Shown here: piece after piece, positions 1 through 64,000 of the stretch
How the letters are laid out: every line of letters starts with the position of its first letter
How positions within the stretch are numbered: position 1 is the stretch's first letter
Origin: Lachnospiraceae bacterium
Lineage (GTDB): Bacteria > Bacillota > Clostridia > Lachnospirales > Lachnospiraceae
Assembly: GCA_017557525.1 (NCBI GenBank)
Contig: JAFYYN010000062.1
Coordinates: forward strand, 110,980-174,979
Length of the DNA stretch: 64,000 nucleotides
Direction: 5' to 3'
Program-made: the position numbers and the translations under genes
Notes under the pieces: generated by a model
What the model was told of the DNA's origin: nothing
Seen by the model: only the letters and a program-made list of their open reading frames with translations
The model's database searches: none

Positions 1-47
1 AGCCTAAGTGCCTGCAGCTTAAGACTCTATCTGTTACGTTTATTGCA

Positions 48-81
48 TAAAAAATGCAGGAGAACCAAAGCCCTCCTGCAT
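48..81 (-). terminator. Intrinsic terminator of the EF-G-like gene
   Basis: On the minus strand a perfect 9-bp stem (54-62 with 73-81, 10-nt loop) is followed by a run of six T (plus-strand A at 49-54). It lies about 65 nt past the stop of the EF-G-like gene. Confidence 0.85.
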
Positions 82-144
82 ACAATACATTATTATCTCA
101 TATAAGTCAAGCAAAAACCTTAAGTTTAACAATTATTTAAGCGT

Positions 145-2250
145 TTAAGCTTCCTCATCCTCTGTCATGTACTTAGCAGCCTCTTCAACAACCTTAGCCT
201 GTACATCAGCAGGTGCCTGCTCATAACGATCGATAGTATATGAGTAATCACCGATACCACCGGTCATTGAACGAAGGTCTGTTGAATATCCGTAAAGCTC
301 TGCCAAAGGCACATCTGCCATGATCTCCTGCTTTCCGCCTGCAACAGGGTTCATACCAAGTACACGGCCTCTACGCTTATTAAGGTCACCCATGATATCA
401 CCGGTGAACTTATCGGGAACGAGAACCTTCATAGAAACGATGGGCTCGAGCAAGCAAGGGTTGCAGTTTTCCTTAGGATCTGTAAATGCAGCCTTGAATG
501 CAAGACGTGCAGCCTGCTTGAATGCCATTTCTGAAGAATCTACAGGATGGTATGAGCCGTAGAACAGTGTAGCCTTAAGTCCTACAACAGGATATCCTGC
601 AAGAGGTCCCTTAAGAACGGACTCAGCAAGTCCCTTCTCAACTGCAGGGAAGAAGTTCTTAGGAACAACGCCGCCTACGATTTCCTCTGCGAACTCATAT
701 GACTTCTCCATATCGCCTAAAGGCTCGAATCTCATATGAACATCACCGTACTGACCATGTCCACCAGACTGCTTCTTATACTTGCCCTGCTTCTCAACCT
801 TCTTACGGATAGTCTCACGGTAAGGAACTCTCGGCTTAGAAAGCTCAACCTCAACCTTATAACGCTGTGAAAGCTTACTTACAACAATATCGAGCTGCTG
901 TCCGCCGATACCATAGATAAGAGTCTGACGGTTTTCTTTGTCAAGAACCATCTTTAAGGTCTTGTCTTCTTCACAGAGCTTACTCATAGCCTGTGCGAAC
1001 TTATCCTCATCGCCCTTGTTCTTTGTATCAACCTTCTTATATTCATAAGGAATGCTGTACTGAGCTCTGGGGAATACTACAGGACAAGCCTTTGTTGAAA
1101 GTGTATCACCTGTCTGGGTATTTGAAAGCTTACCAATGGCTCCGATATCTCCGGGGTTAAGCTCTTTAACTTCGATAGTCTCCTTGCCGCGAAGTACATA
1201 AAGACGTGAAAGCTTTTCTTCAGTATCCTTATCAGCGTTGTAGATAACAGCATCTGATGTAAGAACGCCTGAGCAAACCTTGATCATTGAATACTTACCG
1301 ATGAAAGGATCAACGATGGTCTTAAATACCTTTGCGGTCATAGGCTTGTTTATATCATAATTAGCAACAAATTCAGAATCATCCTTAGCACTCTTTCCTA
1401 CTACCTTGTGGTTAAGAGGTGAAGGCAGGTAGGACTTGATAGCATTAAGAAGCATTACAGTACCCTGCTGGTTGATAGCTGCACCTGCAAGTACGGGAAC
1501 GGTGCTGCCGTCAAATACTGTTGCATGTAATGCATTGTCGATTTCTTCCTGAGTAAACTCTTCCTCAGCAAAGTACTTTTCCATGAGCTCTTCGCTTGAC
1601 TCTGCAATAGCCTCTAACAGATCGTGACGGCAAAGCTCAACATCATCCTTAACTGAATCAGGTATCTCACACTCAGTGTACTCGCTGCCCTTGGTGAACT
1701 TTCTACCGCCCATCTTAACAACGTTAACGAAACCGGTGAATTTCTCATTCTCAAAGAAAGGTGTATGGAAAGGAGCGATCTTTGTTCCGAAGTTCTCGGT
1801 CAGCTGTTCAACAACCTTAGCGAAATTCGCATTAGGATCATCCATGGCAGTAACAAAGAACATTCTCGGAAGCTTCTTCTTTTCGCACATTTCCCATGCC
1901 TTGATGGTACCAACTTCTACGCCGGCCTTAGCATTAACTACGATGATTGCAGCTCCTGCAGCATCAAGTGCCTCTTCAACCTCGCCAACAAAATCGAAAT
2001 ATCCGGGACAATCAAGGAAATTGATCTTGATACCGTCATGCTCAACAGGTATAAGTGAGGTGCTTATAGAGAAAGTCCTCTTGATTTCTTCTTTGTCATA
2101 GTCACTGATGGTGTTTCCTTCTTCTACACGTCCCTGACGTGAGATGATGCCCTTTGTGAGCGCGATAGCCTCAACCAGAGTGGTCTTTCCGCTGCCGCCA
2201 TGCCCCAAAATAGCCACATTACGAATTGCTTCGCTCTTATAGGTGTTCAT
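145..2250 (-). CDS. EF-G-like translation factor GTPase (FusA2-type paralogue)
   Basis: A 701-residue protein with the EF-G layout. The P-loop GHGGSGKT is at residues 16-23, the G3 motif DCPG at 80-83, followed by domain II and C-terminal EF-G domains III-V. The G4 position reads TAMD (134-137) instead of NKxD, so base recognition may differ from canonical EF-G. Together with the long divergent sequence and the lack of rpsL/rpsG/tuf neighbours, this points to the accessory EF-G-like family rather than the main fusA. The role of that family is not settled; ribosome-associated GTPase activity is the family expectation. The start is the ATG 10 nt after GGAGG. It has its own promoter and terminator, so it is probably monocistronic. 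Confidence 0.88.
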   Translation of the reverse strand: MNTYKSEAIRNVAILGHGGSGKTTLVEAIALTKGIISRQGRVEEGNTISDYDKEEIKRTFSISTSLIPVEHDGIKINFLDCPGYFDFVGEVEEALDAAGAAIIVVNAKAGVEVGTIKAWEMCEKKKLPRMFFVTAMDDPNANFAKVVEQLTENFGTKIAPFHTPFFENEKFTGFVNVVKMGGRKFTKGSEYTECEIPDSVKDDVELCRHDLLEAIAESSEELMEKYFAEEEFTQEEIDNALHATVFDGSTVPVLAGAAINQQGTVMLLNAIKSYLPSPLNHKVVGKSAKDDSEFVANYDINKPMTAKVFKTIVDPFIGKYSMIKVCSGVLTSDAVIYNADKDTEEKLSRLYVLRGKETIEVKELNPGDIGAIGKLSNTQTGDTLSTKACPVVFPRAQYSIPYEYKKVDTKNKGDEDKFAQAMSKLCEEDKTLKMVLDKENRQTLIYGIGGQQLDIVVSKLSQRYKVEVELSKPRVPYRETIRKKVEKQGKYKKQSGGHGQYGDVHMRFEPLGDMEKSYEFAEEIVGGVVPKNFFPAVEKGLAESVLKGPLAGYPVVGLKATLFYGSYHPVDSSEMAFKQAARLAFKAAFTDPKENCNPCLLEPIVSMKVLVPDKFTGDIMGDLNKRRGRVLGMNPVAGGKQEIMADVPLAELYGYSTDLRSMTGGIGDYSYTIDRYEQAPADVQAKVVEEAAKYMTEDEEA

Positions 2251-2293
2251 TTACATTTGTCCTCCAATACATTTAATAAAAACTTACTCGTCT

Positions 2294-2322
2294 ATTTTAC
2301 TAAATTTTCTCAAAAAATTCAA
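2294..2322 (-). promoter_or_regulatory. SigA-type promoter of the EF-G-like gene
   Basis: On the minus strand, TTGAAT (2322-2317), a 17-nt spacer and TAAAAT (2299-2294), about 45 nt upstream of the ATG. It begins right after the apbE stop codon, so the space between the two genes is almost all promoter. Confidence 0.6.
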
Positions 2323-2332
2323 CCATTTTTTG

Positions 2333-3427
2333 TTAATTTTTCAAGAAAAATTCGTCAAACCCCTCCGTCTTCCTGACACTTCCGTCTTTATAGATAAATT
2401 CTGCCTGAAAATTTGTGATCCCGGCCTCTTTTTTCAGTCTCTCCACTGTCTCTTCATACCCCACTATAAAGCATGCAGTGCTTAATATATCAGCCTCAAG
2501 GCCCGATGCTGACACTATCGTAACGGATAGCAGATCATTCTCTACAGGGTATCCAGTTCCTGCATCAAGTATATGGTGGTAAATTTTCCCGTCCTTTTCA
2601 AAACAACGTTCATAGATACCTGAAGTCACCACGGCAACACCCCTGACAGATAAAACTTCCTGATATATTACTTCGTTTTCTTTCCCGTCTTCAGCAGTGA
2701 AAGGCGATTTTACCGCAACCCTGAAATCCTCGTATTCACCCGCCTCATTCAGTTTGCCTCCAAGGCATTGCACATTTCCCCCCAAAGAAACGATGGCTGA
2801 GTCATATCCTTTTTTCTTCAGGTATTCACTCAGCTTATCTCCTATATATCCTTTTGCTACAGATCCGAGATCGATCATAGTATCCGGAGATATATCGATG
2901 CGATACCCTTCATAACTTTCATCAGCGTCCAGGTTCTCTCCCTTTATATCTTCCCACTTTCCCCTGAGGACTATTCTATGGTAGTCAACATATGGCAGTT
3001 TTTCCTCTATGGCTTTCACATCAGGTACTATATGTTTTTCACTTCCAAAGTCCCACAACTCGCTCACCGGTCTGATAGTTATGTCATATCTTCCATCCAT
3101 GATCCGTGATATGCTGTAAGCTTTTTCTATACATTTATACAGATCTTCAGAAACAAAAGCCAAACGTGCCGTACCGGCAGGCGCTGAGTGATTCAGTTTA
3201 TACAGTTCACTGTCTTCTAATGTCGGACTGAATATCTTCTCGTACCTTTCACACTCGCTCATCAGTTCTTTTATTATCGTATCATCATCCGTACCGTAGA
3301 CAGTAAATGAAACTACAGTATCAAAATAAAAGCCGGTACCGGAAACACTTCCGCCAGACCGGCTTTTACATCCTGTAAACATTATGCTAAGTAATAATAA
3401 TGATATTGATATAATTAATTTTTTCAT
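2333..3427 (-). CDS. apbE: FAD:protein FMN transferase (ApbE family) lipoprotein
   Basis: ApbE proteins attach FMN from FAD covalently to Thr/Ser of flavoproteins such as RnfG/NqrC outside the membrane. Counting from an upstream TTG (3439), there is a hydrophobic signal with lipobox FTGC (Cys 24), the DLGSVAKGY motif at 190-198, a TSGIYER segment near 273, and the metal/FAD motif DAGTGYP at 292-298, all typical of the family. The length (about 365 residues) is normal. The start is uncertain. The ATG at 3427 gives a clean lipoprotein signal but has only a weak ribosome site; the TTG at 3439 lies 15 nt after AAGGAG. No Rnf/Nqr genes are in the window, so the target flavoprotein is unknown. Confidence 0.92.
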   Translation of the reverse strand: MKKLIISISLLLLSIMFTGCKSRSGGSVSGTGFYFDTVVSFTVYGTDDDTIIKELMSECERYEKIFSPTLEDSELYKLNHSAPAGTARLAFVSEDLYKCIEKAYSISRIMDGRYDITIRPVSELWDFGSEKHIVPDVKAIEEKLPYVDYHRIVLRGKWEDIKGENLDADESYEGYRIDISPDTMIDLGSVAKGYIGDKLSEYLKKKGYDSAIVSLGGNVQCLGGKLNEAGEYEDFRVAVKSPFTAEDGKENEVIYQEVLSVRGVAVVTSGIYERCFEKDGKIYHHILDAGTGYPVENDLLSVTIVSASGLEADILSTACFIVGYEETVERLKKEAGITNFQAEFIYKDGSVRKTEGFDEFFLKN

Positions 3428-3460
3428 ATCTTTTCTCAAAATCTAAAAATTTTACTCCTT

Positions 3461-3573
3461 TTCGCTTTGCGGAACGGGTCCCAAGTGGCATAGAGGTAAC
3501 TCCATTCTGCTTCGCAGAACGGAGCCGTGTCGTAGGGGTTCCTCCCATTCCGCTTTGCGGAACGGGTCCCTCC
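3461..3573. repeat. Cluster of three short palindromic repeats
   Basis: Two near-identical copies of a unit (3461-3482 and 3548-3570) contain the palindrome TTCCGC-TTT-GCGGAA followed by CGGGTCCC. A variant palindrome TTCTGC-TTC-GCAGAA lies between them at about 3505-3520. The block fills the gap between apbE and the J-domain gene and looks like a dispersed REP-like element, not coding sequence. Confidence 0.6.
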
Positions 3574-3582
3574 CTGCGACGA

Positions 3583-4674
3583 TTAACAACAAAGCGGTAT
3601 CATTATACCACCGCCGCCGCAAAATAGATTCATAAAGATCATGGCTATACCCACTTTAAGACAGGTATTTCCGGTATTGGCCTTCTGAGGAACAAACATA
3701 TCGGACCTGCCCTGGTAGTGGATAGCTCCGCTCTGGATACCGTTGATCAGCTCATCATACTCAGGTCTTCCGGGCTGCATAGCCTTTGCAGTCCTTGCAT
3801 GATTTAGGGCGGTAATGCTGTTGCCCAGTCCAAGATTTGCTATGGCACTATAGTAATACCAGACGTCATTTCTCGTATTCATGGAGTTAAGGATATCCCA
3901 CGCATCATAGAATTTACGGCTGTTCAGCTTATTTGCAACAGTCCCGAGCATGCCGTCGGCGTCCTCATTAAACTGCTGATTTTGGCCCGAATAATATCCA
4001 TAACCTGCGTAGCTGCCGGTATTGCTCTGATCGTAGCCGCTTCCGCTGTAATAACCATTATTGCTATAACTGTTATTACTATAGTTGTTATTATAACTGC
4101 TGTTATTATAGGTATTGTTATTGTAGTTATTACTGTAGTACCCGTTATTACCGGAATTATAGCTGCTATTTGAATTACTTGAGTTACTATTGTAGCTGCC
4201 AGAGTTATTAAAGTTAGTCGAACTGCTGTTATATCCTGAACTACCTGAGTTAGCCGAGTAGCTTGAACTACCCGAGCTTGAATTGTTACTCGAGTTATTA
4301 CCAAATCCGGTATTATTCCAGAATCCGTTGGTATATCTGTCCTTGGTTGCGGTTTCTCTTGTATATTTATCCCTGCTATATGCAGTATTACCTGAGGAAC
4401 TCCATGACGAACCGGTGTAACTGCTACCGGACCCTGCCTGAGAACTTTCTTTCCTTCTTAGATCATCAGGACCGCCGATACCCAGACTTCTCTCATGCAT
4501 TATCTGCTCATAGGCCTGCTGGATTTTCTTAAAGGTCTCCTCCGCAGCGTCCTTATTGGGATTATTCAGATTATTATCGGGATGGTACTGCTTACTGAGC
4601 TGTCTGTATGCTTTTTTAACAGTCTGATCGTCATCATACTTCCCAACTCCCAGAACCATATACGGATCTAACAT
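3583..4674 (-). CDS. J-domain protein with long Asn/Ser/Tyr-rich linker
   Basis: A 363-residue protein. Residues 1-66 form a J domain with the diagnostic HPD at 31-33, which should stimulate DnaK ATPase. About residues 75-235 are low complexity, dominated by Asn, Ser, Tyr and Gly, resembling prion-like linkers. Residues 240-330 are helical and TPR-like. The C-terminus is hydrophobic with a CGGGG stretch and a final CC. It has no Cys-repeat zinc finger or DnaJ C-terminal domain, so it is not DnaJ itself. The ATG lies 9 nt after AAAGGAG. It is 14 nt downstream of a DUF5685 gene, a likely operon partner. Its specific client is unknown. Confidence 0.85.
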   Translation of the reverse strand: MLDPYMVLGVGKYDDDQTVKKAYRQLSKQYHPDNNLNNPNKDAAEETFKKIQQAYEQIMHERSLGIGGPDDLRRKESSQAGSGSSYTGSSWSSSGNTAYSRDKYTRETATKDRYTNGFWNNTGFGNNSSNNSSSGSSSYSANSGSSGYNSSSTNFNNSGSYNSNSSNSNSSYNSGNNGYYSNNYNNNTYNNSSYNNNYSNNSYSNNGYYSGSGYDQSNTGSYAGYGYYSGQNQQFNEDADGMLGTVANKLNSRKFYDAWDILNSMNTRNDVWYYYSAIANLGLGNSITALNHARTAKAMQPGRPEYDELINGIQSGAIHYQGRSDMFVPQKANTGNTCLKVGIAMIFMNLFCGGGGIMIPLCC

Positions 4675-4688
4675 AACAAATTACTCCT

Positions 4689-5516
4689 TTAAATCTGTTC
4701 CTTGTCGCGTCTAGGCACTGAACCGATCTCAAAACCGGTCCAGACTCCTGAATACAGTATATTCTGTAAAATATCATTGTTCTCAACTATAGGAAGCATC
4801 TCATAGTTCCTTGTACACTCCGACATGGTAAGTGTAAGTATTTCCCTGATCGTTTCCCTGTCATTTCCTATGCCCTTTAAAGCATTGAACCTTCCTTTTT
4901 CCTTATCACTCTCAAAATCACAGTAGGAATCAAGGATATAGATGTATTTACCAAGGAAAAAGCCCATTCTTTCAAGATAACTCTTCCACTCGTCCTCTTT
5001 AAACAGGAACAGCTCAGACATTATCCTTCCGAAACACCCGGAAGTAAGATCTATATTTTCCTCGCCTGCATTTTCATACTCAGAAAGCTTTTTAAGCTCT
5101 TCCTCTATCCTCTTGGACTTTTCAGGGTACTTCTCCATTACCTTCATTGCCCTTGACTTAAGACCTTTGGCAATACGTCTCTTCTTTCTGTTCTTATCAT
5201 CATTCCAGTCATCAAGACACTGATAATAAGTAAGAAGAATATTCATATCAGAAGCATACTCGGTATATTCATTACGCCTTGTTTTATGCTTACTGAAAGG
5301 ATGTACTATGCATCTGCATTCAGCTACTGTTGTATTGTCTTCATATAATCCGTCAAGTAGTATCGCAAGGAAAGTAAGATCATAGTTTAAGGTCATTCTT
5401 CCCTTAAACCCGAACTTATCCTTTAAATCCATACAAAGTCCGCAGTAATAGGACCTGTACAGTTCAAAATCCTTAAATTTTATTTCCGGCTTATTTATTA
5501 TAACATAACCAAACAT
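4689..5516 (-). CDS. DUF5685 family protein
   Basis: A 275-residue protein that opens with MFGYV and a YYCGLC motif near residue 25, then CRC near 69, the pattern I associate with the DUF5685 family of Firmicutes. The rest is predominantly helical with basic stretches (KNRKKRR near 108). No signal peptide or membrane segment is seen. The conserved Cys residues could bind metal, but this is inference. The family function is unknown. It is co-directional with and 14 nt from the J-domain gene, suggesting a shared role in protein quality control or a Cys-ligated cofactor process. Confidence 0.75.
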   Translation of the reverse strand: MFGYVIINKPEIKFKDFELYRSYYCGLCMDLKDKFGFKGRMTLNYDLTFLAILLDGLYEDNTTVAECRCIVHPFSKHKTRRNEYTEYASDMNILLTYYQCLDDWNDDKNRKKRRIAKGLKSRAMKVMEKYPEKSKRIEEELKKLSEYENAGEENIDLTSGCFGRIMSELFLFKEDEWKSYLERMGFFLGKYIYILDSYCDFESDKEKGRFNALKGIGNDRETIREILTLTMSECTRNYEMLPIVENNDILQNILYSGVWTGFEIGSVPRRDKEQI

Positions 5517-5545
5517 CCCGGTATCCTATCCTTTATCAGCTTCAT

Positions 5546-6664
5546 TTAAATATACAGCAATAATACAATATTTCTTAATAATCCCGATTTGAAAAATCCG
5601 TGTCTTAACATTATCAGTCTTTTCATCACAGGATTGTATTCCTTAAGCATACAGAAACGCTTTAAAACCTTAAGCTTTTTCTTCTTTAATATATTCCCAT
5701 AGCAGCGATAAAAGCATTCCGCCTGAGCTATGGTCTCATTTATCCTTCTCTTAATGTCTTCAGCATCTGCAGCCCTTTTCTTAACATAACTGCCAAAATC
5801 GGTCTGCCCTACCTGATTGGAGGAGTGCTGTCTGTACATAACGGTCGGCACATGATAAAACCTGACACTGCCAAGTCCGGCACAGATAAGAGCCATCCAC
5901 CAGTCATGGTATCTGATATAATCATAATCATTTCTGAACTTATAACCGTTATTCTTTGAAGGGAAAGTAAGTCTCAAGGCATCAGCGGCAGCCTGATTTA
6001 TGGCAACCGTACAGCCGATCGCTTTATTTTCCATAAGCAGATGGCCAAGGTCGCACCTTTTAGCCCTCATATGATTTGTCTTATAGAAAGACTTTTCAAG
6101 GAATCGCAAATCCTCATCAACAAGTATAGCATCCGTAAAAACCATTGAAGGCTTGTGTTTTCCCCTAACTCTCTCAAGCTTTTTCAGCTTCTTGATGGTA
6201 AGGAATATCTTATCCATCAGCCAGAAATCGTCCTGATCTGCAAACATATAGTACTGGGTGCATTTCTGTGTCTGCGCTGCCCTCGATCTTATCGGATGCT
6301 TCACAAAGCTTGCCGCAGAACTGGTGATCCTCTTGATGCTTTCAATTTTAGGCCCCTTTGCCTTTTGCTTATAGCCGTTAACAATATTCTGATTGGTGTT
6401 TTGCATAACCTTTTCGGAAACCCTGTTAAGATTATAGAGGAAAGCATAGGTAGACCCAAAATTATGAGAATTTTTAGCTACAAAGATCTTATGCTTATAC
6501 TCGGCAGCATACTCAGAGCATATTTCAAAGCTTGAGTCTGTCGATCCATCATCAAACAAATAAAGCTTCCAATTTGAAATGGTAGATTTTATGATAGATT
6601 CAATCTGTTCCCTAAGGTATTTTTCCCCATTGTAAACAGACATGATTATGTTTACATTATACAT
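5546..6664 (-). CDS. Family 2 glycosyltransferase, rhamnosyltransferase-like
   Basis: A 372-residue GT-A fold enzyme. The N-terminus has the GT2 opening IIMSVYNGEKYL, then the nucleotide-binding DDGSTD (near residues 37-42) and the metal-site region FADQDDFW (near 142-149). An insertion of about 40 residues between them is basic. The C-terminal part has the W-rich acceptor region seen in RgpB-like rhamnosyltransferases. It probably adds a sugar to a cell-surface polysaccharide at the cytoplasmic face of the membrane. The neighbouring GT2 gene 24 nt upstream has a different rhamnosyltransferase signature, so the two likely act on the same polymer. Confidence 0.85.
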   Translation of the reverse strand: MYNVNIIMSVYNGEKYLREQIESIIKSTISNWKLYLFDDGSTDSSFEICSEYAAEYKHKIFVAKNSHNFGSTYAFLYNLNRVSEKVMQNTNQNIVNGYKQKAKGPKIESIKRITSSAASFVKHPIRSRAAQTQKCTQYYMFADQDDFWLMDKIFLTIKKLKKLERVRGKHKPSMVFTDAILVDEDLRFLEKSFYKTNHMRAKRCDLGHLLMENKAIGCTVAINQAAADALRLTFPSKNNGYKFRNDYDYIRYHDWWMALICAGLGSVRFYHVPTVMYRQHSSNQVGQTDFGSYVKKRAADAEDIKRRINETIAQAECFYRCYGNILKKKKLKVLKRFCMLKEYNPVMKRLIMLRHGFFKSGLLRNIVLLLYI

Positions 6665-6688
6665 AACTTAAACCCCATTTTTGTTACT

Positions 6689-7567
6689 TTAGAACATCTT
6701 TCCACATTTAAACCCGGCGAATCTAAATGTACAGTCCGCAAAAAACCTTACTGCTTCACCTATCCCGCCATTTTTCAAAGTATATTTAAGACCGTTTTTA
6801 ACAAATACCATGCCTTCACTCTCAGAGCTTAGCTTACCGAAAACCTCGGGATGTTCCTTTTGTGATCTTGCTAAGGCCTTGTTACGTTTAAACTGTTCCT
6901 TTAATGACAGATTATGTGAATGATAGACCAGCGCCTTAGCCGCGTAACTTATACGATAGTCATTTGATAAAGCCTTATAGGCATAGAGCATATCCTCATT
7001 GAAATTGACATTTCTTTCAAACCCGCCAAGCTCCTTAAACACCTTCATATCATACATCGCACAGACATCCGAGCAGAAAATCGCCTTAATATTTCCCTGC
7101 TCAAGCAAGGTCTTATCTTTAATTTTAGAAGCTGCTGGATAATTATAATTCCTGGCGTATCTTTCCTTTATAGTAGCATCCTTATATGGCAGCTGTCTTG
7201 CGTAGCATACGGCTACCCTGTCCTTTTTAAACTCCGAAAGCATAACCTCGGTAAGATGCTTATCAACAGGCGTTGCATCCTGAGTCATAAACAGGCAATA
7301 GTCGCTTACTACCTTTTCCGCAGCCTTTTGCCTGGTACCGCCATGATTAAACTCGGACTTCTCTATGGCAGTAACCGTTATCCTTTGGTCCTTAAGATCG
7401 TTTTCCTTTAAGCCCTTTAAGAGCTCAAACTCTCCAAAGTTGTCAGTTACCGTCAGATATATATTAATCTTTTCAGGTTCTAAAGTCTGTTTAAGCAATC
7501 TGTCAATTACTGCATACAGGCGTTTATCAGGATTGCAAACAGGCAGTACTACCTCTAAACTATACAT
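6689..7567 (-). CDS. Family 2 glycosyltransferase (rhamnosyltransferase type)
   Basis: A 292-residue GT2 enzyme. It begins with VVLPVCNPDKRL and contains FNHGGTR (near residues 73-79), a motif typical of RfbF-like rhamnosyltransferases, followed by FMTQDATP as the DxD-like region. A later FNEDMLY segment fits the catalytic base region. It is first in a two-gene unit with the downstream GT2 gene. A GGGAG ribosome site lies unusually far (about 16 nt) from the ATG. Donor specificity (dTDP-rhamnose) is inferred from the motif. Confidence 0.85.
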   Translation of the reverse strand: MYSLEVVLPVCNPDKRLYAVIDRLLKQTLEPEKINIYLTVTDNFGEFELLKGLKENDLKDQRITVTAIEKSEFNHGGTRQKAAEKVVSDYCLFMTQDATPVDKHLTEVMLSEFKKDRVAVCYARQLPYKDATIKERYARNYNYPAASKIKDKTLLEQGNIKAIFCSDVCAMYDMKVFKELGGFERNVNFNEDMLYAYKALSNDYRISYAAKALVYHSHNLSLKEQFKRNKALARSQKEHPEVFGKLSSESEGMVFVKNGLKYTLKNGGIGEAVRFFADCTFRFAGFKCGKMF

Positions 7568-7596
7568 TTTAATTTCAATTTCTCCCTGTTATAAAT

Positions 7597-7641
7597 AAAA
7601 ACCACACAATATGACAAGTATATCACATTTATGTGGTTTTT
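7597..7641 (-). terminator. Terminator-like hairpin after the coiled-coil gene
   Basis: Complementary arms AAAAACCACA (7597-7606) and TGTGGTTTTT (7632-7641) flank a 25-nt loop. Read on the minus strand the hairpin ends in a T tract, 33 nt after the stop of the upstream gene. It may work in both directions. Confidence 0.65.
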
Positions 7642-7673
7642 ACACCTTCATACTATTAAAAAACCATTAAATA

Positions 7674-8387
7674 TCAATAATTGTTAAAGGTTCCCTCAGG
7701 GAAATTATACTCTCCGTCATCATCGGGATTTTCAAAATACTCAGCATTCTGATTTGACTCGGGTATAGGCTGGTTTATCTGATTAGGGTCAGCAAAAACA
7801 CCCTCGGGACTCTGCTTAGCTTCTCTTAACTCGTCCTGATTAGCCTGAAGTGCAGCAAGATTATTCTTAAGTGCTCCAACAAGTCTTTCAGAATTATCCT
7901 TTGCCTCCCTGTATGCCTGAGAAACAATCTTTTCAATGGTATCAAGGATATCATCAGCATAATTCATAGCCCCACTCTTGATAGTACCAGAATACTGCTC
8001 GGCATCAGCTATGATCTTTTCTGCCTGAGTCTTAGCATTCTGAACCATCTTGTTAGCCTGCTCATATGCACTCTTCATGATCTCGGTCTCTTCAACGAGC
8101 TGCTGGGCACGAACTTTTCCGTCCTCTTCAATCTGTACAGCCTTCTGATTAGCCTCATCAATGATCTCCTGAGCGTCCTCATTTGCCTTTTTGATGATAT
8201 TTTCGCGGTTAGCTATGATCTTCTGACAGCGCTTGATCTCATCGGGTATGTGAAGTCTAAGCTCATCTAAAAATCCAAATATATCATCCTTCTGTACAAC
8301 GATCTTGCTCTGGGTAAGATTTGTCTTTGCAGATTCTACATACTCATAAAGTTCATTAATGATTTCCTCAATTCTTGACTGTGACAT
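7674..8387 (-). CDS. Coiled-coil protein, DivIVA/ATPase-subunit-like
   Basis: About 237 residues, dominated from residue 50 to 180 by a charged coiled coil rich in Ala, Glu, Gln and Lys, with a Pro/Asn-rich acidic tail. It resembles the DivIVA-like coiled-coil proteins that follow coaD in many Lachnospiraceae. It has no signal peptide, so it is cytoplasmic. I chose the ATG at 8387 because GGAGG sits 7 nt upstream; an earlier GTG would lie over that site. A scaffolding or division role is a guess from the fold type. It is 53 nt downstream of coaD and likely co-transcribed. Confidence 0.7.
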   Translation of the reverse strand: MSQSRIEEIINELYEYVESAKTNLTQSKIVVQKDDIFGFLDELRLHIPDEIKRCQKIIANRENIIKKANEDAQEIIDEANQKAVQIEEDGKVRAQQLVEETEIMKSAYEQANKMVQNAKTQAEKIIADAEQYSGTIKSGAMNYADDILDTIEKIVSQAYREAKDNSERLVGALKNNLAALQANQDELREAKQSPEGVFADPNQINQPIPESNQNAEYFENPDDDGEYNFPEGTFNNY

Positions 8388-8440
8388 TTTGATATCCTCC
8401 ACTCAAATGTTAATATATTGCCGTTTGTCTCGACCGGCGG

Positions 8441-8935
8441 TTAGTTCTTTCTCATTCTTTCTGCTACCTTACGGAACAGGTCATCCTTTATTTCCGGAGG
8501 GACAATACCGTTTACATCTCCTCCGTAAAGAGCTATTTCCTTTGCGATGCTTGAACTTACATAGGAATACTCCTGTGAAGTAGTAAAGAAGATCGTATCA
8601 ATCTCAGGATTAAGCTTGTGATTGATCTGGGCAATCTGCAGCTCATACTCAAAGTCCGTGATAGCCCTGAGACCTCTTACTATCACCTTTGCGCCTATCT
8701 TTCTGCCAAAATCCACCGTCAGCCCGTCAAAAGTCTCAACATAAACATTGGACAGGCTTTGGGTTACCTTTTCTAATAACTCTATCCTCTCATCGACCGA
8801 AAACCAGGGATGCTTGGCTGAGTTTGGAAGTACACCGATAACGAGCTTATCACATACTCCGGCCGCTCTTTTTATAATATCCAGATGTCCCGAGGTTACC
8901 GGATCAAATGTTCCGGGGTATAATGCTGTTCTCAT
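8441..8935 (-). CDS. coaD: Phosphopantetheine adenylyltransferase
   Basis: CoaD joins AMP from ATP to 4'-phosphopantetheine to give dephospho-CoA, the penultimate step of CoA synthesis in the cytoplasm. The 164-residue product has the nucleotidyltransferase motif TFDPVTSGHLD at residues 9-19, VRGLR near 90, and the C-terminal SSSIAKE motif replacing ISST. The length is exactly that of the family. It follows rsmD by 34 nt, the order found in many Firmicutes, and probably forms an operon with it. Confidence 0.96.
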   Translation of the reverse strand: MRTALYPGTFDPVTSGHLDIIKRAAGVCDKLVIGVLPNSAKHPWFSVDERIELLEKVTQSLSNVYVETFDGLTVDFGRKIGAKVIVRGLRAITDFEYELQIAQINHKLNPEIDTIFFTTSQEYSYVSSSIAKEIALYGGDVNGIVPPEIKDDLFRKVAERMRKN

Positions 8936-8969
8936 AATCGCACCTCACAAATATGATTATAACATTTTT

Positions 8970-9527
8970 TCATTTATATGCAATAAAAATATGCTTATTT
9001 GAACCGTAATTTTTTTCGCGGGTGATTTTAAGGTTAGTATCCTCTATATAATCAAACTCTGTCTCATCGGAAGCTTCAACCACTATAAAGCCGTCATTCT
9101 TTAAAACAGGGTACCTGTCGATAGCAAGCAGTACTTCCTTTTCAAGCTCCTTATCATACGGTGGGTCCATAAAGATGATGTCAAATCTTTTGCCCGAGGT
9201 ATAAAGCCTTGAAATTGCAGAAGACGCACTCATACGAAGTATCTCAAACTTTCCATCCACTTCATTTAACACTTCCACATTCTTTTTGATGCAGTCAATG
9301 GCTGTCCTTCCGTCATCCACAAATACGCATGAGGATGCACCTCTGCTCAATGCTTCTATACCTATCTGTCCCGATCCTGCAAACAGATCAAGAAAATCTG
9401 CTCCATATATATCTGGAGCCAGTATATTGAATAATGTTTCTTTTATCCTGTCGGTTGTCGGCCTTATCTCGTTTCCCGGCGGGGATACAAGTTTTCTGTG
9501 GGCCGCGATGCCTGAAATTACTCGCAT
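8970..9527 (-). CDS. rsmD: 16S rRNA (guanine-966-N2)-methyltransferase
   Basis: RsmD methylates G966 of 16S rRNA in the small subunit using SAM. The 185-residue product has MRVISG at the start, the RPTTDRIKETLFN segment (22-34), the SAM-binding DLFAGSGQIGIEALSRGA (47-64) and the catalytic DPPY at 121-124. The length is standard. It is usually directly downstream of recG; here three extra genes and a cluster of hairpins separate it from recG. Confidence 0.95.
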   Translation of the reverse strand: MRVISGIAAHRKLVSPPGNEIRPTTDRIKETLFNILAPDIYGADFLDLFAGSGQIGIEALSRGASSCVFVDDGRTAIDCIKKNVEVLNEVDGKFEILRMSASSAISRLYTSGKRFDIIFMDPPYDKELEKEVLLAIDRYPVLKNDGFIVVEASDETEFDYIEDTNLKITREKNYGSNKHIFIAYK

Positions 9528-9548
9528 AATATTTTATCCTTTATCATT

Positions 9549-9738
9549 CCATCACTACGTGATGGAGCCAGGTCATAATAAATCTACGTTTTGTTCGATG
9601 GCTAGATACTCCATCACTGCGTGATGGAGCCAATTGCAACGGGTATGGGTCATAAGGTTTCGTCAGCCTTCGGCTGCCACCTTATGACAGGTCGGCCGTA
9701 ACATTTGAATTCATGCCTTCGGCATGATGGTTACGGCC
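9549..9738. repeat. Array of four intergenic hairpins
   Basis: Four separate dyads fill the gap between the EAL-domain gene and rsmD: CCATCAC/GTGATGG at 9549-9565, its 9-bp relative at 9609-9629, a GTCATAAGGT/ACCTTATGAC dyad at 9648-9688, and GGCCGTAAC/GTTACGGCC at 9694-9738 with a nested CATGCC-TTC-GGCATG. The last ends against the upstream gene's stop codon. None has a long T tract. They look like REP-type repeats that may damp readthrough. Confidence 0.65.
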
Positions 9739-11553
9739 TCACATCAAATCCAACATCTTCTCAAACACATCCTGCTGAAGAGGACGTGAGAAGAGGTTGC
9801 CCTGCATGTACTCGCAGGAGCACTTTATAAGATACTGCCTCTGATCTTCGTTTTCAACGCCTTCGGCTATTACCTCAAGATTAAGCTTGTTTCCCATGTT
9901 GACAACACATTTTATGATTATCTGGTCATTTCTGTCAAGCTCTGTCTTCATCAGAGATCTGCCAATCTTTATACCGTTTGGTTCAAACTTGGTAAAGGTA
10001 TTAAGTGCAGAATACCCTGAGCCGAAATTATCGATATAAACCCTGAAACCACGCTCCTGCAGCTGTTTCATGATGGCAGAAACGTTATCAAGATTAGTAA
10101 CTGCGATCCTTTCATCTATTTCAAAATAGATGAATTCGGGTTTAACCTTATACTTCTGCTGCAGTTCGTCGATATAAGCCACGAGCCTGTTCTCATAGAA
10201 ATGTACTATCGAAACATTTACAGAGACAGGCACTACATTTTTCTCTGCAGCCAGTCTTTCAGATACAAACTTAAACACCTGTTCATAAACATAGTAGTCC
10301 ATCTTTACTATGCAGCCGTCTTTTTCAAATATCGGTATAAAGTCATCGGGCATAAGCCTGTTAAAATTGTCCTTTTTCCATCTGACTAAAGCCTCTGCGC
10401 CGATAACCTCCATATTTTCAGTACATACGAGCGGTTGATATTCCAGATAAAATTCTCCGCTCTCTATACCCTTCTTCATATCAGAGATATACTCTGCACG
10501 GCGTTTAAGCTCAAAAGCCATTGCCGGATCATAGGTAAGGCAGCTGTGACCGTACTCATGTTTTCTGTGTTTAGCATATTTTCTCGCCAGATTGGCATTG
10601 GATATTGCCTGCTCAATATTCTCCATATTGTTGCGGATTACATGTACGCCTACATTTACACAGAGATTGCAGTCAAAATATTTTTCTGACAGATTCTTAA
10701 CATAGTTTCTTGATATTTCGTCTATTCTGTTTATAAGATGTGCTTTTGTATAGGTCTTATCACATTTGCAAACCAATAGGAAATTATCTGAATGAGAACG
10801 GCAGCAGCATATAACATACTTTGTAAAGCCGTAAATATCTTTAGCGACCGTTTCTAAGAAAAGATCGCCCTCCTCGTGCCCGTATTTCTCATTTATAAAT
10901 TTGAAATTGGTAAAATCGAGGCTCAAAATAACAAGCTGCGCACGTTCCAGTTCCTTAAAGCTTTCTTCAACTCTCATGCAGAAATATTCATATCTCGGAA
11001 GCTTAGTTGTACGGTCATACGCTGAGCTCATTATATCCGAAGGTATCTCATTCATCTTTTTGTGAAACCTGGATAGATATTCGCAAAGCAGATCTCTAAA
11101 GGACATAAGTCCCACTTTCTCATTGTCTGACCACACCCTCGGTTTATCGTCTACAAAATCTATGCAGCCGATAAAGCATTCATTCTTGTACATCTGAGCA
11201 TGTAATAAGGAAGCGACCTTCTCTTTACGTATGAGCTTTAATGGGCAGGGAACACCCTCTTCTATATTCCAGGTCCAGACCCTGTGGTGATTTTCATACC
11301 CGTTAAGCCACTGATCCCACACATCGTCAGCAAACCGTGCCTCAGAATTTAGCAGTTCACTTTTGCCATCACTGCTCCATTCGTAAGTGCAGCACAATAC
11401 ATGGTTCTCAGATACCACCTCTTTTACGGCAATATAAGAGAGCCTTAGGGATTCTCCTATGGCTGCCAAGGAGCTTTCTATCTTATCATTGTCATAAGCA
11501 GCTCCTTCAAGATTCTTAGTTATCTCATCAATTAAAGAATAACCTGAATTCAT
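9739..11553 (-). CDS. GAF-GGDEF-EAL signalling protein, both domains degenerate
   Basis: A 604-residue soluble protein. Residues 1-165 look like a GAF sensor. Residues 175-335 follow the GGDEF fold, but the active-site motif reads SHSDNF, so cyclase activity is unlikely. Residues 345-600 are an EAL domain: EALVRW, FEIDE and AEGVE are kept, but the DDFGTG motif reads DNFGSG and the usual IKID reads IKIG. Loss of metal-binding acids suggests weak phosphodiesterase activity or a c-di-GMP-binding role. Its ATG overlaps the TGA of the DUF2298 gene by one base, so the two are translationally coupled. Confidence 0.88.
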   Translation of the reverse strand: MNSGYSLIDEITKNLEGAAYDNDKIESSLAAIGESLRLSYIAVKEVVSENHVLCCTYEWSSDGKSELLNSEARFADDVWDQWLNGYENHHRVWTWNIEEGVPCPLKLIRKEKVASLLHAQMYKNECFIGCIDFVDDKPRVWSDNEKVGLMSFRDLLCEYLSRFHKKMNEIPSDIMSSAYDRTTKLPRYEYFCMRVEESFKELERAQLVILSLDFTNFKFINEKYGHEEGDLFLETVAKDIYGFTKYVICCCRSHSDNFLLVCKCDKTYTKAHLINRIDEISRNYVKNLSEKYFDCNLCVNVGVHVIRNNMENIEQAISNANLARKYAKHRKHEYGHSCLTYDPAMAFELKRRAEYISDMKKGIESGEFYLEYQPLVCTENMEVIGAEALVRWKKDNFNRLMPDDFIPIFEKDGCIVKMDYYVYEQVFKFVSERLAAEKNVVPVSVNVSIVHFYENRLVAYIDELQQKYKVKPEFIYFEIDERIAVTNLDNVSAIMKQLQERGFRVYIDNFGSGYSALNTFTKFEPNGIKIGRSLMKTELDRNDQIIIKCVVNMGNKLNLEVIAEGVENEDQRQYLIKCSCEYMQGNLFSRPLQQDVFEKMLDLM

Positions 11554-14231
11554 CAGTTACCTACCTTTATTATATAAGTATCTTCGTAAGGATCAAATTC
11601 ATCCACATCAAGATTTTCGGGATAACAGATATTACCATATGAAAGTAATGCCGGGATATTGATCGGCTTACGCTCATCCGCTCCGTCAAACTTTTCTCGC
11701 TCACACCCGCCGACATAAATATATTCGACATTATACTTTCTTAACAGTTCCCAAACTTCATTGGCATCATCCGAAGTATAGATTGTTTCAACGTCTTTTT
11801 CTCGTTCTGTTACAATCTCCGGTACACCGCCTTCCTTAGAGGTTGACTGCCATAGCCACTCATGAGTTCTCCAGCCGAGTATTGTAGGCAGACCGGTTAT
11901 TGAAGAAACACGTTCAAAGAAGGTATAACTGTTTCCGTTAGCCTCTAATACCACGGGTCTTCCCTCGATATTTTCGTTAAGCCAGTTGGTAGCAAGATAA
12001 TCATCATAATTTTCATCCTGCATATAAACACCGGAATTAAGATACTTATACTTATCGTTTCTGACATAAAAGCTGCCAAAAAGTATCATAACCACGCACA
12101 TAACGAAAAGTGACACAAAGGTACCGGCAAGCAGCCCCTTTGAACTCTTTTTCTTTACCTCATACAGATAGAACATCTCAACTATAAAGAGTATCAGCAT
12201 TTGATAAAGGATAGCCGTTATTACAAAGTCGGTATCCTTCTGTAAGAGCTGGGGAGTACCCTCTTCGCTCATTACAGTCATAAAGGTGTAGTCGCCAAAC
12301 CATGCTTTTGTAGCATTGTCAAAATACCCAAATGTCCTTATAAGGACGTATAGTAAGACGAAAGAGAATATTCTAAAGCCCTTTTTGGAATAGAAAACAA
12401 ATCTGGAAATCGCATAACCCATGACCATGCCAAACATGATAAATGCCTGGTATGAAAGCTTAAACATGGTATTTGCTCTTTTGTAATCCCCTGAATATAT
12501 ATCTTTTACATAAACAATCTCAGGTATTATCACAAGACCGATCGCACAGAGACCAAGGGTTATGATAAACATATCTGATACTCGGAGATTTGCTATAAAC
12601 CTGTACAGAGCGTTTTTTCTTCCGGGATTCTCTGCCTTGCGGTCTGAGAGAGCTGCCCAGCCTCTTTTCTCATTAATAAGAACACCCAAAAATACTAATG
12701 TTACAAGCACAGGGAGTCCCCAAAGTATTGCAAGCTGATATAACGGCGTATGATTTTCACAGATATTAAGCTGACTTGCAATCTGCTTGAAATTAAGAGT
12801 AAACGGCAGAGCTACTATCTTAGCTGTAGCAATAACAACTACTGCATGGAACAATGTAAGCTTTAAGGTGTTAAGTGAGAAATTATAAAGCCTGCAGTTC
12901 ATAAACAGTATCACTGCACCCGATACAACAAAATATATAGGGAAATCCCAATAGTTTGTTGTATGGAACAAGCCTATAAAAAATCCGCACAGTACTATTG
13001 ATGGCTGAAATATATCAGCATATGAAAATCCAAGTACGCCCTTTTTACTGTCGTTCTTTAAATAAATACCCTTTTCTGCAGCTTCAAGCTGATTTTTGCG
13101 GATAAGCAGCAGACCTAAAAGCACAGCAATTACTGTCAGCACAAACATTATATTAATAACATGGGCATGCAGATCTCCCAATACAAAAGAATAGCTTGGG
13201 AACTCATGTATCGTCTTGTCGTGTGTATCAGGGTTATAGCCTATATATCTGGTAGCATTCGGGAACCAGTAATTTGCAAAGCCGTAGTCGGCCTTTTCTG
13301 CAAGATTATCAAGTCCTAAGATACTTCTTACGGCAGGAGCTATATTACAGAAAATATTATAATGCAGATTGCCTGCTATAGATACCGCAAGTCCTGATAT
13401 ACCTGCTGAAAAATAAGGAAATATCCTGTCCTTAACAGCATTTTTGTCTTTTTTAAAGGCGTTAGCCGCATTAAATACTATTGAGCAAGGCAGGATAAAG
13501 CCAAATGCTGCAAGCATATTAAGTGAGAAATTGTAACCATATGCTACTGTTGTGCCTGCAAGCTTAGTGATATAGGTAGCGATAAACTGACCGACATAAT
13601 AGTAGTTTATAGGCTGTCCTGCAAGCCACATATCCTCAGGAGGCATATACTCCGACTTAAACATAGCCTGCATAAAGCCATAATCCATCATTTTCTCGGT
13701 AGTACCGTATGCTTCCGGCTTAAATGCCTTTATATAATTCCAAATAACAAAGGCAAGCAGGAACAATAGCTCTGTAAGACCGATATGGCTTATGGTATCA
13801 TAAGTATCGGTAAACAGTACAAACTCACTTTTATCCTTTATCCTGCTTATATATAGTACGTATATTACGACATTTGCAGCAAAGCAGAAAAGCAGTGAAA
13901 ACCAGCAGGAAAACCCGGTAAATTTCATAAGCTTGATCGATGAAAGAAACCACATAAACCATCCGCTTATGGCTATACCTATAACCTTGGAGAATATCCA
14001 GCCGGAATCCTTAAATCTTCTGAGTACCAACATGGTAAGCGGCATAAACGCTATGCCCGAAGCAAGCAGCACAAGCCACCAGTTAAGTACCAGATTAAAT
14101 TCATCATCGAACAGCCTTTTTGCAATAAACAGAACCGTGATAAAACCAAATGCGAGTACTACAAGCTTTGCGATAAAATCATTCTGGTTCTTTCTTGCTA
14201 CTGCAGCGTCATATTTCTTTATTGCGTTCAT
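11553..14231 (-). CDS. DUF2298 polytopic membrane protein
   Basis: About 892 residues with many hydrophobic helices. The segment around residues 180-220 (MMDYGFMQA, then EYMPPEDMWLAG, then INYYYVGQF) is the hallmark of DUF2298 membrane proteins, thought to resemble GT-C glycosyltransferases or their polyprenyl-linked relatives. A soluble C-terminal domain of about 130 residues follows the last helix. The ATG at 14231 is preferred over a GTG at 14246 that overlaps the AGGAG site. It lies 21 nt after the 740-residue membrane protein and overlaps the EAL gene, giving a three-gene unit. The substrate is unknown. Confidence 0.85.
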   Translation of the reverse strand: MNAIKKYDAAVARKNQNDFIAKLVVLAFGFITVLFIAKRLFDDEFNLVLNWWLVLLASGIAFMPLTMLVLRRFKDSGWIFSKVIGIAISGWFMWFLSSIKLMKFTGFSCWFSLLFCFAANVVIYVLYISRIKDKSEFVLFTDTYDTISHIGLTELLFLLAFVIWNYIKAFKPEAYGTTEKMMDYGFMQAMFKSEYMPPEDMWLAGQPINYYYVGQFIATYITKLAGTTVAYGYNFSLNMLAAFGFILPCSIVFNAANAFKKDKNAVKDRIFPYFSAGISGLAVSIAGNLHYNIFCNIAPAVRSILGLDNLAEKADYGFANYWFPNATRYIGYNPDTHDKTIHEFPSYSFVLGDLHAHVINIMFVLTVIAVLLGLLLIRKNQLEAAEKGIYLKNDSKKGVLGFSYADIFQPSIVLCGFFIGLFHTTNYWDFPIYFVVSGAVILFMNCRLYNFSLNTLKLTLFHAVVVIATAKIVALPFTLNFKQIASQLNICENHTPLYQLAILWGLPVLVTLVFLGVLINEKRGWAALSDRKAENPGRKNALYRFIANLRVSDMFIITLGLCAIGLVIIPEIVYVKDIYSGDYKRANTMFKLSYQAFIMFGMVMGYAISRFVFYSKKGFRIFSFVLLYVLIRTFGYFDNATKAWFGDYTFMTVMSEEGTPQLLQKDTDFVITAILYQMLILFIVEMFYLYEVKKKSSKGLLAGTFVSLFVMCVVMILFGSFYVRNDKYKYLNSGVYMQDENYDDYLATNWLNENIEGRPVVLEANGNSYTFFERVSSITGLPTILGWRTHEWLWQSTSKEGGVPEIVTEREKDVETIYTSDDANEVWELLRKYNVEYIYVGGCEREKFDGADERKPINIPALLSYGNICYPENLDVDEFDPYEDTYIIKVGN

Positions 14232-14252
14232 TTTCCTTAAAAACACTCCTAA

Positions 14253-16469
14253 CTACTCTTCTTCATAATCATCTATGTAGTCATAGTAATCTTCGTATAA
14301 GTCCCCGTAAAGATCCCAGTCGTCAATAAAATCAAAATCAGGCTCAGGATCCTCATAAATATCCATACTTTCCAGATCTATATCATAATCAATCTTTTTG
14401 CTCACATCATATATCGAGAACCTGTCGATACCGGAATCGGTGGTAAATACTCTCTCATACGCAGAGGCAATTGTCTTTTCATTAAGATCATAGGTTTCAG
14501 AATCCCTGTTGACCCTGTCAACGACTATATAATTAATATCAGTCTTTTCAACAAGCTTATAAAGTCTGTTTTTATCGTCACAGGAATAGATCTTTTCAAC
14601 TATTTCATTTCTGGCACCAACATCATAACCTGCTGACCAACTGAAGTAATCCCAGCCGCTGTACATCTTCTGTCCGGAAAGTATCAGTGAATTGCCGTAT
14701 CCGCCATACATCAGATAATAATTTGCAGAAAGGAAAATGGTATCTCTGTCAGAATTGTCCCAAATCCATTCCATTATCTCATCCTGGTAAGCATAGCGCA
14801 TGGCTCTCTCATCAACGTTTTTCCTTGCTACGATATAAAATTCAAAAATACCTGTGGCAGTCAGGAAAAAGGTAGCAAGTACACCTAAAATACAGTACCA
14901 GACATCCTTTTTCTCAAATAACCCGACAACATAGACCGCTGCAAAAATGTCCAGCAGCATTATCGACATCATCACATATTTATGATTTACCGATATATCG
15001 GGAGTAAGTGAAACAAAAAACGCAAATACCATCGGCATTGAAAAGCATGCCATGATATACTTCCTCGGTCCCTTCGAAGCAACAAACTGCATTAAAAGCA
15101 CTACAGGGAGTATTCCCATCAGCTTCCATACATAATTTATGGCTCCTGCAAGATTTTTCGGCTGACTTAAGAAACCGTAATAAATCTGTGGATCAAATAA
15201 TTGTGATGTGATAAAGCATTTGCTCTGTATGAGACTTAGTATGCCTGCTATACCGGCAACTATCACAAATTCAAGTCTTCTGTCACTGCCTGCCGCAACA
15301 AAGAACAATACTATCACTGTACCGATCAGCACTGCACCGTTAAAGAAGCCTGAAGCTCCGAGCAGTAATCCGGTAAATACAGCAGTTTTGTAATCCTTTA
15401 TGAGCCAGCCGCTTTTTGAAAGCAGGCTTTCCTTTATAAAAATCTCTATAAAGAAAGGTTTTCGTGTATTTTCACTTACTGATTTTTCGTTAATTTCTTT
15501 TATCTTTAAAAGTAGTCTTGTGCACCCTTCAAAGAATACCGGAAGCACCAGGACAAGCAACAGCAGCATTACTATAAGGCTAAAAGAAAGATGTCTCTGG
15601 TTACAATATACATTAAGATTCCATAAGCCCCAGTTTTCATTTTCTGTGGAGCCTATAAACTCTACTGTTTCATAAAGTGTTTTTGCAACCTCACCCTTTG
15701 GTATTGTAAGTATATACTCAAACAGTGCATGAGAACTCCTGAATGTATAAAGGAGCAGGGTAATGTAGCCTATACTCTTCTTTCCCGTAAGCTTTACCGC
15801 CAGCACAAAAAGCATGGAATAAGACAATATCATGCTTAATATACTTGGTATGTTTAAAGCCTGGTCAAGTCTCAAGCCCAGATATTCCAGGTTTCCGCAC
15901 AGAAACTGGAACATGAAATGATATTTTACATCCTCACCGCCAAAAAAAGTATATTGGGTAGGAAAATTATTCCCGTGTGAGAATGATCTCATCATACTTA
16001 GGTGAGTGCTGAAATCACTGAATACCGAAAGACCAATTTTAAGCTTTCCGTCAAGGATGCCAAGTGTCTTAAACATCAGATAGAAAACCAGCAGACATAC
16101 TGCAGTTATAATTATGATCTCTACTGTAGTGATCTTTTTTCCTTCACCCTTAAAGATATTTCCTCTGCGTTTTATTAGAAAAAACATACAAACGCCGGAA
16201 AATACCGCTGCTGCAGTCATTACAATAGCGTTAGCTATCCCAATCGGATTTGAACTGTTTCTAAAAATACAGCAAAATATATACAAGAGCCATGTAACTG
16301 ACAGTACTCCCGTAACAAAATATGCCGGTAGACGCAGATACATACTGCTTATATTTATCTTTTTCCCGTAAAATGAGCTTTCCGTAAGAGCACCGAAGTT
16401 TTTAAATACTGTTTCTATGATGCAAAAGCCTGTAAGGAAGCACAAAACAAGGTAAAATATGCCCAGCAT
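14253..16469 (-). CDS. Polytopic membrane protein related to DUF2298/GT-C proteins
   Basis: About 738 residues with more than ten hydrophobic segments. A loop near residues 165-200 (FSDFSTHLSMM, then FPTQYTFFGGEDVKYHFMFQF) matches in style the DUF2298 signature of the next gene, so the pair may be diverged paralogues acting on a lipid-linked sugar. The final 50 residues are extremely rich in Asp, Glu and Tyr. I start at the ATG at 16469, which has GGAG 10 nt upstream; a TTG 24 nt earlier lacks such a site. It is first of the three-gene unit between recG and rsmD. Function is unassigned. Confidence 0.75.
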   Translation of the reverse strand: MLGIFYLVLCFLTGFCIIETVFKNFGALTESSFYGKKINISSMYLRLPAYFVTGVLSVTWLLYIFCCIFRNSSNPIGIANAIVMTAAAVFSGVCMFFLIKRRGNIFKGEGKKITTVEIIIITAVCLLVFYLMFKTLGILDGKLKIGLSVFSDFSTHLSMMRSFSHGNNFPTQYTFFGGEDVKYHFMFQFLCGNLEYLGLRLDQALNIPSILSMILSYSMLFVLAVKLTGKKSIGYITLLLYTFRSSHALFEYILTIPKGEVAKTLYETVEFIGSTENENWGLWNLNVYCNQRHLSFSLIVMLLLLVLVLPVFFEGCTRLLLKIKEINEKSVSENTRKPFFIEIFIKESLLSKSGWLIKDYKTAVFTGLLLGASGFFNGAVLIGTVIVLFFVAAGSDRRLEFVIVAGIAGILSLIQSKCFITSQLFDPQIYYGFLSQPKNLAGAINYVWKLMGILPVVLLMQFVASKGPRKYIMACFSMPMVFAFFVSLTPDISVNHKYVMMSIMLLDIFAAVYVVGLFEKKDVWYCILGVLATFFLTATGIFEFYIVARKNVDERAMRYAYQDEIMEWIWDNSDRDTIFLSANYYLMYGGYGNSLILSGQKMYSGWDYFSWSAGYDVGARNEIVEKIYSCDDKNRLYKLVEKTDINYIVVDRVNRDSETYDLNEKTIASAYERVFTTDSGIDRFSIYDVSKKIDYDIDLESMDIYEDPEPDFDFIDDWDLYGDLYEDYYDYIDDYEEE

Positions 16470-16545
16470 CAACTTTTTTCTCCATTCGGACAAAATTCAA
16501 CACTTTATTATAGCATACCTTACCTTAAGATATCAAGATATATTT

Positions 16546-18531
16546 TTATTTTGTTCCCGTTGTATCTTTTACAAATTCAGAAGCCAGGCTTAAAAGATCG
16601 GCATCTGCATAGATATCGGCAAGCTTCCAGGACAGTTCTCCCGATTGTCTGATACCGAAGATATCTCCGGGGCCTCTTAGGCGCAAATCCTCCTCAGCTA
16701 CCTTAAATCCGTTATTGTTGTTTTTCAGTATATCCAGACGTTCGTCTATCTCCTTTCCTGCACAGCCCTTCATAAATATACAGTATGACTGATCGGCACC
16801 ACGACCTACTCGACCTCTTAGCTGATGCAGCTGGGCAAGACCAAACCTTTCTGCATTCTCAATCATCATTACGGTGGCATTCTTTACATTTACTCCTACC
16901 TCAACAACAGTTGTGGATACCAGTACCTGTATCTGACCGGATACAAAGCGTTCCATTACTTCATTTTTCTCCTGAGCCTTCATCTTTCCATGAAGATACT
17001 CAACGCTTATATTAAGACCATCCCCTGCTTTTAGGGCTGCCATCTGATAGTATTCCTTTAAGGTCTCGGTATAGTCGGTTACGTTCTCACCGCCCATATC
17101 CTCGCTTTCTTCCACCATGGGACAGATAATATAAGCCTGATGACCGTTTTTGACTTCATTTCTTATGAAATTAAAGGCAGTAGGCCGATAGCTTGTGTCT
17201 ACTACACAGTTTTTTATGGGAAGTCTCTCCTTGGGCAACTCATTTATTACAGAAAGATCCATATCACCGTATAGGATAAGGCTTAGTGATCTTGGTATCG
17301 GAGTTGCGCTCATTGAAAGAATATGTGGCTTTAGTCCCTTTTCCTTTAGCGCCTTTCTCTGATTTACACCAAATCGATGCTGCTCGTCTATTACTGCAAG
17401 TCCCAGGCAGTTAAACTCCAGTCCTTCCTGTATCAATGCATGTGTTCCTATTATCACATCAATTTCTTTCGATACTGCTTTTGCATAGATTTTCTTTTTT
17501 GAAGCTGCTGTCTGCGAGCCTACGAGCAGTTCTGTTTTTACTCCAAATTCTGAGAGTCTCTGATTAAATTCCTCGTAATGCTGTTTTGCAAGTACCTCTG
17601 TGGGCACCATTACTGCCGCCTGAAAACCGGCTTTTACTGTAGCCAGTACCGCAAGCATTGCGATTATTGTTTTTCCTGAGCCTACATCTCCCTCTACCAT
17701 CCTGGACATTAGTGTCTTTGAGGAAAGGTCTCTTGTTATATCCACCCAGGCTTTTTGCTGTGCCAGAGTCAGCTCAAACGGCAGTTTGCACAACAGTTTA
17801 TCACATTCTTCGTATGATGTGATCGGATACCTGTTTAGTTCCTCGTTTTTCTTACTCTGTAGTTCTCTTAACGCAGTCAGGAATTCCGTAAACTCGTCAA
17901 ATACCAGTCTGCGTCTCGCAAGCAAAGCTTCCTGTTTACTTTTAGGGAAGTGGATGATTTTTATCGCTTCCTGACGTTTCATCAGATTATTGGTTTTTCT
18001 GAATGCTGCAGGCAGATTATCTTCTATTTCTATGTCATGTAAGGCTTCGTGTACTGCCTTTGATATAAAATTACTGGTTATCCCCTTTGTAAGATCATAT
18101 ATCGGTTGGAGATTATTTAAGAGCCTGATGTACTCGTTTCTCTGGTACATTTTAGGCTGGTTTATGGCGAGCTCAGCGTTATCACGCTTTACCATGCCTC
18201 TAAATAGATACCGGTATCCTGGCTTCAAGAGCTTTACCAGATACGGCTGATTAAACCATACGAGCTTCAATGCTCCGGATGTATCGCTCACGTAGCAGGT
18301 TATAATATGTTTTCTGCCTGCTCTTGAGGTTAGTCTTGATATTACACCCTCGACGGCAATGATTTTTCCTTCCTGAGCGGTATTTATCGGTGCCGGGATG
18401 AGAAATTCGTCGTAGTCTCTCGGGTAATGCTCGAGGATATCGGATACTGTAAAGATGCCAAGCTTTTCCAAAAGCTTTACGGTCTTGTCGCCGATGCCTT
18501 TTATGGTTTTGACGTTGTCGCTTAAGTTCAT
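16546..18531 (-). CDS. recG: ATP-dependent DNA helicase RecG
   Basis: RecG reverses stalled replication forks and branch-migrates Holliday junctions. The 661-residue product begins with the helix-hairpin-helix-like KGIGDKTVKLLEKLGI, followed by the OB-fold wedge domain (about 60-150). The helicase core has GDVGSGKT (Walker A), DEQHRFG (motif II), SATPIPRS (motif III), VEVGVNV and QLRGRVGRG (motif VI). The length is normal to slightly short. The ATG is preceded by AAAGGAAAT. The gene is normally followed by rsmD and coaD, which here lie 7 kb away behind three inserted genes. Confidence 0.97.
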   Translation of the reverse strand: MNLSDNVKTIKGIGDKTVKLLEKLGIFTVSDILEHYPRDYDEFLIPAPINTAQEGKIIAVEGVISRLTSRAGRKHIITCYVSDTSGALKLVWFNQPYLVKLLKPGYRYLFRGMVKRDNAELAINQPKMYQRNEYIRLLNNLQPIYDLTKGITSNFISKAVHEALHDIEIEDNLPAAFRKTNNLMKRQEAIKIIHFPKSKQEALLARRRLVFDEFTEFLTALRELQSKKNEELNRYPITSYEECDKLLCKLPFELTLAQQKAWVDITRDLSSKTLMSRMVEGDVGSGKTIIAMLAVLATVKAGFQAAVMVPTEVLAKQHYEEFNQRLSEFGVKTELLVGSQTAASKKKIYAKAVSKEIDVIIGTHALIQEGLEFNCLGLAVIDEQHRFGVNQRKALKEKGLKPHILSMSATPIPRSLSLILYGDMDLSVINELPKERLPIKNCVVDTSYRPTAFNFIRNEVKNGHQAYIICPMVEESEDMGGENVTDYTETLKEYYQMAALKAGDGLNISVEYLHGKMKAQEKNEVMERFVSGQIQVLVSTTVVEVGVNVKNATVMMIENAERFGLAQLHQLRGRVGRGADQSYCIFMKGCAGKEIDERLDILKNNNNGFKVAEEDLRLRGPGDIFGIRQSGELSWKLADIYADADLLSLASEFVKDTTGTK

Positions 18532-18592
18532 TTATTTCCTTTCAAAAGTAGACCCCTTTAGTGTGCTAAAGTGGTATTATAGTTCTTAAATT

Positions 18593-18724
18593 GGGTGGCT
18601 GGCGAGATGTATTTCCGGTCATGCAAAACAGGTCGAATTTTCGCAGCGGCAAACCCGGCCGCTACCCGTGCGAAAACTCGCGCTACGCGGATGCATGCCC
18701 GGAAACACATCCCGTCAGCCACCC
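18593..18724. repeat. 132-nt GC-rich nested inverted repeat
   Basis: Outer arms of 32 nt (18593-18624 and 18693-18724) match at 28 positions. Read as minus-strand RNA, two of the four differences become G-U pairs. Inside, GCGGC/GCCGC closes a 7-nt loop, stacked on a CGAATTTTCGC/GCGAAAACTCG stem. The element is visibly richer in GC than its flanks. It lies in the 331-nt gap between recG and maf and could be a structured RNA or a MITE-like insertion. I see no clear flanking target duplication. A 79-codon frame crossing it is not believable as a gene. Confidence 0.75.
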
Positions 18725-18862
18725 TACGCCAATGTGACAGTTCTCTTGTCAATATATTATGACTCCCCCTATGTGTGAAGCTGTCAAAGCATGCCACAAG
18801 GAGGGACCCGCGAAGCTGGAAGATTCCTTATGGCTCAACTGACTAATGAGGGTTAAATTTCA

Positions 18863-19420
18863 TTAGATGTAATTCTTTAGTATGGTATACACAGAAGATA
18901 TTGGCAGACCTACCACGTTATAGTAGTCTCCATCTATCTTGCTGATATATGGTGCAAAGAGCCCTTGGATTGCATAGGCTCCTGCTTTATCCATAGGTTC
19001 TCCTGTATCCACATATCGTTCTATCTCTTTATCTGTCATCGGAAGCACATGCACATCTGTACATACGTTGTAGGTATATGTCTTTTCTCCGGGAACAATT
19101 ATCGTTACTCCTGTATATACCTGGTGTATGTCTCCTGCAAAGCTCTTGATCATCTTTATGGCTTCTGACCTATCCGCAGGTTTTCCCATTATCTGACCTT
19201 TATGAGCTACTACGGTATCAGAACCTATTACAATTGCATTCGGATTTTTTGCAGCTACATCTTTTGCTTTAAGTTCCGAAAGTTTCATTACAAGCTTATC
19301 AGGTTCTTTTTCATCTATGTTTTCATCACAGGAGCTTACCTGTACTTCAAACTCTATCCCAATCTTTGAAAGTATCTCTCTTCTTCTCGGGGATGCTGAT
19401 GCAAGTATTATCTTAAACAT
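18863..19420 (-). CDS. maf: Maf-family nucleotide pyrophosphatase
   Basis: Maf proteins hydrolyse non-canonical or modified nucleoside triphosphates (dTTP/UTP type in this subgroup) and affect septum formation when overproduced. The 185-residue product has the opening SASPRRREIL (8-17), IVIGSDTVV near 64-72, GKPADRSEA, and the C-terminal GAYAIQGLFAP with the conserved Asp/Gly pattern. Length and motifs are complete. It is separated from recG by the structured 132-nt element, so is probably transcribed on its own. Confidence 0.93.
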   Translation of the reverse strand: MFKIILASASPRRREILSKIGIEFEVQVSSCDENIDEKEPDKLVMKLSELKAKDVAAKNPNAIVIGSDTVVAHKGQIMGKPADRSEAIKMIKSFAGDIHQVYTGVTIIVPGEKTYTYNVCTDVHVLPMTDKEIERYVDTGEPMDKAGAYAIQGLFAPYISKIDGDYYNVVGLPISSVYTILKNYI

Positions 19421-19513
19421 GATTTTATCTCTTTCTTACTAAACTAACTTTTTTATTACAAATTTCAATTTTATCCGATGATAATAATTTATCAAATTAA
19501 AAGATATTGCTCA

Positions 19514-20899
19514 TCATATAAGTACGGAGCCCTCTAACTTTGATAATAACTTTAGCTGGGCTCTTATATCTTTCTCAACAGCCGGAATACTTCCCTGTAT
19601 CATGGCCCTGCTTCCGCCACCTTTTGCATTTAGCTGTGTTTTAAGAGTGTTCAAGATCATATTACAGTCTATTGTTATTGATGATATGATAAAGCTGTAC
19701 CCTTTTTCATCATTTCCTGTAAATATACCGCAAATTCCCTTGTTTTCCTTTACCATTGCATTAACAGTTGCCCTTACTGCGTTGGTATCTGCCGACTCTA
19801 TGAATATCAAGGGCAGTTCATCTTTTTTCACTTCATTTGCCTTTAATGAAAGGATGGCATTCATTTTTGCGTTAAGATCAAACCTTGCAGTTTTTAAGTC
19901 AGTAAAAAGCTTTTCTACTCCGGAGCTTACTTCATCTATCGGTACAGAAAGCTTCTGTGAAATGCTCCTGCAGGATTCAAGCTTTGTCCTGAAATCCTTA
20001 AGTGCACGGTACCCACACCTGATGGTCATCCTGGTACCGCCTTTAAAGTGCTCTGCAGACACTATCTTTATAAGTCCTATCTCTCCGGTTCTCTTTACAT
20101 GTGGTGCACAGCAGGCACATATATCATAGCCGGGATACTCAACTATACGTACCTCACCGGTCAGTTCCTTTTTGCTTCGGTACTCAATTTTCTCAAGCTC
20201 CTCTGGACTCGGGAAGGTTATTACTGTTTCAAAGTTCTCAAATACTGCTCTGTTTACTGTATTCTCTATAAACTCGATATCCTCATCCTTAAATGTACCG
20301 TTAAAGTCCAGTGTACAGTTATCTGCACTCAGTGAAAACCCTACATTATCAAAGCCAAAGAATCTATGCACAGTTCCTGATACCAGATGCTCACCGGAAT
20401 GATTCTGCATTTTATCAAACCTTTCATCCCAGTTGATAATTCCGTGAACTCTTGTAGGATATGCATACTGTTCCTCTACATTGTAATTAGTCTTTCCTAT
20501 AAAATTTTTCTGTTGTTCTGTTGGATTTTTAATACTTTCTACTTCTTTTTCATGATCAAATATAGTATCTTCAGTATTTAAAAAATCAAGGTTTATTGTA
20601 TTTTTTTCAGTATTTTTTAAATTTAGCTGGGAAGATTTACCCGAATTTAATATCATTCTTGCCAGATGATATACCGTATCATCCTTTATATAGCAATGGA
20701 ATACTTCATATACCTCATTGCTGTCGAGATCATACAGTTTTCCCGTATCTGAGGTCTGGCCACCCTGTTCCGGGAAAAAGCAGGTTTTTTCGAGTTCAAA
20801 CTCGTAAACATCTTCATCATTCCACTGTATTTTCTTTACATTTACGACATTTGTTATCATTTCCCTAATATATGCGTCAGAATTATATAGATTTTTCAT
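19514..20899 (-). CDS. Alanyl-tRNA editing protein, AlaX long form with DHHA1 domain
   Basis: AlaX proteins hydrolyse mischarged Ser/Gly-tRNA(Ala). The 461-residue product has an AlaRS-like N-terminal domain (PEQGGQTSDTG near 43-53), the zinc-binding HSGEH at 167-171 and CCAPH at 263-267, and a C-terminal DHHA1 domain with GGGSR near 435. An Asn/Lys/Glu-rich insertion (about residues 82-148) splits the N-terminal domain before the conserved NWDERFDKMQ; I do not recall this in typical members. The catalytic zinc ligands are intact, so the protein is probably active. It is divergent from the acyl-CoA synthetase gene. Confidence 0.88.
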   Translation of the reverse strand: MKNLYNSDAYIREMITNVVNVKKIQWNDEDVYEFELEKTCFFPEQGGQTSDTGKLYDLDSNEVYEVFHCYIKDDTVYHLARMILNSGKSSQLNLKNTEKNTINLDFLNTEDTIFDHEKEVESIKNPTEQQKNFIGKTNYNVEEQYAYPTRVHGIINWDERFDKMQNHSGEHLVSGTVHRFFGFDNVGFSLSADNCTLDFNGTFKDEDIEFIENTVNRAVFENFETVITFPSPEELEKIEYRSKKELTGEVRIVEYPGYDICACCAPHVKRTGEIGLIKIVSAEHFKGGTRMTIRCGYRALKDFRTKLESCRSISQKLSVPIDEVSSGVEKLFTDLKTARFDLNAKMNAILSLKANEVKKDELPLIFIESADTNAVRATVNAMVKENKGICGIFTGNDEKGYSFIISSITIDCNMILNTLKTQLNAKGGGSRAMIQGSIPAVEKDIRAQLKLLSKLEGSVLI

Positions 20900-21005
20900 T
20901 TTTTTCTTTACCTTTTCGCTTTAAAGTGATATAGTATTTAATGACATTATTTTGGAAAAAAATTTTCTTCATAATGTAATAAATTTTTTAACGGAGGAAT
21001 CTGCA

Positions 21006-22640
21006 ATGCCCATTACAGATATTCTGGATAAAAACTGTGAGCTTTACGGAAATGAGATAGCTCTGGTTGAAATAAATCCGGAAGTAACTGATAACAGAAG
21101 GGTTACCTGGAAGGAGTACAACCTTATCGAGGCTAACCCCGCTACCCACTATCGTCGTGAAATCACCTGGAACGTATTTAACGAAAAGGCTAACCGTTTC
21201 GCTAATCTCCTGCTTGAGCGCGGTATCAAAAAGGATGACAAGGTTGCTATACTGCTTATGAACAGTATTGAATGGCTTCCCATCTATTTTGGTATTTTAA
21301 AGACCGGTGCTCTGGCCGTTCCGTTAAACTTCAGATATGCTTCTGATGAAATTAAGTACTGTCTTGATCTTGCAGAAGCCGATGTTTTGGTTTTCGGTCC
21401 CGAATTTATCGGACGTGTTGAAGAAATTGCTGATGAGATCAGTAAAAAGCGTCTGCTTTTCTTCGTAGGACAGAATTGTCCGTCATTCGCTGAAGATTAT
21501 AACACACTTACAGCTAATTGCTCAAGTGCTTTTGAAAAAATTCCGCTTACTGATGATGACTATGCTGCTATCTATTTCTCATCAGGTACGACCGGCTTCC
21601 CCAAGGCTATTCTTCATAAGCATATGAGCCTAATGCACAGCTGTAAGGTAGAACAGGCTCATCACGGACAGACTCATGATGATATCTTCCTCTGCATCCC
21701 TCCCCTGTATCATACAGGTGCCAAAATGCACTGGTTCGGCAGCTTCCTCGTAGGAGCTAAGTCAGTTCTTCTTAAGGGAACCAAGCCCGCTACTATCTTA
21801 AAGGCTGTTTCCGATGAGAAATGTACTATCGTATGGCTCCTTGTTCCGTGGGCACAGGATATTCTTGATGCTATAGACAGAGGCGACGTTAAATTATCTG
21901 ATTATACTCTTGATCAGTGGAGACTGATGCATATCGGTGCTCAGCCCGTACCTCAGAGTCTTATCAACAGATGGCTAAAGGTATTCCCTCATCATGATTA
22001 TGATACAAACTACGGTCTTTCAGAGTCCATCGGACCCGGCTGTGTACACCTTGGCGTTGGCAACATCAATAAGGTTGGTGCTATTGGCAAGGCAGGCTTC
22101 GGCTGGGAAACAAAGATTGTTGACGAAAAGAGACAGGAAGTTAAACGCGGTGATGTTGGTGAGCTTGCAGTTAAAGGCCCCGGCGTAATGACCTGCTACT
22201 ACAATGATCCTAAGGCTACTGACGAGGTACTCGCAGACGGCTGGCTCTATACAGGCGATATGGCTATGGAGGATGAAGATGGCTTTATCTTCCTTGTAGA
22301 CAGAAAGAAGGATGTCGTTATCAGCGGCGGTGAGAATATTTACCCTGTTCAGATCGAGGACTTTATAAGAACCAACAACGCTGTTAAGGATGTTGCTGTA
22401 ATTGGTGTTCCCGATAAGCGTCTTGGTGAAACCACTCTTGCAGTTATCGAAGTTAAGGAAGGCTTCTCTCTCACCGAGGATGAAGTTAATGAGTTCTGCC
22501 TTAAGCTTCCCAGATATAAGCGTCCTCACCATATTATTTTCAATGAGATCCCGAGAAATCCTACCGGAAAGATTGAGAAACCCAAGCTTAGGAAAATGTA
22601 TGGCGGTGAAAGCTTAGTTGCAGCTCAGAACAAGGGCTGA
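21006..22640 (+). CDS. AMP-forming acyl-CoA synthetase
   Basis: A 544-residue ANL-superfamily enzyme that activates a carboxylic acid with ATP to acyl-AMP and then acyl-CoA. Visible motifs are the P-loop SSGTTGFPKA (about 190-200), NYGLSE, GWLYTGD, DRKKDVVISGGENIYP and the C-terminal PTGKIEK with the catalytic Lys. The ATG at 21006 has GGAGG 10 nt upstream, which rules out an earlier in-frame TTG. Near residues 40-65 the motif RRxTWxxxN occurs twice, as if a short segment were duplicated. The chain length of its substrate cannot be told. A weak hairpin (22656-22675) follows the stop. Confidence 0.92.
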   Translation: MPITDILDKNCELYGNEIALVEINPEVTDNRRVTWKEYNLIEANPATHYRREITWNVFNEKANRFANLLLERGIKKDDKVAILLMNSIEWLPIYFGILKTGALAVPLNFRYASDEIKYCLDLAEADVLVFGPEFIGRVEEIADEISKKRLLFFVGQNCPSFAEDYNTLTANCSSAFEKIPLTDDDYAAIYFSSGTTGFPKAILHKHMSLMHSCKVEQAHHGQTHDDIFLCIPPLYHTGAKMHWFGSFLVGAKSVLLKGTKPATILKAVSDEKCTIVWLLVPWAQDILDAIDRGDVKLSDYTLDQWRLMHIGAQPVPQSLINRWLKVFPHHDYDTNYGLSESIGPGCVHLGVGNINKVGAIGKAGFGWETKIVDEKRQEVKRGDVGELAVKGPGVMTCYYNDPKATDEVLADGWLYTGDMAMEDEDGFIFLVDRKKDVVISGGENIYPVQIEDFIRTNNAVKDVAVIGVPDKRLGETTLAVIEVKEGFSLTEDEVNEFCLKLPRYKRPHHIIFNEIPRNPTGKIEKPKLRKMYGGESLVAAQNKG

Positions 22641-22655
22641 TCTAACGAATATCAA

Positions 22656-22675
22656 GCTTCTTTCACTAAAGAAGC
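22656..22675 (+). terminator. Weak hairpin after acyl-CoA synthetase
   Basis: A perfect 8-bp stem GCTTCTTT/AAAGAAGC with a 4-nt loop lies 16 nt after the stop. The following bases are A-rich rather than T-rich, so termination would be inefficient and the next gene could be partly co-transcribed. Confidence 0.4.
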
Positions 22676-22699
22676 AATAAAATATAAGGAGGTTGCAAA

Positions 22700-24367
22700 A
22701 TGTATTGTACAAATTGCGGTAAGTTACTGCAGGATGGCGAGATCTGTGACTGCCAGAAGCAAAATGCTCCTGCCCTACAGCCCCAGGTCGATATTTCTCC
22801 CATTGCAGAAGCACCTACCATCGAAAGCACCGTTGCTCCTATTGCAGATGTAGCTCCCATTGAAGCTGCTCCGATCATGGATGCAAGCTTCAACGAAGCT
22901 GTGGCAAAAGCCGATGCTACCATAGCAAATGCCGGTGCTGCTGCAGATGCTACCATCAATGGTACTGCACAGGCTGTTAACGATGCTGCTACAGTTGAAT
23001 CACAACCTGCTGTAGATCCTATCAAGGCAAGGATTGAACAACAGCAGGCTGAAAATGCACAGGCTCAGGCCGCTGCCGCTGCTGCAGCCGCTCATGCTCA
23101 GGCTATGGCTGCTGCTCAGAATACTAACAACAGGGCAAATCAGTATTATCAGCAATACGCTCCTCAGAATCAGGCTCAGAACGCTCCTCAGGGTGTTCAG
23201 TTTAACAACCAGCCTCAGGCTCAATATGGTCAGGCTCCCCAGGGTCAGTTTAATCAGTATGGACAGCCCCAGGCACCTCAGGGTCAATATACACAGTACG
23301 GACAGTCCCAGGCTCCTCAAGGCCAGTATGGACAACCTCAGTACAATCAGGTTCAGGCTCCTCAGGGTCAGTATGGTCAGGCTCAGGTACCTCAGAACAG
23401 GGCTCAGTCTCCTTATGGTCAGCAGGTTCCCTATGGTCAGCAAAATCAGTATCAGGGTGGTAATCCCTATGCTAATACCGTTAATCAGGGACCTCCGGCT
23501 TATAACACCCAGCAGGTTTATCTGACAGACGAAGAACGTTTAAAGAAATACATGTCAAATCCGAAATTTGTTGCAGCCCGTGATTTCATGTGCTCTTTCC
23601 CTGTATTGTTCTATGCATTATCTGTTTCAGCTCTTTTGATATTCTATGTTGCAACTATGAATACTTTTTGGGATTTACTGCATCCTTTATACATATTATT
23701 ATGTATCGGTGCATGGATCACATTTGCTTCAGGACTTAAGTCCAAGAAAAACGGTACTCTTCCTTCAACCGCAGGTTTAAGTATAGGCAGTGGCGTTGCA
23801 ATAACGATGCTGGTTTTGTGGTGTATCGCATTTGGTTTGATCATCATTATGCTGCTTATAGCAGTTGTCAGCGTCTTAAGTTCCGGTGTTTCTCTTGATA
23901 ACTTCGGAGCAGTTCTCCTGTTTGTGATGTTTATAGTTTCAATCCTGATGCTCGTACTTGGTATCAAATATTATTCGGTACAGTCCAGGAACCTGAAAAA
24001 CATAAGATACTGTATCACAAATGAAGCAAATCCTAAACGCTTTTCAATATTCCCTTCAGTTATACTTATCATCGGAATAATACTTTCAATCGTTTCAATA
24101 ATTGGTATGCAGAGTATCCTCGGCAGTGTTAAGCTTAAGAATGCGGTTACCGATTACCTGCTTGATTACTTTAGAAAGAGCGGTATAGAAAAGTTCTATC
24201 CCGGTACTGCAAGAGAATTTACCGACACAATAGTAAACAGTATCTGGAGTACCAAGGCACAGGTATTGTCCATTGTAGCTTCTGTAATAGGTATTGTAGA
24301 AATGCTTGCACAGGCTGTAATCCATATTTCTGCTAAGTCCAAGCTTAATGTATTTAAGGATATTTAA
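22700..24367 (+). CDS. Zinc-ribbon, Gln/Pro-rich repeat, multi-span membrane protein
   Basis: A 555-residue protein with a clear AAGGAGG site. The N-terminus CTNCG...CDC is a short zinc ribbon (residues 3-20). Residues 25-140 are Ala-rich and acidic; about 150-270 hold imperfect repeats of the type QAPQGQYGQ. The C-terminal half contains four or more hydrophobic helices. The architecture (zinc ribbon, disordered linker, membrane domain) occurs in many uncharacterised Firmicute proteins. No enzyme motif is seen. It stands between the acyl-CoA synthetase and a chemoreceptor on the opposite strand. Function unknown. Confidence 0.75.
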   Translation: MYCTNCGKLLQDGEICDCQKQNAPALQPQVDISPIAEAPTIESTVAPIADVAPIEAAPIMDASFNEAVAKADATIANAGAAADATINGTAQAVNDAATVESQPAVDPIKARIEQQQAENAQAQAAAAAAAAHAQAMAAAQNTNNRANQYYQQYAPQNQAQNAPQGVQFNNQPQAQYGQAPQGQFNQYGQPQAPQGQYTQYGQSQAPQGQYGQPQYNQVQAPQGQYGQAQVPQNRAQSPYGQQVPYGQQNQYQGGNPYANTVNQGPPAYNTQQVYLTDEERLKKYMSNPKFVAARDFMCSFPVLFYALSVSALLIFYVATMNTFWDLLHPLYILLCIGAWITFASGLKSKKNGTLPSTAGLSIGSGVAITMLVLWCIAFGLIIIMLLIAVVSVLSSGVSLDNFGAVLLFVMFIVSILMLVLGIKYYSVQSRNLKNIRYCITNEANPKRFSIFPSVILIIGIILSIVSIIGMQSILGSVKLKNAVTDYLLDYFRKSGIEKFYPGTAREFTDTIVNSIWSTKAQVLSIVASVIGIVEMLAQAVIHISAKSKLNVFKDI

Positions 24368-24390
24368 ATTATATTTACCTTAATCTACAA

Positions 24391-24466
24391 GTTATAATAC
24401 GATATTTTAGCTATAACATGTTATAATGAGCAATAAATAAGTTATAATATGCTAGTTAGTTATAAT
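24391..24466. repeat. Four GTTATAAT direct repeats
   Basis: Exact GTTATAAT octamers start at 24391, 24420, 24441 and 24459, with AGCAATAAA repeated after the second and fourth. Spacing (29, 21, 18 nt) is uneven. They lie just before the terminator downstream of the zinc-ribbon gene. Confidence 0.55.
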
Positions 24467-24486
24467 AAAATATTAGCAATAAAAGA

Positions 24487-24510
24487 GGGATCTCGTCAGA
24501 TCCCTTTTTT
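24487..24510 (+). terminator. Intrinsic terminator of the zinc-ribbon membrane protein gene
   Basis: A 7-bp stem GGGATCT/AGATCCC with loop CGTC is followed by six T. It lies 120 nt beyond the plus-strand stop and faces the end of a minus-strand chemoreceptor gene. Confidence 0.85.
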
Positions 24511-24579
24511 ATTGTTACTACATTTGTTTATATCCTATCTCTATCTTGATGGTAAACTGACTTAACACTCTCTTAAACA

Positions 24580-26001
24580 CTATTTATAGAGCTCGCCGGC
24601 CATCCTTGCAATCTCGTCAGCTGATGCATATAACTGCTGAAGTGTGGCATCAATAACTTCCATTTCTTCTTTCTCAGACTGAACACTTTCATTGATCAGT
24701 TCAATCTTTTCCTGGATATCCTTTACGGAATCATTCATACCGTTAAGTATCTCTGCGATATGCTCTGTAGTCTTCTTTGTAGAATCAGAAAGCTCACGTA
24801 CGTTCTTAGCAACAACGGAGAAACCTCTACCGGCCTCACCTACTCTGGCTGCCTCGATACTTGCATTGAGTGAAAGCAGATTGGTCTGGCTTGCAATACC
24901 TTCGATACTGTTAAGGATATTCTTCGAAGCCTTAACTGATTTCTCGATACCCTTTGCTGAATCATTAACTTCACCCTGCCTGCTTGCTACCTCGATCATC
25001 TGATGAGCAGCAATATCAACTGTCTTGGAGATTTCAGCAATACCCTTACGTAAAGCCTCAATATTAGGAGACATCTCATTTTTGAACTTTAACTGGTTTT
25101 GCTTATCCTTAGTGATATCCATAATGGTTCCGGCCATCATCTGAGGCATACCGTCTTCAGAACGGACTATGGTATTTCTTGCACGTACCCAGATAACCTC
25201 TCCGTTCTTTTTTCTCATACGGAATTCTTTATTGATTACAGGAACATTAGGGTCTTCAAAATGATCATCCCTTGCTTCTACAGCATAAGCAAAGTCCTCG
25301 GGATGTATCCTTGATCCGTATCCGCCGACATTATCAGGGAATTCGGGGTCATTATCCTCAAAGCCCAGTATACGCTTAAGCTGTCTGTTATACATACAAG
25401 GTGATGAAGGATCATCCATAGCATACTGAGTAAGGTCAACGCTCCAGCTTCCCTCCTCCATAAGCCTGTCAAGAGCAGTACGCCTTACATTGTTCATCTT
25501 TACTTCATTTTCATTCTTTACAGCCTGATCAATATCATGGAACGTACCGATAAATGCTCTGGGACTTCCATCAGAACTTCTTATACACTCACCTGCTGCA
25601 TGGACCCACTTATAACTCCCCTGTTTTGTCATCAGACGGTACTCAATATCATACTTAGTCCTTCCGGTCTTATCCGCAACCGCAGCAGCAAATAAGCCGT
25701 TTACAGCATCAGCATCCTCAGGATGCATAATGCCGATTAAAGACACAGCATCATTTTTAAGTTCATCAGTAGTATAACCACCAAGCAGCTTTCTAAATTC
25801 ATCAGTAAAATTTATCTTCGTCATATTACCAGCTTCATCAAATTTTACTGTCCAAAGTCCGAGATGGGCACAACGATTAACCGTTTCAAGCTCATACTCA
25901 CTTAATGCAAGCTTTTCATTGCATTCCTTAAGCTGTTTCTCAAGCTCAGCTATCTTTGCGCTTGAATCATCAGTTACAGTTTTTTTGCTAAATATACCCA
26001 T
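24580..26001 (-). CDS. Cytoplasmic PAS-PAS methyl-accepting chemotaxis protein
   Basis: About 473 residues without membrane segments. After a short coiled coil there are two PAS/PAC domains (about 40-160 and 165-295, each ending in a GxxxDIT/FHDI segment). The signalling hairpin tip reads [27 protein letters not shown], followed by [13 protein letters not shown], enough to couple to CheA/CheW. Cytosolic PAS chemoreceptors usually sense redox or small ligands; no haem or flavin signature can be claimed. I use the ATG at 26001 (MGIFSKK); upstream codons look non-coding. A strong promoter lies at 26129-26156. Confidence 0.9.
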
Positions 26002-26128
26002 AATCCGTACCCTGTGGCAGGCGTTGTGACCCGGTCTGCATAGCCTGCGTAACAAACCGTGAGAATGAAGCTAAACCCCTCTGCATTCTTCAAACTTTAT
26101 GCTACAAAAATCTTTACTATAATACTTT

Positions 26129-26156
26129 ATTATACTACTTTTACAAAAAATGTCAA
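26129..26156 (-). promoter_or_regulatory. SigA promoter of the PAS chemoreceptor
   Basis: On the minus strand, TTGACA (26156-26151), 16-nt spacer and TATAAT (26134-26129). Both hexamers are perfect. The predicted transcript leader is about 120 nt, mostly without obvious structure. Confidence 0.75.
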
Positions 26157-26192
26157 ACTATTTGATGTTTTTTTAGGTATTTTTACGCATTT

Positions 26193-27608
26193 TTATGCGA
26201 TAAATATCTGTCCGGAGCAGGGAGCCATCTTTATCTCATAATAGCAGTTACCCATTGATGCGATTTCAGTCTGCTCAATTTCAAGTGTTTCTATCAAGCC
26301 ACCCGTTGATTCTCCTTTGTTTTCTCCGGTTACATTTGATCCTGAAGAGGAAATGAGTCTCAACATTTTGTCTGATGTTGCGTTAAATTTAACTACTGCC
26401 TCATTCTCATCATTGTTTACAAGTACAAAAACATGCTGGTTTTCAGTCTCACGGGCAAATACATACTGTCTGTTGGTAAGTACTATCTGTCTGTAACCGC
26501 CACGGGTAAATGCTTCATTACATCCTGTATTGTTACGTGCTTCCGATAAAGCCTTAAATAACTCCGTTATCCTGTTTTCCTTATAATCCTCTTCCTTCAT
26601 ACAAGGTCTGAGCGATACATCTGAAAACTTTTCTTTTTTTCCTTCTATTGCAAACTCAGATCCATAATAAATTGAGGGTATACCCGGCAAAGTATATAAT
26701 AAGAAATGAACAGGTACAAAGTGAGCTTTATTATTCAGCTTTGTATAAATACGCTCAACATCATGGTTGTCAACAAAGTTGTATAGCATGCAGCCTTCGT
26801 TACGGTTAACACCCATATCCTGCAGACGCTTTACAGTATGCGCTATCTCAAAGTAGTTATGATCATTGTGCCCCGAGTATAGTGCCTTATGCAGATGGTA
26901 GTTTGTTACACTGTGTAATGTACCCTCGTTAACCCACCTTACATATTCTCCGTGGATTACCTCTCCCATAAGCCAGAAATCAGGCTTTATGGTATTTGCC
27001 AGACCTCTTAGCTGTTTCATGAAGTCAAAGTAAAGCACATCAGCAGCATCCAGACGGATACCGTCAACATCAAACTCGCTTACCCAGAACCTGACAACAT
27101 CAAAGAGATAATCCCTTACAGTCTGATTCCACAGGTTAAGCTTTACAAGGATGTTGTATCCGCCCCAGTTATCATATGAGAAACCATCGTTAAACTCATT
27201 GTTTCCCCAGAAATTTACATTACAGAACCAGTCCTTGTACTGTGAGCCATCTCTTTTCTCTTTGAGATCTTTAAAAGCAAAGAAATCACGCCCTACATGA
27301 TTGAATACTCCGTCAAAAATGACCTTTATGCCTTCTTTATGACATTTAGCTACAAATGCCTTTAGATCATCATTTGTTCCGAGTCTGCCGTCAAGCTTTT
27401 TATAATCGGTCGTATCATATCCATGACTCTTTGACTCAAAAAGAGGCCCGATATATATAGCTCCGCAACCAATTTCCTTGATGTGCGGTATCCATTTTTC
27501 TATGTCTCTAATACGACTGACCGGCTCACCGTATGGGTTATCAAACGGAGCCCCCACCATACCTAAGGGATAAATATGATAGAATATTGTTTCGTTATAC
27601 CATGACAT
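26193..27608 (-). CDS. Cytoplasmic GH13 alpha-amylase family enzyme
   Basis: A 471-residue glycoside hydrolase of the alpha-amylase clan. The barrel regions are visible: DGVFNHVG (region I), GIRLDAADV with the nucleophile Asp (II), MGEVI with the acid Glu (III) and FVDNHD with the third Asp (IV). There is no signal peptide, so it acts in the cytoplasm on imported maltodextrins or a similar alpha-glucan; exact bond specificity cannot be read. It is the third gene in the adhE direction, separated from the phosphotransferase by a dispersed repeat, so co-transcription is uncertain. Confidence 0.92.
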   Translation of the reverse strand: MSWYNETIFYHIYPLGMVGAPFDNPYGEPVSRIRDIEKWIPHIKEIGCGAIYIGPLFESKSHGYDTTDYKKLDGRLGTNDDLKAFVAKCHKEGIKVIFDGVFNHVGRDFFAFKDLKEKRDGSQYKDWFCNVNFWGNNEFNDGFSYDNWGGYNILVKLNLWNQTVRDYLFDVVRFWVSEFDVDGIRLDAADVLYFDFMKQLRGLANTIKPDFWLMGEVIHGEYVRWVNEGTLHSVTNYHLHKALYSGHNDHNYFEIAHTVKRLQDMGVNRNEGCMLYNFVDNHDVERIYTKLNNKAHFVPVHFLLYTLPGIPSIYYGSEFAIEGKKEKFSDVSLRPCMKEEDYKENRITELFKALSEARNNTGCNEAFTRGGYRQIVLTNRQYVFARETENQHVFVLVNNDENEAVVKFNATSDKMLRLISSSGSNVTGENKGESTGGLIETLEIEQTEIASMGNCYYEIKMAPCSGQIFIA

Positions 27609-27640
27609 GTGTTTTAAGTCCTTTACTTAAATTTCTACTT

Positions 27641-27734
27641 TCAGCCAACTCTGGCGAAGGGCGGATGAGGTGTTACTTTAAGCTTTCCACCTCATCAGTC
27701 TGCTTCGCAGACAGCTTCCCCTCAAGGGGAAGCC
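27641..27734. repeat. Full-length dispersed palindromic repeat (copy A)
   Basis: Complex element: an opening CAGCCAACTCTGGCGAAGG segment, CGGATGAGG paired with CCTCATC, the hairpin GTCTGC-TTC-GCAGAC, and a second hairpin GCTTCCCC-TCAA-GGGGAAGC. It abuts the stop of the phosphotransferase gene. Related copies are at 32832, 34918 (partial), 40045 and, much reduced, 40452. Confidence 0.8.
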
Positions 27735-27737
27735 TTA

Positions 27738-28487
27738 TCACTCGTAGTCTACAACATTAACCCACTTCATCAGCAGTTCCATCTCGTCCTCGTGACCCTT
27801 TACGGACTGGGATGCGGCAACGATAGGGATCCACTTCTGGACATACTGCATAGCGGTATCGCTCTTCTTACAGAATAATTTAAGGTACTTCTCTCCGGTC
27901 TCCTGGTCATCGTTTAACCAGAAAAGCAGGTATGTACGTGCTGCATCTGCAGATGCATTACCCTGGGTTGCATGAGCCCAGTCAAGGATATACATTGTAC
28001 CGTCATCCTTAACTATGATATTGCTGGGGTTGAAATCTCCGTGACAAACCTTAACATGCTTGGGCATACCTTCGAGTCTCGTATGAAGCTCGTATCTTGT
28101 AGTTGCATCAAGCTTGGTCTCACTGATTTTTCTGTTCATCTTATCCTTAAGCTTGTTTAACAGAGGACAGCGCTTTGACTGAACCTTTAACTGCAGGTCA
28201 ACAAATTTCTCTAAGTACTCATCCTTCTTCTCAGGATGATCAGCCATCAGCTTGTCAAGTGGAGTACCCTCAATATAATCACTTACAATTGCCCACTTAC
28301 CATCTATAACGGTAACTTCTCTTAATTTAGGAATATTGAGACCTGTTTCCTCTATTCTTGCTGTTATCAGGGCTTCATTAAGTACGTCAGCCTTAGAATA
28401 ACTCTCATCAAATACCTTTATACATGCATCTCCGTCACGGTAGATGACCTTATTCTTACGCTTGGAAATTACTTTATCTAATTTCAT
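27738..28487 (-). CDS. APH/choline-kinase-like phosphotransferase
   Basis: A 249-residue kinase of the aminoglycoside phosphotransferase superfamily. The catalytic loop HGDFNPSN (near 149-156) and the metal-binding LDWAHA near 168 are intact; an ATP-anchoring Lys lies in the N-lobe (ACIKVF) and the hinge segment SDYIEGTPL follows. The ATG at 28487 directly follows the adhE TGA, and its GGAGG is made by the last adhE codons, so translation is coupled. The substrate is unknown; small alcohols, amines or sugars are all possible. Aminoglycoside resistance is unlikely given the chromosomal metabolic context. Confidence 0.85.
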   Translation of the reverse strand: MKLDKVISKRKNKVIYRDGDACIKVFDESYSKADVLNEALITARIEETGLNIPKLREVTVIDGKWAIVSDYIEGTPLDKLMADHPEKKDEYLEKFVDLQLKVQSKRCPLLNKLKDKMNRKISETKLDATTRYELHTRLEGMPKHVKVCHGDFNPSNIIVKDDGTMYILDWAHATQGNASADAARTYLLFWLNDDQETGEKYLKLFCKKSDTAMQYVQKWIPIVAASQSVKGHEDEMELLMKWVNVVDYE

Positions 28488-28488
28488 A

Positions 28489-31116
28489 TCATACCTCCTC
28501 ATGCTTCCCATAATATGCATTCAAGAACATCTGCTTAATCTCAGAAATAAGCGGATATCTCGGGTTGGCGCCGGTACACTGATCATCGAACGCATTCTCA
28601 GACATTTCATCAAGTGTTTTTAAGAACTCAGCCTCATCGGGCACATAGTCCTTGATCGTCTTCTTGATGCCAATCTTATCCTTTAAGTCATTGACAGCTG
28701 CAATAAGTGCTTCGACCTTAGCCTCATCTGAGCTTAATTTCTTACTGCTCTTTACAGGCAGTCCAAGGTATTCGGCAATCTCAGCATAACGTCTTAATGC
28801 CTTAGGATGATCATACTGTGAGAATGTTCCCATCTTTGTAGGTGCTTCCTTAGAATTAAATCTGATAACCTCTTCAAGCATCAGAGCATTTGCAACACCA
28901 TGAGCGATATGATGATAAGCACCAAGCTTATGAGCCATTGAGTGGCATACGCCAAGGAATGCATTTGCAAAAGCCATACCTGCAAGAGTTGCTGCGTTAG
29001 CCATCTTCTCACGGGCCACTACATTTGTACCGTCCTCATAAGCTATAGGCAGATATTCGAAGATAACCTTTAATGCCTGTAATGCAAGACCATCTGTATA
29101 ATCGGTAGCCATGATAGATGCATAAGCCTCAAGTGCATGTGAAACCGCATCAATACCTGATGCAGATGTAAGACCCTTGGGTGCTGTCATCTGGAAATCG
29201 GCATCAACTATAGCCATCTTAGGAAGAAGCTCATAATCTGCAAGCGGATACTTGATACCGTTGCTCTCGTCTGTGATAACTGCGAAAGGTGTTACCTCCG
29301 AGCCTGTACCTGCAGATGTAGGTATTGCAACAAAATAAGCCTTATCTCCCATATGAGGGAACTTGTATATTCTCTTCCTGATATCAACAAATCTCATTGC
29401 CATATCAGCAAAGTCTGCTTGCGGGTGCTCGTACAAAAGCCACATGATCTTCGCAGCATCCATAGCCGAACCGCCGCCGATAGCGATGATAGTATCGGGT
29501 TCAAAGCTCTTCATAAGCTCTGCACCGGCCTTAGCACTCTTTAACGTAGGGTTAGGCTCAACATCACTGAAAGTAGTATGGACAATGCCCAAACTGTCAA
29601 GCTTGTCTGTAACCGGCTTGCACATACCCGATTTAAACAGGAAACTGTCCGTAACGATAAATGCACGCTTCTTACCAAGATCAGTCTTTAATTCTTCAAG
29701 GGCAAGTGCTGTACAGCCCTTCTTTATATAAACCTTTTCAGGTACTCTGAACCAGAGCATATTCTCCCTCCTTATGGCAACGGTCTTAATATTCAAGAGA
29801 TGTTTGATGCCTACATTCTCACTTACTGAGTTACCTCCCCAGGTACCACACCCGAGTGTAAGTGAAGGAGCAAGCTTAAAGTTATACAGATCTCCGATAC
29901 CGCCATGTGAAGAAGGAGTATTTACTACTATACGGCAGGTCTTCATACGTTCCTTGAACTCGTTAAATACATCCTGCCTGGTCTCTAAATTAATGTAAAT
30001 AGAAGAAGTATGTCCGTATCCGCCGTCAGCTATAAGCCTTTCAGCCTTTGCGAAAGCATCCTTTATGTCCTTAGCCTTGTACATCGCAAGAACAGGACTT
30101 AACTTCTCATGAGCAAACTCCTCAGAAAGCTCAACCGACTCAACCTCGCCTATAAGCACCTTTGCAGACTCAGGAACCTCAATACCTGCCAGCTGTGCAA
30201 TTGTATGAGCCTTCTGACCAACTATTTTAGCATTAAGCGAGCCGTTTATGATTATGGTCTTACGAACCTTTTCAGTCTCTTCGGGATTAAGGAAGTATGC
30301 GCCGCGATAAGCGAACTCTTTCTTAACCTTTTCATAGATGTCCTTAAGAACGATAACCGACTGCTCCGAAGCACATATCATACCATTATCAAAGGTCTTT
30401 GAATGAAGGATTGAATTAACCGCAAGCACTATATCTGCACTCGAATCAATGATTGCAGGAGTATTTCCGGCACCAACGCCCAAAGCAGGTTTTCCTGATG
30501 AATAAGCTGCCTTAACCATGCCGGGACCGCCTGTAGCAAGGATGATATCGGCAGACTTCATGATAAGGTTTGTCATCTCAAGTGAAGGAACATCGATCCA
30601 TCCGATAATGCCCTCAGGAGCTCCTGCCTTTACAGCTGCCTCCAGAACTATCCTTGAAGCCTCTATGGTTGACTTCTTTGCTCTTGGGTGAGGACTGATT
30701 ATGATACCGTTTCTTGTCTTAAGACAAACCAGAGTCTTAAAGATAGCTGTTGAAGTCGGGTTAGTGGTAGGTATTACCGCTGCCACAAGACCTATGGACT
30801 CAGCTACTTTCTGGATACCTGCAGCCTTGTCCTCTTCGATAACTCCGCAGGTCTTAGCATCCTTATAGGCGTTATAGATGTACTCGGAAGCAAAGCTGTT
30901 TTTGATTACCTTGTCCTCCACACAGCCCATACCGGTCTCTTCCACTGCCATCTTGGCAAGAGGAAGCCTTGCTGCACATGCAGCAGTTGCGGCAGCCTTA
31001 AAGATTGCATCAACCTTTTCCTGAGGAAACTCTGCAAACTTTTCCTGAGCCTTACGTACGCGAGCTATCAGCTCTTCAAGTTTTTCCACGCTGTCAACTA
31101 CAAATTGCTGTTCCAT
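28489..31116 (-). CDS. adhE: Bifunctional acetaldehyde-CoA/alcohol dehydrogenase
   Basis: AdhE reduces acetyl-CoA to acetaldehyde and then ethanol, reoxidising two NADH during fermentation; it forms spirosomes. The 875-residue product has an aldehyde dehydrogenase half (1-440) with the catalytic Cys in NGMICASEQ near 245, a linker, and an iron-dependent alcohol dehydrogenase half with AIGGGSAMDAAK and the metal-binding HSMAHKLGAYHHIAHG. The length is typical. A near-consensus promoter lies 68 nt upstream of the ATG. No clear Rex operator is seen. The downstream kinase overlaps its ribosome site with the last codons of this gene. Confidence 0.97.
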   Translation of the reverse strand: MEQQFVVDSVEKLEELIARVRKAQEKFAEFPQEKVDAIFKAAATAACAARLPLAKMAVEETGMGCVEDKVIKNSFASEYIYNAYKDAKTCGVIEEDKAAGIQKVAESIGLVAAVIPTTNPTSTAIFKTLVCLKTRNGIIISPHPRAKKSTIEASRIVLEAAVKAGAPEGIIGWIDVPSLEMTNLIMKSADIILATGGPGMVKAAYSSGKPALGVGAGNTPAIIDSSADIVLAVNSILHSKTFDNGMICASEQSVIVLKDIYEKVKKEFAYRGAYFLNPEETEKVRKTIIINGSLNAKIVGQKAHTIAQLAGIEVPESAKVLIGEVESVELSEEFAHEKLSPVLAMYKAKDIKDAFAKAERLIADGGYGHTSSIYINLETRQDVFNEFKERMKTCRIVVNTPSSHGGIGDLYNFKLAPSLTLGCGTWGGNSVSENVGIKHLLNIKTVAIRRENMLWFRVPEKVYIKKGCTALALEELKTDLGKKRAFIVTDSFLFKSGMCKPVTDKLDSLGIVHTTFSDVEPNPTLKSAKAGAELMKSFEPDTIIAIGGGSAMDAAKIMWLLYEHPQADFADMAMRFVDIRKRIYKFPHMGDKAYFVAIPTSAGTGSEVTPFAVITDESNGIKYPLADYELLPKMAIVDADFQMTAPKGLTSASGIDAVSHALEAYASIMATDYTDGLALQALKVIFEYLPIAYEDGTNVVAREKMANAATLAGMAFANAFLGVCHSMAHKLGAYHHIAHGVANALMLEEVIRFNSKEAPTKMGTFSQYDHPKALRRYAEIAEYLGLPVKSSKKLSSDEAKVEALIAAVNDLKDKIGIKKTIKDYVPDEAEFLKTLDEMSENAFDDQCTGANPRYPLISEIKQMFLNAYYGKHEEV

Positions 31117-31183
31117 GATTCGTACCTCGCTTTTTATATGTTTTTCAATTAAACCCCTACTAAATAGTACTACCTACTCTACC

Positions 31184-31212
31184 ATTATACCACACGAAAT
31201 ACCATCATACAA
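31184..31212 (-). promoter_or_regulatory. Promoter of adhE
   Basis: On the minus strand, TTGTAT (31212-31207), 17-nt spacer and TATAAT (31189-31184) preceded by TGG, an extended -10. The leader is about 60 nt. Confidence 0.75.
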
Positions 31213-31248
31213 GGAAAAACAAATGTTTTGTGGCTTTTGCATAGGAAA

Positions 31249-31285
31249 AGAGATGAAGCGCATATCAATCTTCATCTCTTTTTTG
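31249..31285. terminator. Terminator hairpin between serpin and adhE
   Basis: A perfect 10-bp stem AGAGATGAAG/CTTCATCTCT (31249-31258 with 31270-31279) with an 11-nt loop. The plus side runs into six T. The minus side, which would serve the serpin gene 80 nt upstream, has four T. Confidence 0.65.
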
Positions 31286-31362
31286 CTAGTTTCCTATGTC
31301 TGTTTTTATTTTATTTAACCCGATGTCAGTATTTTATGACAAAGGGAAATAAGCTAATGTGA

Positions 31363-32679
31363 TTAAGGGTTAACCGTATTTACTATTCCGGCAAATACAG
31401 GTGTCCCGCTCTCTGTATCAACGATTGCGAATGCAAAAGGTCTGTCAAGGATTACTTCGTTCCTGATCTTAACGGGCTCTACTGCGGTCGCCTCACACTT
31501 CATATCGATAACGGTAACTGCTGCAGCCTTGGTACCCTTTTCATCGAGCTCGATATGGGTCTTCTGGATAACGCTGCCTACATAAAGAGCTATATTGCTG
31601 GTATCGCAGTCAGGATCAAGCATTGTTAAGAATTCAGCGTCAATATTGAAGGCCTTCTTCATGCCAAGCTTCTGAAGCATACTGTTCATATTGATTGAAT
31701 AATCAAATGTGAATGCGGGTGTAACAGTATCAACCTCGGTATAGTACATATTCTTATAGAAGTTCTCGAATGCATCATCCGAAAGACCTGTTACATAATC
31801 ATTGATTGAAATACTGCTGTCTAAGGGAAGTATAGCCATAAATGCATACTTATTACCCTCATAGTACTTCATGAAGCCCTTTGCATCCTCAGTCTCAAAG
31901 TAAAAATCCTCCTCGGATGAAAGCATCTTGGCATCCTCTTTCTCGCCTAAGTAATTGGTGAACTTACCGTTTTCGTTTATCTGGTAGTCCTTATATTCTT
32001 CCTTCCACTTACCCTCAAATGCCATTGCATTGATTATAAGCATTATGGTCTTGTCATCAAGCTTATCAAGAGTCTTGGGGATCATGCCCTTTGTCTTCTC
32101 AGATATCCAGCCATTGATCTCATCGCATACTTCGGGGCTGAATACTCTTGATGCTGCAGCAGCCTTAAACTGCTTTCTTAAAAGATTGAGATATTTCTCG
32201 TTAATCTTTACATTGTTGTTTTTAAGATTTGTTTCATTGATCCAGATGGAGTTAGCGATATCCATCATTCCACTGCTCTCTAATGACTCTCTGTAGTACT
32301 TTGCGAAATTAACAAGATCACGCTTTGTTGCTCCCTTTCTAATAAGAGCCGCCATCTGGGAATAGGTCTTTCCCTTTGCACCCATAGCGCACATATCAAG
32401 TGCGAACATAAGGGATGCAGGTGAGATCATGATGTTCTTTCCTGCCTCTTCATCGGCTATCGTACCCTTTAAAGTCTTTAAAGCAAAGCTGTTGTAGCCT
32501 GAGATCATCTGATCTGTGGTAGCCTTTGTCTTTTTTGTAAGCTTCATAGCCTTTCCGGTAACTGTCGAAGCATCTTTTTTCTTTGTGGTCTTTGCGTATG
32601 CTGCTTCACCTTTTCCGAGTGTAGCGCCAAGGCTTATAGCGATGGCTAAAACAAGCATTAAACTAATGATCTTTTTCAT
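31363..32679 (-). CDS. Secreted serpin (I4 family protease inhibitor)
   Basis: About 438 residues. A signal peptide ends near AYA-K, so the inhibitor is exported. The serpin fold is supported by NIMISPASLMFALDMCAMGAKG, FEGKWKEEY, and the C-terminal DRPFAFAIVD and PVFAGIVN. The reactive-loop hinge reads EKGTKAAAVT, the small-residue pattern required for loop insertion, so it should be inhibitory. Counting from the hinge places Glu at or next to P1, hinting at a Glu-specific protease target (inference, could be off by one or two). The ATG at 32679 has AGGAGG 5 nt upstream. Gut bacterial serpins inhibit host or community serine or cysteine proteases. Confidence 0.93.
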   Translation of the reverse strand: MKKIISLMLVLAIAISLGATLGKGEAAYAKTTKKKDASTVTGKAMKLTKKTKATTDQMISGYNSFALKTLKGTIADEEAGKNIMISPASLMFALDMCAMGAKGKTYSQMAALIRKGATKRDLVNFAKYYRESLESSGMMDIANSIWINETNLKNNNVKINEKYLNLLRKQFKAAAASRVFSPEVCDEINGWISEKTKGMIPKTLDKLDDKTIMLIINAMAFEGKWKEEYKDYQINENGKFTNYLGEKEDAKMLSSEEDFYFETEDAKGFMKYYEGNKYAFMAILPLDSSISINDYVTGLSDDAFENFYKNMYYTEVDTVTPAFTFDYSINMNSMLQKLGMKKAFNIDAEFLTMLDPDCDTSNIALYVGSVIQKTHIELDEKGTKAAAVTVIDMKCEATAVEPVKIRNEVILDRPFAFAIVDTESGTPVFAGIVNTVNP

Positions 32680-32831
32680 GTTTCCTCCTAAAAATCTCAA
32701 AACAATAACATTGTCTTGTGTTTTTCTTTTTCAAACATTAGACGAATGAAAAAAACACCGGGTTCCAAAACTTTTTTTATTTTATCATATTAAGTTATTT
32801 TATACAACTAAAACATTATCAACTGTGTACC

Positions 32832-32880
32832 CCTCATCAGTCAGCTTCGCTGACAGCTTTCCCCCAGGGAGAAGCCTTAT
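32832..32880. repeat. Dispersed palindromic repeat (copy B)
   Basis: CCTCATCA followed by GTCAGC-TTC-GCTGAC and an imperfect second hairpin GCTTTCCCCCAGGGAGAAGC. It is the same family as the element at 27641. Confidence 0.75.
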
Positions 32881-32890
32881 CTTAATGACT

Positions 32891-32961
32891 CGGGGACGGT
32901 TTTTCTGTCACAAAAAAAGTGACAAGCGAACCGCCATCTGTAAGGCTCGACCACTTGTCAC
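32891..32961. repeat. Intergenic hairpin with GGGGACGGTT motif
   Basis: CGGTT (32897-32901) pairs with AACCG (32929-32933) outside GTCAC-A7-GTGAC (32907-32923). A second GTGACAAG-like arm follows in inverted orientation near 32950. It is adjacent to repeat copy B and completes the 298-nt gap between the serpin and the lipoprotein gene. Confidence 0.5.
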
Positions 32962-32977
32962 ATTTAATACTAATCTA

Positions 32978-33598
32978 TCAGTTCTCAGGATAACCAAGAT
33001 CCTTTACGTTCTCGGGTAAAACATACATATAATGTCCGTTCATGCCCCACTCAGGAATATATTCTGAGATAATAACACCTACGAGTTCAATCTGGCTGTC
33101 ATCTGCAGGATAAGTGGTAGATTCGTTTGCATCAACTATTCTCCACTGGAATCCGAACTTTGTGCCCTCACCGACATACTGCATGACTGAATTGGTTGTA
33201 GGATCCATCATGCTTGTACTCATAATACCTTTAACCTTTATGACCTTATTGTCATACTTACCACTCTGTATGTCATTCATAACTTCCTTCATCATGCTGC
33301 CGTCATCAGGAAGCTCAAGATCGATCTTGCTGTAATCAACTGTCTTAGGATCAACTGCTTCTACTGTTTCATTATTGGTTGTTGTACCCCAATCCCAGTT
33401 AAAGCTGTCGCTGTCTGAACTGCCGTCAGAATTACCATCTTCATTCTTTGTGGCGTTGTCAATGTAATCCTTTAAGGTGTTAAGTGCATCCTCAAGCTCT
33501 TTGTCGGTTGCATCAGTCTTTATATTGGCACTTGCAGTACAAGCAGCAAGTGCAACAACACATGAAAGACATAACATTAAAGCAACAAATTTTCTCAT
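32978..33598 (-). CDS. Small lipoprotein of unknown function
   Basis: A 206-residue protein with a lipoprotein signal (lipobox LAAC, Cys 20). Residues 25-85 form an acidic Ser/Asn/Asp linker with a tryptophan-containing patch. The C-terminal 110 residues look like a beta-rich, OB-fold-like domain with VIKVKGIMS, FQWRIVDA and ELVGVI segments. No catalytic motif is seen. A short dyad GTCATAT/ATATGAC (33622-33640) sits in the leader near the ribosome site. Function unknown; it is surface-anchored by inference. Confidence 0.75.
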   Translation of the reverse strand: MRKFVALMLCLSCVVALAACTASANIKTDATDKELEDALNTLKDYIDNATKNEDGNSDGSSDSDSFNWDWGTTTNNETVEAVDPKTVDYSKIDLELPDDGSMMKEVMNDIQSGKYDNKVIKVKGIMSTSMMDPTTNSVMQYVGEGTKFGFQWRIVDANESTTYPADDSQIELVGVIISEYIPEWGMNGHYMYVLPENVKDLGYPEN

Positions 33599-33738
33599 TT
33601 TGAAAATCCTCCCTTTTATAAGTCATATCGAGTATATGACTGTATTATATATTACTAAAGGTTTAAAAACCTGTTAGCTATAATTTTTTCTCCTCATCTG
33701 ACGTGTCCTATTCGCCAGTGTAGGCTGCAAAAAACACT

Positions 33739-34119
33739 TTATAATAGTGCACATGCCTTTATAAATGAGGACTCAGATATCTCCTTCTGCCATACTCCGT
33801 TTGCACCGGCCGCCTTTGCTTTCTCAACCAGTACTGCCGAGCTGGTTATCGTTGTGAGTATGATCCTTGTGTCCGGGGACATAGCTCTTATTCTTTTTAC
33901 TGTCTCTAATATCTCATTCTCATCCGAAGAGGTAATGTCCATGATTATCAGTGCGATATTATTGCCCTTGATATATTTTTCAAGACTTTTTGCATCACGG
34001 AGTACAATGTAAAGCTCGTATCCTACGACTTTCTGTAAAATGTCCTCCATGAACTTGCGCATCACGGTCCAGCCTTCGATGAGTACTACTTTTTTCAGCC
34101 TTTCATCCGTAATAATCAC
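33739..34119 (-). CDS. Stand-alone, atypical response-regulator receiver domain
   Basis: 126 residues covering a CheY-like fold only. The phosphoacceptor Asp is present in LIIMDITSSDEN and the conserved Lys in WQKEIS, but the usual acidic pair at the end of strand 1 (VDD) reads IEG. Mg binding and phosphorylation may therefore be impaired. There is no output domain. Translation probably starts at GTG with an AAGG site. It lies 113 nt downstream of the LuxR-type regulator gene, and may act as a phosphate sink or as a non-phosphorylated partner. Confidence 0.75.
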   Translation of the reverse strand: MIITDERLKKVVLIEGWTVMRKFMEDILQKVVGYELYIVLRDAKSLEKYIKGNNIALIIMDITSSDENEILETVKRIRAMSPDTRIILTTITSSAVLVEKAKAAGANGVWQKEISESSFIKACALL

Positions 34120-34232
34120 CGCCTTTTCCTTTGACGGTTTTAATCATAGCACTTCTTTTTTTATTTGTAACTATTAATGTTACTAAACATACAGGCTTTT
34201 TCGCCCTGAAAAATCATCTTTTATTAAATCTA

Positions 34233-34871
34233 CTAATTATCTTCGTTTTTTTCGTCACTTATTACAAGACCCTCAAGCCTTGCCTTAACAGCCAGCTGGA
34301 CACGGTTTTTATAGCCAGTCTTTACCAAAAGGTCATTAATATAGTAATTTACTGTTGCAGGACTAACAAATAACTTCTCAGAAATTTCCTTATTTGTAGC
34401 TCCGGTAGTAACTTCTCTCAAAATTTCCAGCTCCATATCTGTAAACTCTGTACTTTTAGCGTTACCGATCATAAGCTCAGGGGTAGAATCAGGGTATATA
34501 TGCTCTCCCTTCATGGTTCTTTCCATAACTGTAAGTATCGGAACCTCCTCAAGTTCCTTATACCAGAAGCTGTCAACACCAATCTCCCTGGCCTTTTCTA
34601 TATAGGAAACCTCAGGCATGGAGGTAATGATTATTATCTTGATGCTTGGTCTTATAGCCTTAATTTCCCTTGAGGCGTCAAGACCGTTCATACCTCCGAC
34701 CATAACTATATCCATAAGTATAAGATCAACTGCGTTATTTTTACAGAATGATATTGCCTCTTCTCCGTCTTTGAGTGTAGCTACCAGTTCAAATTCTGCT
34801 GAATCTTTAATAAAGTAAGAGAAAAACTGCCTTGTAATGTTCTGATCATCTACTATTGCTACTTTTGTCAT
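34233..34871 (-). CDS. NarL/LuxR-type response regulator
   Basis: A 212-residue regulator. The receiver has VDDQN (8-12), the phosphoacceptor Asp in LILMDIVM near 55 and the conserved Lys in FWYKELEE. The C-terminal LuxR helix-turn-helix reads LREVTTGATNKEISEKLFVSPATVNYYI. A strong GGAGG site precedes the ATG. It lies 77 nt downstream of the histidine kinase gene, with a partial dispersed repeat in the gap, and is the obvious output of the kinase pair. Targets are unknown. Confidence 0.92.
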   Translation of the reverse strand: MTKVAIVDDQNITRQFFSYFIKDSAEFELVATLKDGEEAISFCKNNAVDLILMDIVMVGGMNGLDASREIKAIRPSIKIIIITSMPEVSYIEKAREIGVDSFWYKELEEVPILTVMERTMKGEHIYPDSTPELMIGNAKSTEFTDMELEILREVTTGATNKEISEKLFVSPATVNYYINDLLVKTGYKNRVQLAVKARLEGLVISDEKNEDN

Positions 34872-34917
34872 GTGTATAACCTCCTAACCGATTTTGTATT
34901 GTACCATGTAATACATT

Positions 34918-34946
34918 ACACTCATCAGTCTGCTTTGCAGACAGCG
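34918..34946. repeat. Partial dispersed palindromic repeat (copy C)
   Basis: ACTCATCA-GTCTGC-TTT-GCAGAC-AGC, the first half of the repeat family, directly abutting the stop codon of the histidine kinase gene. Confidence 0.65.
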
Positions 34947-34948
34947 CT

Positions 34949-36331
34949 CTATTTTGTATTAAGTAATAAGGGCATACGGAATATTACCTTAAACTCAGTG
35001 CCGCACTCCACATTCATATTTCCGCCGATGCGTTCTACTGCTTTTCTTAAGTTGCCTAAGCCGCCGCCTTCGCTGAAATTATCTGCACTTGGTATTTCTC
35101 CGTCATTGCTTATTTCAACCTGTAGATATTGCTTTTCCTTAAATGAAGTAAGTGTCCTGCCGATAGTATTTGTTATCTTTACAAACATTGTCTTGGCATT
35201 TCCATGCTTTAATGCATTTGTGGCGCAGGTCCTAAGTCCGGTGATTATGATATCCTTATGTTCTTTTCTCTTTGGCAGCATACCGGTAACCTCGAGCTGC
35301 AGACCCATCTTACTGAAATCCTTTGCTAAAGTCGAGTACTCAAAAATATTATTCTCATTTTCCTCGCCTCTAAGCAACATGGTATTCAGCTTCCATTGCT
35401 TTATTATATCGTCGCCAAGACTTTCATCCTGGGTTTCAAGGTATCTGCGTGTCATGATCAGTGTTTTTCCAAGATCATCATGTACCTTGCTTTTTGTAGC
35501 CAAAATCTCCTTCTGCACAGTCATGGTCTCAATTTCCGAATTAAGACTTTGCAGCCTTTTCTTGATTTCATCAACCTTAACACGTTTAACCTTTAGTTTT
35601 TCGTTTAAAAGCTGTTCCTGAGAAATATCAGTAGCCATTATCTCAACCAGCTCATGTCCCTCAAATATACATATGCTCTGCTTAAAGCTGTATACCGAAC
35701 CGTCCTCTAGTCTTACTATACATTCTTTCTTTTGATAATCATCCGCATTGACAATATTACTATAATTGTCAGCCTTATCCTTTAAATTCTTATCCGGGAA
35801 TATATTCATATCCTTTGATACGAGCATATCCCAAAATTCCGTACCGCTGTATATGCCTTTACCGGTAAGAGACCTGGAAATACTGTCCATCTTGGTATTT
35901 ACAAGTTTAACCATGCCGCCCTTCCAGTAAAACAAAAGTCCTACAGGGAGTGAATCAAGTCCTTCCTTTAAAGAAGCCTTTGTTACCGATCTTTTCTCCC
36001 AGCGTCTTACTGTCTGTGTCATTGCAAGTACCACAATGGTAACTGCAGACTGCAAAAGTATCAGCTCAACTGTCTTATTATCAAACCCAACCTCTTTAGA
36101 ATCTTTAAACTCGGCTATTATATACAGGAATACCTGGAATATCAGATATTCTATAAGCACTAAAACACTGAAAAGCATGGTGTATGCTCTCTTGCTTTTC
36201 TGGAAGCATATCCTTATAAGATTATATATCGCAATTATAAGGATTATCAGGGTTTCAAGAGCTGTTGTTCCCAGGATCAGTGCAAATATCTTATGATCAG
36301 GAAAACTTGCTAAGGCAAACATATTTATCAT
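34949..36331 (-). CDS. Membrane PAS-containing HisKA_3-type histidine kinase
   Basis: A 460-residue protein with three N-terminal membrane helices (about 15-120), a PAS-like domain (about 125-245), a coiled coil and a kinase core. The phosphoacceptor His sits in KSKVHDDLGK near 287, the DegS/NarX-type pattern. The ATP-binding domain has ATNALKHG (N box), NDG in place of DNG, and GGGLGNLR (G2). It should be active and pairs with the LuxR-type regulator downstream. Its ATG overlaps the end of the seven-helix protein gene by 4 nt, so the two are coupled. Confidence 0.85.
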   Translation of the reverse strand: MINMFALASFPDHKIFALILGTTALETLIILIIAIYNLIRICFQKSKRAYTMLFSVLVLIEYLIFQVFLYIIAEFKDSKEVGFDNKTVELILLQSAVTIVVLAMTQTVRRWEKRSVTKASLKEGLDSLPVGLLFYWKGGMVKLVNTKMDSISRSLTGKGIYSGTEFWDMLVSKDMNIFPDKNLKDKADNYSNIVNADDYQKKECIVRLEDGSVYSFKQSICIFEGHELVEIMATDISQEQLLNEKLKVKRVKVDEIKKRLQSLNSEIETMTVQKEILATKSKVHDDLGKTLIMTRRYLETQDESLGDDIIKQWKLNTMLLRGEENENNIFEYSTLAKDFSKMGLQLEVTGMLPKRKEHKDIIITGLRTCATNALKHGNAKTMFVKITNTIGRTLTSFKEKQYLQVEISNDGEIPSADNFSEGGGLGNLRKAVERIGGNMNVECGTEFKVIFRMPLLLNTK

Positions 36332-38052
36332 ACATTCACCCCACTTTCCTTACTCATAGCCAGACTTTCTCTCAAAAATCTGCTGTCCCCATGTGAGAAG
36401 AAACGTACATAAACGCCCTCTTCCTCATGAAGCACCTCAATACTTCCTCCAAATCTCGTAAGATCAAACTGTGAGAAATCCGGAAGTCCTGCAGGTGTAT
36501 CCATAAGCATCTCAAGTCTAATACCGTCATTTCCCAGCAGGATACATGAAATAGTCTCCACACCGGGGAATGCAGCCTCCAATATTACCTCAAATATCTC
36601 ATAGACAAAGAGGAGCAGTGCCCCGTCAAACTCTGTTTCGGCCTTTATGCCGCTGACATTTGCGTCAACTCCTAAGAGCTTTACATTTTCAAGTGACTCT
36701 CTTATTGCAAACCTCAGCTCTTCAAGCTTTAGCATCTTATACTGCTCGGCAAGTATTGAAAGGTTGGCCTGTCTTTTAATAAACGCCCCAAGTACTGCAC
36801 AGCGCTTAATTGCAAATATCCTGTCTTCCTTTAAAACCTCAGCTTTTTCAATGATCCTCTCTATCTTTTCAAGCTGGGTACGGGTCCTTAAAGAAATATT
36901 GTCATAAATCCTGTTTCTAACATCGATTGCCTGCTTTTCAGCCTTTATCTCATTTTCCATCTCAAGCAGGCTGTTCTCCTCCTGAGCTCTCTCGATTGCA
37001 TCCTTCAGGCTCGAATTAAGCTCATTAACGGTTGTATAATCCTCTATCCAGAGTACGCTGCCCGTTTCAAGTTTCTTTGCTTTGACACGACGGTTTTCAT
37101 CAATTTTAAAGTCTTCACCCTGCTCGATGCGTATGATATCTTTCGTATCCAGATCCACAGCGTCATTCGAAAGATATTTAAGCCTGTGGTCGCTGTCAGC
37201 TATGGCCGCCTTGACATTTGCAAGCCTGAATATATCGTCATAGTCACTGTTTGAGGGTATCAGGCCTATCCTTAACAGTGCTTCCCATGTACCAATGTAC
37301 ATGATCGCCAAAACTTCATGTATATGATACAGCTTTTTACCGAAAATCGTTGGCGAATTTCCGTTATTGATCATATATATCAGTAGCAGTATCCCGCCAA
37401 AACAGCATATTGCTATTGGTATCCAGACAAGCTTTTTTGCGTAGCTGTTCCTGCATCTTACAAGTAAAATGATTATAGAGCTTACAGTAAAGGTAACGCC
37501 CCATAAAACAACAAGATAATAACCGATATTATAAGTGTAAGCCTGTCTTATCTCGTTATATGCCTCAATCTTAAATACAAGCTCATGATAATCATTTGTC
37601 ATTATCAGGCAGATTAAAACCAGCCAGGTGATTATGGAAATGAAATCAAAGGTCTTATTTCTATCCTCTATCTCCTTACCTACTCTTAAAGCTAGTAGGA
37701 ACGAGAAAAGCGGAAGCACGGTAAATGGAATATAATATGCATACCAGGTATACCTGCTCAATGTCATGATGTAATAGTACATATCCCATTTCATTAACCG
37801 CAGGATAAACATCAGTATAATGGCTACACCGCCCATTACTAGATAGCCTTTGATATAACTGAAGGTTACTCTTCTCTTAATAGTTATAACCCAGGCTACG
37901 ACAATAGCCAAATAAGCTACGGTCGCGACATCGGCCAATGGGAAACCCATCGAATAAAATAACTGAAAAAGTATTGTCGCAGCCAAAGCTCCGAGGAAAG
38001 AAAATATGAACTTTCGGGATTTTTTGCTTATATAGGGCATAAATAACACCAT
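36328..38052 (-). CDS. Seven-helix histidine kinase-like protein lacking the phosphoacceptor His
   Basis: A 574-residue protein. Residues 15-265 contain about seven hydrophobic helices in the style of the histidine kinase N-terminal 7TM domain. A coiled coil (about 330-385) leads to RNRIYDNISLR, which aligns with the KVHDDLGK phosphoacceptor box of the next gene but has Tyr instead of His. The C-terminal region has the HATPase length but no recognisable N, G1 or G2 box. It is probably a pseudokinase that senses and modulates the adjacent kinase. The start is uncertain because neither the ATG at 38052 nor the one at 38040 has a good ribosome site. Confidence 0.75.
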   Translation of the reverse strand: MVLFMPYISKKSRKFIFSFLGALAATILFQLFYSMGFPLADVATVAYLAIVVAWVITIKRRVTFSYIKGYLVMGGVAIILMFILRLMKWDMYYYIMTLSRYTWYAYYIPFTVLPLFSFLLALRVGKEIEDRNKTFDFISIITWLVLICLIMTNDYHELVFKIEAYNEIRQAYTYNIGYYLVVLWGVTFTVSSIIILLVRCRNSYAKKLVWIPIAICCFGGILLLIYMINNGNSPTIFGKKLYHIHEVLAIMYIGTWEALLRIGLIPSNSDYDDIFRLANVKAAIADSDHRLKYLSNDAVDLDTKDIIRIEQGEDFKIDENRRVKAKKLETGSVLWIEDYTTVNELNSSLKDAIERAQEENSLLEMENEIKAEKQAIDVRNRIYDNISLRTRTQLEKIERIIEKAEVLKEDRIFAIKRCAVLGAFIKRQANLSILAEQYKMLKLEELRFAIRESLENVKLLGVDANVSGIKAETEFDGALLLFVYEIFEVILEAAFPGVETISCILLGNDGIRLEMLMDTPAGLPDFSQFDLTRFGGSIEVLHEEEGVYVRFFSHGDSRFLRESLAMSKESGVNV

Positions 38053-38118
38053 GACTAGGCTAGTTTAACAGTTTGAGCGCCTAAAACACAAACTGCTTAC
38101 ACACTAAAACATGGTGAG

Positions 38119-38147
38119 ATTATAGCATTAATTGATTTTTAAGTAAA
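38119..38147 (-). promoter_or_regulatory. Promoter of the signalling operon
   Basis: On the minus strand, TTTACT (38147-38142), 17-nt spacer and TATAAT (38124-38119), with TGC before the -10. The leader of about 60 nt contains a 7-bp CAGTTTG/CAAACTG stem (38069-38095). Confidence 0.6.
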
Positions 38148-38215
38148 TGGGTTTAAGTCAAATCTATTAATGTTAATAAATTTTTGTTTTCTATATTATT
38201 ACTGCATTTTCGGAC

Positions 38216-38243
38216 AAAAAAAGAAACCCCGTTCAGGAGTTTC
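38216..38243 (-). terminator. Terminator overlapping the end of the EEP phosphatase gene
   Basis: On the minus strand a GAAAC(T)CC/GG(G)GTTTC hairpin spans 38223-38243 and runs into seven T (plus-strand A at 38216-38222). The stem includes the gene's stop codon. Confidence 0.8.
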
Positions 38244-39318
38244 CTTCATCCTTAAAACGTATTCTCATATATACCGGATTATGATCGGTAAATTTGAAAT
38301 TGCAATTGATTGCCAGTACTAATTCTACCTCTAAGTTTGGTGAATATACAAATCCGTCAAGAGCGTAAAGCTGATTTTCCGTAAGTCCTTCAAAAGGCTT
38401 ATCCAAGGCTCTGCAGGTAGGTACCGAGGTATCATATGCGAATGAAAAGCCTTCGGGGAGCATATCCAAAGTTAACTTACCGGGACGCCATATCTGGTCA
38501 CCCTCGATGTAAGGCAGCTGCTTTGTCATCCCAGGGAAATTCATATTAAAATCACCGCCTGCAACAACGTAATTTCCTTTTTCATACTCACTCTTAATTA
38601 AGTTCATTACAATGTTGTTCTGCTGTTCCTTAGTCTCATCTGTATCATAAGCCTCTAAGTGGAAATTAACGAGTACAAGCTCTTTTTCAGAACCCTTTAT
38701 AGGTACTCGTGTAACCAGCATACAGCGTTTAAGCATGAACATTGACTTAGGCCATGAGATATTATTGGGCAGGCTGATCCTTTCCGCACTGCTTATCTTA
38801 TGCTTTGAAAGAGTCATGATACCGCTGTCAACCGCACCGATCATAGGCATCGGGTAAGGTACCCAGCTGCATACATAATTCTGCGCATAAGTCCTTGTAT
38901 TATAAGAGGATTTGAAAGCAGCGGTCTCATCTAAATGATAGCTTCTTGAGGAATCCTTATCAACTTCCTGCAGAAAATAGAAATCAGGCTCAAAAAGATC
39001 AAGTATGTTGTTTATACCTGCAATATTATCCTGGACCTGCTCCTTTGACTTAGGATTAACGCCCTCGCCTCCATCCATGAAAAAGTCCATATCCTCACTT
39101 AAGCCGGCATATCCTGTATTTAAGGTAACTATGTCAAAGTAATCCTTATCAAATTCCGCATCATCGCCCTCAACGTCTACTGCGGTCCTGTCTTCAGGCT
39201 TAAACTCAGTTATCATGATAAAGAAGAAGAAAAGTATTACCAGACCTAATACTGAGCCAATAACGATGCCCAGTATCTTAAGTAATTTCTTTACATTAAA
39301 ATTCTTTTTTGCGTACAT
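38233..39318 (-). CDS. Membrane-anchored endonuclease/exonuclease/phosphatase family protein
   Basis: A 361-residue protein with one N-terminal membrane anchor (about 14-36) and an exported EEP catalytic domain. Visible motifs are VTLNTGYA, FLQEVD with the metal-binding Glu, NFHLEAY, GGDFN with the catalytic Asp/Asn, and FTDHNPV with the final Asp-His. The fold covers DNases, phosphoinositide phosphatases and sphingomyelinases; an extracellular phosphodiesterase or phosphatase role is inferred. The substrate is unknown. It is not obviously in an operon, lying 110 nt downstream of the HAD hydrolase gene. Confidence 0.85.
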   Translation of the reverse strand: MYAKKNFNVKKLLKILGIVIGSVLGLVILFFFFIMITEFKPEDRTAVDVEGDDAEFDKDYFDIVTLNTGYAGLSEDMDFFMDGGEGVNPKSKEQVQDNIAGINNILDLFEPDFYFLQEVDKDSSRSYHLDETAAFKSSYNTRTYAQNYVCSWVPYPMPMIGAVDSGIMTLSKHKISSAERISLPNNISWPKSMFMLKRCMLVTRVPIKGSEKELVLVNFHLEAYDTDETKEQQNNIVMNLIKSEYEKGNYVVAGGDFNMNFPGMTKQLPYIEGDQIWRPGKLTLDMLPEGFSFAYDTSVPTCRALDKPFEGLTENQLYALDGFVYSPNLEVELVLAINCNFKFTDHNPVYMRIRFKDEGNS

Positions 39319-39432
39319 CTTTATAACCTTCCCAAAATCAGATCTTTCTTTCTATGGTCCTGCCACCTGTAGAATCTTTATTACATTATTAACGATCTTA
39401 CCGCTCGAAAGCGTATTTTAGCATAATGGATC

Positions 39433-40038
39433 TTATTTTTCAACCACAATTTTGTCGAGGTCTGCAGCTGCCTGTTCATGATTTTTGTAAACTATGCCCT
39501 TTATACCAAGATTAATTGCTGCATCCACATTTTTAGGCGTATCATCAATAAATACGCACTCGTGAGGTTTCAAGGAATACATTGAAAGCAGTAACTCATA
39601 AATTTCAGGATCAGGCTTTGTAAGCTTAACCTTATACGAAAGTATTCCCCCATCCATAAAAGGCATAAACGATAAAGACTTGGGGCACTGTGTTTCAGCC
39701 TTATATGAAAAGTTAGAGAGATAATACAGTTTAAACCCTTTAGCTTTAAGACTGTTTAGCCAGTCAAATGTCTCTGCCTTTAACCTAACCATGCCCTCAA
39801 CGTTATCAAAGGCACGATGCAGGTCATCTGCGATCTGAGGATCATTCTCTATAAAAAGATCAATAACTTCCTCGTCCTTTAACCTACCCTTATCAAATTC
39901 GTACCAGTCCTCATCATACACCGATGCCCGACCTATACGCTCTATCATTGCCTCATCAAAGCCTTTATCCTTTAAGAAATCCTGCCAGCAGAAATCTGAA
40001 AGGACATTACCTATGTCGAAAATTATGTTTTTAATCAT
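39433..40038 (-). CDS. HAD-superfamily hydrolase (subfamily IA)
   Basis: A 201-residue cytoplasmic phosphatase. Motif I is FDIGNVLSDF with the nucleophile Asp at 8 (the second Asp replaced by Gly, as in YihX-like members), motif II is YYLSNFS, motif III has KLTKPD and motif IV FIDDTPKNV. The helical cap between motifs I and II is of the IA type. A sugar-phosphate or small phosphorylated metabolite is the likely substrate (family expectation). A dispersed repeat occupies the space upstream, so it may be expressed apart from azlCD. Confidence 0.88.
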   Translation of the reverse strand: MIKNIIFDIGNVLSDFCWQDFLKDKGFDEAMIERIGRASVYDEDWYEFDKGRLKDEEVIDLFIENDPQIADDLHRAFDNVEGMVRLKAETFDWLNSLKAKGFKLYYLSNFSYKAETQCPKSLSFMPFMDGGILSYKVKLTKPDPEIYELLLSMYSLKPHECVFIDDTPKNVDAAINLGIKGIVYKNHEQAAADLDKIVVEK

Positions 40039-40044
40039 ATAACC

Positions 40045-40093
40045 ACCTCATCAGTCAGCTTACGCTGACAGCTTCCCCTTGAGGGGAAGCCAT
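40045..40093. repeat. Dispersed palindromic repeat (copy D)
   Basis: CCTCATCA, then GTCAGC-TTAC-GCTGAC, then GCTTCCCC-TTGA-GGGGAAGC. It lies only 6 nt upstream of the HAD gene's start, where its minus-strand hairpin could affect translation. Confidence 0.8.
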
Positions 40094-40106
40094 TATCATG
40101 AAAAAA

Positions 40107-40406
40107 TCACAAAAATAACGAAAGTACAAACACCGTCACGCTTGCCGATAAAGCAACAGTTATCAGCCCCTTGCCTTTAAGAGCAAGGAATATTGCAACC
40201 AAAACTCCTGCTATGGAAGCGATTATTGACGTTGTGCTGTACAAAACTGCCGGAAAAGTCATAGCCATCAGGCAGGCGTAAGGCACATAGTGCAGGAATG
40301 ACATCAAAAACTGATTTTTTATCTTTCCTCTTATCAGTGTAAGCGGCAGCATTCTTATAAGATATGTCACCACCGCCATCACAAGGATGTATATGTAAAT
40401 ATTCAT
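40107..40406 (-). CDS. azlD: AzlD-type branched-chain amino acid transport subunit
   Basis: A 99-residue membrane protein with four hydrophobic helices and the family signature TYLIRMLPLTLIRGKI near the N-terminus. AzlD partners with AzlC to export branched-chain amino acids. The ATG follows AAGAGGAAAC. It lies 60 nt downstream of azlC; the gap begins with a remnant of the dispersed repeat family at the azlC stop codon. Confidence 0.92.
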   Translation of the reverse strand: MNIYIYILVMAVVTYLIRMLPLTLIRGKIKNQFLMSFLHYVPYACLMAMTFPAVLYSTTSIIASIAGVLVAIFLALKGKGLITVALSASVTVFVLSLFL

Positions 40407-40466
40407 TTGTTTCCTCTTTTTGTTTTTTTAGCCTCTGTTTATGCAATTTCACCTCATCCGTCGCCT

Positions 40467-41186
40467 TCAGTCTTTAGGTTTTACCGGGAAGAATATGGCT
40501 CCTGCCACGGCAGCCAAAACCGTACAGATTATTATCGTAATACCTGTTGAAATCTCATTGAGAAACGGTATGTAATAGAACATGCAGCTAAGTATAACCG
40601 CTATCAGTACAACTATCAGCACCGGTTTCGATTTTTTCGCATTGGGCACCACTATGGCGATAAACATACCATAAAGCATAACATTCATTGCAATGCTAAC
40701 TTTTTCAGGCATAAGACCTGTTGCTATAGCTCCAAAGAACGTTCCCAATGTCCAGCCAACTATCGGCAGGCTTTGAAGCCCCAGCATGTAAGGAAGCGTC
40801 AAGCTTTTCTGGTGGTTCATGGCCACGGCAAATATCTCATCAGTATTTCCAAACGCTATAAGCAGCTTCTTCCAGAAGGTAACGCTCTCGTCCAGTTTCT
40901 GTGAAAGGCTCAGGCTCATAAGTGAGTATCTCAGGTTAATTATCAGCTGAGTTAAAGCCATCTCGGCAATTGTACCACCCACAGCTATGATCCGGACTCC
41001 GGCAAATTCACCGGCGCTGGTAAGGTTGGTCAGGCTCATCACCGTACCTTCTACAGAAGAAATCCCTGCAGCTACCATCGATATGCCAAGACTGAAACTT
41101 ACGGCAAAATACCCGAGAGCTATAGGGATACCATCCTTTAATCCACTTTTAAATTCCTTTTTAGAATCATATTTCCTGTTCTTCAT
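40467..41186 (-). CDS. azlC: AzlC-type branched-chain amino acid exporter
   Basis: A 239-residue polytopic membrane protein. It opens with FKSGLKDGIPIALGYFAVSFSLG, the AzlC signature, followed by six or more helices and the conserved region FGNTDEIFAVA near 112. With AzlD it forms a branched-chain amino acid export system. It starts 10 nt after the MATE gene stop with an AGGATTAAAG site, so MATE-azlC-azlD may form one transcript. Confidence 0.93.
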   Translation of the reverse strand: MKNRKYDSKKEFKSGLKDGIPIALGYFAVSFSLGISMVAAGISSVEGTVMSLTNLTSAGEFAGVRIIAVGGTIAEMALTQLIINLRYSLMSLSLSQKLDESVTFWKKLLIAFGNTDEIFAVAMNHQKSLTLPYMLGLQSLPIVGWTLGTFFGAIATGLMPEKVSIAMNVMLYGMFIAIVVPNAKKSKPVLIVVLIAVILSCMFYYIPFLNEISTGITIIICTVLAAVAGAIFFPVKPKD

Positions 41187-41196
41187 TTCTTTAATC

Positions 41197-42585
41197 CTAG
41201 ATTTTTATCTTTACCCATTTGCCCATACGATAACGGATGCTGGCAAAGCAGAACCTTGAAACCTGGTCAGCAAGAACGCCAAACCATATACCCACGATCC
41301 CAAGATCAAATACAAAGCCTCCCAGCCAGGAAACAAGTGTCCTTATGACCGTAACGGACATAGTTGCTGCAAATGCGGTATAAAGTGTATCTCCGGCACC
41401 TCTGAGGCACCCCATATATATAACCTGAATGATCTGGAAAAGCACTACAAATAGAATAACCCTCATTATTGAAACGCCAATCTCAACAATGTGCTCTTCT
41501 TCAAAGAACATTGACATAAGAAAATGTGCTCCAAAGAAGTATGTTAGCATAAGTACTGTCGCTATGATCATGCCCAAAGCCTTACAGGTTTTTCCATAAT
41601 TCTTAGCAAGTTCTGGCTTACCCTCTCCCAAAGACCTTCCAATAAGAGCAACTGCTGCAGCCTGAAGACCGTCTCCAAAGCTAAACGTTAGCCCCATAAG
41701 GTTCATGCCAACCTGATGGGCAGCCATGGCATCCATACCCTTTTTAGCAGCCATTACAGCCGTAGCCATAAAGCCTATACGCATAAGGATCTGCTCAAAG
41801 AATATACCATATCCGATCCTTACCAGATTCTTAAAAGCAGACCAGGAGCTCTTTATCTTTTCAGAGATTATGTAAGGTATGCTGATAAAGGTATCCTTTT
41901 TACTGATGGAAATAATACTCATTATTGAAGATACCACTGTTCCAAGTACGGTTGCAAGTGCAGCACCCTTTATTCCCCATGCAGGGAAACCCAGATGTCC
42001 CTCAATCAGCAGATAGTTAAGAACAATGTTAACCAGATTGGAAGTAACATTTGTCCTCATTGTGATCTTTGTATTTCCGGCACCACGCTGTGCAGAATTA
42101 ACTGCCATCTGCACACAGTTAAATATCATGCCGCCCATTACTATCCTAAAGTAAACAACTGCTGACTCGTGAGTAAGAGCCTCTTCAGCATTTTCCGAGC
42201 TTGACCCGCATAACGTTATGATAGGGTCTGCAGCCAGCACAAGTATCACGCTTATGGCAATCGCAGCTATCACCACGAATTTCATGGCTGTAAGGAATAT
42301 AGTATTTGCATCCTTTCTCTGTTTCTCGCCAAATCTTCTTGCTACCAGAGCTGAAATGGATACATTTACAGCAAAGAACATAGCCAGACCCACGAACTTG
42401 GGCTGGGTTGTAAGTCCAACCGCTGCTACGGCATATGAACCCAATCGGCTTACCATAAAAGAATCAACCAGCCCGGCAAAAGCAACAAAAAACGACTCTA
42501 TGATAGCCGGCCATGCCATCCCTATGGCAGTCTTGAAATTATCTCTATTATATCCTACAAGTATCTTTGCTAACATATGATCCAC
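41197..42585 (-). CDS. MATE family multidrug/sodium antiporter
   Basis: A 462-residue membrane protein of about 12 helices in two MATE repeats. The N-terminal half shows AWPAIIESFFVAFAGLVDSFMVSRLG and the pair QRGAGNTK near 165; the second half shows CLRGAGDT near 400 at the equivalent place. It probably exports cationic compounds using Na+ or H+. Substrates are unknown. Two promoters lie upstream, one inside a composite terminator-promoter element (42738-42776) and one nearer (42629-42657). It is first gene of a likely MATE-azlC-azlD unit. Confidence 0.93.
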   Translation of the reverse strand: MDHMLAKILVGYNRDNFKTAIGMAWPAIIESFFVAFAGLVDSFMVSRLGSYAVAAVGLTTQPKFVGLAMFFAVNVSISALVARRFGEKQRKDANTIFLTAMKFVVIAAIAISVILVLAADPIITLCGSSSENAEEALTHESAVVYFRIVMGGMIFNCVQMAVNSAQRGAGNTKITMRTNVTSNLVNIVLNYLLIEGHLGFPAWGIKGAALATVLGTVVSSIMSIISISKKDTFISIPYIISEKIKSSWSAFKNLVRIGYGIFFEQILMRIGFMATAVMAAKKGMDAMAAHQVGMNLMGLTFSFGDGLQAAAVALIGRSLGEGKPELAKNYGKTCKALGMIIATVLMLTYFFGAHFLMSMFFEEEHIVEIGVSIMRVILFVVLFQIIQVIYMGCLRGAGDTLYTAFAATMSVTVIRTLVSWLGGFVFDLGIVGIWFGVLADQVSRFCFASIRYRMGKWVKIKI

Positions 42586-42628
42586 CTTAAACTAAACCTA
42601 ATAAAAGCTTTATTCTATCCAAGTATGA

Positions 42629-42657
42629 ATTTTATCACATAGGATACCATATTTCAA
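42629..42657 (-). promoter_or_regulatory. Proximal promoter of the MATE gene
   Basis: On the minus strand, TTGAAA (42657-42652), 17-nt spacer and TAAAAT (42634-42629). The leader would be about 35 nt. Confidence 0.5.
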
Positions 42658-42737
42658 AGGTATTTCACGTTTTAAATCAAACTTTGCAAGATAGTACAAA
42701 CCCGAGTATAATTTATTCAAATCACCGACGGTTTCAG

Positions 42738-42776
42738 ATTATATCAGAAAAACCGGTCTTTGACAACCGGTTTTTT
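42738..42776 (-). promoter_or_regulatory. Composite terminator-promoter element 1
   Basis: A 10-bp stem AAAAACCGGT/ACCGGTTTTT (42748-42757 with 42766-42775), 8-nt loop. As minus-strand RNA it is a terminator 12 nt after the ABC permease stop. The same bases provide TTGTCA (42766-42761), a 17-nt spacer and TATAAT (42743-42738), a promoter facing the MATE gene. Confidence 0.8.
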
Positions 42777-42786
42777 GTAAACTGTA

Positions 42787-45105
42787 TCATTCAAGTGTTT
42801 TAAGAGCATTTGTTTTCGGGATCCTGTGGATTTTAAAGAGCTGAAGTGCTACAACCACAAGATAGCTTGCTATACCGATGAGTACCATCTTTACATAGCA
42901 GTCACTGCTGATTGCATAAGGCAGGTATCCGCTCATTCTCTTATACAGGTAGTATTTGAATATAAGCCTCATCATCCAGTCTACTGCAGGTACTGCTAGC
43001 AGCAGGCCAAGTATTACGATTATAGAAGTAGCAAGTATGTACAGGCTTCCTATTTCTCCACCCGTAAACCCAAGGATCTTTGTCATTGAAATACTTACTG
43101 CATTTTTCTCAATGATCTGCTTAGCAAGCAGATATACCATGAGCACGAACATGATCACACCAAACCATTCCACAGGCTCCATGAAATCCGCAAACGATTC
43201 CCAAAGCTGCGAAGCAACTCCCGAAAAATCATTGTTGTCGAGTCTCATATATACATTTGAAGCTTCAAGCTCCGTAAGATTCTCATTTGAGAAATATCCG
43301 CTGTAGTAATCCGGTGTTTTACCAAATTTGGTATTAAACTCATCGATATTCATGAAAACCGAAAGCGCCGCCTCATAAGGGTACTCTCCTGCAACCGTAA
43401 ACTCATAGGTTTTATCCGCATACTTATCATAAAGGCTTACAACATCACCGGTTTTGTAACCGTATTTATCCATGTAGCCGTTTGAGAGCAGTACCTTACC
43501 CTGAGGTATTTCGTCCTTTACATAACGGCTGTTCTTTACAATGCCGTAAACCGAAATACCGTCCACCTTATAATCCTTCTGACTGGTTTCAAAGGAAGTA
43601 AGTGCGAACTTTTCAGGCTCGGTATTTTCTATATCTTCCGGAGTCTTTAAAATGTATTGATAACGGCTTATTGCAGTATTTTCAATACGGTTTGAAACCT
43701 CGGTAAGAAGAGGTTCAAACATAAGACCGAAGATGATTATTGCACCTGCAAGTATAATGCCCACAAGCATGGTTATATAGTTAGGCATATTCTGAAGGAT
43801 GATACGTATCCTGAATCTTGAAGTAAAAGGTATCTTCCTGTTAAGCCTGAGCGCTCTTTTCTTCTTTTTTCCGGAAATATCACGACGAAGGAAATTAAGC
43901 GGACCCAGTTGCATCTTATGTGCAAGTATAAGGAAGTTGATCACTATCATCAATGCCATAGGGATAAGCGTAGTGATCCAGAATGCATAGGAATTCCAAA
44001 GTGTTTCTATCTCACCTAAGGAGTACATCTTAAAATAGATATCAAGCATGAACTGCTTCATAACGGTGTACCCTAAGAGGTTCCCGACTATCATGCCGGC
44101 AGCAAATGCAAAAAGTGGCAGCATCATATAATGCCTGATCATTTCACCCTTTGTATAACCCGAAGCCCTTAGAGTTCCTATAACAGAAGCCTCTTTTGAC
44201 AAGGTGTTTATTGTTGTTACGGAAACAATAAAGGCAAGAACTACAACAACGATATAAAGGAACATTATCATAGCAGCTTCGTCACCATGCATATCCTCTG
44301 CCGCAAAGTTTATGGACTGGTTTTCGTATCCTGGAAGAATGTCAGTTACTTCAAGCATTGTAAGACCTTTTTCTCCTGTAAGCGATCTTAAAACTATTGA
44401 AGTATTAACCTTTGTAAGCTCTTCCCTTAGTGCATCAAGCACTTTTTCTGCTGCATCGTTCTTTTCCTTGTTAGTAGTGGGTTTCTCATTATAAAGCCAT
44501 GCATAGCTTACAGTCTGATGTTCTGAAGCATAGTTCTCAAAGCCTTTCTTTGTAAGCAGGCCAATACCGAAATTCTCAGAATCAAACATGATATCAGAAT
44601 TGTCCTTAAACAGCGAGCTGTAGTTAGGAAGCGCTACGAGTCCCGTAACCTTAAGTTCTTTCCCGCCTACCGTCACAATATCTCCAACCTCTACTCCCTT
44701 ATGCAAAGTGTGAAGGTTGTCAAGTGCTATCTCGTTATCATTTTGAGGTAAACGTCCGGAGGTTACCTGAGGAATATTTACGCTGTCATTTACCGAATAA
44801 ACCCTCAAGGTTCCCATACCGCTCATGGTATCCTCGAAGAAATCCGCTCTGTAAAGCTTTAAATCTGCCTTTTCTTCTATAGAAGAAATAACAGAATCAT
44901 CCGGAACCACGTTAAAGTTTAAATGTCCGTCCTCTACCTTATTGTTTTCAAGCATTTTAGTATAGGACTTTTCCACTCCCGAATTTGCTACCAGGAAGGA
45001 TGATACTACTGATACAACCATGGTTATGAAAAGGAATATTACAATATATTTTCCAAGGTCTGCTTTTAATTCCCGCAAGAAGCGTTTGTTCATAGGATTC
45101 TTCAT
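42787..45105 (-). CDS. FtsX-family ABC transporter permease
   Basis: About 772 residues. One N-terminal helix (about 17-40) is followed by a large extracytoplasmic domain, an FtsX domain with the motif GTLRASGYTKGEM near 315, a second extracytoplasmic domain and a final FtsX domain of three to four helices. This matches MacB/LolE-like mechanotransmission permeases, which export peptides, lipids or lipoproteins rather than import solutes. The ATG at 45105 lies behind AGGAGGTG that overlaps the ATPase gene's stop, so the pair is coupled. The substrate is unknown. Expression is likely governed by the riboswitch at 46030-46150. Confidence 0.9.
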   Translation of the reverse strand: MKNPMNKRFLRELKADLGKYIVIFLFITMVVSVVSSFLVANSGVEKSYTKMLENNKVEDGHLNFNVVPDDSVISSIEEKADLKLYRADFFEDTMSGMGTLRVYSVNDSVNIPQVTSGRLPQNDNEIALDNLHTLHKGVEVGDIVTVGGKELKVTGLVALPNYSSLFKDNSDIMFDSENFGIGLLTKKGFENYASEHQTVSYAWLYNEKPTTNKEKNDAAEKVLDALREELTKVNTSIVLRSLTGEKGLTMLEVTDILPGYENQSINFAAEDMHGDEAAMIMFLYIVVVVLAFIVSVTTINTLSKEASVIGTLRASGYTKGEMIRHYMMLPLFAFAAGMIVGNLLGYTVMKQFMLDIYFKMYSLGEIETLWNSYAFWITTLIPMALMIVINFLILAHKMQLGPLNFLRRDISGKKKKRALRLNRKIPFTSRFRIRIILQNMPNYITMLVGIILAGAIIIFGLMFEPLLTEVSNRIENTAISRYQYILKTPEDIENTEPEKFALTSFETSQKDYKVDGISVYGIVKNSRYVKDEIPQGKVLLSNGYMDKYGYKTGDVVSLYDKYADKTYEFTVAGEYPYEAALSVFMNIDEFNTKFGKTPDYYSGYFSNENLTELEASNVYMRLDNNDFSGVASQLWESFADFMEPVEWFGVIMFVLMVYLLAKQIIEKNAVSISMTKILGFTGGEIGSLYILATSIIVILGLLLAVPAVDWMMRLIFKYYLYKRMSGYLPYAISSDCYVKMVLIGIASYLVVVALQLFKIHRIPKTNALKTLE

Positions 45106-45115
45106 GGTGCACCTC

Positions 45116-45817
45116 CTACCACTCAATTTCGCTCACGGGAAGCTTGTTTTCATTGAGTTTATTACTGTGCACCTTTCCGTCACGCAGTTTTACAACACGG
45201 TCAGCCATATTCTTTAACGCATCATTATGGGTAACCATGATTATGGTATTACCATATTCCTTATTTACTTTTTCCAAAAGTGTGAGGATTTCTTTAGAAG
45301 TGTTGTAGTCGAGCGCACCGGTGGGCTCGTCACATAAAAGAATATCAGGGTTTTTGATAACCGCCCTGCCGATTGCGGTCCTTTGCTGCTGACCGCCTGA
45401 AAGCTGTGTAGGAAGTTTATGTCTGTGCTCATATAAGCCCAAAGTCTTTAAAAGTTCATCCACCTCCAGGGGCTTTTTGCTTAAGTATGTACCAACCTCA
45501 ATATTTTCCCTTACAGTAAGATTGGGAATAAGGTTGTATAACTGGAAAATGTATCCCAAGTGGTCCCTTCTGTACTGCGTGAGCCTTTTTTCATTCATTT
45601 CTGCGGTTTTCTCACCGTTGATCATTACATAACCCTCATCCGCACTGTCAATACCGCCAATGATATTAAGCAATGTCGATTTTCCCGAACCTGAAGGTCC
45701 GAGTAAGACACAAAACTCTCCTTTTTCAATTGAGATATCAACGCCATTTAATACTGTAGCCTTTGCATCTCCTTCACCATAGCTTTTCTTTAAGCCTTTG
45801 ATCTCCACAAAACTCAT
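45116..45817 (-). CDS. ABC transporter ATPase, MacB/LolD type
   Basis: A 233-residue ATPase with Walker A GPSGSGKST, Q-loop FQLYNLIP, signature LSGGQQQR, Walker B ILLCDEPTGALD and H-loop VTHN. The GALD extension after Walker B is typical of the LolD/MacB/SalX group that pairs with FtsX permeases. The ATG at 45817 has GGAG 9 nt upstream. It is the first gene after a strong promoter, a yybP-ykoY-like riboswitch and an intrinsic terminator on the same strand. Confidence 0.93.
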   Translation of the reverse strand: MSFVEIKGLKKSYGEGDAKATVLNGVDISIEKGEFCVLLGPSGSGKSTLLNIIGGIDSADEGYVMINGEKTAEMNEKRLTQYRRDHLGYIFQLYNLIPNLTVRENIEVGTYLSKKPLEVDELLKTLGLYEHRHKLPTQLSGGQQQRTAIGRAVIKNPDILLCDEPTGALDYNTSKEILTLLEKVNKEYGNTIIMVTHNDALKNMADRVVKLRDGKVHSNKLNENKLPVSEIEW

Positions 45818-45870
45818 TTTTGCTTTCTCCTTTTCGATTTTGTATATACCTACCAATTTAATTGTGGAAT

Positions 45871-45926
45871 ATGTCGTAGGAGTTCTTTACATTTTGTTAT
45901 ACAAAACAGTTCCCTTCCTACGATGT
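45871..45926 (-). other. Long dyad in the leader before the ABC ATPase gene
   Basis: An 8-bp stem TCGTAGGA/TCCTACGA encloses a second dyad TTTTG-TTATA-CAAAA. It lies between the riboswitch terminator and the ribosome site of the ATPase gene and would be part of any readthrough transcript. No further gene is seen in the 45818-46513 gap. Confidence 0.5.
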
Positions 45927-45970
45927 ATGAGAAGGTGGCGCGCGCTATAAGATTTCCCCTGGTCATCTAC

Positions 45971-46004
45971 AAAAAATTAGCAGGTATGTCCTGTCATACC
46001 TGCT
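45971..46004 (-). terminator. Riboswitch-associated intrinsic terminator
   Basis: A perfect 10-bp stem AGCAGGTATG/CATACCTGCT (45979-45988 with 45995-46004) and 6-nt loop, followed on the minus strand by AATTTTTT. Seven bases of its 5' arm and loop (45993-45999) are complementary to the aptamer's P3 arm (46045-46051), a possible antiterminator pairing. Confidence 0.85.
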
Positions 46005-46029
46005 CGAATGAAATTCATTTTAAATTGAA

Positions 46030-46150
46030 CACAAAGGGAGACACGTATGACGCAGCATACATAAGTCTCGCAGTTTAAAGCAAACCAGGCTTTCGCCGAG
46101 ATGATGATTTACTCCTGATTTCATTTGAAACCAGCTTGCTACTCCCTCAT
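46030..46150 (-). promoter_or_regulatory. yybP-ykoY-like (manganese) riboswitch aptamer
   Basis: Minus-strand RNA. A 7-bp P1 forms from GAGGGAG (about 46147-46141) and CUCCCUU. After P1 comes the conserved GGGAGUAGC, then P2 (GCAAGC/GUUUGC) closing a two-hairpin arm, then the internal-loop sequence UGCGAGACUUAU followed by a GUAUG/CAUAC hairpin. The GGGAGUAGC and CGAGACUU boxes are the two sides of the Mn2+ site in yybP-ykoY riboswitches (RF00080). A perfect promoter precedes it and an intrinsic terminator follows. The downstream gene is an ABC exporter rather than the usual Mn exporter. Confidence 0.78.
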
Positions 46151-46161
46151 GGATTGTCTAA

Positions 46162-46190
46162 ATTGTAAACATAAAAATTCCATTTGTCAA
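46162..46190 (-). promoter_or_regulatory. SigA promoter of the riboswitch-ABC transporter transcript
   Basis: On the minus strand, TTGACA (46190-46185), 17-nt spacer and TACAAT (46167-46162). The predicted start lies a few bases before the aptamer's P1. Confidence 0.8.
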
Positions 46191-46513
46191 GAGTTATTTT
46201 ATGCTAACTTAAAATTTGTTAGTTTTTCACAAATTTTGTTTTAGTATAAAAATGTCATATTATTAAAAATTTACAAACATCCCAAAATCCAAATTAAAGC
46301 TCTACATATTGATAATATAATTCTCCTTTAGTAACGATATATACTCTTTTAATTCCTTAAACGAATGAAATAAAAAGCCGCTTACTCTGTATATTTATAC
46401 TACACAAATAAATATATTTATGATAATATATATAATGCAGTGGGATGATATCTGCCCTTTTGAGCGCCGGATACATTTCAAGGCATACTACAACACTAGG
46501 GAGGTTACGAGCT

Positions 46514-48223
46514 ATGAAGAAAAAAATACTTATACCCCTTATTGCAGGACTATTAGTTGTTATCGGAGTTATACTTTTTTTGTTATTAAAATCCAAGGAT
46601 GATTCATATTTTAACATTAAGATCCTGGATACTTTAGGAACTGTAAATGTTGACAGAGACGGTTCATCTCTTAAAGCGCAGGAAGGTTTAAAAATGCGCG
46701 ATAAGGACTACTTAATGGTCGGTAATGATGGCTTTACCCGTATTGACTGTGACAGAGAAACCTACTCTCACTTTGTACATGATTCGGAAGCCTCTTTTAT
46801 AGCTAATTCTGACAAAAAACTCACCATTAATCTTATAAAAGGTGAAATGGTTGTCGAATTACAGAAAAAACTGTCTGACAGAGAAACCTTAAGTGTCTCA
46901 ACACCTAATACGACAATGGCTATCCGTGGTACTGTTGTTGCCATAAAGGTTACACCTACTGCTGACGGTGGCACGCGGACTGTTAACTACTGTTTAGAAG
47001 GAAAAGCTGAGGTTTTATCCGATGACGGTACTTCAAAGGCCATTGAAGCCGGAGAAGGCTGGCTTACGGTTTCCGATGAATCCGGAAGTGTTATCACTAG
47101 TAAAGAAGCAGGTGCTGAAGAATTTGATTTCGCAGGCATAGACATTGATACCCTTAAGGGTGCCGAAGATAACCCCATGGTACTTAAGGATTCTTACGGT
47201 ATGCTTTTAAGCGGCAAAGCTCCAACAGTTTCAGAGGGAGAGGTTGCTATAGACGCAACCAACTTCCCCGACATGATATTCAGGTTATATATAATGGATA
47301 CCGTTGACAAGGATAGGAACTGGGTACTTTCTCCTGATGAATTAAAACTAAATACTTTATATGTAAAAGCATTAGGTCTTACGGATTTAAAGGGTATAGA
47401 GTTTTTCAAGGACCTTGAAACGCTTGATTGCTGCTCAAATGATATCACATCGCTAGACCTTAGCCAGAACACAAAATTAAAATCCTTATATTGCAGAAGG
47501 AACCAGCTTGAAAGTATTAATATCAGCAACTGTAAAGACCTGGGATATTTTACATGTGATGAAAATAAGTTAAAAACGCTTGATGTTTCGGGTTGTACCA
47601 AGCTCCAGCATCTCGAATGCCAGGAGAATGATCTTGAAGTACTCGATTTAAGTAATTTATCTGAGCTTTTAGAGCTTGATTGCAGCAAAAATTCAATTCA
47701 TAAGCTTGATGTAACAAAAAACACACTGCTTACATATCTTGTATGTTCAGATAACCCTTTAACCCAGCTTGATGTAAGCAAAAATGTTTCGCTATATGCC
47801 CTATATTGCGAGTCAGACCAGTTGAAAAAACTTGATGTTAGCAAAAATACCCAGCTGCAATATCTCTACGCCGGTGATAATCAAATATACAGTTTCGATC
47901 TGAGCAATAACCCGATACTTGAAGAGTTTGCATGTTATAACTGCTTCTTAAGTGAAATTGATGTAAGTAACAATACCAAGCTTAAAGCCCTTAGATGCGG
48001 TAGCAACCATAATCTCTCAAGCCTGGATTTAAGTCACAATCCGGAACTTGAGGATTTGCAGTTTCCTTTTACCAAAATAGCCGACATCGATTTAAGCAAC
48101 AATCCTAAACTGAAATACCTTAACTGCCTATATTGTGAAGAATTAAAGAGCCTGGACATTTCTCACAATCCAAGTTTAAAGCCTGAGAACATTGATCATT
48201 CAGGTATAATAATCAGTCAGTGA
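46514..48223 (+). CDS. Membrane-anchored FecR-domain, leucine-rich repeat surface protein
   Basis: A 569-residue protein. One N-terminal membrane helix anchors or exports it. Residues 35-190 form a FecR-like domain (LKMRDKDYLMVG and TPNTTMAIRGTVVAIKV are the recognisable parts). A loop DKDRNWVLSPDEL near 275 resembles an EF-hand calcium loop. The rest is a run of about 12 LRR units of roughly 21 residues with the pattern LxxLxCxxNxLxxLDVS, as in internalin-like proteins. The ATG at 46514 has GGGAGG 9 nt upstream. A binding role at the cell surface is inferred. A strong terminator follows. Confidence 0.87.
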   Translation: MKKKILIPLIAGLLVVIGVILFLLLKSKDDSYFNIKILDTLGTVNVDRDGSSLKAQEGLKMRDKDYLMVGNDGFTRIDCDRETYSHFVHDSEASFIANSDKKLTINLIKGEMVVELQKKLSDRETLSVSTPNTTMAIRGTVVAIKVTPTADGGTRTVNYCLEGKAEVLSDDGTSKAIEAGEGWLTVSDESGSVITSKEAGAEEFDFAGIDIDTLKGAEDNPMVLKDSYGMLLSGKAPTVSEGEVAIDATNFPDMIFRLYIMDTVDKDRNWVLSPDELKLNTLYVKALGLTDLKGIEFFKDLETLDCCSNDITSLDLSQNTKLKSLYCRRNQLESINISNCKDLGYFTCDENKLKTLDVSGCTKLQHLECQENDLEVLDLSNLSELLELDCSKNSIHKLDVTKNTLLTYLVCSDNPLTQLDVSKNVSLYALYCESDQLKKLDVSKNTQLQYLYAGDNQIYSFDLSNNPILEEFACYNCFLSEIDVSNNTKLKALRCGSNHNLSSLDLSHNPELEDLQFPFTKIADIDLSNNPKLKYLNCLYCEELKSLDISHNPSLKPENIDHSGIIISQ

Positions 48224-48238
48224 TATTTATGATCACAA

Positions 48239-48266
48239 GGAGCGACCAATCGGTTGCTCCTTTTTT
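48239..48266 (+). terminator. Terminator of the FecR-LRR gene
   Basis: Stem GGAGCGACC/GGTTGCTCC (one G-T pair) with loop AATC, followed by six T, 15 nt after the stop. Confidence 0.9.
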
Positions 48267-48304
48267 CATTTTGGTTATAAATTCACACCATTTATTTTTT
48301 TATC

Positions 48305-48334
48305 TTGATATAAACCACAATATTATGGTATAAA
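48305..48334 (+). promoter_or_regulatory. Promoter of the membrane GGDEF gene
   Basis: TTGATA (48305-48310), 18-nt spacer, TATAAA (48329-48334). The leader is about 55 nt and ends with an AAGGAGG site. Confidence 0.5.
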
Positions 48335-48394
48335 TATATAGTTAAGAGTTTAAAAATCGTCTATTGAAAAATTCTCAAGGAAGGAGGTATCCAT

Positions 48395-49474
48395 ATGAGT
48401 CTATCCGATTATCTGTCAGAACACTGGAGCATGTTGGTTCCCTTGATAGGTATGTTAATCCTGTTACTTACAGATATTCATCTTGAACGTAAGATGATCC
48501 GGCGTCTTGCTATTACAACAGGTATGCTCTTTATATACTCGGTGTTCTGCTATATGGAAACCTACCTGGGTAATCAGCCTGAAGTTTCAGTTTTCAGGTC
48601 TATATTATCCGCTGCTGATTACAGCCTGATTACTTTTATACTTGTTGAGATAATAATGATCGTTTACCGTGAGAAAAGATTTTTTGTCCTTATCCCGGCC
48701 ATATTAAATGCAATCATTTGTTTTATCTCCATCCCAACAGGTATTGTATTTAGCTTTGATGAAAACAACGCTTTTCATCGCGGACCGTTAGGCCATATTG
48801 CATACATCATCTGCGGTATCTATCTGATATATTTTGTAATCAGGATGTTTACTACCGGAAAACGTCAGAAAGAGGAATATCCTCTCCTGCTGTTTTTAGT
48901 ATTAACATCGGTGTTATGCCTTGTGATACCGATGTTTTTATATGAACCTGTTATGCACTGGTTCGTATCAACTATCGCGATAGATATTCTTTTGTATTAT
49001 GTTTACCTTTTGCAGCGTTATACTAAACGGGATCCTCTTACAAAGCTGCTTAACCGTCAGAGCTATTATTCCGATACGGAAAAGTATTTTGACTCTGTAA
49101 CATCTGTCATCACGATAGACATGAACGGCTTAAAGGAAATAAACGATAACCAGGGTCATGTAGCCGGTGATACCGCTCTGAAAGCACTTGGTGATTGTTT
49201 TTATAAGGCATCTCAGTCCGGACATCGTGTATACCGCATCGGTGGCGATGAATTTGTTTTAGTATGTCTCAACTCTTCCGAGGATGATGTTAAGGCTTTG
49301 ATTGAAAGAATAAGAAACGAGGTATCAAAAACTATTTATACCTGCTCTATCGGATATTCAATGCAGACTGGTAACAGCACAATCGATGCTCTTTACCACG
49401 AAGCAGACAAAAGACTCTACGAGGAAAAGAAAGCATTTTATGAAAGAACCGGCAAAGACCGCCGTAAAAGATAA
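48395..49474 (+). CDS. Membrane diguanylate cyclase (GGDEF)
   Basis: A 359-residue protein. The N-terminal 200 residues contain about six or seven helices forming a membrane sensor. The C-terminal GGDEF domain begins at RDPLTKLLNR and carries an intact RIGGDEF near 285, DMNGLKEIND and the DAL...AD segment, so it should make c-di-GMP. I do not see the RxxD inhibitory site upstream of GGDEF, so product feedback is probably absent. The ATG follows AAGGAGGTATCC. It contrasts with the degenerate GGDEF-EAL protein at 9739-11553. Confidence 0.92.
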   Translation: MSLSDYLSEHWSMLVPLIGMLILLLTDIHLERKMIRRLAITTGMLFIYSVFCYMETYLGNQPEVSVFRSILSAADYSLITFILVEIIMIVYREKRFFVLIPAILNAIICFISIPTGIVFSFDENNAFHRGPLGHIAYIICGIYLIYFVIRMFTTGKRQKEEYPLLLFLVLTSVLCLVIPMFLYEPVMHWFVSTIAIDILLYYVYLLQRYTKRDPLTKLLNRQSYYSDTEKYFDSVTSVITIDMNGLKEINDNQGHVAGDTALKALGDCFYKASQSGHRVYRIGGDEFVLVCLNSSEDDVKALIERIRNEVSKTIYTCSIGYSMQTGNSTIDALYHEADKRLYEEKKAFYERTGKDRRKR

Positions 49475-49476
49475 GA

Positions 49477-49503
49477 AAAACCAGCCGTTTGTGGCTGGTT
49501 TTT
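49477..49503. terminator. Bidirectional terminator between GGDEF and putP genes
   Basis: Stem AAAACCAGCC/GGCTGGTTTT with a 6-nt loop, A-rich on one side and T-rich on the other. It lies between two convergent genes and can serve both. Confidence 0.85.
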
Positions 49504-49525
49504 CTTGTTATGAACATTGTTATTA

Positions 49526-51034
49526 TCAGTCTAAAGGATTCTGTGCCTTTTCAAACATATCTTCGATTTCTTTAGTAGGCTGTTTATCAACAAGAGTAAT
49601 AAGCACAGCTGCTATAAAACCACAGATGAATCCCGGGATAATCTCATAAAGTCCGGTTGAGTCCGAAAGAAAAGCATACCATAAAGCATCTACGCCAAAT
49701 CCAACTGTGATACCTGCTATGGCACCCTTATATGTAAATCTCTTCCAGTAAAGAGCAAGGATGATAACAGGACCAAATGCTGCACCAAATGCACCCCAGG
49801 CACATTCAACAAGACCCATAATTCCTGCACATCCGGGACTGAGTGCTATAATAAGAGCAACTACAGAGATTACAGCAACTACGATTCTTCCGACAAGGAG
49901 CATTTCCTTATCATCTGCCTTTTTCCTGATCATTTTCTTATATACATCTGAAGCAAATGCTGAAGATGAAGCAAGGAGCTGAGAATCAGCAGTACTCATA
50001 GATGCAGCAAGGATAGCTGAAAGTAAAAGGCCACCAATAAATGCAGGGAACAGATTTCTTACCATGGTGATGAAAATTGTACTCTGTTTTCCGGCTTCAA
50101 GATAGGTGCCTAAATACTCATGTCCTACAAGTGCAACGATACTTGCCATAGTAAGGATGATCGCTGTCCACATGATACCGATAACTCTTGACTTCTTCAT
50201 TTCTTTTTCAGAACGGATAGCCATATATCTGATTAATATGTGAGGCATACCGAAGTATCCAAGTCCCCAGCCAAAGCCGCTTAAGATATCAGAAATACTC
50301 TTCCAGTCAAATTTTCCTGATGAAAGCAGATTATAATAATTTTCATCTGTAACTACGGGAGCAAGAGGCTGGAAATCAGCCTTACCCATTGCTACTACAG
50401 CTATAATAGGGGCAGCCATAAGAGCTACGAGCATCATCATACCCTGTATAAAGTCTGTCCAGCAAACTGCGTTGAATCCACCTAAGAAAGTATAAAGCAG
50501 GATAATAACTGTAGCACCGATCATTACCAATGTTTTCTTGTCATCATCAAATCCGAATACTGTCTGGAACAGTGTACCGCATGCCACGATACTTGATGCA
50601 GCATATACGCAGTAAGCAACAATAAATACTATTGCAGAAATAACAAGCAATACATGACTCTTAGACTTGAAACGGTTTGTCAGAAACTGCGGAATAGTGA
50701 TGGAATCATCAGCTACAATAGAGAATCTGCGCAGTCTGGGTGCGATAAAGATCCATGCACAAACTGTACCGATAAGCAGTCCTACTGAAATCCAGATCTG
50801 ACCCATACCATAAAGGTATATTGAGCCGGGCAGCCCCATGAGTACCCATGCACTCATATCAGAGGCACCGGCAGACAATGCTGCAACAAGTCCGTTCATA
50901 TTCCTGTTACCTAAGAAATATGATTTGTCACCACCTTTTTCCTTCTTACTCTTAAGGAAAAAGATGATACCTACCGCAAGTACTACGACAAGATACATAG
51001 CAAATGCGATGATTTCCTGTGTACTTCTTTCCAT
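49526..51034 (-). CDS. putP: Sodium/proline symporter
   Basis: A 502-residue sodium:solute symporter with about 13 helices. It opens with the family region YFLGNRNMNGLVAALSAGASDMSAWVLMGLPG, which holds Na+-site residues, and has the later AILAASMSTADSQLLASSSAFASDVY signature. Length and sequence match PutP, importing proline with Na+. Its promoter lies inside composite element 2 (51090-51127). The C-terminal tail is short and acidic. Confidence 0.94.
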   Translation of the reverse strand: MERSTQEIIAFAMYLVVVLAVGIIFFLKSKKEKGGDKSYFLGNRNMNGLVAALSAGASDMSAWVLMGLPGSIYLYGMGQIWISVGLLIGTVCAWIFIAPRLRRFSIVADDSITIPQFLTNRFKSKSHVLLVISAIVFIVAYCVYAASSIVACGTLFQTVFGFDDDKKTLVMIGATVIILLYTFLGGFNAVCWTDFIQGMMMLVALMAAPIIAVVAMGKADFQPLAPVVTDENYYNLLSSGKFDWKSISDILSGFGWGLGYFGMPHILIRYMAIRSEKEMKKSRVIGIMWTAIILTMASIVALVGHEYLGTYLEAGKQSTIFITMVRNLFPAFIGGLLLSAILAASMSTADSQLLASSSAFASDVYKKMIRKKADDKEMLLVGRIVVAVISVVALIIALSPGCAGIMGLVECAWGAFGAAFGPVIILALYWKRFTYKGAIAGITVGFGVDALWYAFLSDSTGLYEIIPGFICGFIAAVLITLVDKQPTKEIEDMFEKAQNPLD

Positions 51035-51089
51035 ACTTCATTTTCCTCCATGTTAAATATGTAGTTTTCCTACAAAAAATCCAGAAACC

Positions 51090-51127
51090 ATTATAACAAA
51101 AAAACCAGTCTTTGACAACTGGTTTTT
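51090..51127 (-). promoter_or_regulatory. Composite terminator-promoter element 2
   Basis: Stem AAAAACCAGT/ACTGGTTTTT (51100-51109 with 51118-51127), 8-nt loop; a minus-strand terminator about 60 nt after the dCACHE chemoreceptor gene. It contains TTGTCA (51118-51113), 17-nt spacer and TATAAT (51095-51090), pointing at putP with a leader of about 50 nt. Confidence 0.82.
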
Positions 51128-51186
51128 ATGCATATTCATGTATTAATATTCATTTCAGTAATATAGTGGCTATATCAACATCTGTA

Positions 51187-53202
51187 TTATAACTGATATT
51201 TCGAAAGATCTGCTTTTATAGCATCTGAGTACTTATTGAGGTTCATGGAGATACTGGTAATATTATTTGTCTCTGTCAAGATCTTATTGCTCTCTGCAAC
51301 GATCTTATCACTTAGATCAAGGATCTCATTAACTCTTGAAGCCTGTTCTTTAGTGGACGACGCATTATCATTTGCTACAGAATTTATCTTATTAATACCT
51401 CCTGTAATCTCTATTATACCATCAGTAGCTTTTTCAAGATCGACATAAATACTGTCAAATGAGCTGTTTGCACTCTCAACGCCCGACAGACATTCTTTCA
51501 TATCGGTCATACATTTGTCAGACTTGGCACTTATATCGGCAATGTTCTGCGTAACGGCCTTAATAAGCTCCCTGATATGCTCTGTAGCTACGGCTGACTG
51601 TTTAGCAAGGTTTCCGACCTCCGAAGCTACGATACCAAAGCCACGTCCCTGATCTCCCGCTCTCGCAGCCTCTATGGAAGCATTTAGTGAAAGCAGATTG
51701 GTCTGGTCGGATATATCATTTATTGTATCAGTGATTCCGTTAATCTCTTCAACTGACTTAGCCGTATCACGGATAATAGCTGCAAGCTCATTCATTGTAA
51801 TGCTAAGTGTCTTAACATTATCAGTCATGTTTGCCATTTCGTCCTTGCCGCTCTTTGAAGCCTCCATGGTCTCAACGCACAGATGCTTAACTTCCTCGGC
51901 ATTCTGGGAAAGATGCTTTGATGTACCGGCCAGCTCAGCAGCTGCATTATCGATCTCATCTATTTTTTTATTCATCGAAGAAAGCGTTGAGTTAAGCTGC
52001 TTGATCGATTCGCCCTGCTTTTTATTTGAAGAAAGCAGACTGTTCGAGATATTATAGCACTCACCGGCATTGGTATTCATATCCTTTGAAATATTAGCCA
52101 AACCGGTAAGCATGCCTCTGGTATTATCAATGTATCCGTTAAGGCTCTCACCGAGGGTAGTTATCTCATTATTTCCCACAGGACGGATGCTGACCTTGAA
52201 ATTTCCCTTGCTAATATCCGTGATACCCTTAGTAACCTTCGATACAGGATTTAAGTACCTTGTAATGATCAGGAACAGCAGTACTGTCAGTATCGATAAC
52301 AGCATAAGTGCAATGCCGGATGTTGAGATTATGGTATTTCTAACACTTATACTGATATGCGAATAAGGAACAGCACTTACTATAACCCAGGAAGTCTCAG
52401 GGATATCCGTAGCTGCAAACATCATCTTACCCAAAGAGGAGGAAGCTGTTACAACCTTTTCTTTTTCTATTGAATCAGTCGTATCCAGTGTAGTAAATAC
52501 GGTATTTAACCCGACAAGTATACCATCGGGTATATCACCCAGCTTCTTTCCTACTTCATCCTGATTGTCAGAAACCAGTACCTCATTTGTTTCTTTATTT
52601 ACAACATAGTACTTTGCATCACCTGAGCTCGACTTAAAGCCGGCAATCTTTTCTACAAGCTTATCAAAAACAACATCACAGCTTAAAACTTTGTTGTCTC
52701 CGATCTTTACTGAGCAGGCGATACAAACCTTCCCTGTAGAAGCATCAACATAAGGCTCAGAAGTAAATATCTCGCCGTTTTTCTCCAGTGCACCTATATA
52801 CCACCCACGGCCTGTAAAGACAAAATCATCCGTCGGGATCCACCCAGACCCATCAAGGAATACTCCTGAATTACCGTCAGCGATATAAATATCCTGTGAA
52901 TCAGGATCCTCTGCAGTTAATTTAAGCAGCATGGAAAGTGTGGCTTCATCTGTAAGACCGGGGATACTCTTATACATATCCGCAGTCCTCTCAACTCTTT
53001 CCTCTATGCTGTTCCACCAGCCATATATATCGTTTGCATAAGAGATGGATTCTCTTGAAAGTATCTGCTCGGTCAACCGTTTAATCTTAACCGTCTGCAT
53101 AGTTGCATTAAGAGCAGTTATAACAATTATGATCACTGCCACGAAAGCTATGATCTGAGTCAGCAAAACTCTTTTTAATGATCTTCTTTTTCGTCCCGCC
53201 AT
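51187..53202 (-). CDS. Transmembrane dCACHE methyl-accepting chemotaxis protein
   Basis: A 671-residue chemoreceptor. TM1 is at about 12-32, then a double-CACHE ligand domain to about residue 290, TM2 near 300-320, a HAMP domain, and a long signalling coiled coil with tip [27 protein letters not shown]. The distal CACHE region has GRGWYIGAL and EPYVDASTG, reminiscent of amino-acid-binding dCACHE domains, so an amino acid ligand is possible (inference). It lies 51 nt downstream of the XRE regulator gene. Composite element 2 terminates it. Confidence 0.93.
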
Positions 53203-53253
53203 ACTCTAACTCCTATATAATAGATAATATACTCTATAACATAGAACTTTTAC

Positions 53254-53610
53254 TTATTTCTTCATTGAAGCAAAGGCATCAATATATCCCATTATCCTGC
53301 TGCGTGTTTCAAGGTCGAAATTCTTGTATTGTTCTACAAGCATCCAAAGTTCAGTGTCCTTTTCAATGATAAGGAAATCCGTACCCTGCTCTTTCCTCTT
53401 GGCTCCTGCCCTGTCGATACCCGAAAGCAGCCACTCAGGTGTTACGCCTAAAGTCTTGCAGATAGGCATGATCTTATCCGATGTGGGATTGGTATGTTTC
53501 TTCTTCCATTCGCTTATTGTGCTCTGCATAAGTCCCGATTCCTCAGCAAACTTTTTCTGAGACATACCCATAGATGCAAGCTTTTCAAAAATTCTGTCAC
53601 TTATTGTCAT
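53254..53610 (-). CDS. XRE-family transcriptional regulator
   Basis: A 118-residue DNA-binding protein. The helix-turn-helix spans about residues 8-58 (MSQKKFAEESGLMQSTISEWKK, with TPEWLLSG at the end of the domain). The C-terminal 50 residues are helical and end with IMGYIDAFASMKK, possibly for dimerisation. There is no metal or protease domain. Its promoter lies in composite element 3, of the same family as four other promoters in the window, so autoregulation and control of those genes is a testable possibility, not shown. Confidence 0.88.
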   Translation of the reverse strand: MTISDRIFEKLASMGMSQKKFAEESGLMQSTISEWKKKHTNPTSDKIMPICKTLGVTPEWLLSGIDRAGAKRKEQGTDFLIIEKDTELWMLVEQYKNFDLETRSRIMGYIDAFASMKK

Positions 53611-53656
53611 TTCTCATACACTCCTTATGAATTTATTCATATTTCCATACAAAGTA

Positions 53657-53695
53657 AGTATAACAAAAAAACCAGTCTTTTACAACTGGTTTTTT
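53657..53695 (-). promoter_or_regulatory. Composite terminator-promoter element 3
   Basis: Stem AAAAACCAGT/ACTGGTTTTT (53667-53676 with 53685-53694), 8-nt loop; a minus-strand terminator 26 nt after the solute-binding protein gene. TTGTAA (53685-53680), 17-nt spacer and TATACT (53662-53657) form a promoter for the XRE gene, with a leader of about 40 nt. Confidence 0.8.
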
Positions 53696-53720
53696 CGTTA
53701 TATACTTGAAAAATTAAGTA

Positions 53721-55334
53721 TTATTTCTTGATATATGTATTTGCCTCTTTTATGGCCTCTTTCCATTTATCACGAGCCTCTATTACTACATCGTAAACAT
53801 CAGCACCTGGCATAATCTGCCATTCTACATCATATCCGATCTGAATAGCCGGAATAAGTTCATGATAAGTTACTACTCCGTACTTTGGATCTTCCATCAT
53901 CGGAATGGTCTCGGTCAGAGCGCGCTCATCGAAGTTTCCTTCCCATGCAAGATTTAAGTAGTTGTTGTAGTCTTCATAGCCGGGAATTTCTTCTGTATAC
54001 TTGTTCCATGCAAAAGCTATCTTCCAGGCTCTGTCAGCATCATAGCAAGCCGGAATAACATACGCGTTATTGCTCCAGTCAGAAACATAATCCTTTGCCT
54101 TAGGTCCCTTAGGGAACATAACAAAGCCTACTTCAAAGTCCGTCTGCTCCATGAAGTTGCCACGGGTATTAATATACTCCTGATCAACGAGGAATGCTGC
54201 TTTACCTGATCTCCATTCTTCCATATAGTAATCCCAGATAGCATCCTCAGGATCGTGGTTATCGAACTTAGTATACATATCTACACACCACTTAAGAGCC
54301 TCAACTGTTTCTTTGCTCTCAAGATTATATACAAATTTCCCGTTCTTATCCTTTGAAACATATGATCCGCCGTTTGAAAGCACAGCCATCTTAGTCATGT
54401 AGGATTCATTAAGCGTCAAACCGTAAATATCATCTTCCCCATCACCATCGGTATCTCTCTGGCATTTATCCATCAGCTCTTCAAATTTATCCCATGTCCA
54501 CTTGCCCTTTTTCTGTAAGTCATAAATAGAATCAGGGTCTATACCGGCTTTCTTTAGTACATCCTTATTAAAGTAAACACCTGTACCAGGCTCGGTGTAT
54601 CCGGGGAAGAAACCGTAAATGCTGCTACCCAGTGAGTACTGCTCATGGAGCTTGTTGCGTGCAAACTTGTCGGCACTAAAATCTAAGCAGTCAAGCGTTG
54701 ACAGATCGTACATTAGGCCGCTCGCAAGTGCTGCACCAACACTCGCATCTGTATGCAGAGCAAATACATAGTTATTATCATCTCCGCCGTTAACTACATA
54801 TTCTATAAAATCAGTGTTTGCTGAGCCCCAGTCAGAAATTGACATTTCTTTTATTTTGAAATTGTACTTTTCCTCAATTTCAGCAATATACTTATTTCTC
54901 TCATACTCGTAATCATTACGGGGATCTGCTTCACCATCCCAAGGGCTCCACCAGTCACGGATGATGATTTCCATTCCGCCAAGATCGATATTATCATCAT
55001 TAACAACAGTCTGATTCTTCTTTAAAACTTTTATCGTACAAGTATAAGTCTTTCCGTTATCAGCAGTTACTGTGATAGTTGCGGTGCCTGCCTTCTTAGC
55101 TCTGATCTTTCCCTTAGAAGATACCTTAGCAACCTTTGTGTCTGATGAACCGAATGCTACAGCTTTAGCACCTTTAAGTTTCAGCTTAAAGGTATCGCCG
55201 ACCTTCATTTCATAAGAGGTCTTATTAAGCTTAACCTTTGCTTTTGCTTCAATAGCAACAGGGGCTGCAAGACTCACTGCAGTTGTAACTGCAAGTGTTG
55301 ATGCAACAAGTACTTTTCCTAAATACGCTGACAT
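53721..55334 (-). CDS. Exported Big_2 domain/extracellular solute-binding protein fusion
   Basis: About 537 residues. The signal peptide has no lipobox; cleavage is probable near IEAKA. Residues 35-105 are a Big_2-type Ig-like domain (KLNKTSYEMKVGDTFKL, then SSDTKVAKVSSKGKI). The remaining 420 residues resemble family 1 solute-binding proteins (RDWWSPWDG, TGVYFNKDVLKKAGI, WSNNAYVIPA). No ABC permease or ATPase is adjacent. It may scavenge or bind glycans at the wall through the Ig domain. The ATG at 55334 follows GGAGGG and agrees with the start predicted from composite element 4. Confidence 0.85.
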   Translation of the reverse strand: MSAYLGKVLVASTLAVTTAVSLAAPVAIEAKAKVKLNKTSYEMKVGDTFKLKLKGAKAVAFGSSDTKVAKVSSKGKIRAKKAGTATITVTADNGKTYTCTIKVLKKNQTVVNDDNIDLGGMEIIIRDWWSPWDGEADPRNDYEYERNKYIAEIEEKYNFKIKEMSISDWGSANTDFIEYVVNGGDDNNYVFALHTDASVGAALASGLMYDLSTLDCLDFSADKFARNKLHEQYSLGSSIYGFFPGYTEPGTGVYFNKDVLKKAGIDPDSIYDLQKKGKWTWDKFEELMDKCQRDTDGDGEDDIYGLTLNESYMTKMAVLSNGGSYVSKDKNGKFVYNLESKETVEALKWCVDMYTKFDNHDPEDAIWDYYMEEWRSGKAAFLVDQEYINTRGNFMEQTDFEVGFVMFPKGPKAKDYVSDWSNNAYVIPACYDADRAWKIAFAWNKYTEEIPGYEDYNNYLNLAWEGNFDERALTETIPMMEDPKYGVVTYHELIPAIQIGYDVEWQIMPGADVYDVVIEARDKWKEAIKEANTYIKK

Positions 55335-55397
55335 TTCTTTCCCTCCTTCTCCATAAAAACCATATCGTATATTGTTCCCCTTGAACAAGGTATAATC

Positions 55398-55435
55398 ATT
55401 ATATCAAAAAAACCGGTCCTTTACAACCGGTTTTT
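55398..55435 (-). promoter_or_regulatory. Composite terminator-promoter element 4
   Basis: Stem AAAAACCGGT/ACCGGTTTTT (55408-55417 with 55426-55435), 8-nt loop; a minus-strand terminator 29 nt after the LRR gene. TTGTAA (55426-55421), 17-nt spacer and TATAAT (55403-55398) form a promoter for the solute-binding protein gene. Confidence 0.82.
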
Positions 55436-55464
55436 TGTAGATATGATCGTTGTTAATTTGCAGT

Positions 55465-55917
55465 TTACGAGATATTAAAGCCCTGTATATGTTTTACAGT
55501 GACTTCAAAAGCTTTATTTCCAATTGCAGTTACCTTTGCAGGAATATCGATATATTCAAGTGCCGAGCAGCCATAAAATGCACTATCTCCGATCGTTTTT
55601 AGTTTTGAAGGTAAGGTAACCTTTTTTAGCTTAGTACAGTTTTTAAATGCTTCATCACCTATAACCTTTACTACTACATTTGAAATCTTTTTGGGGATTT
55701 TGGCCAAGGTAATACTTTTATCCGCACCGGTAATCATGCCTAATGATTTATCGAAGTATATATACCCGCCTTTTACTTGGTATGAAACCGAAGATCCTGC
55801 TGAGACAGGAACTAACTCAATCGTAGAAAGTAACTGTGTCATACATAAGCACAGTACCATTAATACAGCTATTATCAAATATATTCTTTTGTGTCTTGCA
55901 TTATTCATTGTTTTCAT
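55465..55917 (-). CDS. Small secreted BspA-type leucine-rich repeat protein
   Basis: 150 residues. An N-terminal hydrophobic segment (about 12-30) acts as signal or anchor. Residues 75-140 contain two to three LRR_5 units with the pattern IGDEAFKNCTKLKKVTLPSKL, characteristic of BspA-like surface proteins, but there are far fewer repeats than usual. It follows the DUF3783 gene by 17 nt and is probably co-transcribed with it. A role in adhesion is only a family expectation. Confidence 0.78.
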   Translation of the reverse strand: MKTMNNARHKRIYLIIAVLMVLCLCMTQLLSTIELVPVSAGSSVSYQVKGGYIYFDKSLGMITGADKSITLAKIPKKISNVVVKVIGDEAFKNCTKLKKVTLPSKLKTIGDSAFYGCSALEYIDIPAKVTAIGNKAFEVTVKHIQGFNIS

Positions 55918-55934
55918 ACATGGTATCCTTATTT

Positions 55935-56306
55935 CTAATTTTTGTACATTTGGTTCGATTCGTTCTTCAACTGCTCTATCAGATCGTACAGGCTCCAGTT
56001 AAGATTATATGGTGTAACAACAGCCTTTAACTGCACCTTTTCTATGCCTCTGGCTTTGTATTCTTTGAGAAACTTATCAAGATTTTCCTCGGCAAACCCG
56101 GAAAATATGATAAGTTCAGGCATTGTATAAACCATCGGCACTGATGAAGTACCTTTGTTATTTCCTGCTCCACCACTAACAATTTCCAGTAAATTTCTTT
56201 TTAAATCCTTGTACGAAATAGTTTCGTATTCTGCTCCTATATCTTTACACAGGGTTTCTATAGCAGTAAGTTTTTCCGGATTATCGATTTTCAAATATAG
56301 TTTCAT
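55935..56306 (-). CDS. DUF3783 family protein
   Basis: 123 residues, cytoplasmic. The C-terminal half with ELIIFSGFAEENLDKFLKEY and KAVVTPYNLNWSLYDLIEQL matches the DUF3783 domain, whose function is unknown. The N-terminal half is a short alpha/beta segment. It is first gene of a two-gene unit with the LRR protein and is transcribed from a promoter at 56338-56366 that is divergent from the HEXXH lipoprotein promoter. Confidence 0.82.
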   Translation of the reverse strand: MKLYLKIDNPEKLTAIETLCKDIGAEYETISYKDLKRNLLEIVSGGAGNNKGTSSVPMVYTMPELIIFSGFAEENLDKFLKEYKARGIEKVQLKAVVTPYNLNWSLYDLIEQLKNESNQMYKN

Positions 56307-56337
56307 ACTGTTCTCTTTTCCTTCCTATAACATAGAA

Positions 56338-56366
56338 AGTATACCAAAAATCCTCCGAGTTGACAA
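56338..56366 (-). promoter_or_regulatory. Promoter of the DUF3783-LRR unit
   Basis: On the minus strand, TTGTCA (56366-56361), 17-nt spacer ending in TTTTTGG, and TATACT (56343-56338). It resembles the composite elements in its -35 and T-rich spacer but lacks their hairpin. Confidence 0.65.
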
Positions 56367-56407
56367 CAGTTTCAAGAGGAATAAATAAACAACGTACAAA
56401 AAATCAG

Positions 56408-56436
56408 TTGCATTTATACTTTTAGAATGATATAAT
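56408..56436 (+). promoter_or_regulatory. Promoter of the HEXXH lipoprotein gene
   Basis: TTGCAT (56408-56413), 17-nt spacer, TATAAT (56431-56436); a GGGAGAAAG ribosome site lies before the ATG. Confidence 0.65.
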
Positions 56437-56486
56437 CATCAATCAGTGTTGTAAAAATTTATTATTTTTATGGGAGAAAGAAAAAA

Positions 56487-57965
56487 ATGGCGATAAAAAG
56501 CAATACAAGAAAATTAATCATTTTGCTTTTAACACTAAGCATGATCTTTAGTTTAGCTGCATGTTCTAAAAGTGATGAAAAAACCGGAACAGATAAAACT
56601 GATAATTCAACAATAAAAGTGGAAAGCAAAACTGAAACCGAAAACAATAAGGATAATAATGAAAAGAAAGATGAAACTGTAACGGTAACACCTACTGCAG
56701 AACCTGAACCGGAATTCGGTTTTGAAGCATTAGCACGCAAATTTGATGAAAACAAATCTAAAGCCAAGGCACAATACGATAATGAAGATTATACAAACCT
56801 TGCTGAACCGGTAAAGTACAATATCCTCTGGCTTGGCTATACTCAAGTTTCTTACGGTGATCTGGATTTCCAGATGACAGATTTTGACAGGGATTATCTC
56901 CAGGCAGTAACAAAGAACTTTGAGAATACTGTTGAAAGAATTACAAACAATAATTTAGATATTTCCATTGATCTGTTTTTCGTAGCTGATGAAACAGAAC
57001 TTACTAAGTATGAATATGATAACTGGCTGTTTCTTGCGCCGGAAACTACACAAGCAGAAATTGACAAGTATGACATCAACAGGAAATATGATACTGTATT
57101 TACTACAATTCAGACCCAAGGCGATGAAAATGTACAGCGTAATACCGGTAAATCAGAATATGGCGTAAATGGTGCAATCCTGGGATATTCTCCAAGAGGC
57201 ATTCAGGATGATCTAAGCTATTCCACATTTGACCTGGGACAGCCCAGAGAAGGAACATATCCTTTAGCCAATCCAGAGATACCTTCATTATACGCTACCG
57301 CAGTTGCTGTACACGAATGGATGCACCATTTTGAGTATCTTGGCAAATATCTCGGAATCGAATATCCTCCTACACATGCTTACTTTGGCGAGGAGCAGTA
57401 TCCGGGATACAAGAAATACACAGCCGATCAGAACAATTATGATTTCTTTGAGTTTTATGAGCTGGTTCTTCAGGGTAAATTACCTTATGAGAAAGATGGT
57501 AACGTAAAGCATGTAGGTATGTATCCTGAGATGTGGCCTTTAACAAAGAGAGGTGTAGCACGTAATGAAGTCGGAAAGTTTACTATAAAGAATCCAAACG
57601 GCGAATATCTGCATGCCAATGAAGATAAAACATTGACCATCTCTTCCGAGAAATCATTATGGCAGATTTATTATCTTAGTGCCAATCGATTTATCCTTAT
57701 TGCAGATGATTATCCTGATCTTCGTATCGATCTTAACAATGCATGGGATGTTGAAGATAACAATGTTGGCGTATATGTATATACCGGTTATGACGATGCT
57801 CAGAGCTGGAAGCTAACAAAGAATGCTGATGGTTCATATTGCATAAGGACACCTTATAGCAGTGGCAGAGCTTTATCAGTAGATAGTATCGGAGGTCTAG
57901 CTTATATCAGTACAACAGATGGCGAACCTACTAACGTCCAGAAATGGTATATTGAAGAAGTATAA
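56487..57965 (+). CDS. Lipoprotein with HEXXH zincin motif and C-terminal beta-trefoil
   Basis: A 492-residue protein. The lipobox LAAC (Cys 26) anchors it outside the cell, followed by a Lys/Glu/Thr-rich linker to about 75. The middle domain (about 80-350) contains VAVHEWMHHFEYLG, a HEXXH zinc-protease motif, with downstream acidic residues that could supply a third ligand. The last 140 residues (from about 358) look like a ricin-type beta-trefoil with GEYLHAN, LWQIYY, SWKLTK and QKWYIEE repeats. It is probably a surface metallopeptidase that binds glycan. I cannot place it in a named peptidase family. Confidence 0.8.
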   Translation: MAIKSNTRKLIILLLTLSMIFSLAACSKSDEKTGTDKTDNSTIKVESKTETENNKDNNEKKDETVTVTPTAEPEPEFGFEALARKFDENKSKAKAQYDNEDYTNLAEPVKYNILWLGYTQVSYGDLDFQMTDFDRDYLQAVTKNFENTVERITNNNLDISIDLFFVADETELTKYEYDNWLFLAPETTQAEIDKYDINRKYDTVFTTIQTQGDENVQRNTGKSEYGVNGAILGYSPRGIQDDLSYSTFDLGQPREGTYPLANPEIPSLYATAVAVHEWMHHFEYLGKYLGIEYPPTHAYFGEEQYPGYKKYTADQNNYDFFEFYELVLQGKLPYEKDGNVKHVGMYPEMWPLTKRGVARNEVGKFTIKNPNGEYLHANEDKTLTISSEKSLWQIYYLSANRFILIADDYPDLRIDLNNAWDVEDNNVGVYVYTGYDDAQSWKLTKNADGSYCIRTPYSSGRALSVDSIGGLAYISTTDGEPTNVQKWYIEEV

Positions 57966-57969
57966 TATT

Positions 57970-58001
57970 AAAGGCTATCCTGCTTATCCGGGGTAGCCTT
58001 T
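57970..58001. terminator. Bidirectional terminator between lipoprotein and cysK genes
   Basis: Stem AAAGGCTA/TAGCCTTT (57970-57977 with 57994-58001) extended by inner pairs, between two convergent genes. Confidence 0.7.
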
Positions 58002-58006
58002 ATGTA

Positions 58007-58909
58007 TTAAATCAACGCTGTACTAAAATATCTTTCAGCCCTGTCCGGTAAAACCGTGGCAATGATACTGTCTTTTCCGTACTTCTCTGCCATAAGCTTT
58101 GCAGCCCATACGTTTGCTCCGGAGGAAGTACCTACGAGCAGTCCCTGTACCTTGGCAAGCTCTCTGGCGGTGTTTATGGCATCATCATCACTTACTTCAA
58201 CAATGTCGGTGATTATCTTTGTATCAAGTATCTCCGGTATAAAGCCGTCTCCTATACCCTGTATCTGGTGGAGACCGGGCTCGTCACCCAGTAATGCAGA
58301 TACATTCTTAGGCTCTACAGCAACGATCTTACAATCAGGGTTCTTCTCTAAAAGATACTTTGCTACTCCCTGCAGGGTACCACCGCTACCGATACCCGAA
58401 ACATAGATATCTATCTTCTTCCCTAACTGCTCAGTAAGCTCCACAGCCGTTGTCCTGTAGTGCATTTCAGGATTTGCAGGGTTGGTAAACTGCTGAGGGA
58501 CAAAATACTCATCTGATGATGAAGCAATTTCTAAAGCCTTATCAACCGAGCCGCCGATACTAAGCTTTGGATCGGTTAGTACCAGTTCAGCACCTAATGC
58601 CTTTATGATCTTTTTTCTCTCCTCGCTCATGTTCTCAGGCATAACGATTATAACCTTATACCCTTTTCTTACGCCGCAGAGTGCAAGACCAATACCTGTA
58701 TTTCCTGAAGTAGGCTCAATAATGGTCATACCTTTCTTTAGCTTACCCTTTTTCTCGGCATCCTCAAGCATATTTAAGGCAATCCTGTCTTTTATGCTGC
58801 CACCGGGGTTAAGAAATTCCGCTTTAGCGAAAATATTCAGACCTGTAGTCTGCTCCAGACTCATAAGCGGAGTATTCCCTATTAAATCAAGTACACTTGT
58901 GTAATACAT
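58007..58909 (-). CDS. cysK: Cysteine synthase (O-acetylserine sulfhydrylase)
   Basis: CysK makes cysteine from O-acetylserine and sulfide with PLP. The 300-residue product has the PLP-lysine segment PGGSIKDR (near 35-42), the substrate loop PTSGNTGIGLA (near 66-76), the phosphate-binding GSGGT (near 172-176) and the C-terminal SSGAN. The length is standard for CysK. There is no T-box leader or nearby cysE. It lies 28 nt downstream of the metallophosphoesterase gene and may be read from the same transcript. Confidence 0.95.
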   Translation of the reverse strand: MYYTSVLDLIGNTPLMSLEQTTGLNIFAKAEFLNPGGSIKDRIALNMLEDAEKKGKLKKGMTIIEPTSGNTGIGLALCGVRKGYKVIIVMPENMSEERKKIIKALGAELVLTDPKLSIGGSVDKALEIASSSDEYFVPQQFTNPANPEMHYRTTAVELTEQLGKKIDIYVSGIGSGGTLQGVAKYLLEKNPDCKIVAVEPKNVSALLGDEPGLHQIQGIGDGFIPEILDTKIITDIVEVSDDDAINTARELAKVQGLLVGTSSGANVWAAKLMAEKYGKDSIIATVLPDRAERYFSTALI

Positions 58910-58937
58910 GTCAATATTTTATTCCTTTCAGTATTTG

Positions 58938-61900
58938 TTATACAGTTACTGTTACCTTAGCAGCGTATCCGTTCTGGGCATATACATAAATTGTACATGT
59001 ACCCTTTCCCCGTGCAGTTATCAGACCATTTTCATCAACTGTAGCCACATCGGCATTTGATGAAACATAACGGAAATCTGCAACATGGTGGAGCATCTCT
59101 TTAGAGCTGTCTTTTAAATCGGCTTTGGGCTCTATCTGGAAGGTGTCACCCTCAGCAAGAGAAATATCAAGCTTTTCAGCTCCTGAATTAAGCGTTACCT
59201 TCTTAACATTTGAATATGTCTTGTTATTATATCCGGCTATATGAGCCTCAAGACTTCGAGTAATCTTTTTATATTTATTTCCTACCTTACGGTATGCCAC
59301 TGTATAGACCTTGATATTTTTCTCGGTATCTATTGGCTTACCATTTAATTTCTTTATAGTATAAGATAAGGTATTTCCGTCAACCGAGGCAATTTTCTCA
59401 GGCTTTGAACTCTTTTTGCAATAAGCTGCATAGATATCATATCGCTCAGCACCTTCAACCTCGCCCCATTTTACAGTGATCTTAGACTTGCTGGCATTAG
59501 CCTTAAAACCGGAGTTTACATCCAGCTTAGCCTCAACCTTTTCCTCTGCAGTAATCTTACTGCCGGGGATAATGCCGGTTTGTTCATCTTCTGTTTCTGA
59601 TCTATCTGTAACAACCTTTAATGCCTCAGAAATCACAGAATCATAATTTAAATCAGTAGCATATACCTTTGTAACAATACTGTATTCAGTATTTTCCTCT
59701 AAACCGGTAAATACACCGTCTAGCTTCCAGAGCTTACCACCGTCTATTGAATATACCTGTCCGTTAACAGTCTTTACTTTAATGCTTGTACTGTCTTTTT
59801 CAAGTAATTCCGGCTGTGCAGGTTTTGCAGGAGTATATTTACTTGTTATTACATCAGGCTCCGATACCGATGGGGTGTTAGATGTCGATTGTCCAGGAGT
59901 AACAGGAGGTGTAATCGGAGGTGTTAATGCTGGTGTTGCAGCAGGTGTTGGCTGTGTAGGATTCTGCTGATAATAGAAAAAGCAGCACTGTGAATCCTCA
60001 GGTACATTTACATCCGAAGTAAATACATTAACAATACCTGCCAATTCGTTCATAGGTTTGTCCATAATGGATCCGGGTAATTTAAGCCCCAAACCATATA
60101 ACTGAAGAAAACGGGTCAGTAAACTCTCACCATTATCTAATCCCATTGCCAAATAGCTTAAAAGCATCAGAGTATTGTATGAAGCATCATCAACAGATAT
60201 ATTTATGAAACTCATATACTCAGGAGCCAGCTTTAAGGTTCTAAGCACTGTAAACAGTTCAGGATAATCGGAAGACTGATACATAAAAGCTGCCAGATAT
60301 GAAAACAGCCTGTCAACAACTTCATTTTTTAGATCATTATCATTCAAGATCTTATCTTGCAGATCATCAAATTCTGCTATTATATCCTCTGAAACATATT
60401 CTTCATCTCCGCGCCTGGAGCCCAGATAAACTTTGTTTATATAGTTGATTAAAGTCGACTCATCATTTTCCTTATCAAGTTTATAAGTTACAATATCTTT
60501 TGCAGCTCCGTTTATCAGATCAGAAATTTCACCAAAGATACCTGTAGTATTATAATCAGTAGTCCAGTTGTCTTCATTTTCAAGTGCTTTCGATAGATAA
60601 TCGATCAGATCTTCAATACTTGAGGGAACCTTTGTAAGATCAATGGAGATAACGCCTGTCTCTTCTATCTTTATTTTAGAAGTATCTAATCCTGATGCGG
60701 AGATTGCCGATCCTGATACAGAAATGGCTGAGCCCGAAACCGGCTTAGAAGGCTCCATCTCTTCCTCGTGGCTTATGCAGACATCAAGATTTATGACACG
60801 GTCGTCCCTTCCTTTGTAATTTATTTCTAAAGTATAATCCTTGCCCATGGAAAACCCGGTTGAAAATGGCAGTTTTTCCTGAATAAGACCATCAAGCTGT
60901 ACTAAAAGCTGCTCATCAAAATATGAATCAACTGAGATTTCTTTAGGAAGCTTTACTTTACTTCTCAAATAACCTTCAAATCCATCTCCGTACTCATCGC
61001 TTGTATAAACGGTCATTTCGTAGAGATAGGGTCTTAATAAATTCATAGCGAGAGCACCGGTATTATTCGCATTAAATGAACATTTATCAAAGGCATAGGT
61101 CTGGAAATCATCTATACCTTCTATTGATTCTATGAAATCGGTATTGATTTCAAAGAAATATTTAGTCTCTGTGCTTTTCTTTTCGATAGTTATATCAACT
61201 GTCCTAATGCCACATGGATATGAACATAATGCAGATGTCTCGATGTCATAGATTGTATGACCATTGGGTGAAACGAATTTTGAGATATCATTTGCATGGT
61301 CATGCCCGGTAAAGAATGCTGCAAAGCCAGCATCAGCCAGGGTTGCCGCAACACTCTCCCAGTTGCTGATAACATAGTTTTCGCTCAATGAAGCTGCCAA
61401 TTTGTTAGAAACATCATAATGGGGCAAAATACCGTGATGTGACATTCCAAGTACAAGGTTACCCTTTGCCTTAGCCTTTTTTGCCTCAACCACAGCCCAA
61501 TCAAGCAGATCATCGGATATTTCGCCTGCTACCAAATGCGCCTTGTCAAATAATACGTCGGTATCATTACTGTACTTAACAGTATCGAGCGCTATAAGTG
61601 TAACGCCGTCAGCTATTTCCACAGCATAAGAAAGACCGCCATAATTCTTTACTGCCGGTCCGCTTTCTGCCTCATAAAAGCTGTAAGCGCTGTTATAACC
61701 AAAATCTTCAAAAATTTCTCTAAAATCCTCATCAGTTACTCTCTTTGCTCTTTCAAAGGATGTACCGTTATAATATACACCTGAGGAATTATTGAGGTCA
61801 TGATTACCCGGTACAACATATATCCCGGTGTCTTCCGGAAGATTTGCTCTTGCGGCAGTCATCTTGTTTGCAAATGCTACTGTATTATAATACTCTCCGC

Positions 61901-62204
61901 CGGATGATACATCTCCGCAGATAAGTACGGCATCGGGTGATGCTTCATAAACCTTGGAAAGAGCCTCGTTTAATATTGCATCACTCTCACGTATCATACG
62001 CATTTCTGATGCCTCCAGATAGTCAAAAAAGGCAACTGCATCAGCATCGTCTTTAGGATAATCAGTATAATAATGGATATCGCTTAAGATTGAAAGCCTT
62101 ACCGTTCTGGTTTCATTTTGTGCATTAACATTTACTACCGGGAGCATGGTAACAATCATAACCAGGCTTAGTAAAACACATAATATACTCTTCTTTTTAA
62201 CCAT
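58938..62204 (-). CDS. Secreted multidomain metallophosphoesterase
   Basis: A 1088-residue exported protein. The signal peptide (about 1-28, ending VNA) is followed by a calcineurin-like phosphoesterase domain with DIHY, GDVSSGG, PGNHDLN, SHHG and GHDH, the five metal-binding blocks. A long helical region follows, with a curious GSAISVSGSAISASG segment. A Pro/Thr-rich linker (about 750-785) leads to fibronectin type III-like segments and a terminal Big_2 domain. It probably hydrolyses phosphate esters or nucleotides at the cell surface. It is next to an M14 carboxypeptidase on the same strand. Confidence 0.88.
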   Translation of the reverse strand: MVKKKSILCVLLSLVMIVTMLPVVNVNAQNETRTVRLSILSDIHYYTDYPKDDADAVAFFDYLEASEMRMIRESDAILNEALSKVYEASPDAVLICGDVSSGGEYYNTVAFANKMTAARANLPEDTGIYVVPGNHDLNNSSGVYYNGTSFERAKRVTDEDFREIFEDFGYNSAYSFYEAESGPAVKNYGGLSYAVEIADGVTLIALDTVKYSNDTDVLFDKAHLVAGEISDDLLDWAVVEAKKAKAKGNLVLGMSHHGILPHYDVSNKLAASLSENYVISNWESVAATLADAGFAAFFTGHDHANDISKFVSPNGHTIYDIETSALCSYPCGIRTVDITIEKKSTETKYFFEINTDFIESIEGIDDFQTYAFDKCSFNANNTGALAMNLLRPYLYEMTVYTSDEYGDGFEGYLRSKVKLPKEISVDSYFDEQLLVQLDGLIQEKLPFSTGFSMGKDYTLEINYKGRDDRVINLDVCISHEEEMEPSKPVSGSAISVSGSAISASGLDTSKIKIEETGVISIDLTKVPSSIEDLIDYLSKALENEDNWTTDYNTTGIFGEISDLINGAAKDIVTYKLDKENDESTLINYINKVYLGSRRGDEEYVSEDIIAEFDDLQDKILNDNDLKNEVVDRLFSYLAAFMYQSSDYPELFTVLRTLKLAPEYMSFINISVDDASYNTLMLLSYLAMGLDNGESLLTRFLQLYGLGLKLPGSIMDKPMNELAGIVNVFTSDVNVPEDSQCCFFYYQQNPTQPTPAATPALTPPITPPVTPGQSTSNTPSVSEPDVITSKYTPAKPAQPELLEKDSTSIKVKTVNGQVYSIDGGKLWKLDGVFTGLEENTEYSIVTKVYATDLNYDSVISEALKVVTDRSETEDEQTGIIPGSKITAEEKVEAKLDVNSGFKANASKSKITVKWGEVEGAERYDIYAAYCKKSSKPEKIASVDGNTLSYTIKKLNGKPIDTEKNIKVYTVAYRKVGNKYKKITRSLEAHIAGYNNKTYSNVKKVTLNSGAEKLDISLAEGDTFQIEPKADLKDSSKEMLHHVADFRYVSSNADVATVDENGLITARGKGTCTIYVYAQNGYAAKVTVTV

Positions 62205-62300
62205 TGAGGACCTCCGCGTTTTTTGTTACATATTTTTAAACCTACATTTTAATACAAATATTTATAGATCAAGGAAAAATGTTTTTCAGAAATATTCTTA

Positions 62301-63683
62301 TTATCTTTGTAAATAATCATATAAATAATACAATAACCTGTCAAATTTAAACTGATTATATTCGGTTTTTAGCTTCGATCTCGTAGATTTGCTAAAACCA
62401 AGGTAATCGTTTCCGTATCCTATCTCTATGGTCGAGGTTGCAAACTTCTTATTTGTTTCATTGATTACCTTCTTATCTGTTTTATCGAGATTTGGTATCA
62501 TGATCAAAGGATATTCGTTTTTGCCGTCAGTATATACATAAAAACCATACCCGGGGCTGTATTTAGCACCTGTAGCAATGGATACGGCGAAATCTGTAAG
62601 CGTACTGCCGGTACCGTTTAAGCCATATTCATCTACCTCGCTGTACCAAATGTATTTGTTTATGCGCCTTGAGCTTGGATTCATCCTGCTAAAAAGGTAC
62701 TTAGCCATATCCTTGCAGCGTTTAAACTGAGCTGTTGACTGCCATGGCTTTCCGGCGTAGGCTATACGTCCCTGCTGATGATAGTCTAGCAAAACTTGTG
62801 CTTTCTCGATTTTCACATAATGATACAAAAACTTCATCATAGCCTTTGTCTCATTGCATGATCCGGCATAATCACCGGGGTAATACATCTTCTTTGAACT
62901 ATCAGAAATATAATCGGATCGTTCATTTCCATCTTTTATCTGAGACCAGGCAAGTCCAGGAAAATTTCTGTTAAGATCTGTACCGTTGGATGTAGCCTTC
63001 CAAAGCTTTCCGTTGCTGTACTTATAATGTGAGGTATCGAATGCCACACCTTCACGGCCATCCGGATTAACACAGGGTACTACGGCAAATTTGACATTTT
63101 CGAGTATTTTCCTAGCTTCATCAGTATCGGACTGCAAGAGATCTGATATCTCTTTAAGTATATAAATGCTGCCGGCTGTCTCTCTCGCATGGATATTTCC
63201 GGTAAGTATAACAACCTCTTTCTTTTTATCGGAAGGGATATCGATCTCTAAAGCATACATCCTCCTGCCGGAAGTAGTTTCACCTATATCAAAAAGATAT
63301 ACTCCCTCTATACAGGAAAGCTTTTCCATATAGTAGACCATCCTGTCATATGTATATGCCTTACTTACATCAAGCTCAAACTTAGTGAGGTTTTTGCCCC
63401 ATTTATCATATTGGGTACAATCAACCCATTTAGCATTCATAGCCTCTTTATACTCATTTACCGGCATGCCCATGGGACCTGTAAAACTGCCATAGTCCTT
63501 GATCAGATCTTCGATTTCTTTCCTGGTATAACTTTTTGAAGTCAGACCGGTAACCGAATCTGAAAAATAATCAAAGGTATTAGCATATTCAACAGTTGGA
63601 GCGGTTTTGTTTTCGGAAGCACTTACATTTTGAGAACTCGAAATTAACATAAATATTATCAAGAATACAAAAACTCTTTTCAT
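62301..63683 (-). CDS. Exported M14 family zinc carboxypeptidase
   Basis: About 460 residues. The signal peptide (MKRVFVFLIIFMLISS) supports the ATG at 63683, as does the predicted transcription start near 63790. The catalytic domain shows GNIHARETA (zinc ligands His and Glu), NPDGREGV, DLNRNFPG, the third ligand His in LLDYHQQG and the catalytic Glu in TIEIGYG. This is a complete M14 set. Secreted M14 enzymes of Gram-positive bacteria trim peptides or peptidoglycan stems; the substrate is not known here. Its promoter is in composite element 5. Confidence 0.9.
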   Translation of the reverse strand: MKRVFVFLIIFMLISSSQNVSASENKTAPTVEYANTFDYFSDSVTGLTSKSYTRKEIEDLIKDYGSFTGPMGMPVNEYKEAMNAKWVDCTQYDKWGKNLTKFELDVSKAYTYDRMVYYMEKLSCIEGVYLFDIGETTSGRRMYALEIDIPSDKKKEVVILTGNIHARETAGSIYILKEISDLLQSDTDEARKILENVKFAVVPCVNPDGREGVAFDTSHYKYSNGKLWKATSNGTDLNRNFPGLAWSQIKDGNERSDYISDSSKKMYYPGDYAGSCNETKAMMKFLYHYVKIEKAQVLLDYHQQGRIAYAGKPWQSTAQFKRCKDMAKYLFSRMNPSSRRINKYIWYSEVDEYGLNGTGSTLTDFAVSIATGAKYSPGYGFYVYTDGKNEYPLIMIPNLDKTDKKVINETNKKFATSTIEIGYGNDYLGFSKSTRSKLKTEYNQFKFDRLLYYLYDYLQR

Positions 63684-63796
63684 ATTTTCTAGCTTTCTCA
63701 CTTTTGACTCATCACCCTGCATATTTGCTGGTATCGTCCAATCCATCGCTAAAACGAGACATGCAATAGTTACTACTTTAAGCATGCCATACATTT

Positions 63797-63835
63797 ATTA
63801 TAGCAAAAAAACCGGTCTGTGACAACCGGTTTTTT
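63797..63835 (-). promoter_or_regulatory. Composite terminator-promoter element 5
   Basis: Stem AAAAACCGGT/ACCGGTTTTT (63807-63816 with 63825-63834), 8-nt loop CTGTGACA. TTGTCA (63825-63820), 17-nt spacer and TATAAT (63802-63797) form the promoter of the M14 gene. The gene it would terminate lies beyond the window. Confidence 0.82.
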
Positions 63836-63855
63836 AACACAACAGCATGGATTAG

Positions 63856-63891
63856 GCCACTTTAGCACTTTAGTGCATCAGAGGGGTCAGA
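63856..63891. repeat. GGGGTC-type dispersed repeat fragment
   Basis: CCACTTTAGCAC, the palindrome GCACTTTAGTGC and GGGGTCAGACCCC lie close together. A related inverted fragment (GACCCCTTTAGTGTGCTAAAGTGG) lies at 18551-18574. The rest of 63892-64000 is AT-rich with no gene seen. Confidence 0.45.
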
Positions 63892-64000
63892 CCCCAATGT
63901 GGTATAAATAACGTCAAATTAAGACGATAAAGAAATAAAAGCTTATATATTTTCGATTTGATTATATCAATTTTTCTAGAAAAACACAAGACAAAAAGAC

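Follow-up and report, generated by a model that had tools for sequence, protein, structure and literature searches.

Closest described systems

In operon concatenation, the terminator of one transcription unit overlaps the promoter of the next, and the operons are contiguous (Brandis, Cao and Hughes, 2019, as presented in PMC7055797). For one such junction, the Salmonella tufB-secE overlap, interruption is described as lowering fitness (PMC7055797). At the E. coli frd-ampC junction, the final part of the frd operon overlaps the regulatory region of ampC, whose promoter is contained in the last frd gene and whose attenuator is the shared hairpin (PMC6045580). According to two abstracts, RNA polymerase stays on the DNA after intrinsic termination and can restart nearby (PMC6978380, PMC6978322), usually in the reverse direction (PMC6978322). 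Short elements designed to terminate one gene and promote the one after it have also been made in yeast as synthetic terminator-promoter bifunctional elements (PMC10298055).

The element described here, found in the genome of a Lachnospiraceae bacterium, is probably a terminator-promoter overlap compressed to 38 bp, as far as its sequence tells. It would resemble operon concatenation, but the cases named in PMC7055797 are individual, ancient operon junctions, whereas here a single fixed 38-bp layout is repeated next to unrelated genes, its hairpin loop holding the -35 and its promoter spacer the T-tract. Unlike in frd-ampC, the hairpin and the promoter use the same bases. Polymerase recycling would suit a promoter lying on a terminator, although the abstracts of PMC6978380 and PMC6978322 contain no fused element, and the yeast elements, as presented in PMC10298055, differ in being engineered and eukaryotic, with a shared TATA-like sequence and no hairpin terminator. 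Terminator-promoter overlaps are already known; the present family, which recurs, evolves by compensatory change and occurs mostly in one genus, appears to be a new variant of them. Searches of open-licence PMC papers turned up no description of the recurring element.

Five elements in the window

The window, i.e., the whole stretch of DNA analysed, comprises 64,000 nt of Lachnospiraceae bacterium GCA_017557525.1 (contig JAFYYN010000062.1, forward strand, 110,980 to 174,979). The original prediction described five sites of one design on its minus strand, and direct reading confirms all of them as AAAAACCRGTTGTMANRGACYGGTTTTTNTGNTATAMT with 0 mismatches. A search for AAAAACCRGTTGTMANRGACYGGTTTTTNTGNTATAMT allowing up to three mismatches returned 5 matches in the real sequence and none in 100 shuffles. 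Each element is 38 bp long and consists of a hairpin and T-tract overlapping a putative -35/-10 promoter, and copies are located between neighbouring genes. At all five sites, the -35 (TTGTMA) straddles stem and loop and is followed by exactly 17 nt and by the -10, which is always preceded by TGn (extended -10, TGnTATAMT). The loop ending in ACA is likewise seen, in the plus-strand reading, and two of the five sites carry CCAGT instead of CCGGT with the matching change on the opposite arm.

Element 1 (42738..42775, minus strand) follows a gene with an FtsX domain and precedes a MatE gene (41200..42585, minus). Its hairpin arms occupy 42766-42775 and 42748-42757, its -35 TTGTCA lies at 42761-42766, its extended -10, TGATATAAT, ends at 42738, and its RNA hairpin is predicted at -13.4 kcal/mol (z -3.97). 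Elements 2 (51090..51127, minus) and 3 (53657..53694, minus) have the CCAGT stem, each with a predicted hairpin of -11.9 kcal/mol; the former (TTGTCA, 17 nt, TATAAT) follows a methyl-accepting chemotaxis gene and precedes a sodium:solute symporter gene (49529..51034, minus); the latter (TTGTAA, 17 nt, TATACT) follows a solute-binding protein gene and precedes an HTH_3 gene. That solute-binding protein gene (SBP_bac_1, Big_2; 53724..55388, minus) is preceded by element 4 (55398..55435, minus; CCGGT stem, TTGTAA, 17 nt, TATAAT, -13.6 kcal/mol), which itself follows a BspA-type LRR gene. Element 5 (63797..63834, minus; CCGGT stem, TTGTCA, 17 nt, TATAAT, -13.4 kcal/mol) precedes an M14 carboxypeptidase gene (62304..63794, minus) with in-frame ATGs about 3 and 12 nt beyond the -10, and is near the contig end: the 166 bases remaining upstream hold no ORF. 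The ORF map agrees that four elements lie 12-60 nt past a minus-strand ORF. At four of the five window sites, layout and ORF order would make a terminator-promoter overlap, with bases shared between co-directional units. Pfam assigns the downstream genes of elements 1-5 to MatE, SSF, HTH_3, SBP_bac_1 and Peptidase_M14, a heterogeneous set in which several are transport or sensing genes. The putP of the original prediction is recognized only as an SSF domain.

The pattern TTGNMA-N17-TATAMT, a hexamer pair spaced as in promoters of the sigma-70/sigma-A type (16-18 nt), exceeds chance: it occurs at 7 sites across the 64 kb (0.38 expected), five of which are the elements. A promoter-like site without a hairpin (56338..56366, minus; TTGTCA-N17-TATACT, TTTTTGG ahead of the -10) is found upstream of an ORF at 55935-56306. 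As for the terminator, a stable G+C-containing RNA hairpin is predicted with a U-tract immediately after it: seven of eight folded sequences gave -11.9 to -14 kcal/mol (z -3.6 to -5.7), and the eighth, a copy on contig 162 with a promoter and an imperfect, mismatched stem, gave -5.2 kcal/mol (z -1.12).

Copies in the genome, the genus and beyond

The proposed search of the whole genome and relatives found ten full elements in the own genome. The stem is not limited to CCRGT: left arms are CCGG, CCAG, CCTG and GCAG. Hairpins without the 17-nt spacer and -10 had been named as the refuting case; one genomic copy, on contig 189, has hairpin and TTGTAA with no -10 at 17 nt and a TATAGT further downstream, against the ten full elements. 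The left 42 kb of the window is free of copies, as had been noted, and so are the first 153 kb of its contig (20-base core, up to three mismatches).

The element is present in at least 8 of the 24 genomes of the genus. Stems in the genus include TCAG, TCGG, GCTG, TCTG, ACAG and others, and a single genome, G017, holds CCAG, TCGG and CCTG. There are also divergent copies: one in G007 has a 16-nt spacer, and hairpins on G002 contig 293 and, in altered form, on G011 contig 110 are, as on contig 189, without a -10 in register. Outside the window's five, the upstream ORF ends 9-61 nt away at 11 of 19 copies, while the nearest one is 130-320 nt off at six; at copy G006c it is 76 nt off, with another terminator-like hairpin directly ahead. 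A position between co-directional ORFs is seen at most, not all, copies. In G004 (Lachnospiraceae bacterium Tb.RUG.451), the solute-binding protein gene has an 82% identical ortholog that is likewise flanked by an element on each side, even though a different ORF precedes it. The element is absent from the flanks covered for all seven MatE orthologs found in sister species, and inspection by eye of the DNA upstream of eight symporter orthologs revealed none.

On a wider scale, one scan of genome contigs for the exact CCNGT form returned six stretches, and the layout is found only in L038, the record of genome G004; the other five have no TATANT at 17 nt, which speaks against a wide distribution of the exact form. 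A viral origin was dropped, the CCNGT form having no match among viral contigs, as was a foreign composition of the window's right part, whose GC of 0.38-0.41 is like the rest. Rfam at the gathering score gave 0 matches in window positions 42000-64000. A promoter with a T-tract in its spacer is found in 140 of 397 family genomes, the own one included. Among the matches listed (140 rows outside the own genome), pairing in the element register is not above shuffles, with at least 7 of 8 pairs in 17 (shuffle 13.0, p 0.13) and 8 of 8 in 3 (shuffle 2.0, p 0.31), and generality across the family was rejected on this ground; the neighbouring register +1 gave raw counts of 32 and 6 among the matches listed. 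Model R2 (E 0.001 or better, strict filters) matched 5 of 397 family genomes (own, G150, G154, G316 and G386) and 5 of 392 order genomes (own, G316, G460, G470 and G489). Judged by eye, the layout is complete, with another stem, in G489, which belongs to a different family; G154 combines the hairpin and -10 with a degenerate -35, G460 has the hairpin and TGTTATAAT with no clear -35, G386 is imperfect, and G150, G316 and G470 are hairpins without a -10.

Stem pairing and covariation

Among 26 copies, the central pair is A-U in 11, G-C in 7, U-A in 7 and G-U in 1. Standard pairs make up 98.1% of pair cells, and 19 cells are changed on both sides versus a shuffle mean of 4.7, pair counts in alignment A2 being biased toward pairing because most of its rows were found with a structure model. 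The number of pairs with both-side changes, two, is not above column shuffles (352 of 500 reach two) because few positions vary. A less biased view comes from a blind pattern, in which promoter and T-tract were fixed and the left arm was left open except for one A. It gave 58 matches in the 24 genus genomes with a bimodal distribution of pairing: at least 8 of 9 pairs are formed in 19 matches (shuffle mean 7.4, maximum 14), and outside the own genome 9 of 48 matches are paired to this degree (shuffle mean 3.2, maximum 10, p 0.001). In both the 26 copies and the blind test, pairing is conserved over sequence, as in an intrinsic terminator. The claim that the dyad is under selection stands with a modification, since selection appears to act more on pairing than on sequence.

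Weighing the explanations

Two readings were offered originally, namely, a compact element at which one transcript stops and another begins, or an operator. As an operator, CCRGT-N8-ACYGG would be bound by a dimeric repressor over the -35 and spacer and would define a small regulon. The dyad does span the -35 and spacer, as operators can, CCRG-type left arms occur in 8 of the 10 full own-genome elements, and an HTH_3 gene adjoins element 3. However, the stem sequence changes from copy to copy, in single genomes as well as across the genus, while pairing is kept, and no conserved recognition sequence is found in the own genome and near relatives; the downstream genes also look unrelated, with no clear theme. 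The operator is rejected as the main reading for these two reasons and is considered unlikely. Furthermore, G004 has elements even though no HTH_3-type ORF separates element and chemotaxis-like gene there, and the A5/T7 flanks together with the RNA hairpin energy fit a terminator. The CCAG/CTGG stem also serves in a terminator-like hairpin at 49473..49506 (minus; A5-CCAG/CTGG-T5) with convergent ORFs on either side, where a -35/-10 in register was looked for and not found. Similar-stem hairpins flanked by convergent ORFs (contig 82; G004 contig 131) have no -10 in register either; they were rejected as a shifted variant, their context being a terminator between convergent ORFs, then TATATAAATG.

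If the element were mainly a terminator, its promoter likeness would be accidental and other promoters would serve the downstream genes. The hairpin of contig 189 points this way, and so does the MATE gene, whose second promoter-like site (TTGAAA-N17-TAAAAT) is kept in G004, which is without the element there. This explanation is nevertheless improbable in view of the strong link between registers: among the listed hairpins of the element geometry (150 of 151 matches), 20 of 29 strand readings with TTG in register also show an in-register -10, versus 0 of the 121 lacking TTG there. Moreover, all 19 hairpin matches of the blind pattern, versus 13 of 39 others, have TGn ahead of the -10, and the elements supply most of the window's best promoter-like sites. 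A tiny mobile repeat, in which a 38-bp block spreads and expression effects are secondary, would account for the confinement of similarity to the 38 bp (0.80 within, near background beyond the borders), for the clustering of 5 of 11 own-genome copies within 21 kb (0 of 20000 simulations) and for adjacent copies 1.5-2.6 kb apart in three genomes. Compensatory stem differences are not produced by copying alone, however, and nearly all copies keep the promoter layout; the mobile repeat is considered very improbable. The terminator-promoter element is the alternative best backed by the sequences, because the stem varies with pairing kept, the -35/-10 registers are linked, and most copies have a co-directional position.

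Proposed mechanism and implications

For the terminator-promoter overlap, the RNA of the upstream gene would form a hairpin of 10-12 bp with a U-tract behind it, and termination by RNA polymerase would take place in the T-tract. The same DNA would be the core promoter of the next unit: the left arm's final base and the loop would together supply its -35, TTGTMA, and what is left of the loop would be joined in the 17-nt spacer by the right arm, T-tract and TGn, with the -10 TATAMT next. The terminating polymerase would then come to rest inside the following promoter's spacer, a few bases before the -10. While the design, its recurrence, the compensatory stem change and the constant promoter parts are observed, we infer termination and initiation from them. 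The overlap is suggestive of a coupling between termination and initiation, via mutual exclusion or post-termination polymerase reuse. A bolder version, in which a portable, sharp-edged 38-bp unit, frequent in one genus, spreads between unrelated junctions and polymerase released at the T-tract reinitiates on the next promoter as a gene-to-gene relay, is unlikely.

The element would provide a natural example, repeated and open to alignment, of a core promoter whose -35 and spacer also form the body of a terminator. It makes two matters testable: whether a just-terminated polymerase is reused where promoter and terminator coincide, and how promoter occupancy and transcription from upstream preclude one another. 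It may also be of use as a compact part for stacking genes.

Design of the element

One 38-bp design is repeated in the window, always on the minus strand, at positions 42738, 51090, 53657, 55398 and 63797, as read directly. The original observation of a recurring design is borne out at all five sites, which fit one layout, AAAAA-CCRGT-TGTMANRG-ACYGG-TTTTT followed by NTGN-TATAMT, with a spacer of 17 nt. In RNA entering from the upstream side, the design gives a 10–11 bp hairpin followed by a U-tract, and as DNA it reads as a promoter made up of TTGTMA, 17 nt and TATAMT, with TG one base ahead of the -10. The left arm's final base opens the -35, which extends into the loop; the end of the loop, together with the right arm, the T-tract and TGn, makes up the spacer. 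TTGNMA-N17-TATAMT occurs at seven sites in the 64 kb (0.38 expected by shuffling), five of which are the elements, and another, at 56338, has the promoter style of the element without the hairpin. At element 3 (53659–53706) outward pairing lengthens the dyad to 19 pairs (TATAACG...TGTTATA); the plus strand there also has a promoter-like TTTACA-16-TATACT. At 63780–63800, the M14 carboxypeptidase ORF has in-frame ATGs roughly 3 and 12 nt beyond the -10, which would make its transcript near-leaderless.

Copies in the genome and their neighbors

The window forms the last part of contig 34 in a draft genome of 3.93 Mb and 196 contigs. A search ignoring the left arm found 14 promoter plus T-tract sites in this genome. 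The left arm is paired in ten of them (five in the window, two on contig 9 and one each on contigs 46, 67 and 162), while the other four (contigs 11, 86, 117 and 126) do not match the promoter plus T-tract pattern with one left A fixed. The stem is CCTG on contig 46 and GCAG on contig 67 in an unchanged frame; the first contig 9 copy has one G-U pair, and the contig 162 copy has a mismatch that weakens its hairpin to -5.2 kcal/mol. Ten copies thus show the layout, and an eleventh, on contig 189, has the hairpin and TTGTAA with no -10 at 17 nt. Five of these 11 copies lie within 21 kb, which was reproduced by none of 20000 simulations. The contig 9 pair (record L195, positions 9858 and 11972, 2.1 kb apart) has 72% of 60 upstream and 93% of 60 downstream bases in common, and is a local duplication. 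Adjacent elements 1.5–2.6 kb apart are seen in three genomes: this one (contigs 34 and 9) and the genus relatives G004 (contig 7, L193) and G007 (contig 1, L194).

Four window elements begin 12–60 nt past the end of a co-directional ORF. Among 19 other copies, surveyed with ORFs called mechanically at 50 aa or more, a co-directional upstream ORF is 9–61 nt away in 11. For the second contig 9 copy, the ORF at 59 nt is just 58 aa long and the next is at 217; the copy G006c has one at 76 nt, and six copies (G017a, G007a, G002a, G006b, the first on contig 9 and that on contig 162) have one at 130–320 nt. Downstream genes in the window's genome encode, by Pfam, MatE, SSF, HTH_3, SBP and M14 proteins, and further a serpin (contig 189), a Peripla_BP_3 protein and two PF09820 AAA-ATPase-like proteins; a 309-aa ORF beginning inside the second contig 9 element has no Pfam match. 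The PF09820 genes follow the elements of contigs 46 and 67. By our own reading, three elements of other species (records L076, L077 and L099) precede ORFs whose first residues resemble those on contig 46. It looks as if the element and a PF09820-type gene travel together.

Pairing across the genus

Structure model R1, built from 13 copies, scored only 150 first-look candidates in each genome and matched sister-species sites over its full length, with the stems CCAG, TCAG, TCGG, GCTG, GCAG, CCTG, CCGG, TCTG and ACAG. In a set of 26 copies, which takes in three without a normal in-register -10 (contig 189, G002b and G011b) and one whose spacer is 16 nt (G007b), standard pairs fill 98.1% of pair cells, and a single stem pair appears as A-U 11, G-C 7, U-A 7 and G-U 1 times. 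Both sides are changed in 19 cells, where shuffles average 4.7; the number of pairs with both-side changes, two, is not above shuffles. Because most of these 26 rows came from a model that rewards pairing, a separate test was run without a structure model, using promoter plus T-tract with one A fixed on the left in 24 genus genomes. Pairing in its 58 matches is bimodal: 18 have 9/9 pairs, one has 8, and the others have at most 7. The 19 well-paired matches compare with a shuffle mean of 7.4, a value raised by pairing between copies that share a stem; among the 48 matches from other genomes, nine are well paired against a mean of 3.2 (maximum 10, p 0.001). All 19 together belong to eight genomes (ten from the window's own, two each from G004 and G017, and one each from G002, G006, G007, G009 and G011), and in a ninth, G014, 66% complete, a contig end truncates the copy (L079). 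Only these eight of the 24 have a MATE ortholog at E ≤1e-90, from which the eight may form one clade.

Hairpin-like sites were also searched in the genus as AAAANCNG-N10-CNGNTTTT with -35 and -10 left free, giving 151 strand readings. Among the 150 in the matches listed, TATANT is exactly in register in 20 of 29 with TTG in register and in 0 of 121 without; for the 66 in which both free pairs are Watson-Crick the counts are 17, 8, 0 and 41 (Fisher p 4e-10), the readings not being independent since both strands and orthologs are counted. Four of the nine exceptions with TTG are opposite-strand readings of symmetrical TTG...CAA stems, and the other five are a 16-nt spacer (G007), contigs 189 and 90, G002 contig 293 and G011 contig 110. 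Hairpins between convergent ORFs (contig 82, G004 contig 131 and window 49473–49506) have no in-register -10.

Edges and distribution

In 24 elements, with the duplicated contig 9 pair left out, mean pairwise identity is 0.80 within the 38 bp and near shuffled background outside, being marginally above it in the first ten downstream bases (0.324 vs. 0.311, maximum 0.323). Such sharp edges fit either strong selection on exactly 38 bp or block-wise copying. Structure model R2 at E ≤0.001 gives matches in five of 397 family and five of 392 order genomes, the window's genome included in both, under strict filters that can miss weak matches; the full layout is rare outside the genus in the genomes sampled. 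Among these matches, a complete layout with a different stem in G489, a genome of another family, suggests an independent origin. Promoters with a T-tract in the spacer are frequent in family genomes (140 of 397), and among the matches listed their pairing in the element's register is not above shuffles.

Presence at a junction varies among species, as the element is missing at MATE and symporter orthologs: it is absent from the flanks examined of all seven MATE orthologs (85–95% identical), and from all eight of 16 other symporter matches whose upstream DNA was inspected by eye. In G004 (L038, Lachnospiraceae bacterium Tb.RUG.451), the solute-binding ortholog (82%) has an element on each side; by our own reading its upstream ORF differs from that in the window, and no ORF of HTH_3 type separates the ortholog from the chemotaxis-like ORF that comes next. 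None of the seven MATE orthologs was seen to adjoin the FtsX-domain gene, and a promoter-like TTGAAA-N17-TAAAAT at MATE is kept between the window and G004. At the MATE junction, the chief role of the element may be to end the FtsX-domain transcript.

Possible mode of action

Layout, pairing, register and position of the element are features of the sequence itself. RNA polymerase would terminate in the T-tract, and transcription would initiate about 7 nt past the -10. After intrinsic termination, polymerase is described as staying on DNA and able to reinitiate at nearby promoters (PMC6978380), with restarts often in the reverse direction (PMC6978322). A promoter placed on a terminator could exploit this reinitiation, but polymerase bound at such a promoter would also block polymerase coming from upstream. 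Coupling of termination with reinitiation at the fused element is, on balance, improbable.

Terminator–promoter overlap between concatenated operons is documented, and in Salmonella it affects fitness (PMC7055797); an older case, the frd-ampC junction (PMC6045580), has a geometry different from that of the element. Overlap as such is therefore known, and the form of the element looks new: a recurring, minimal and compensatorily evolving fusion of a predicted terminator and promoter, mainly in one genus.
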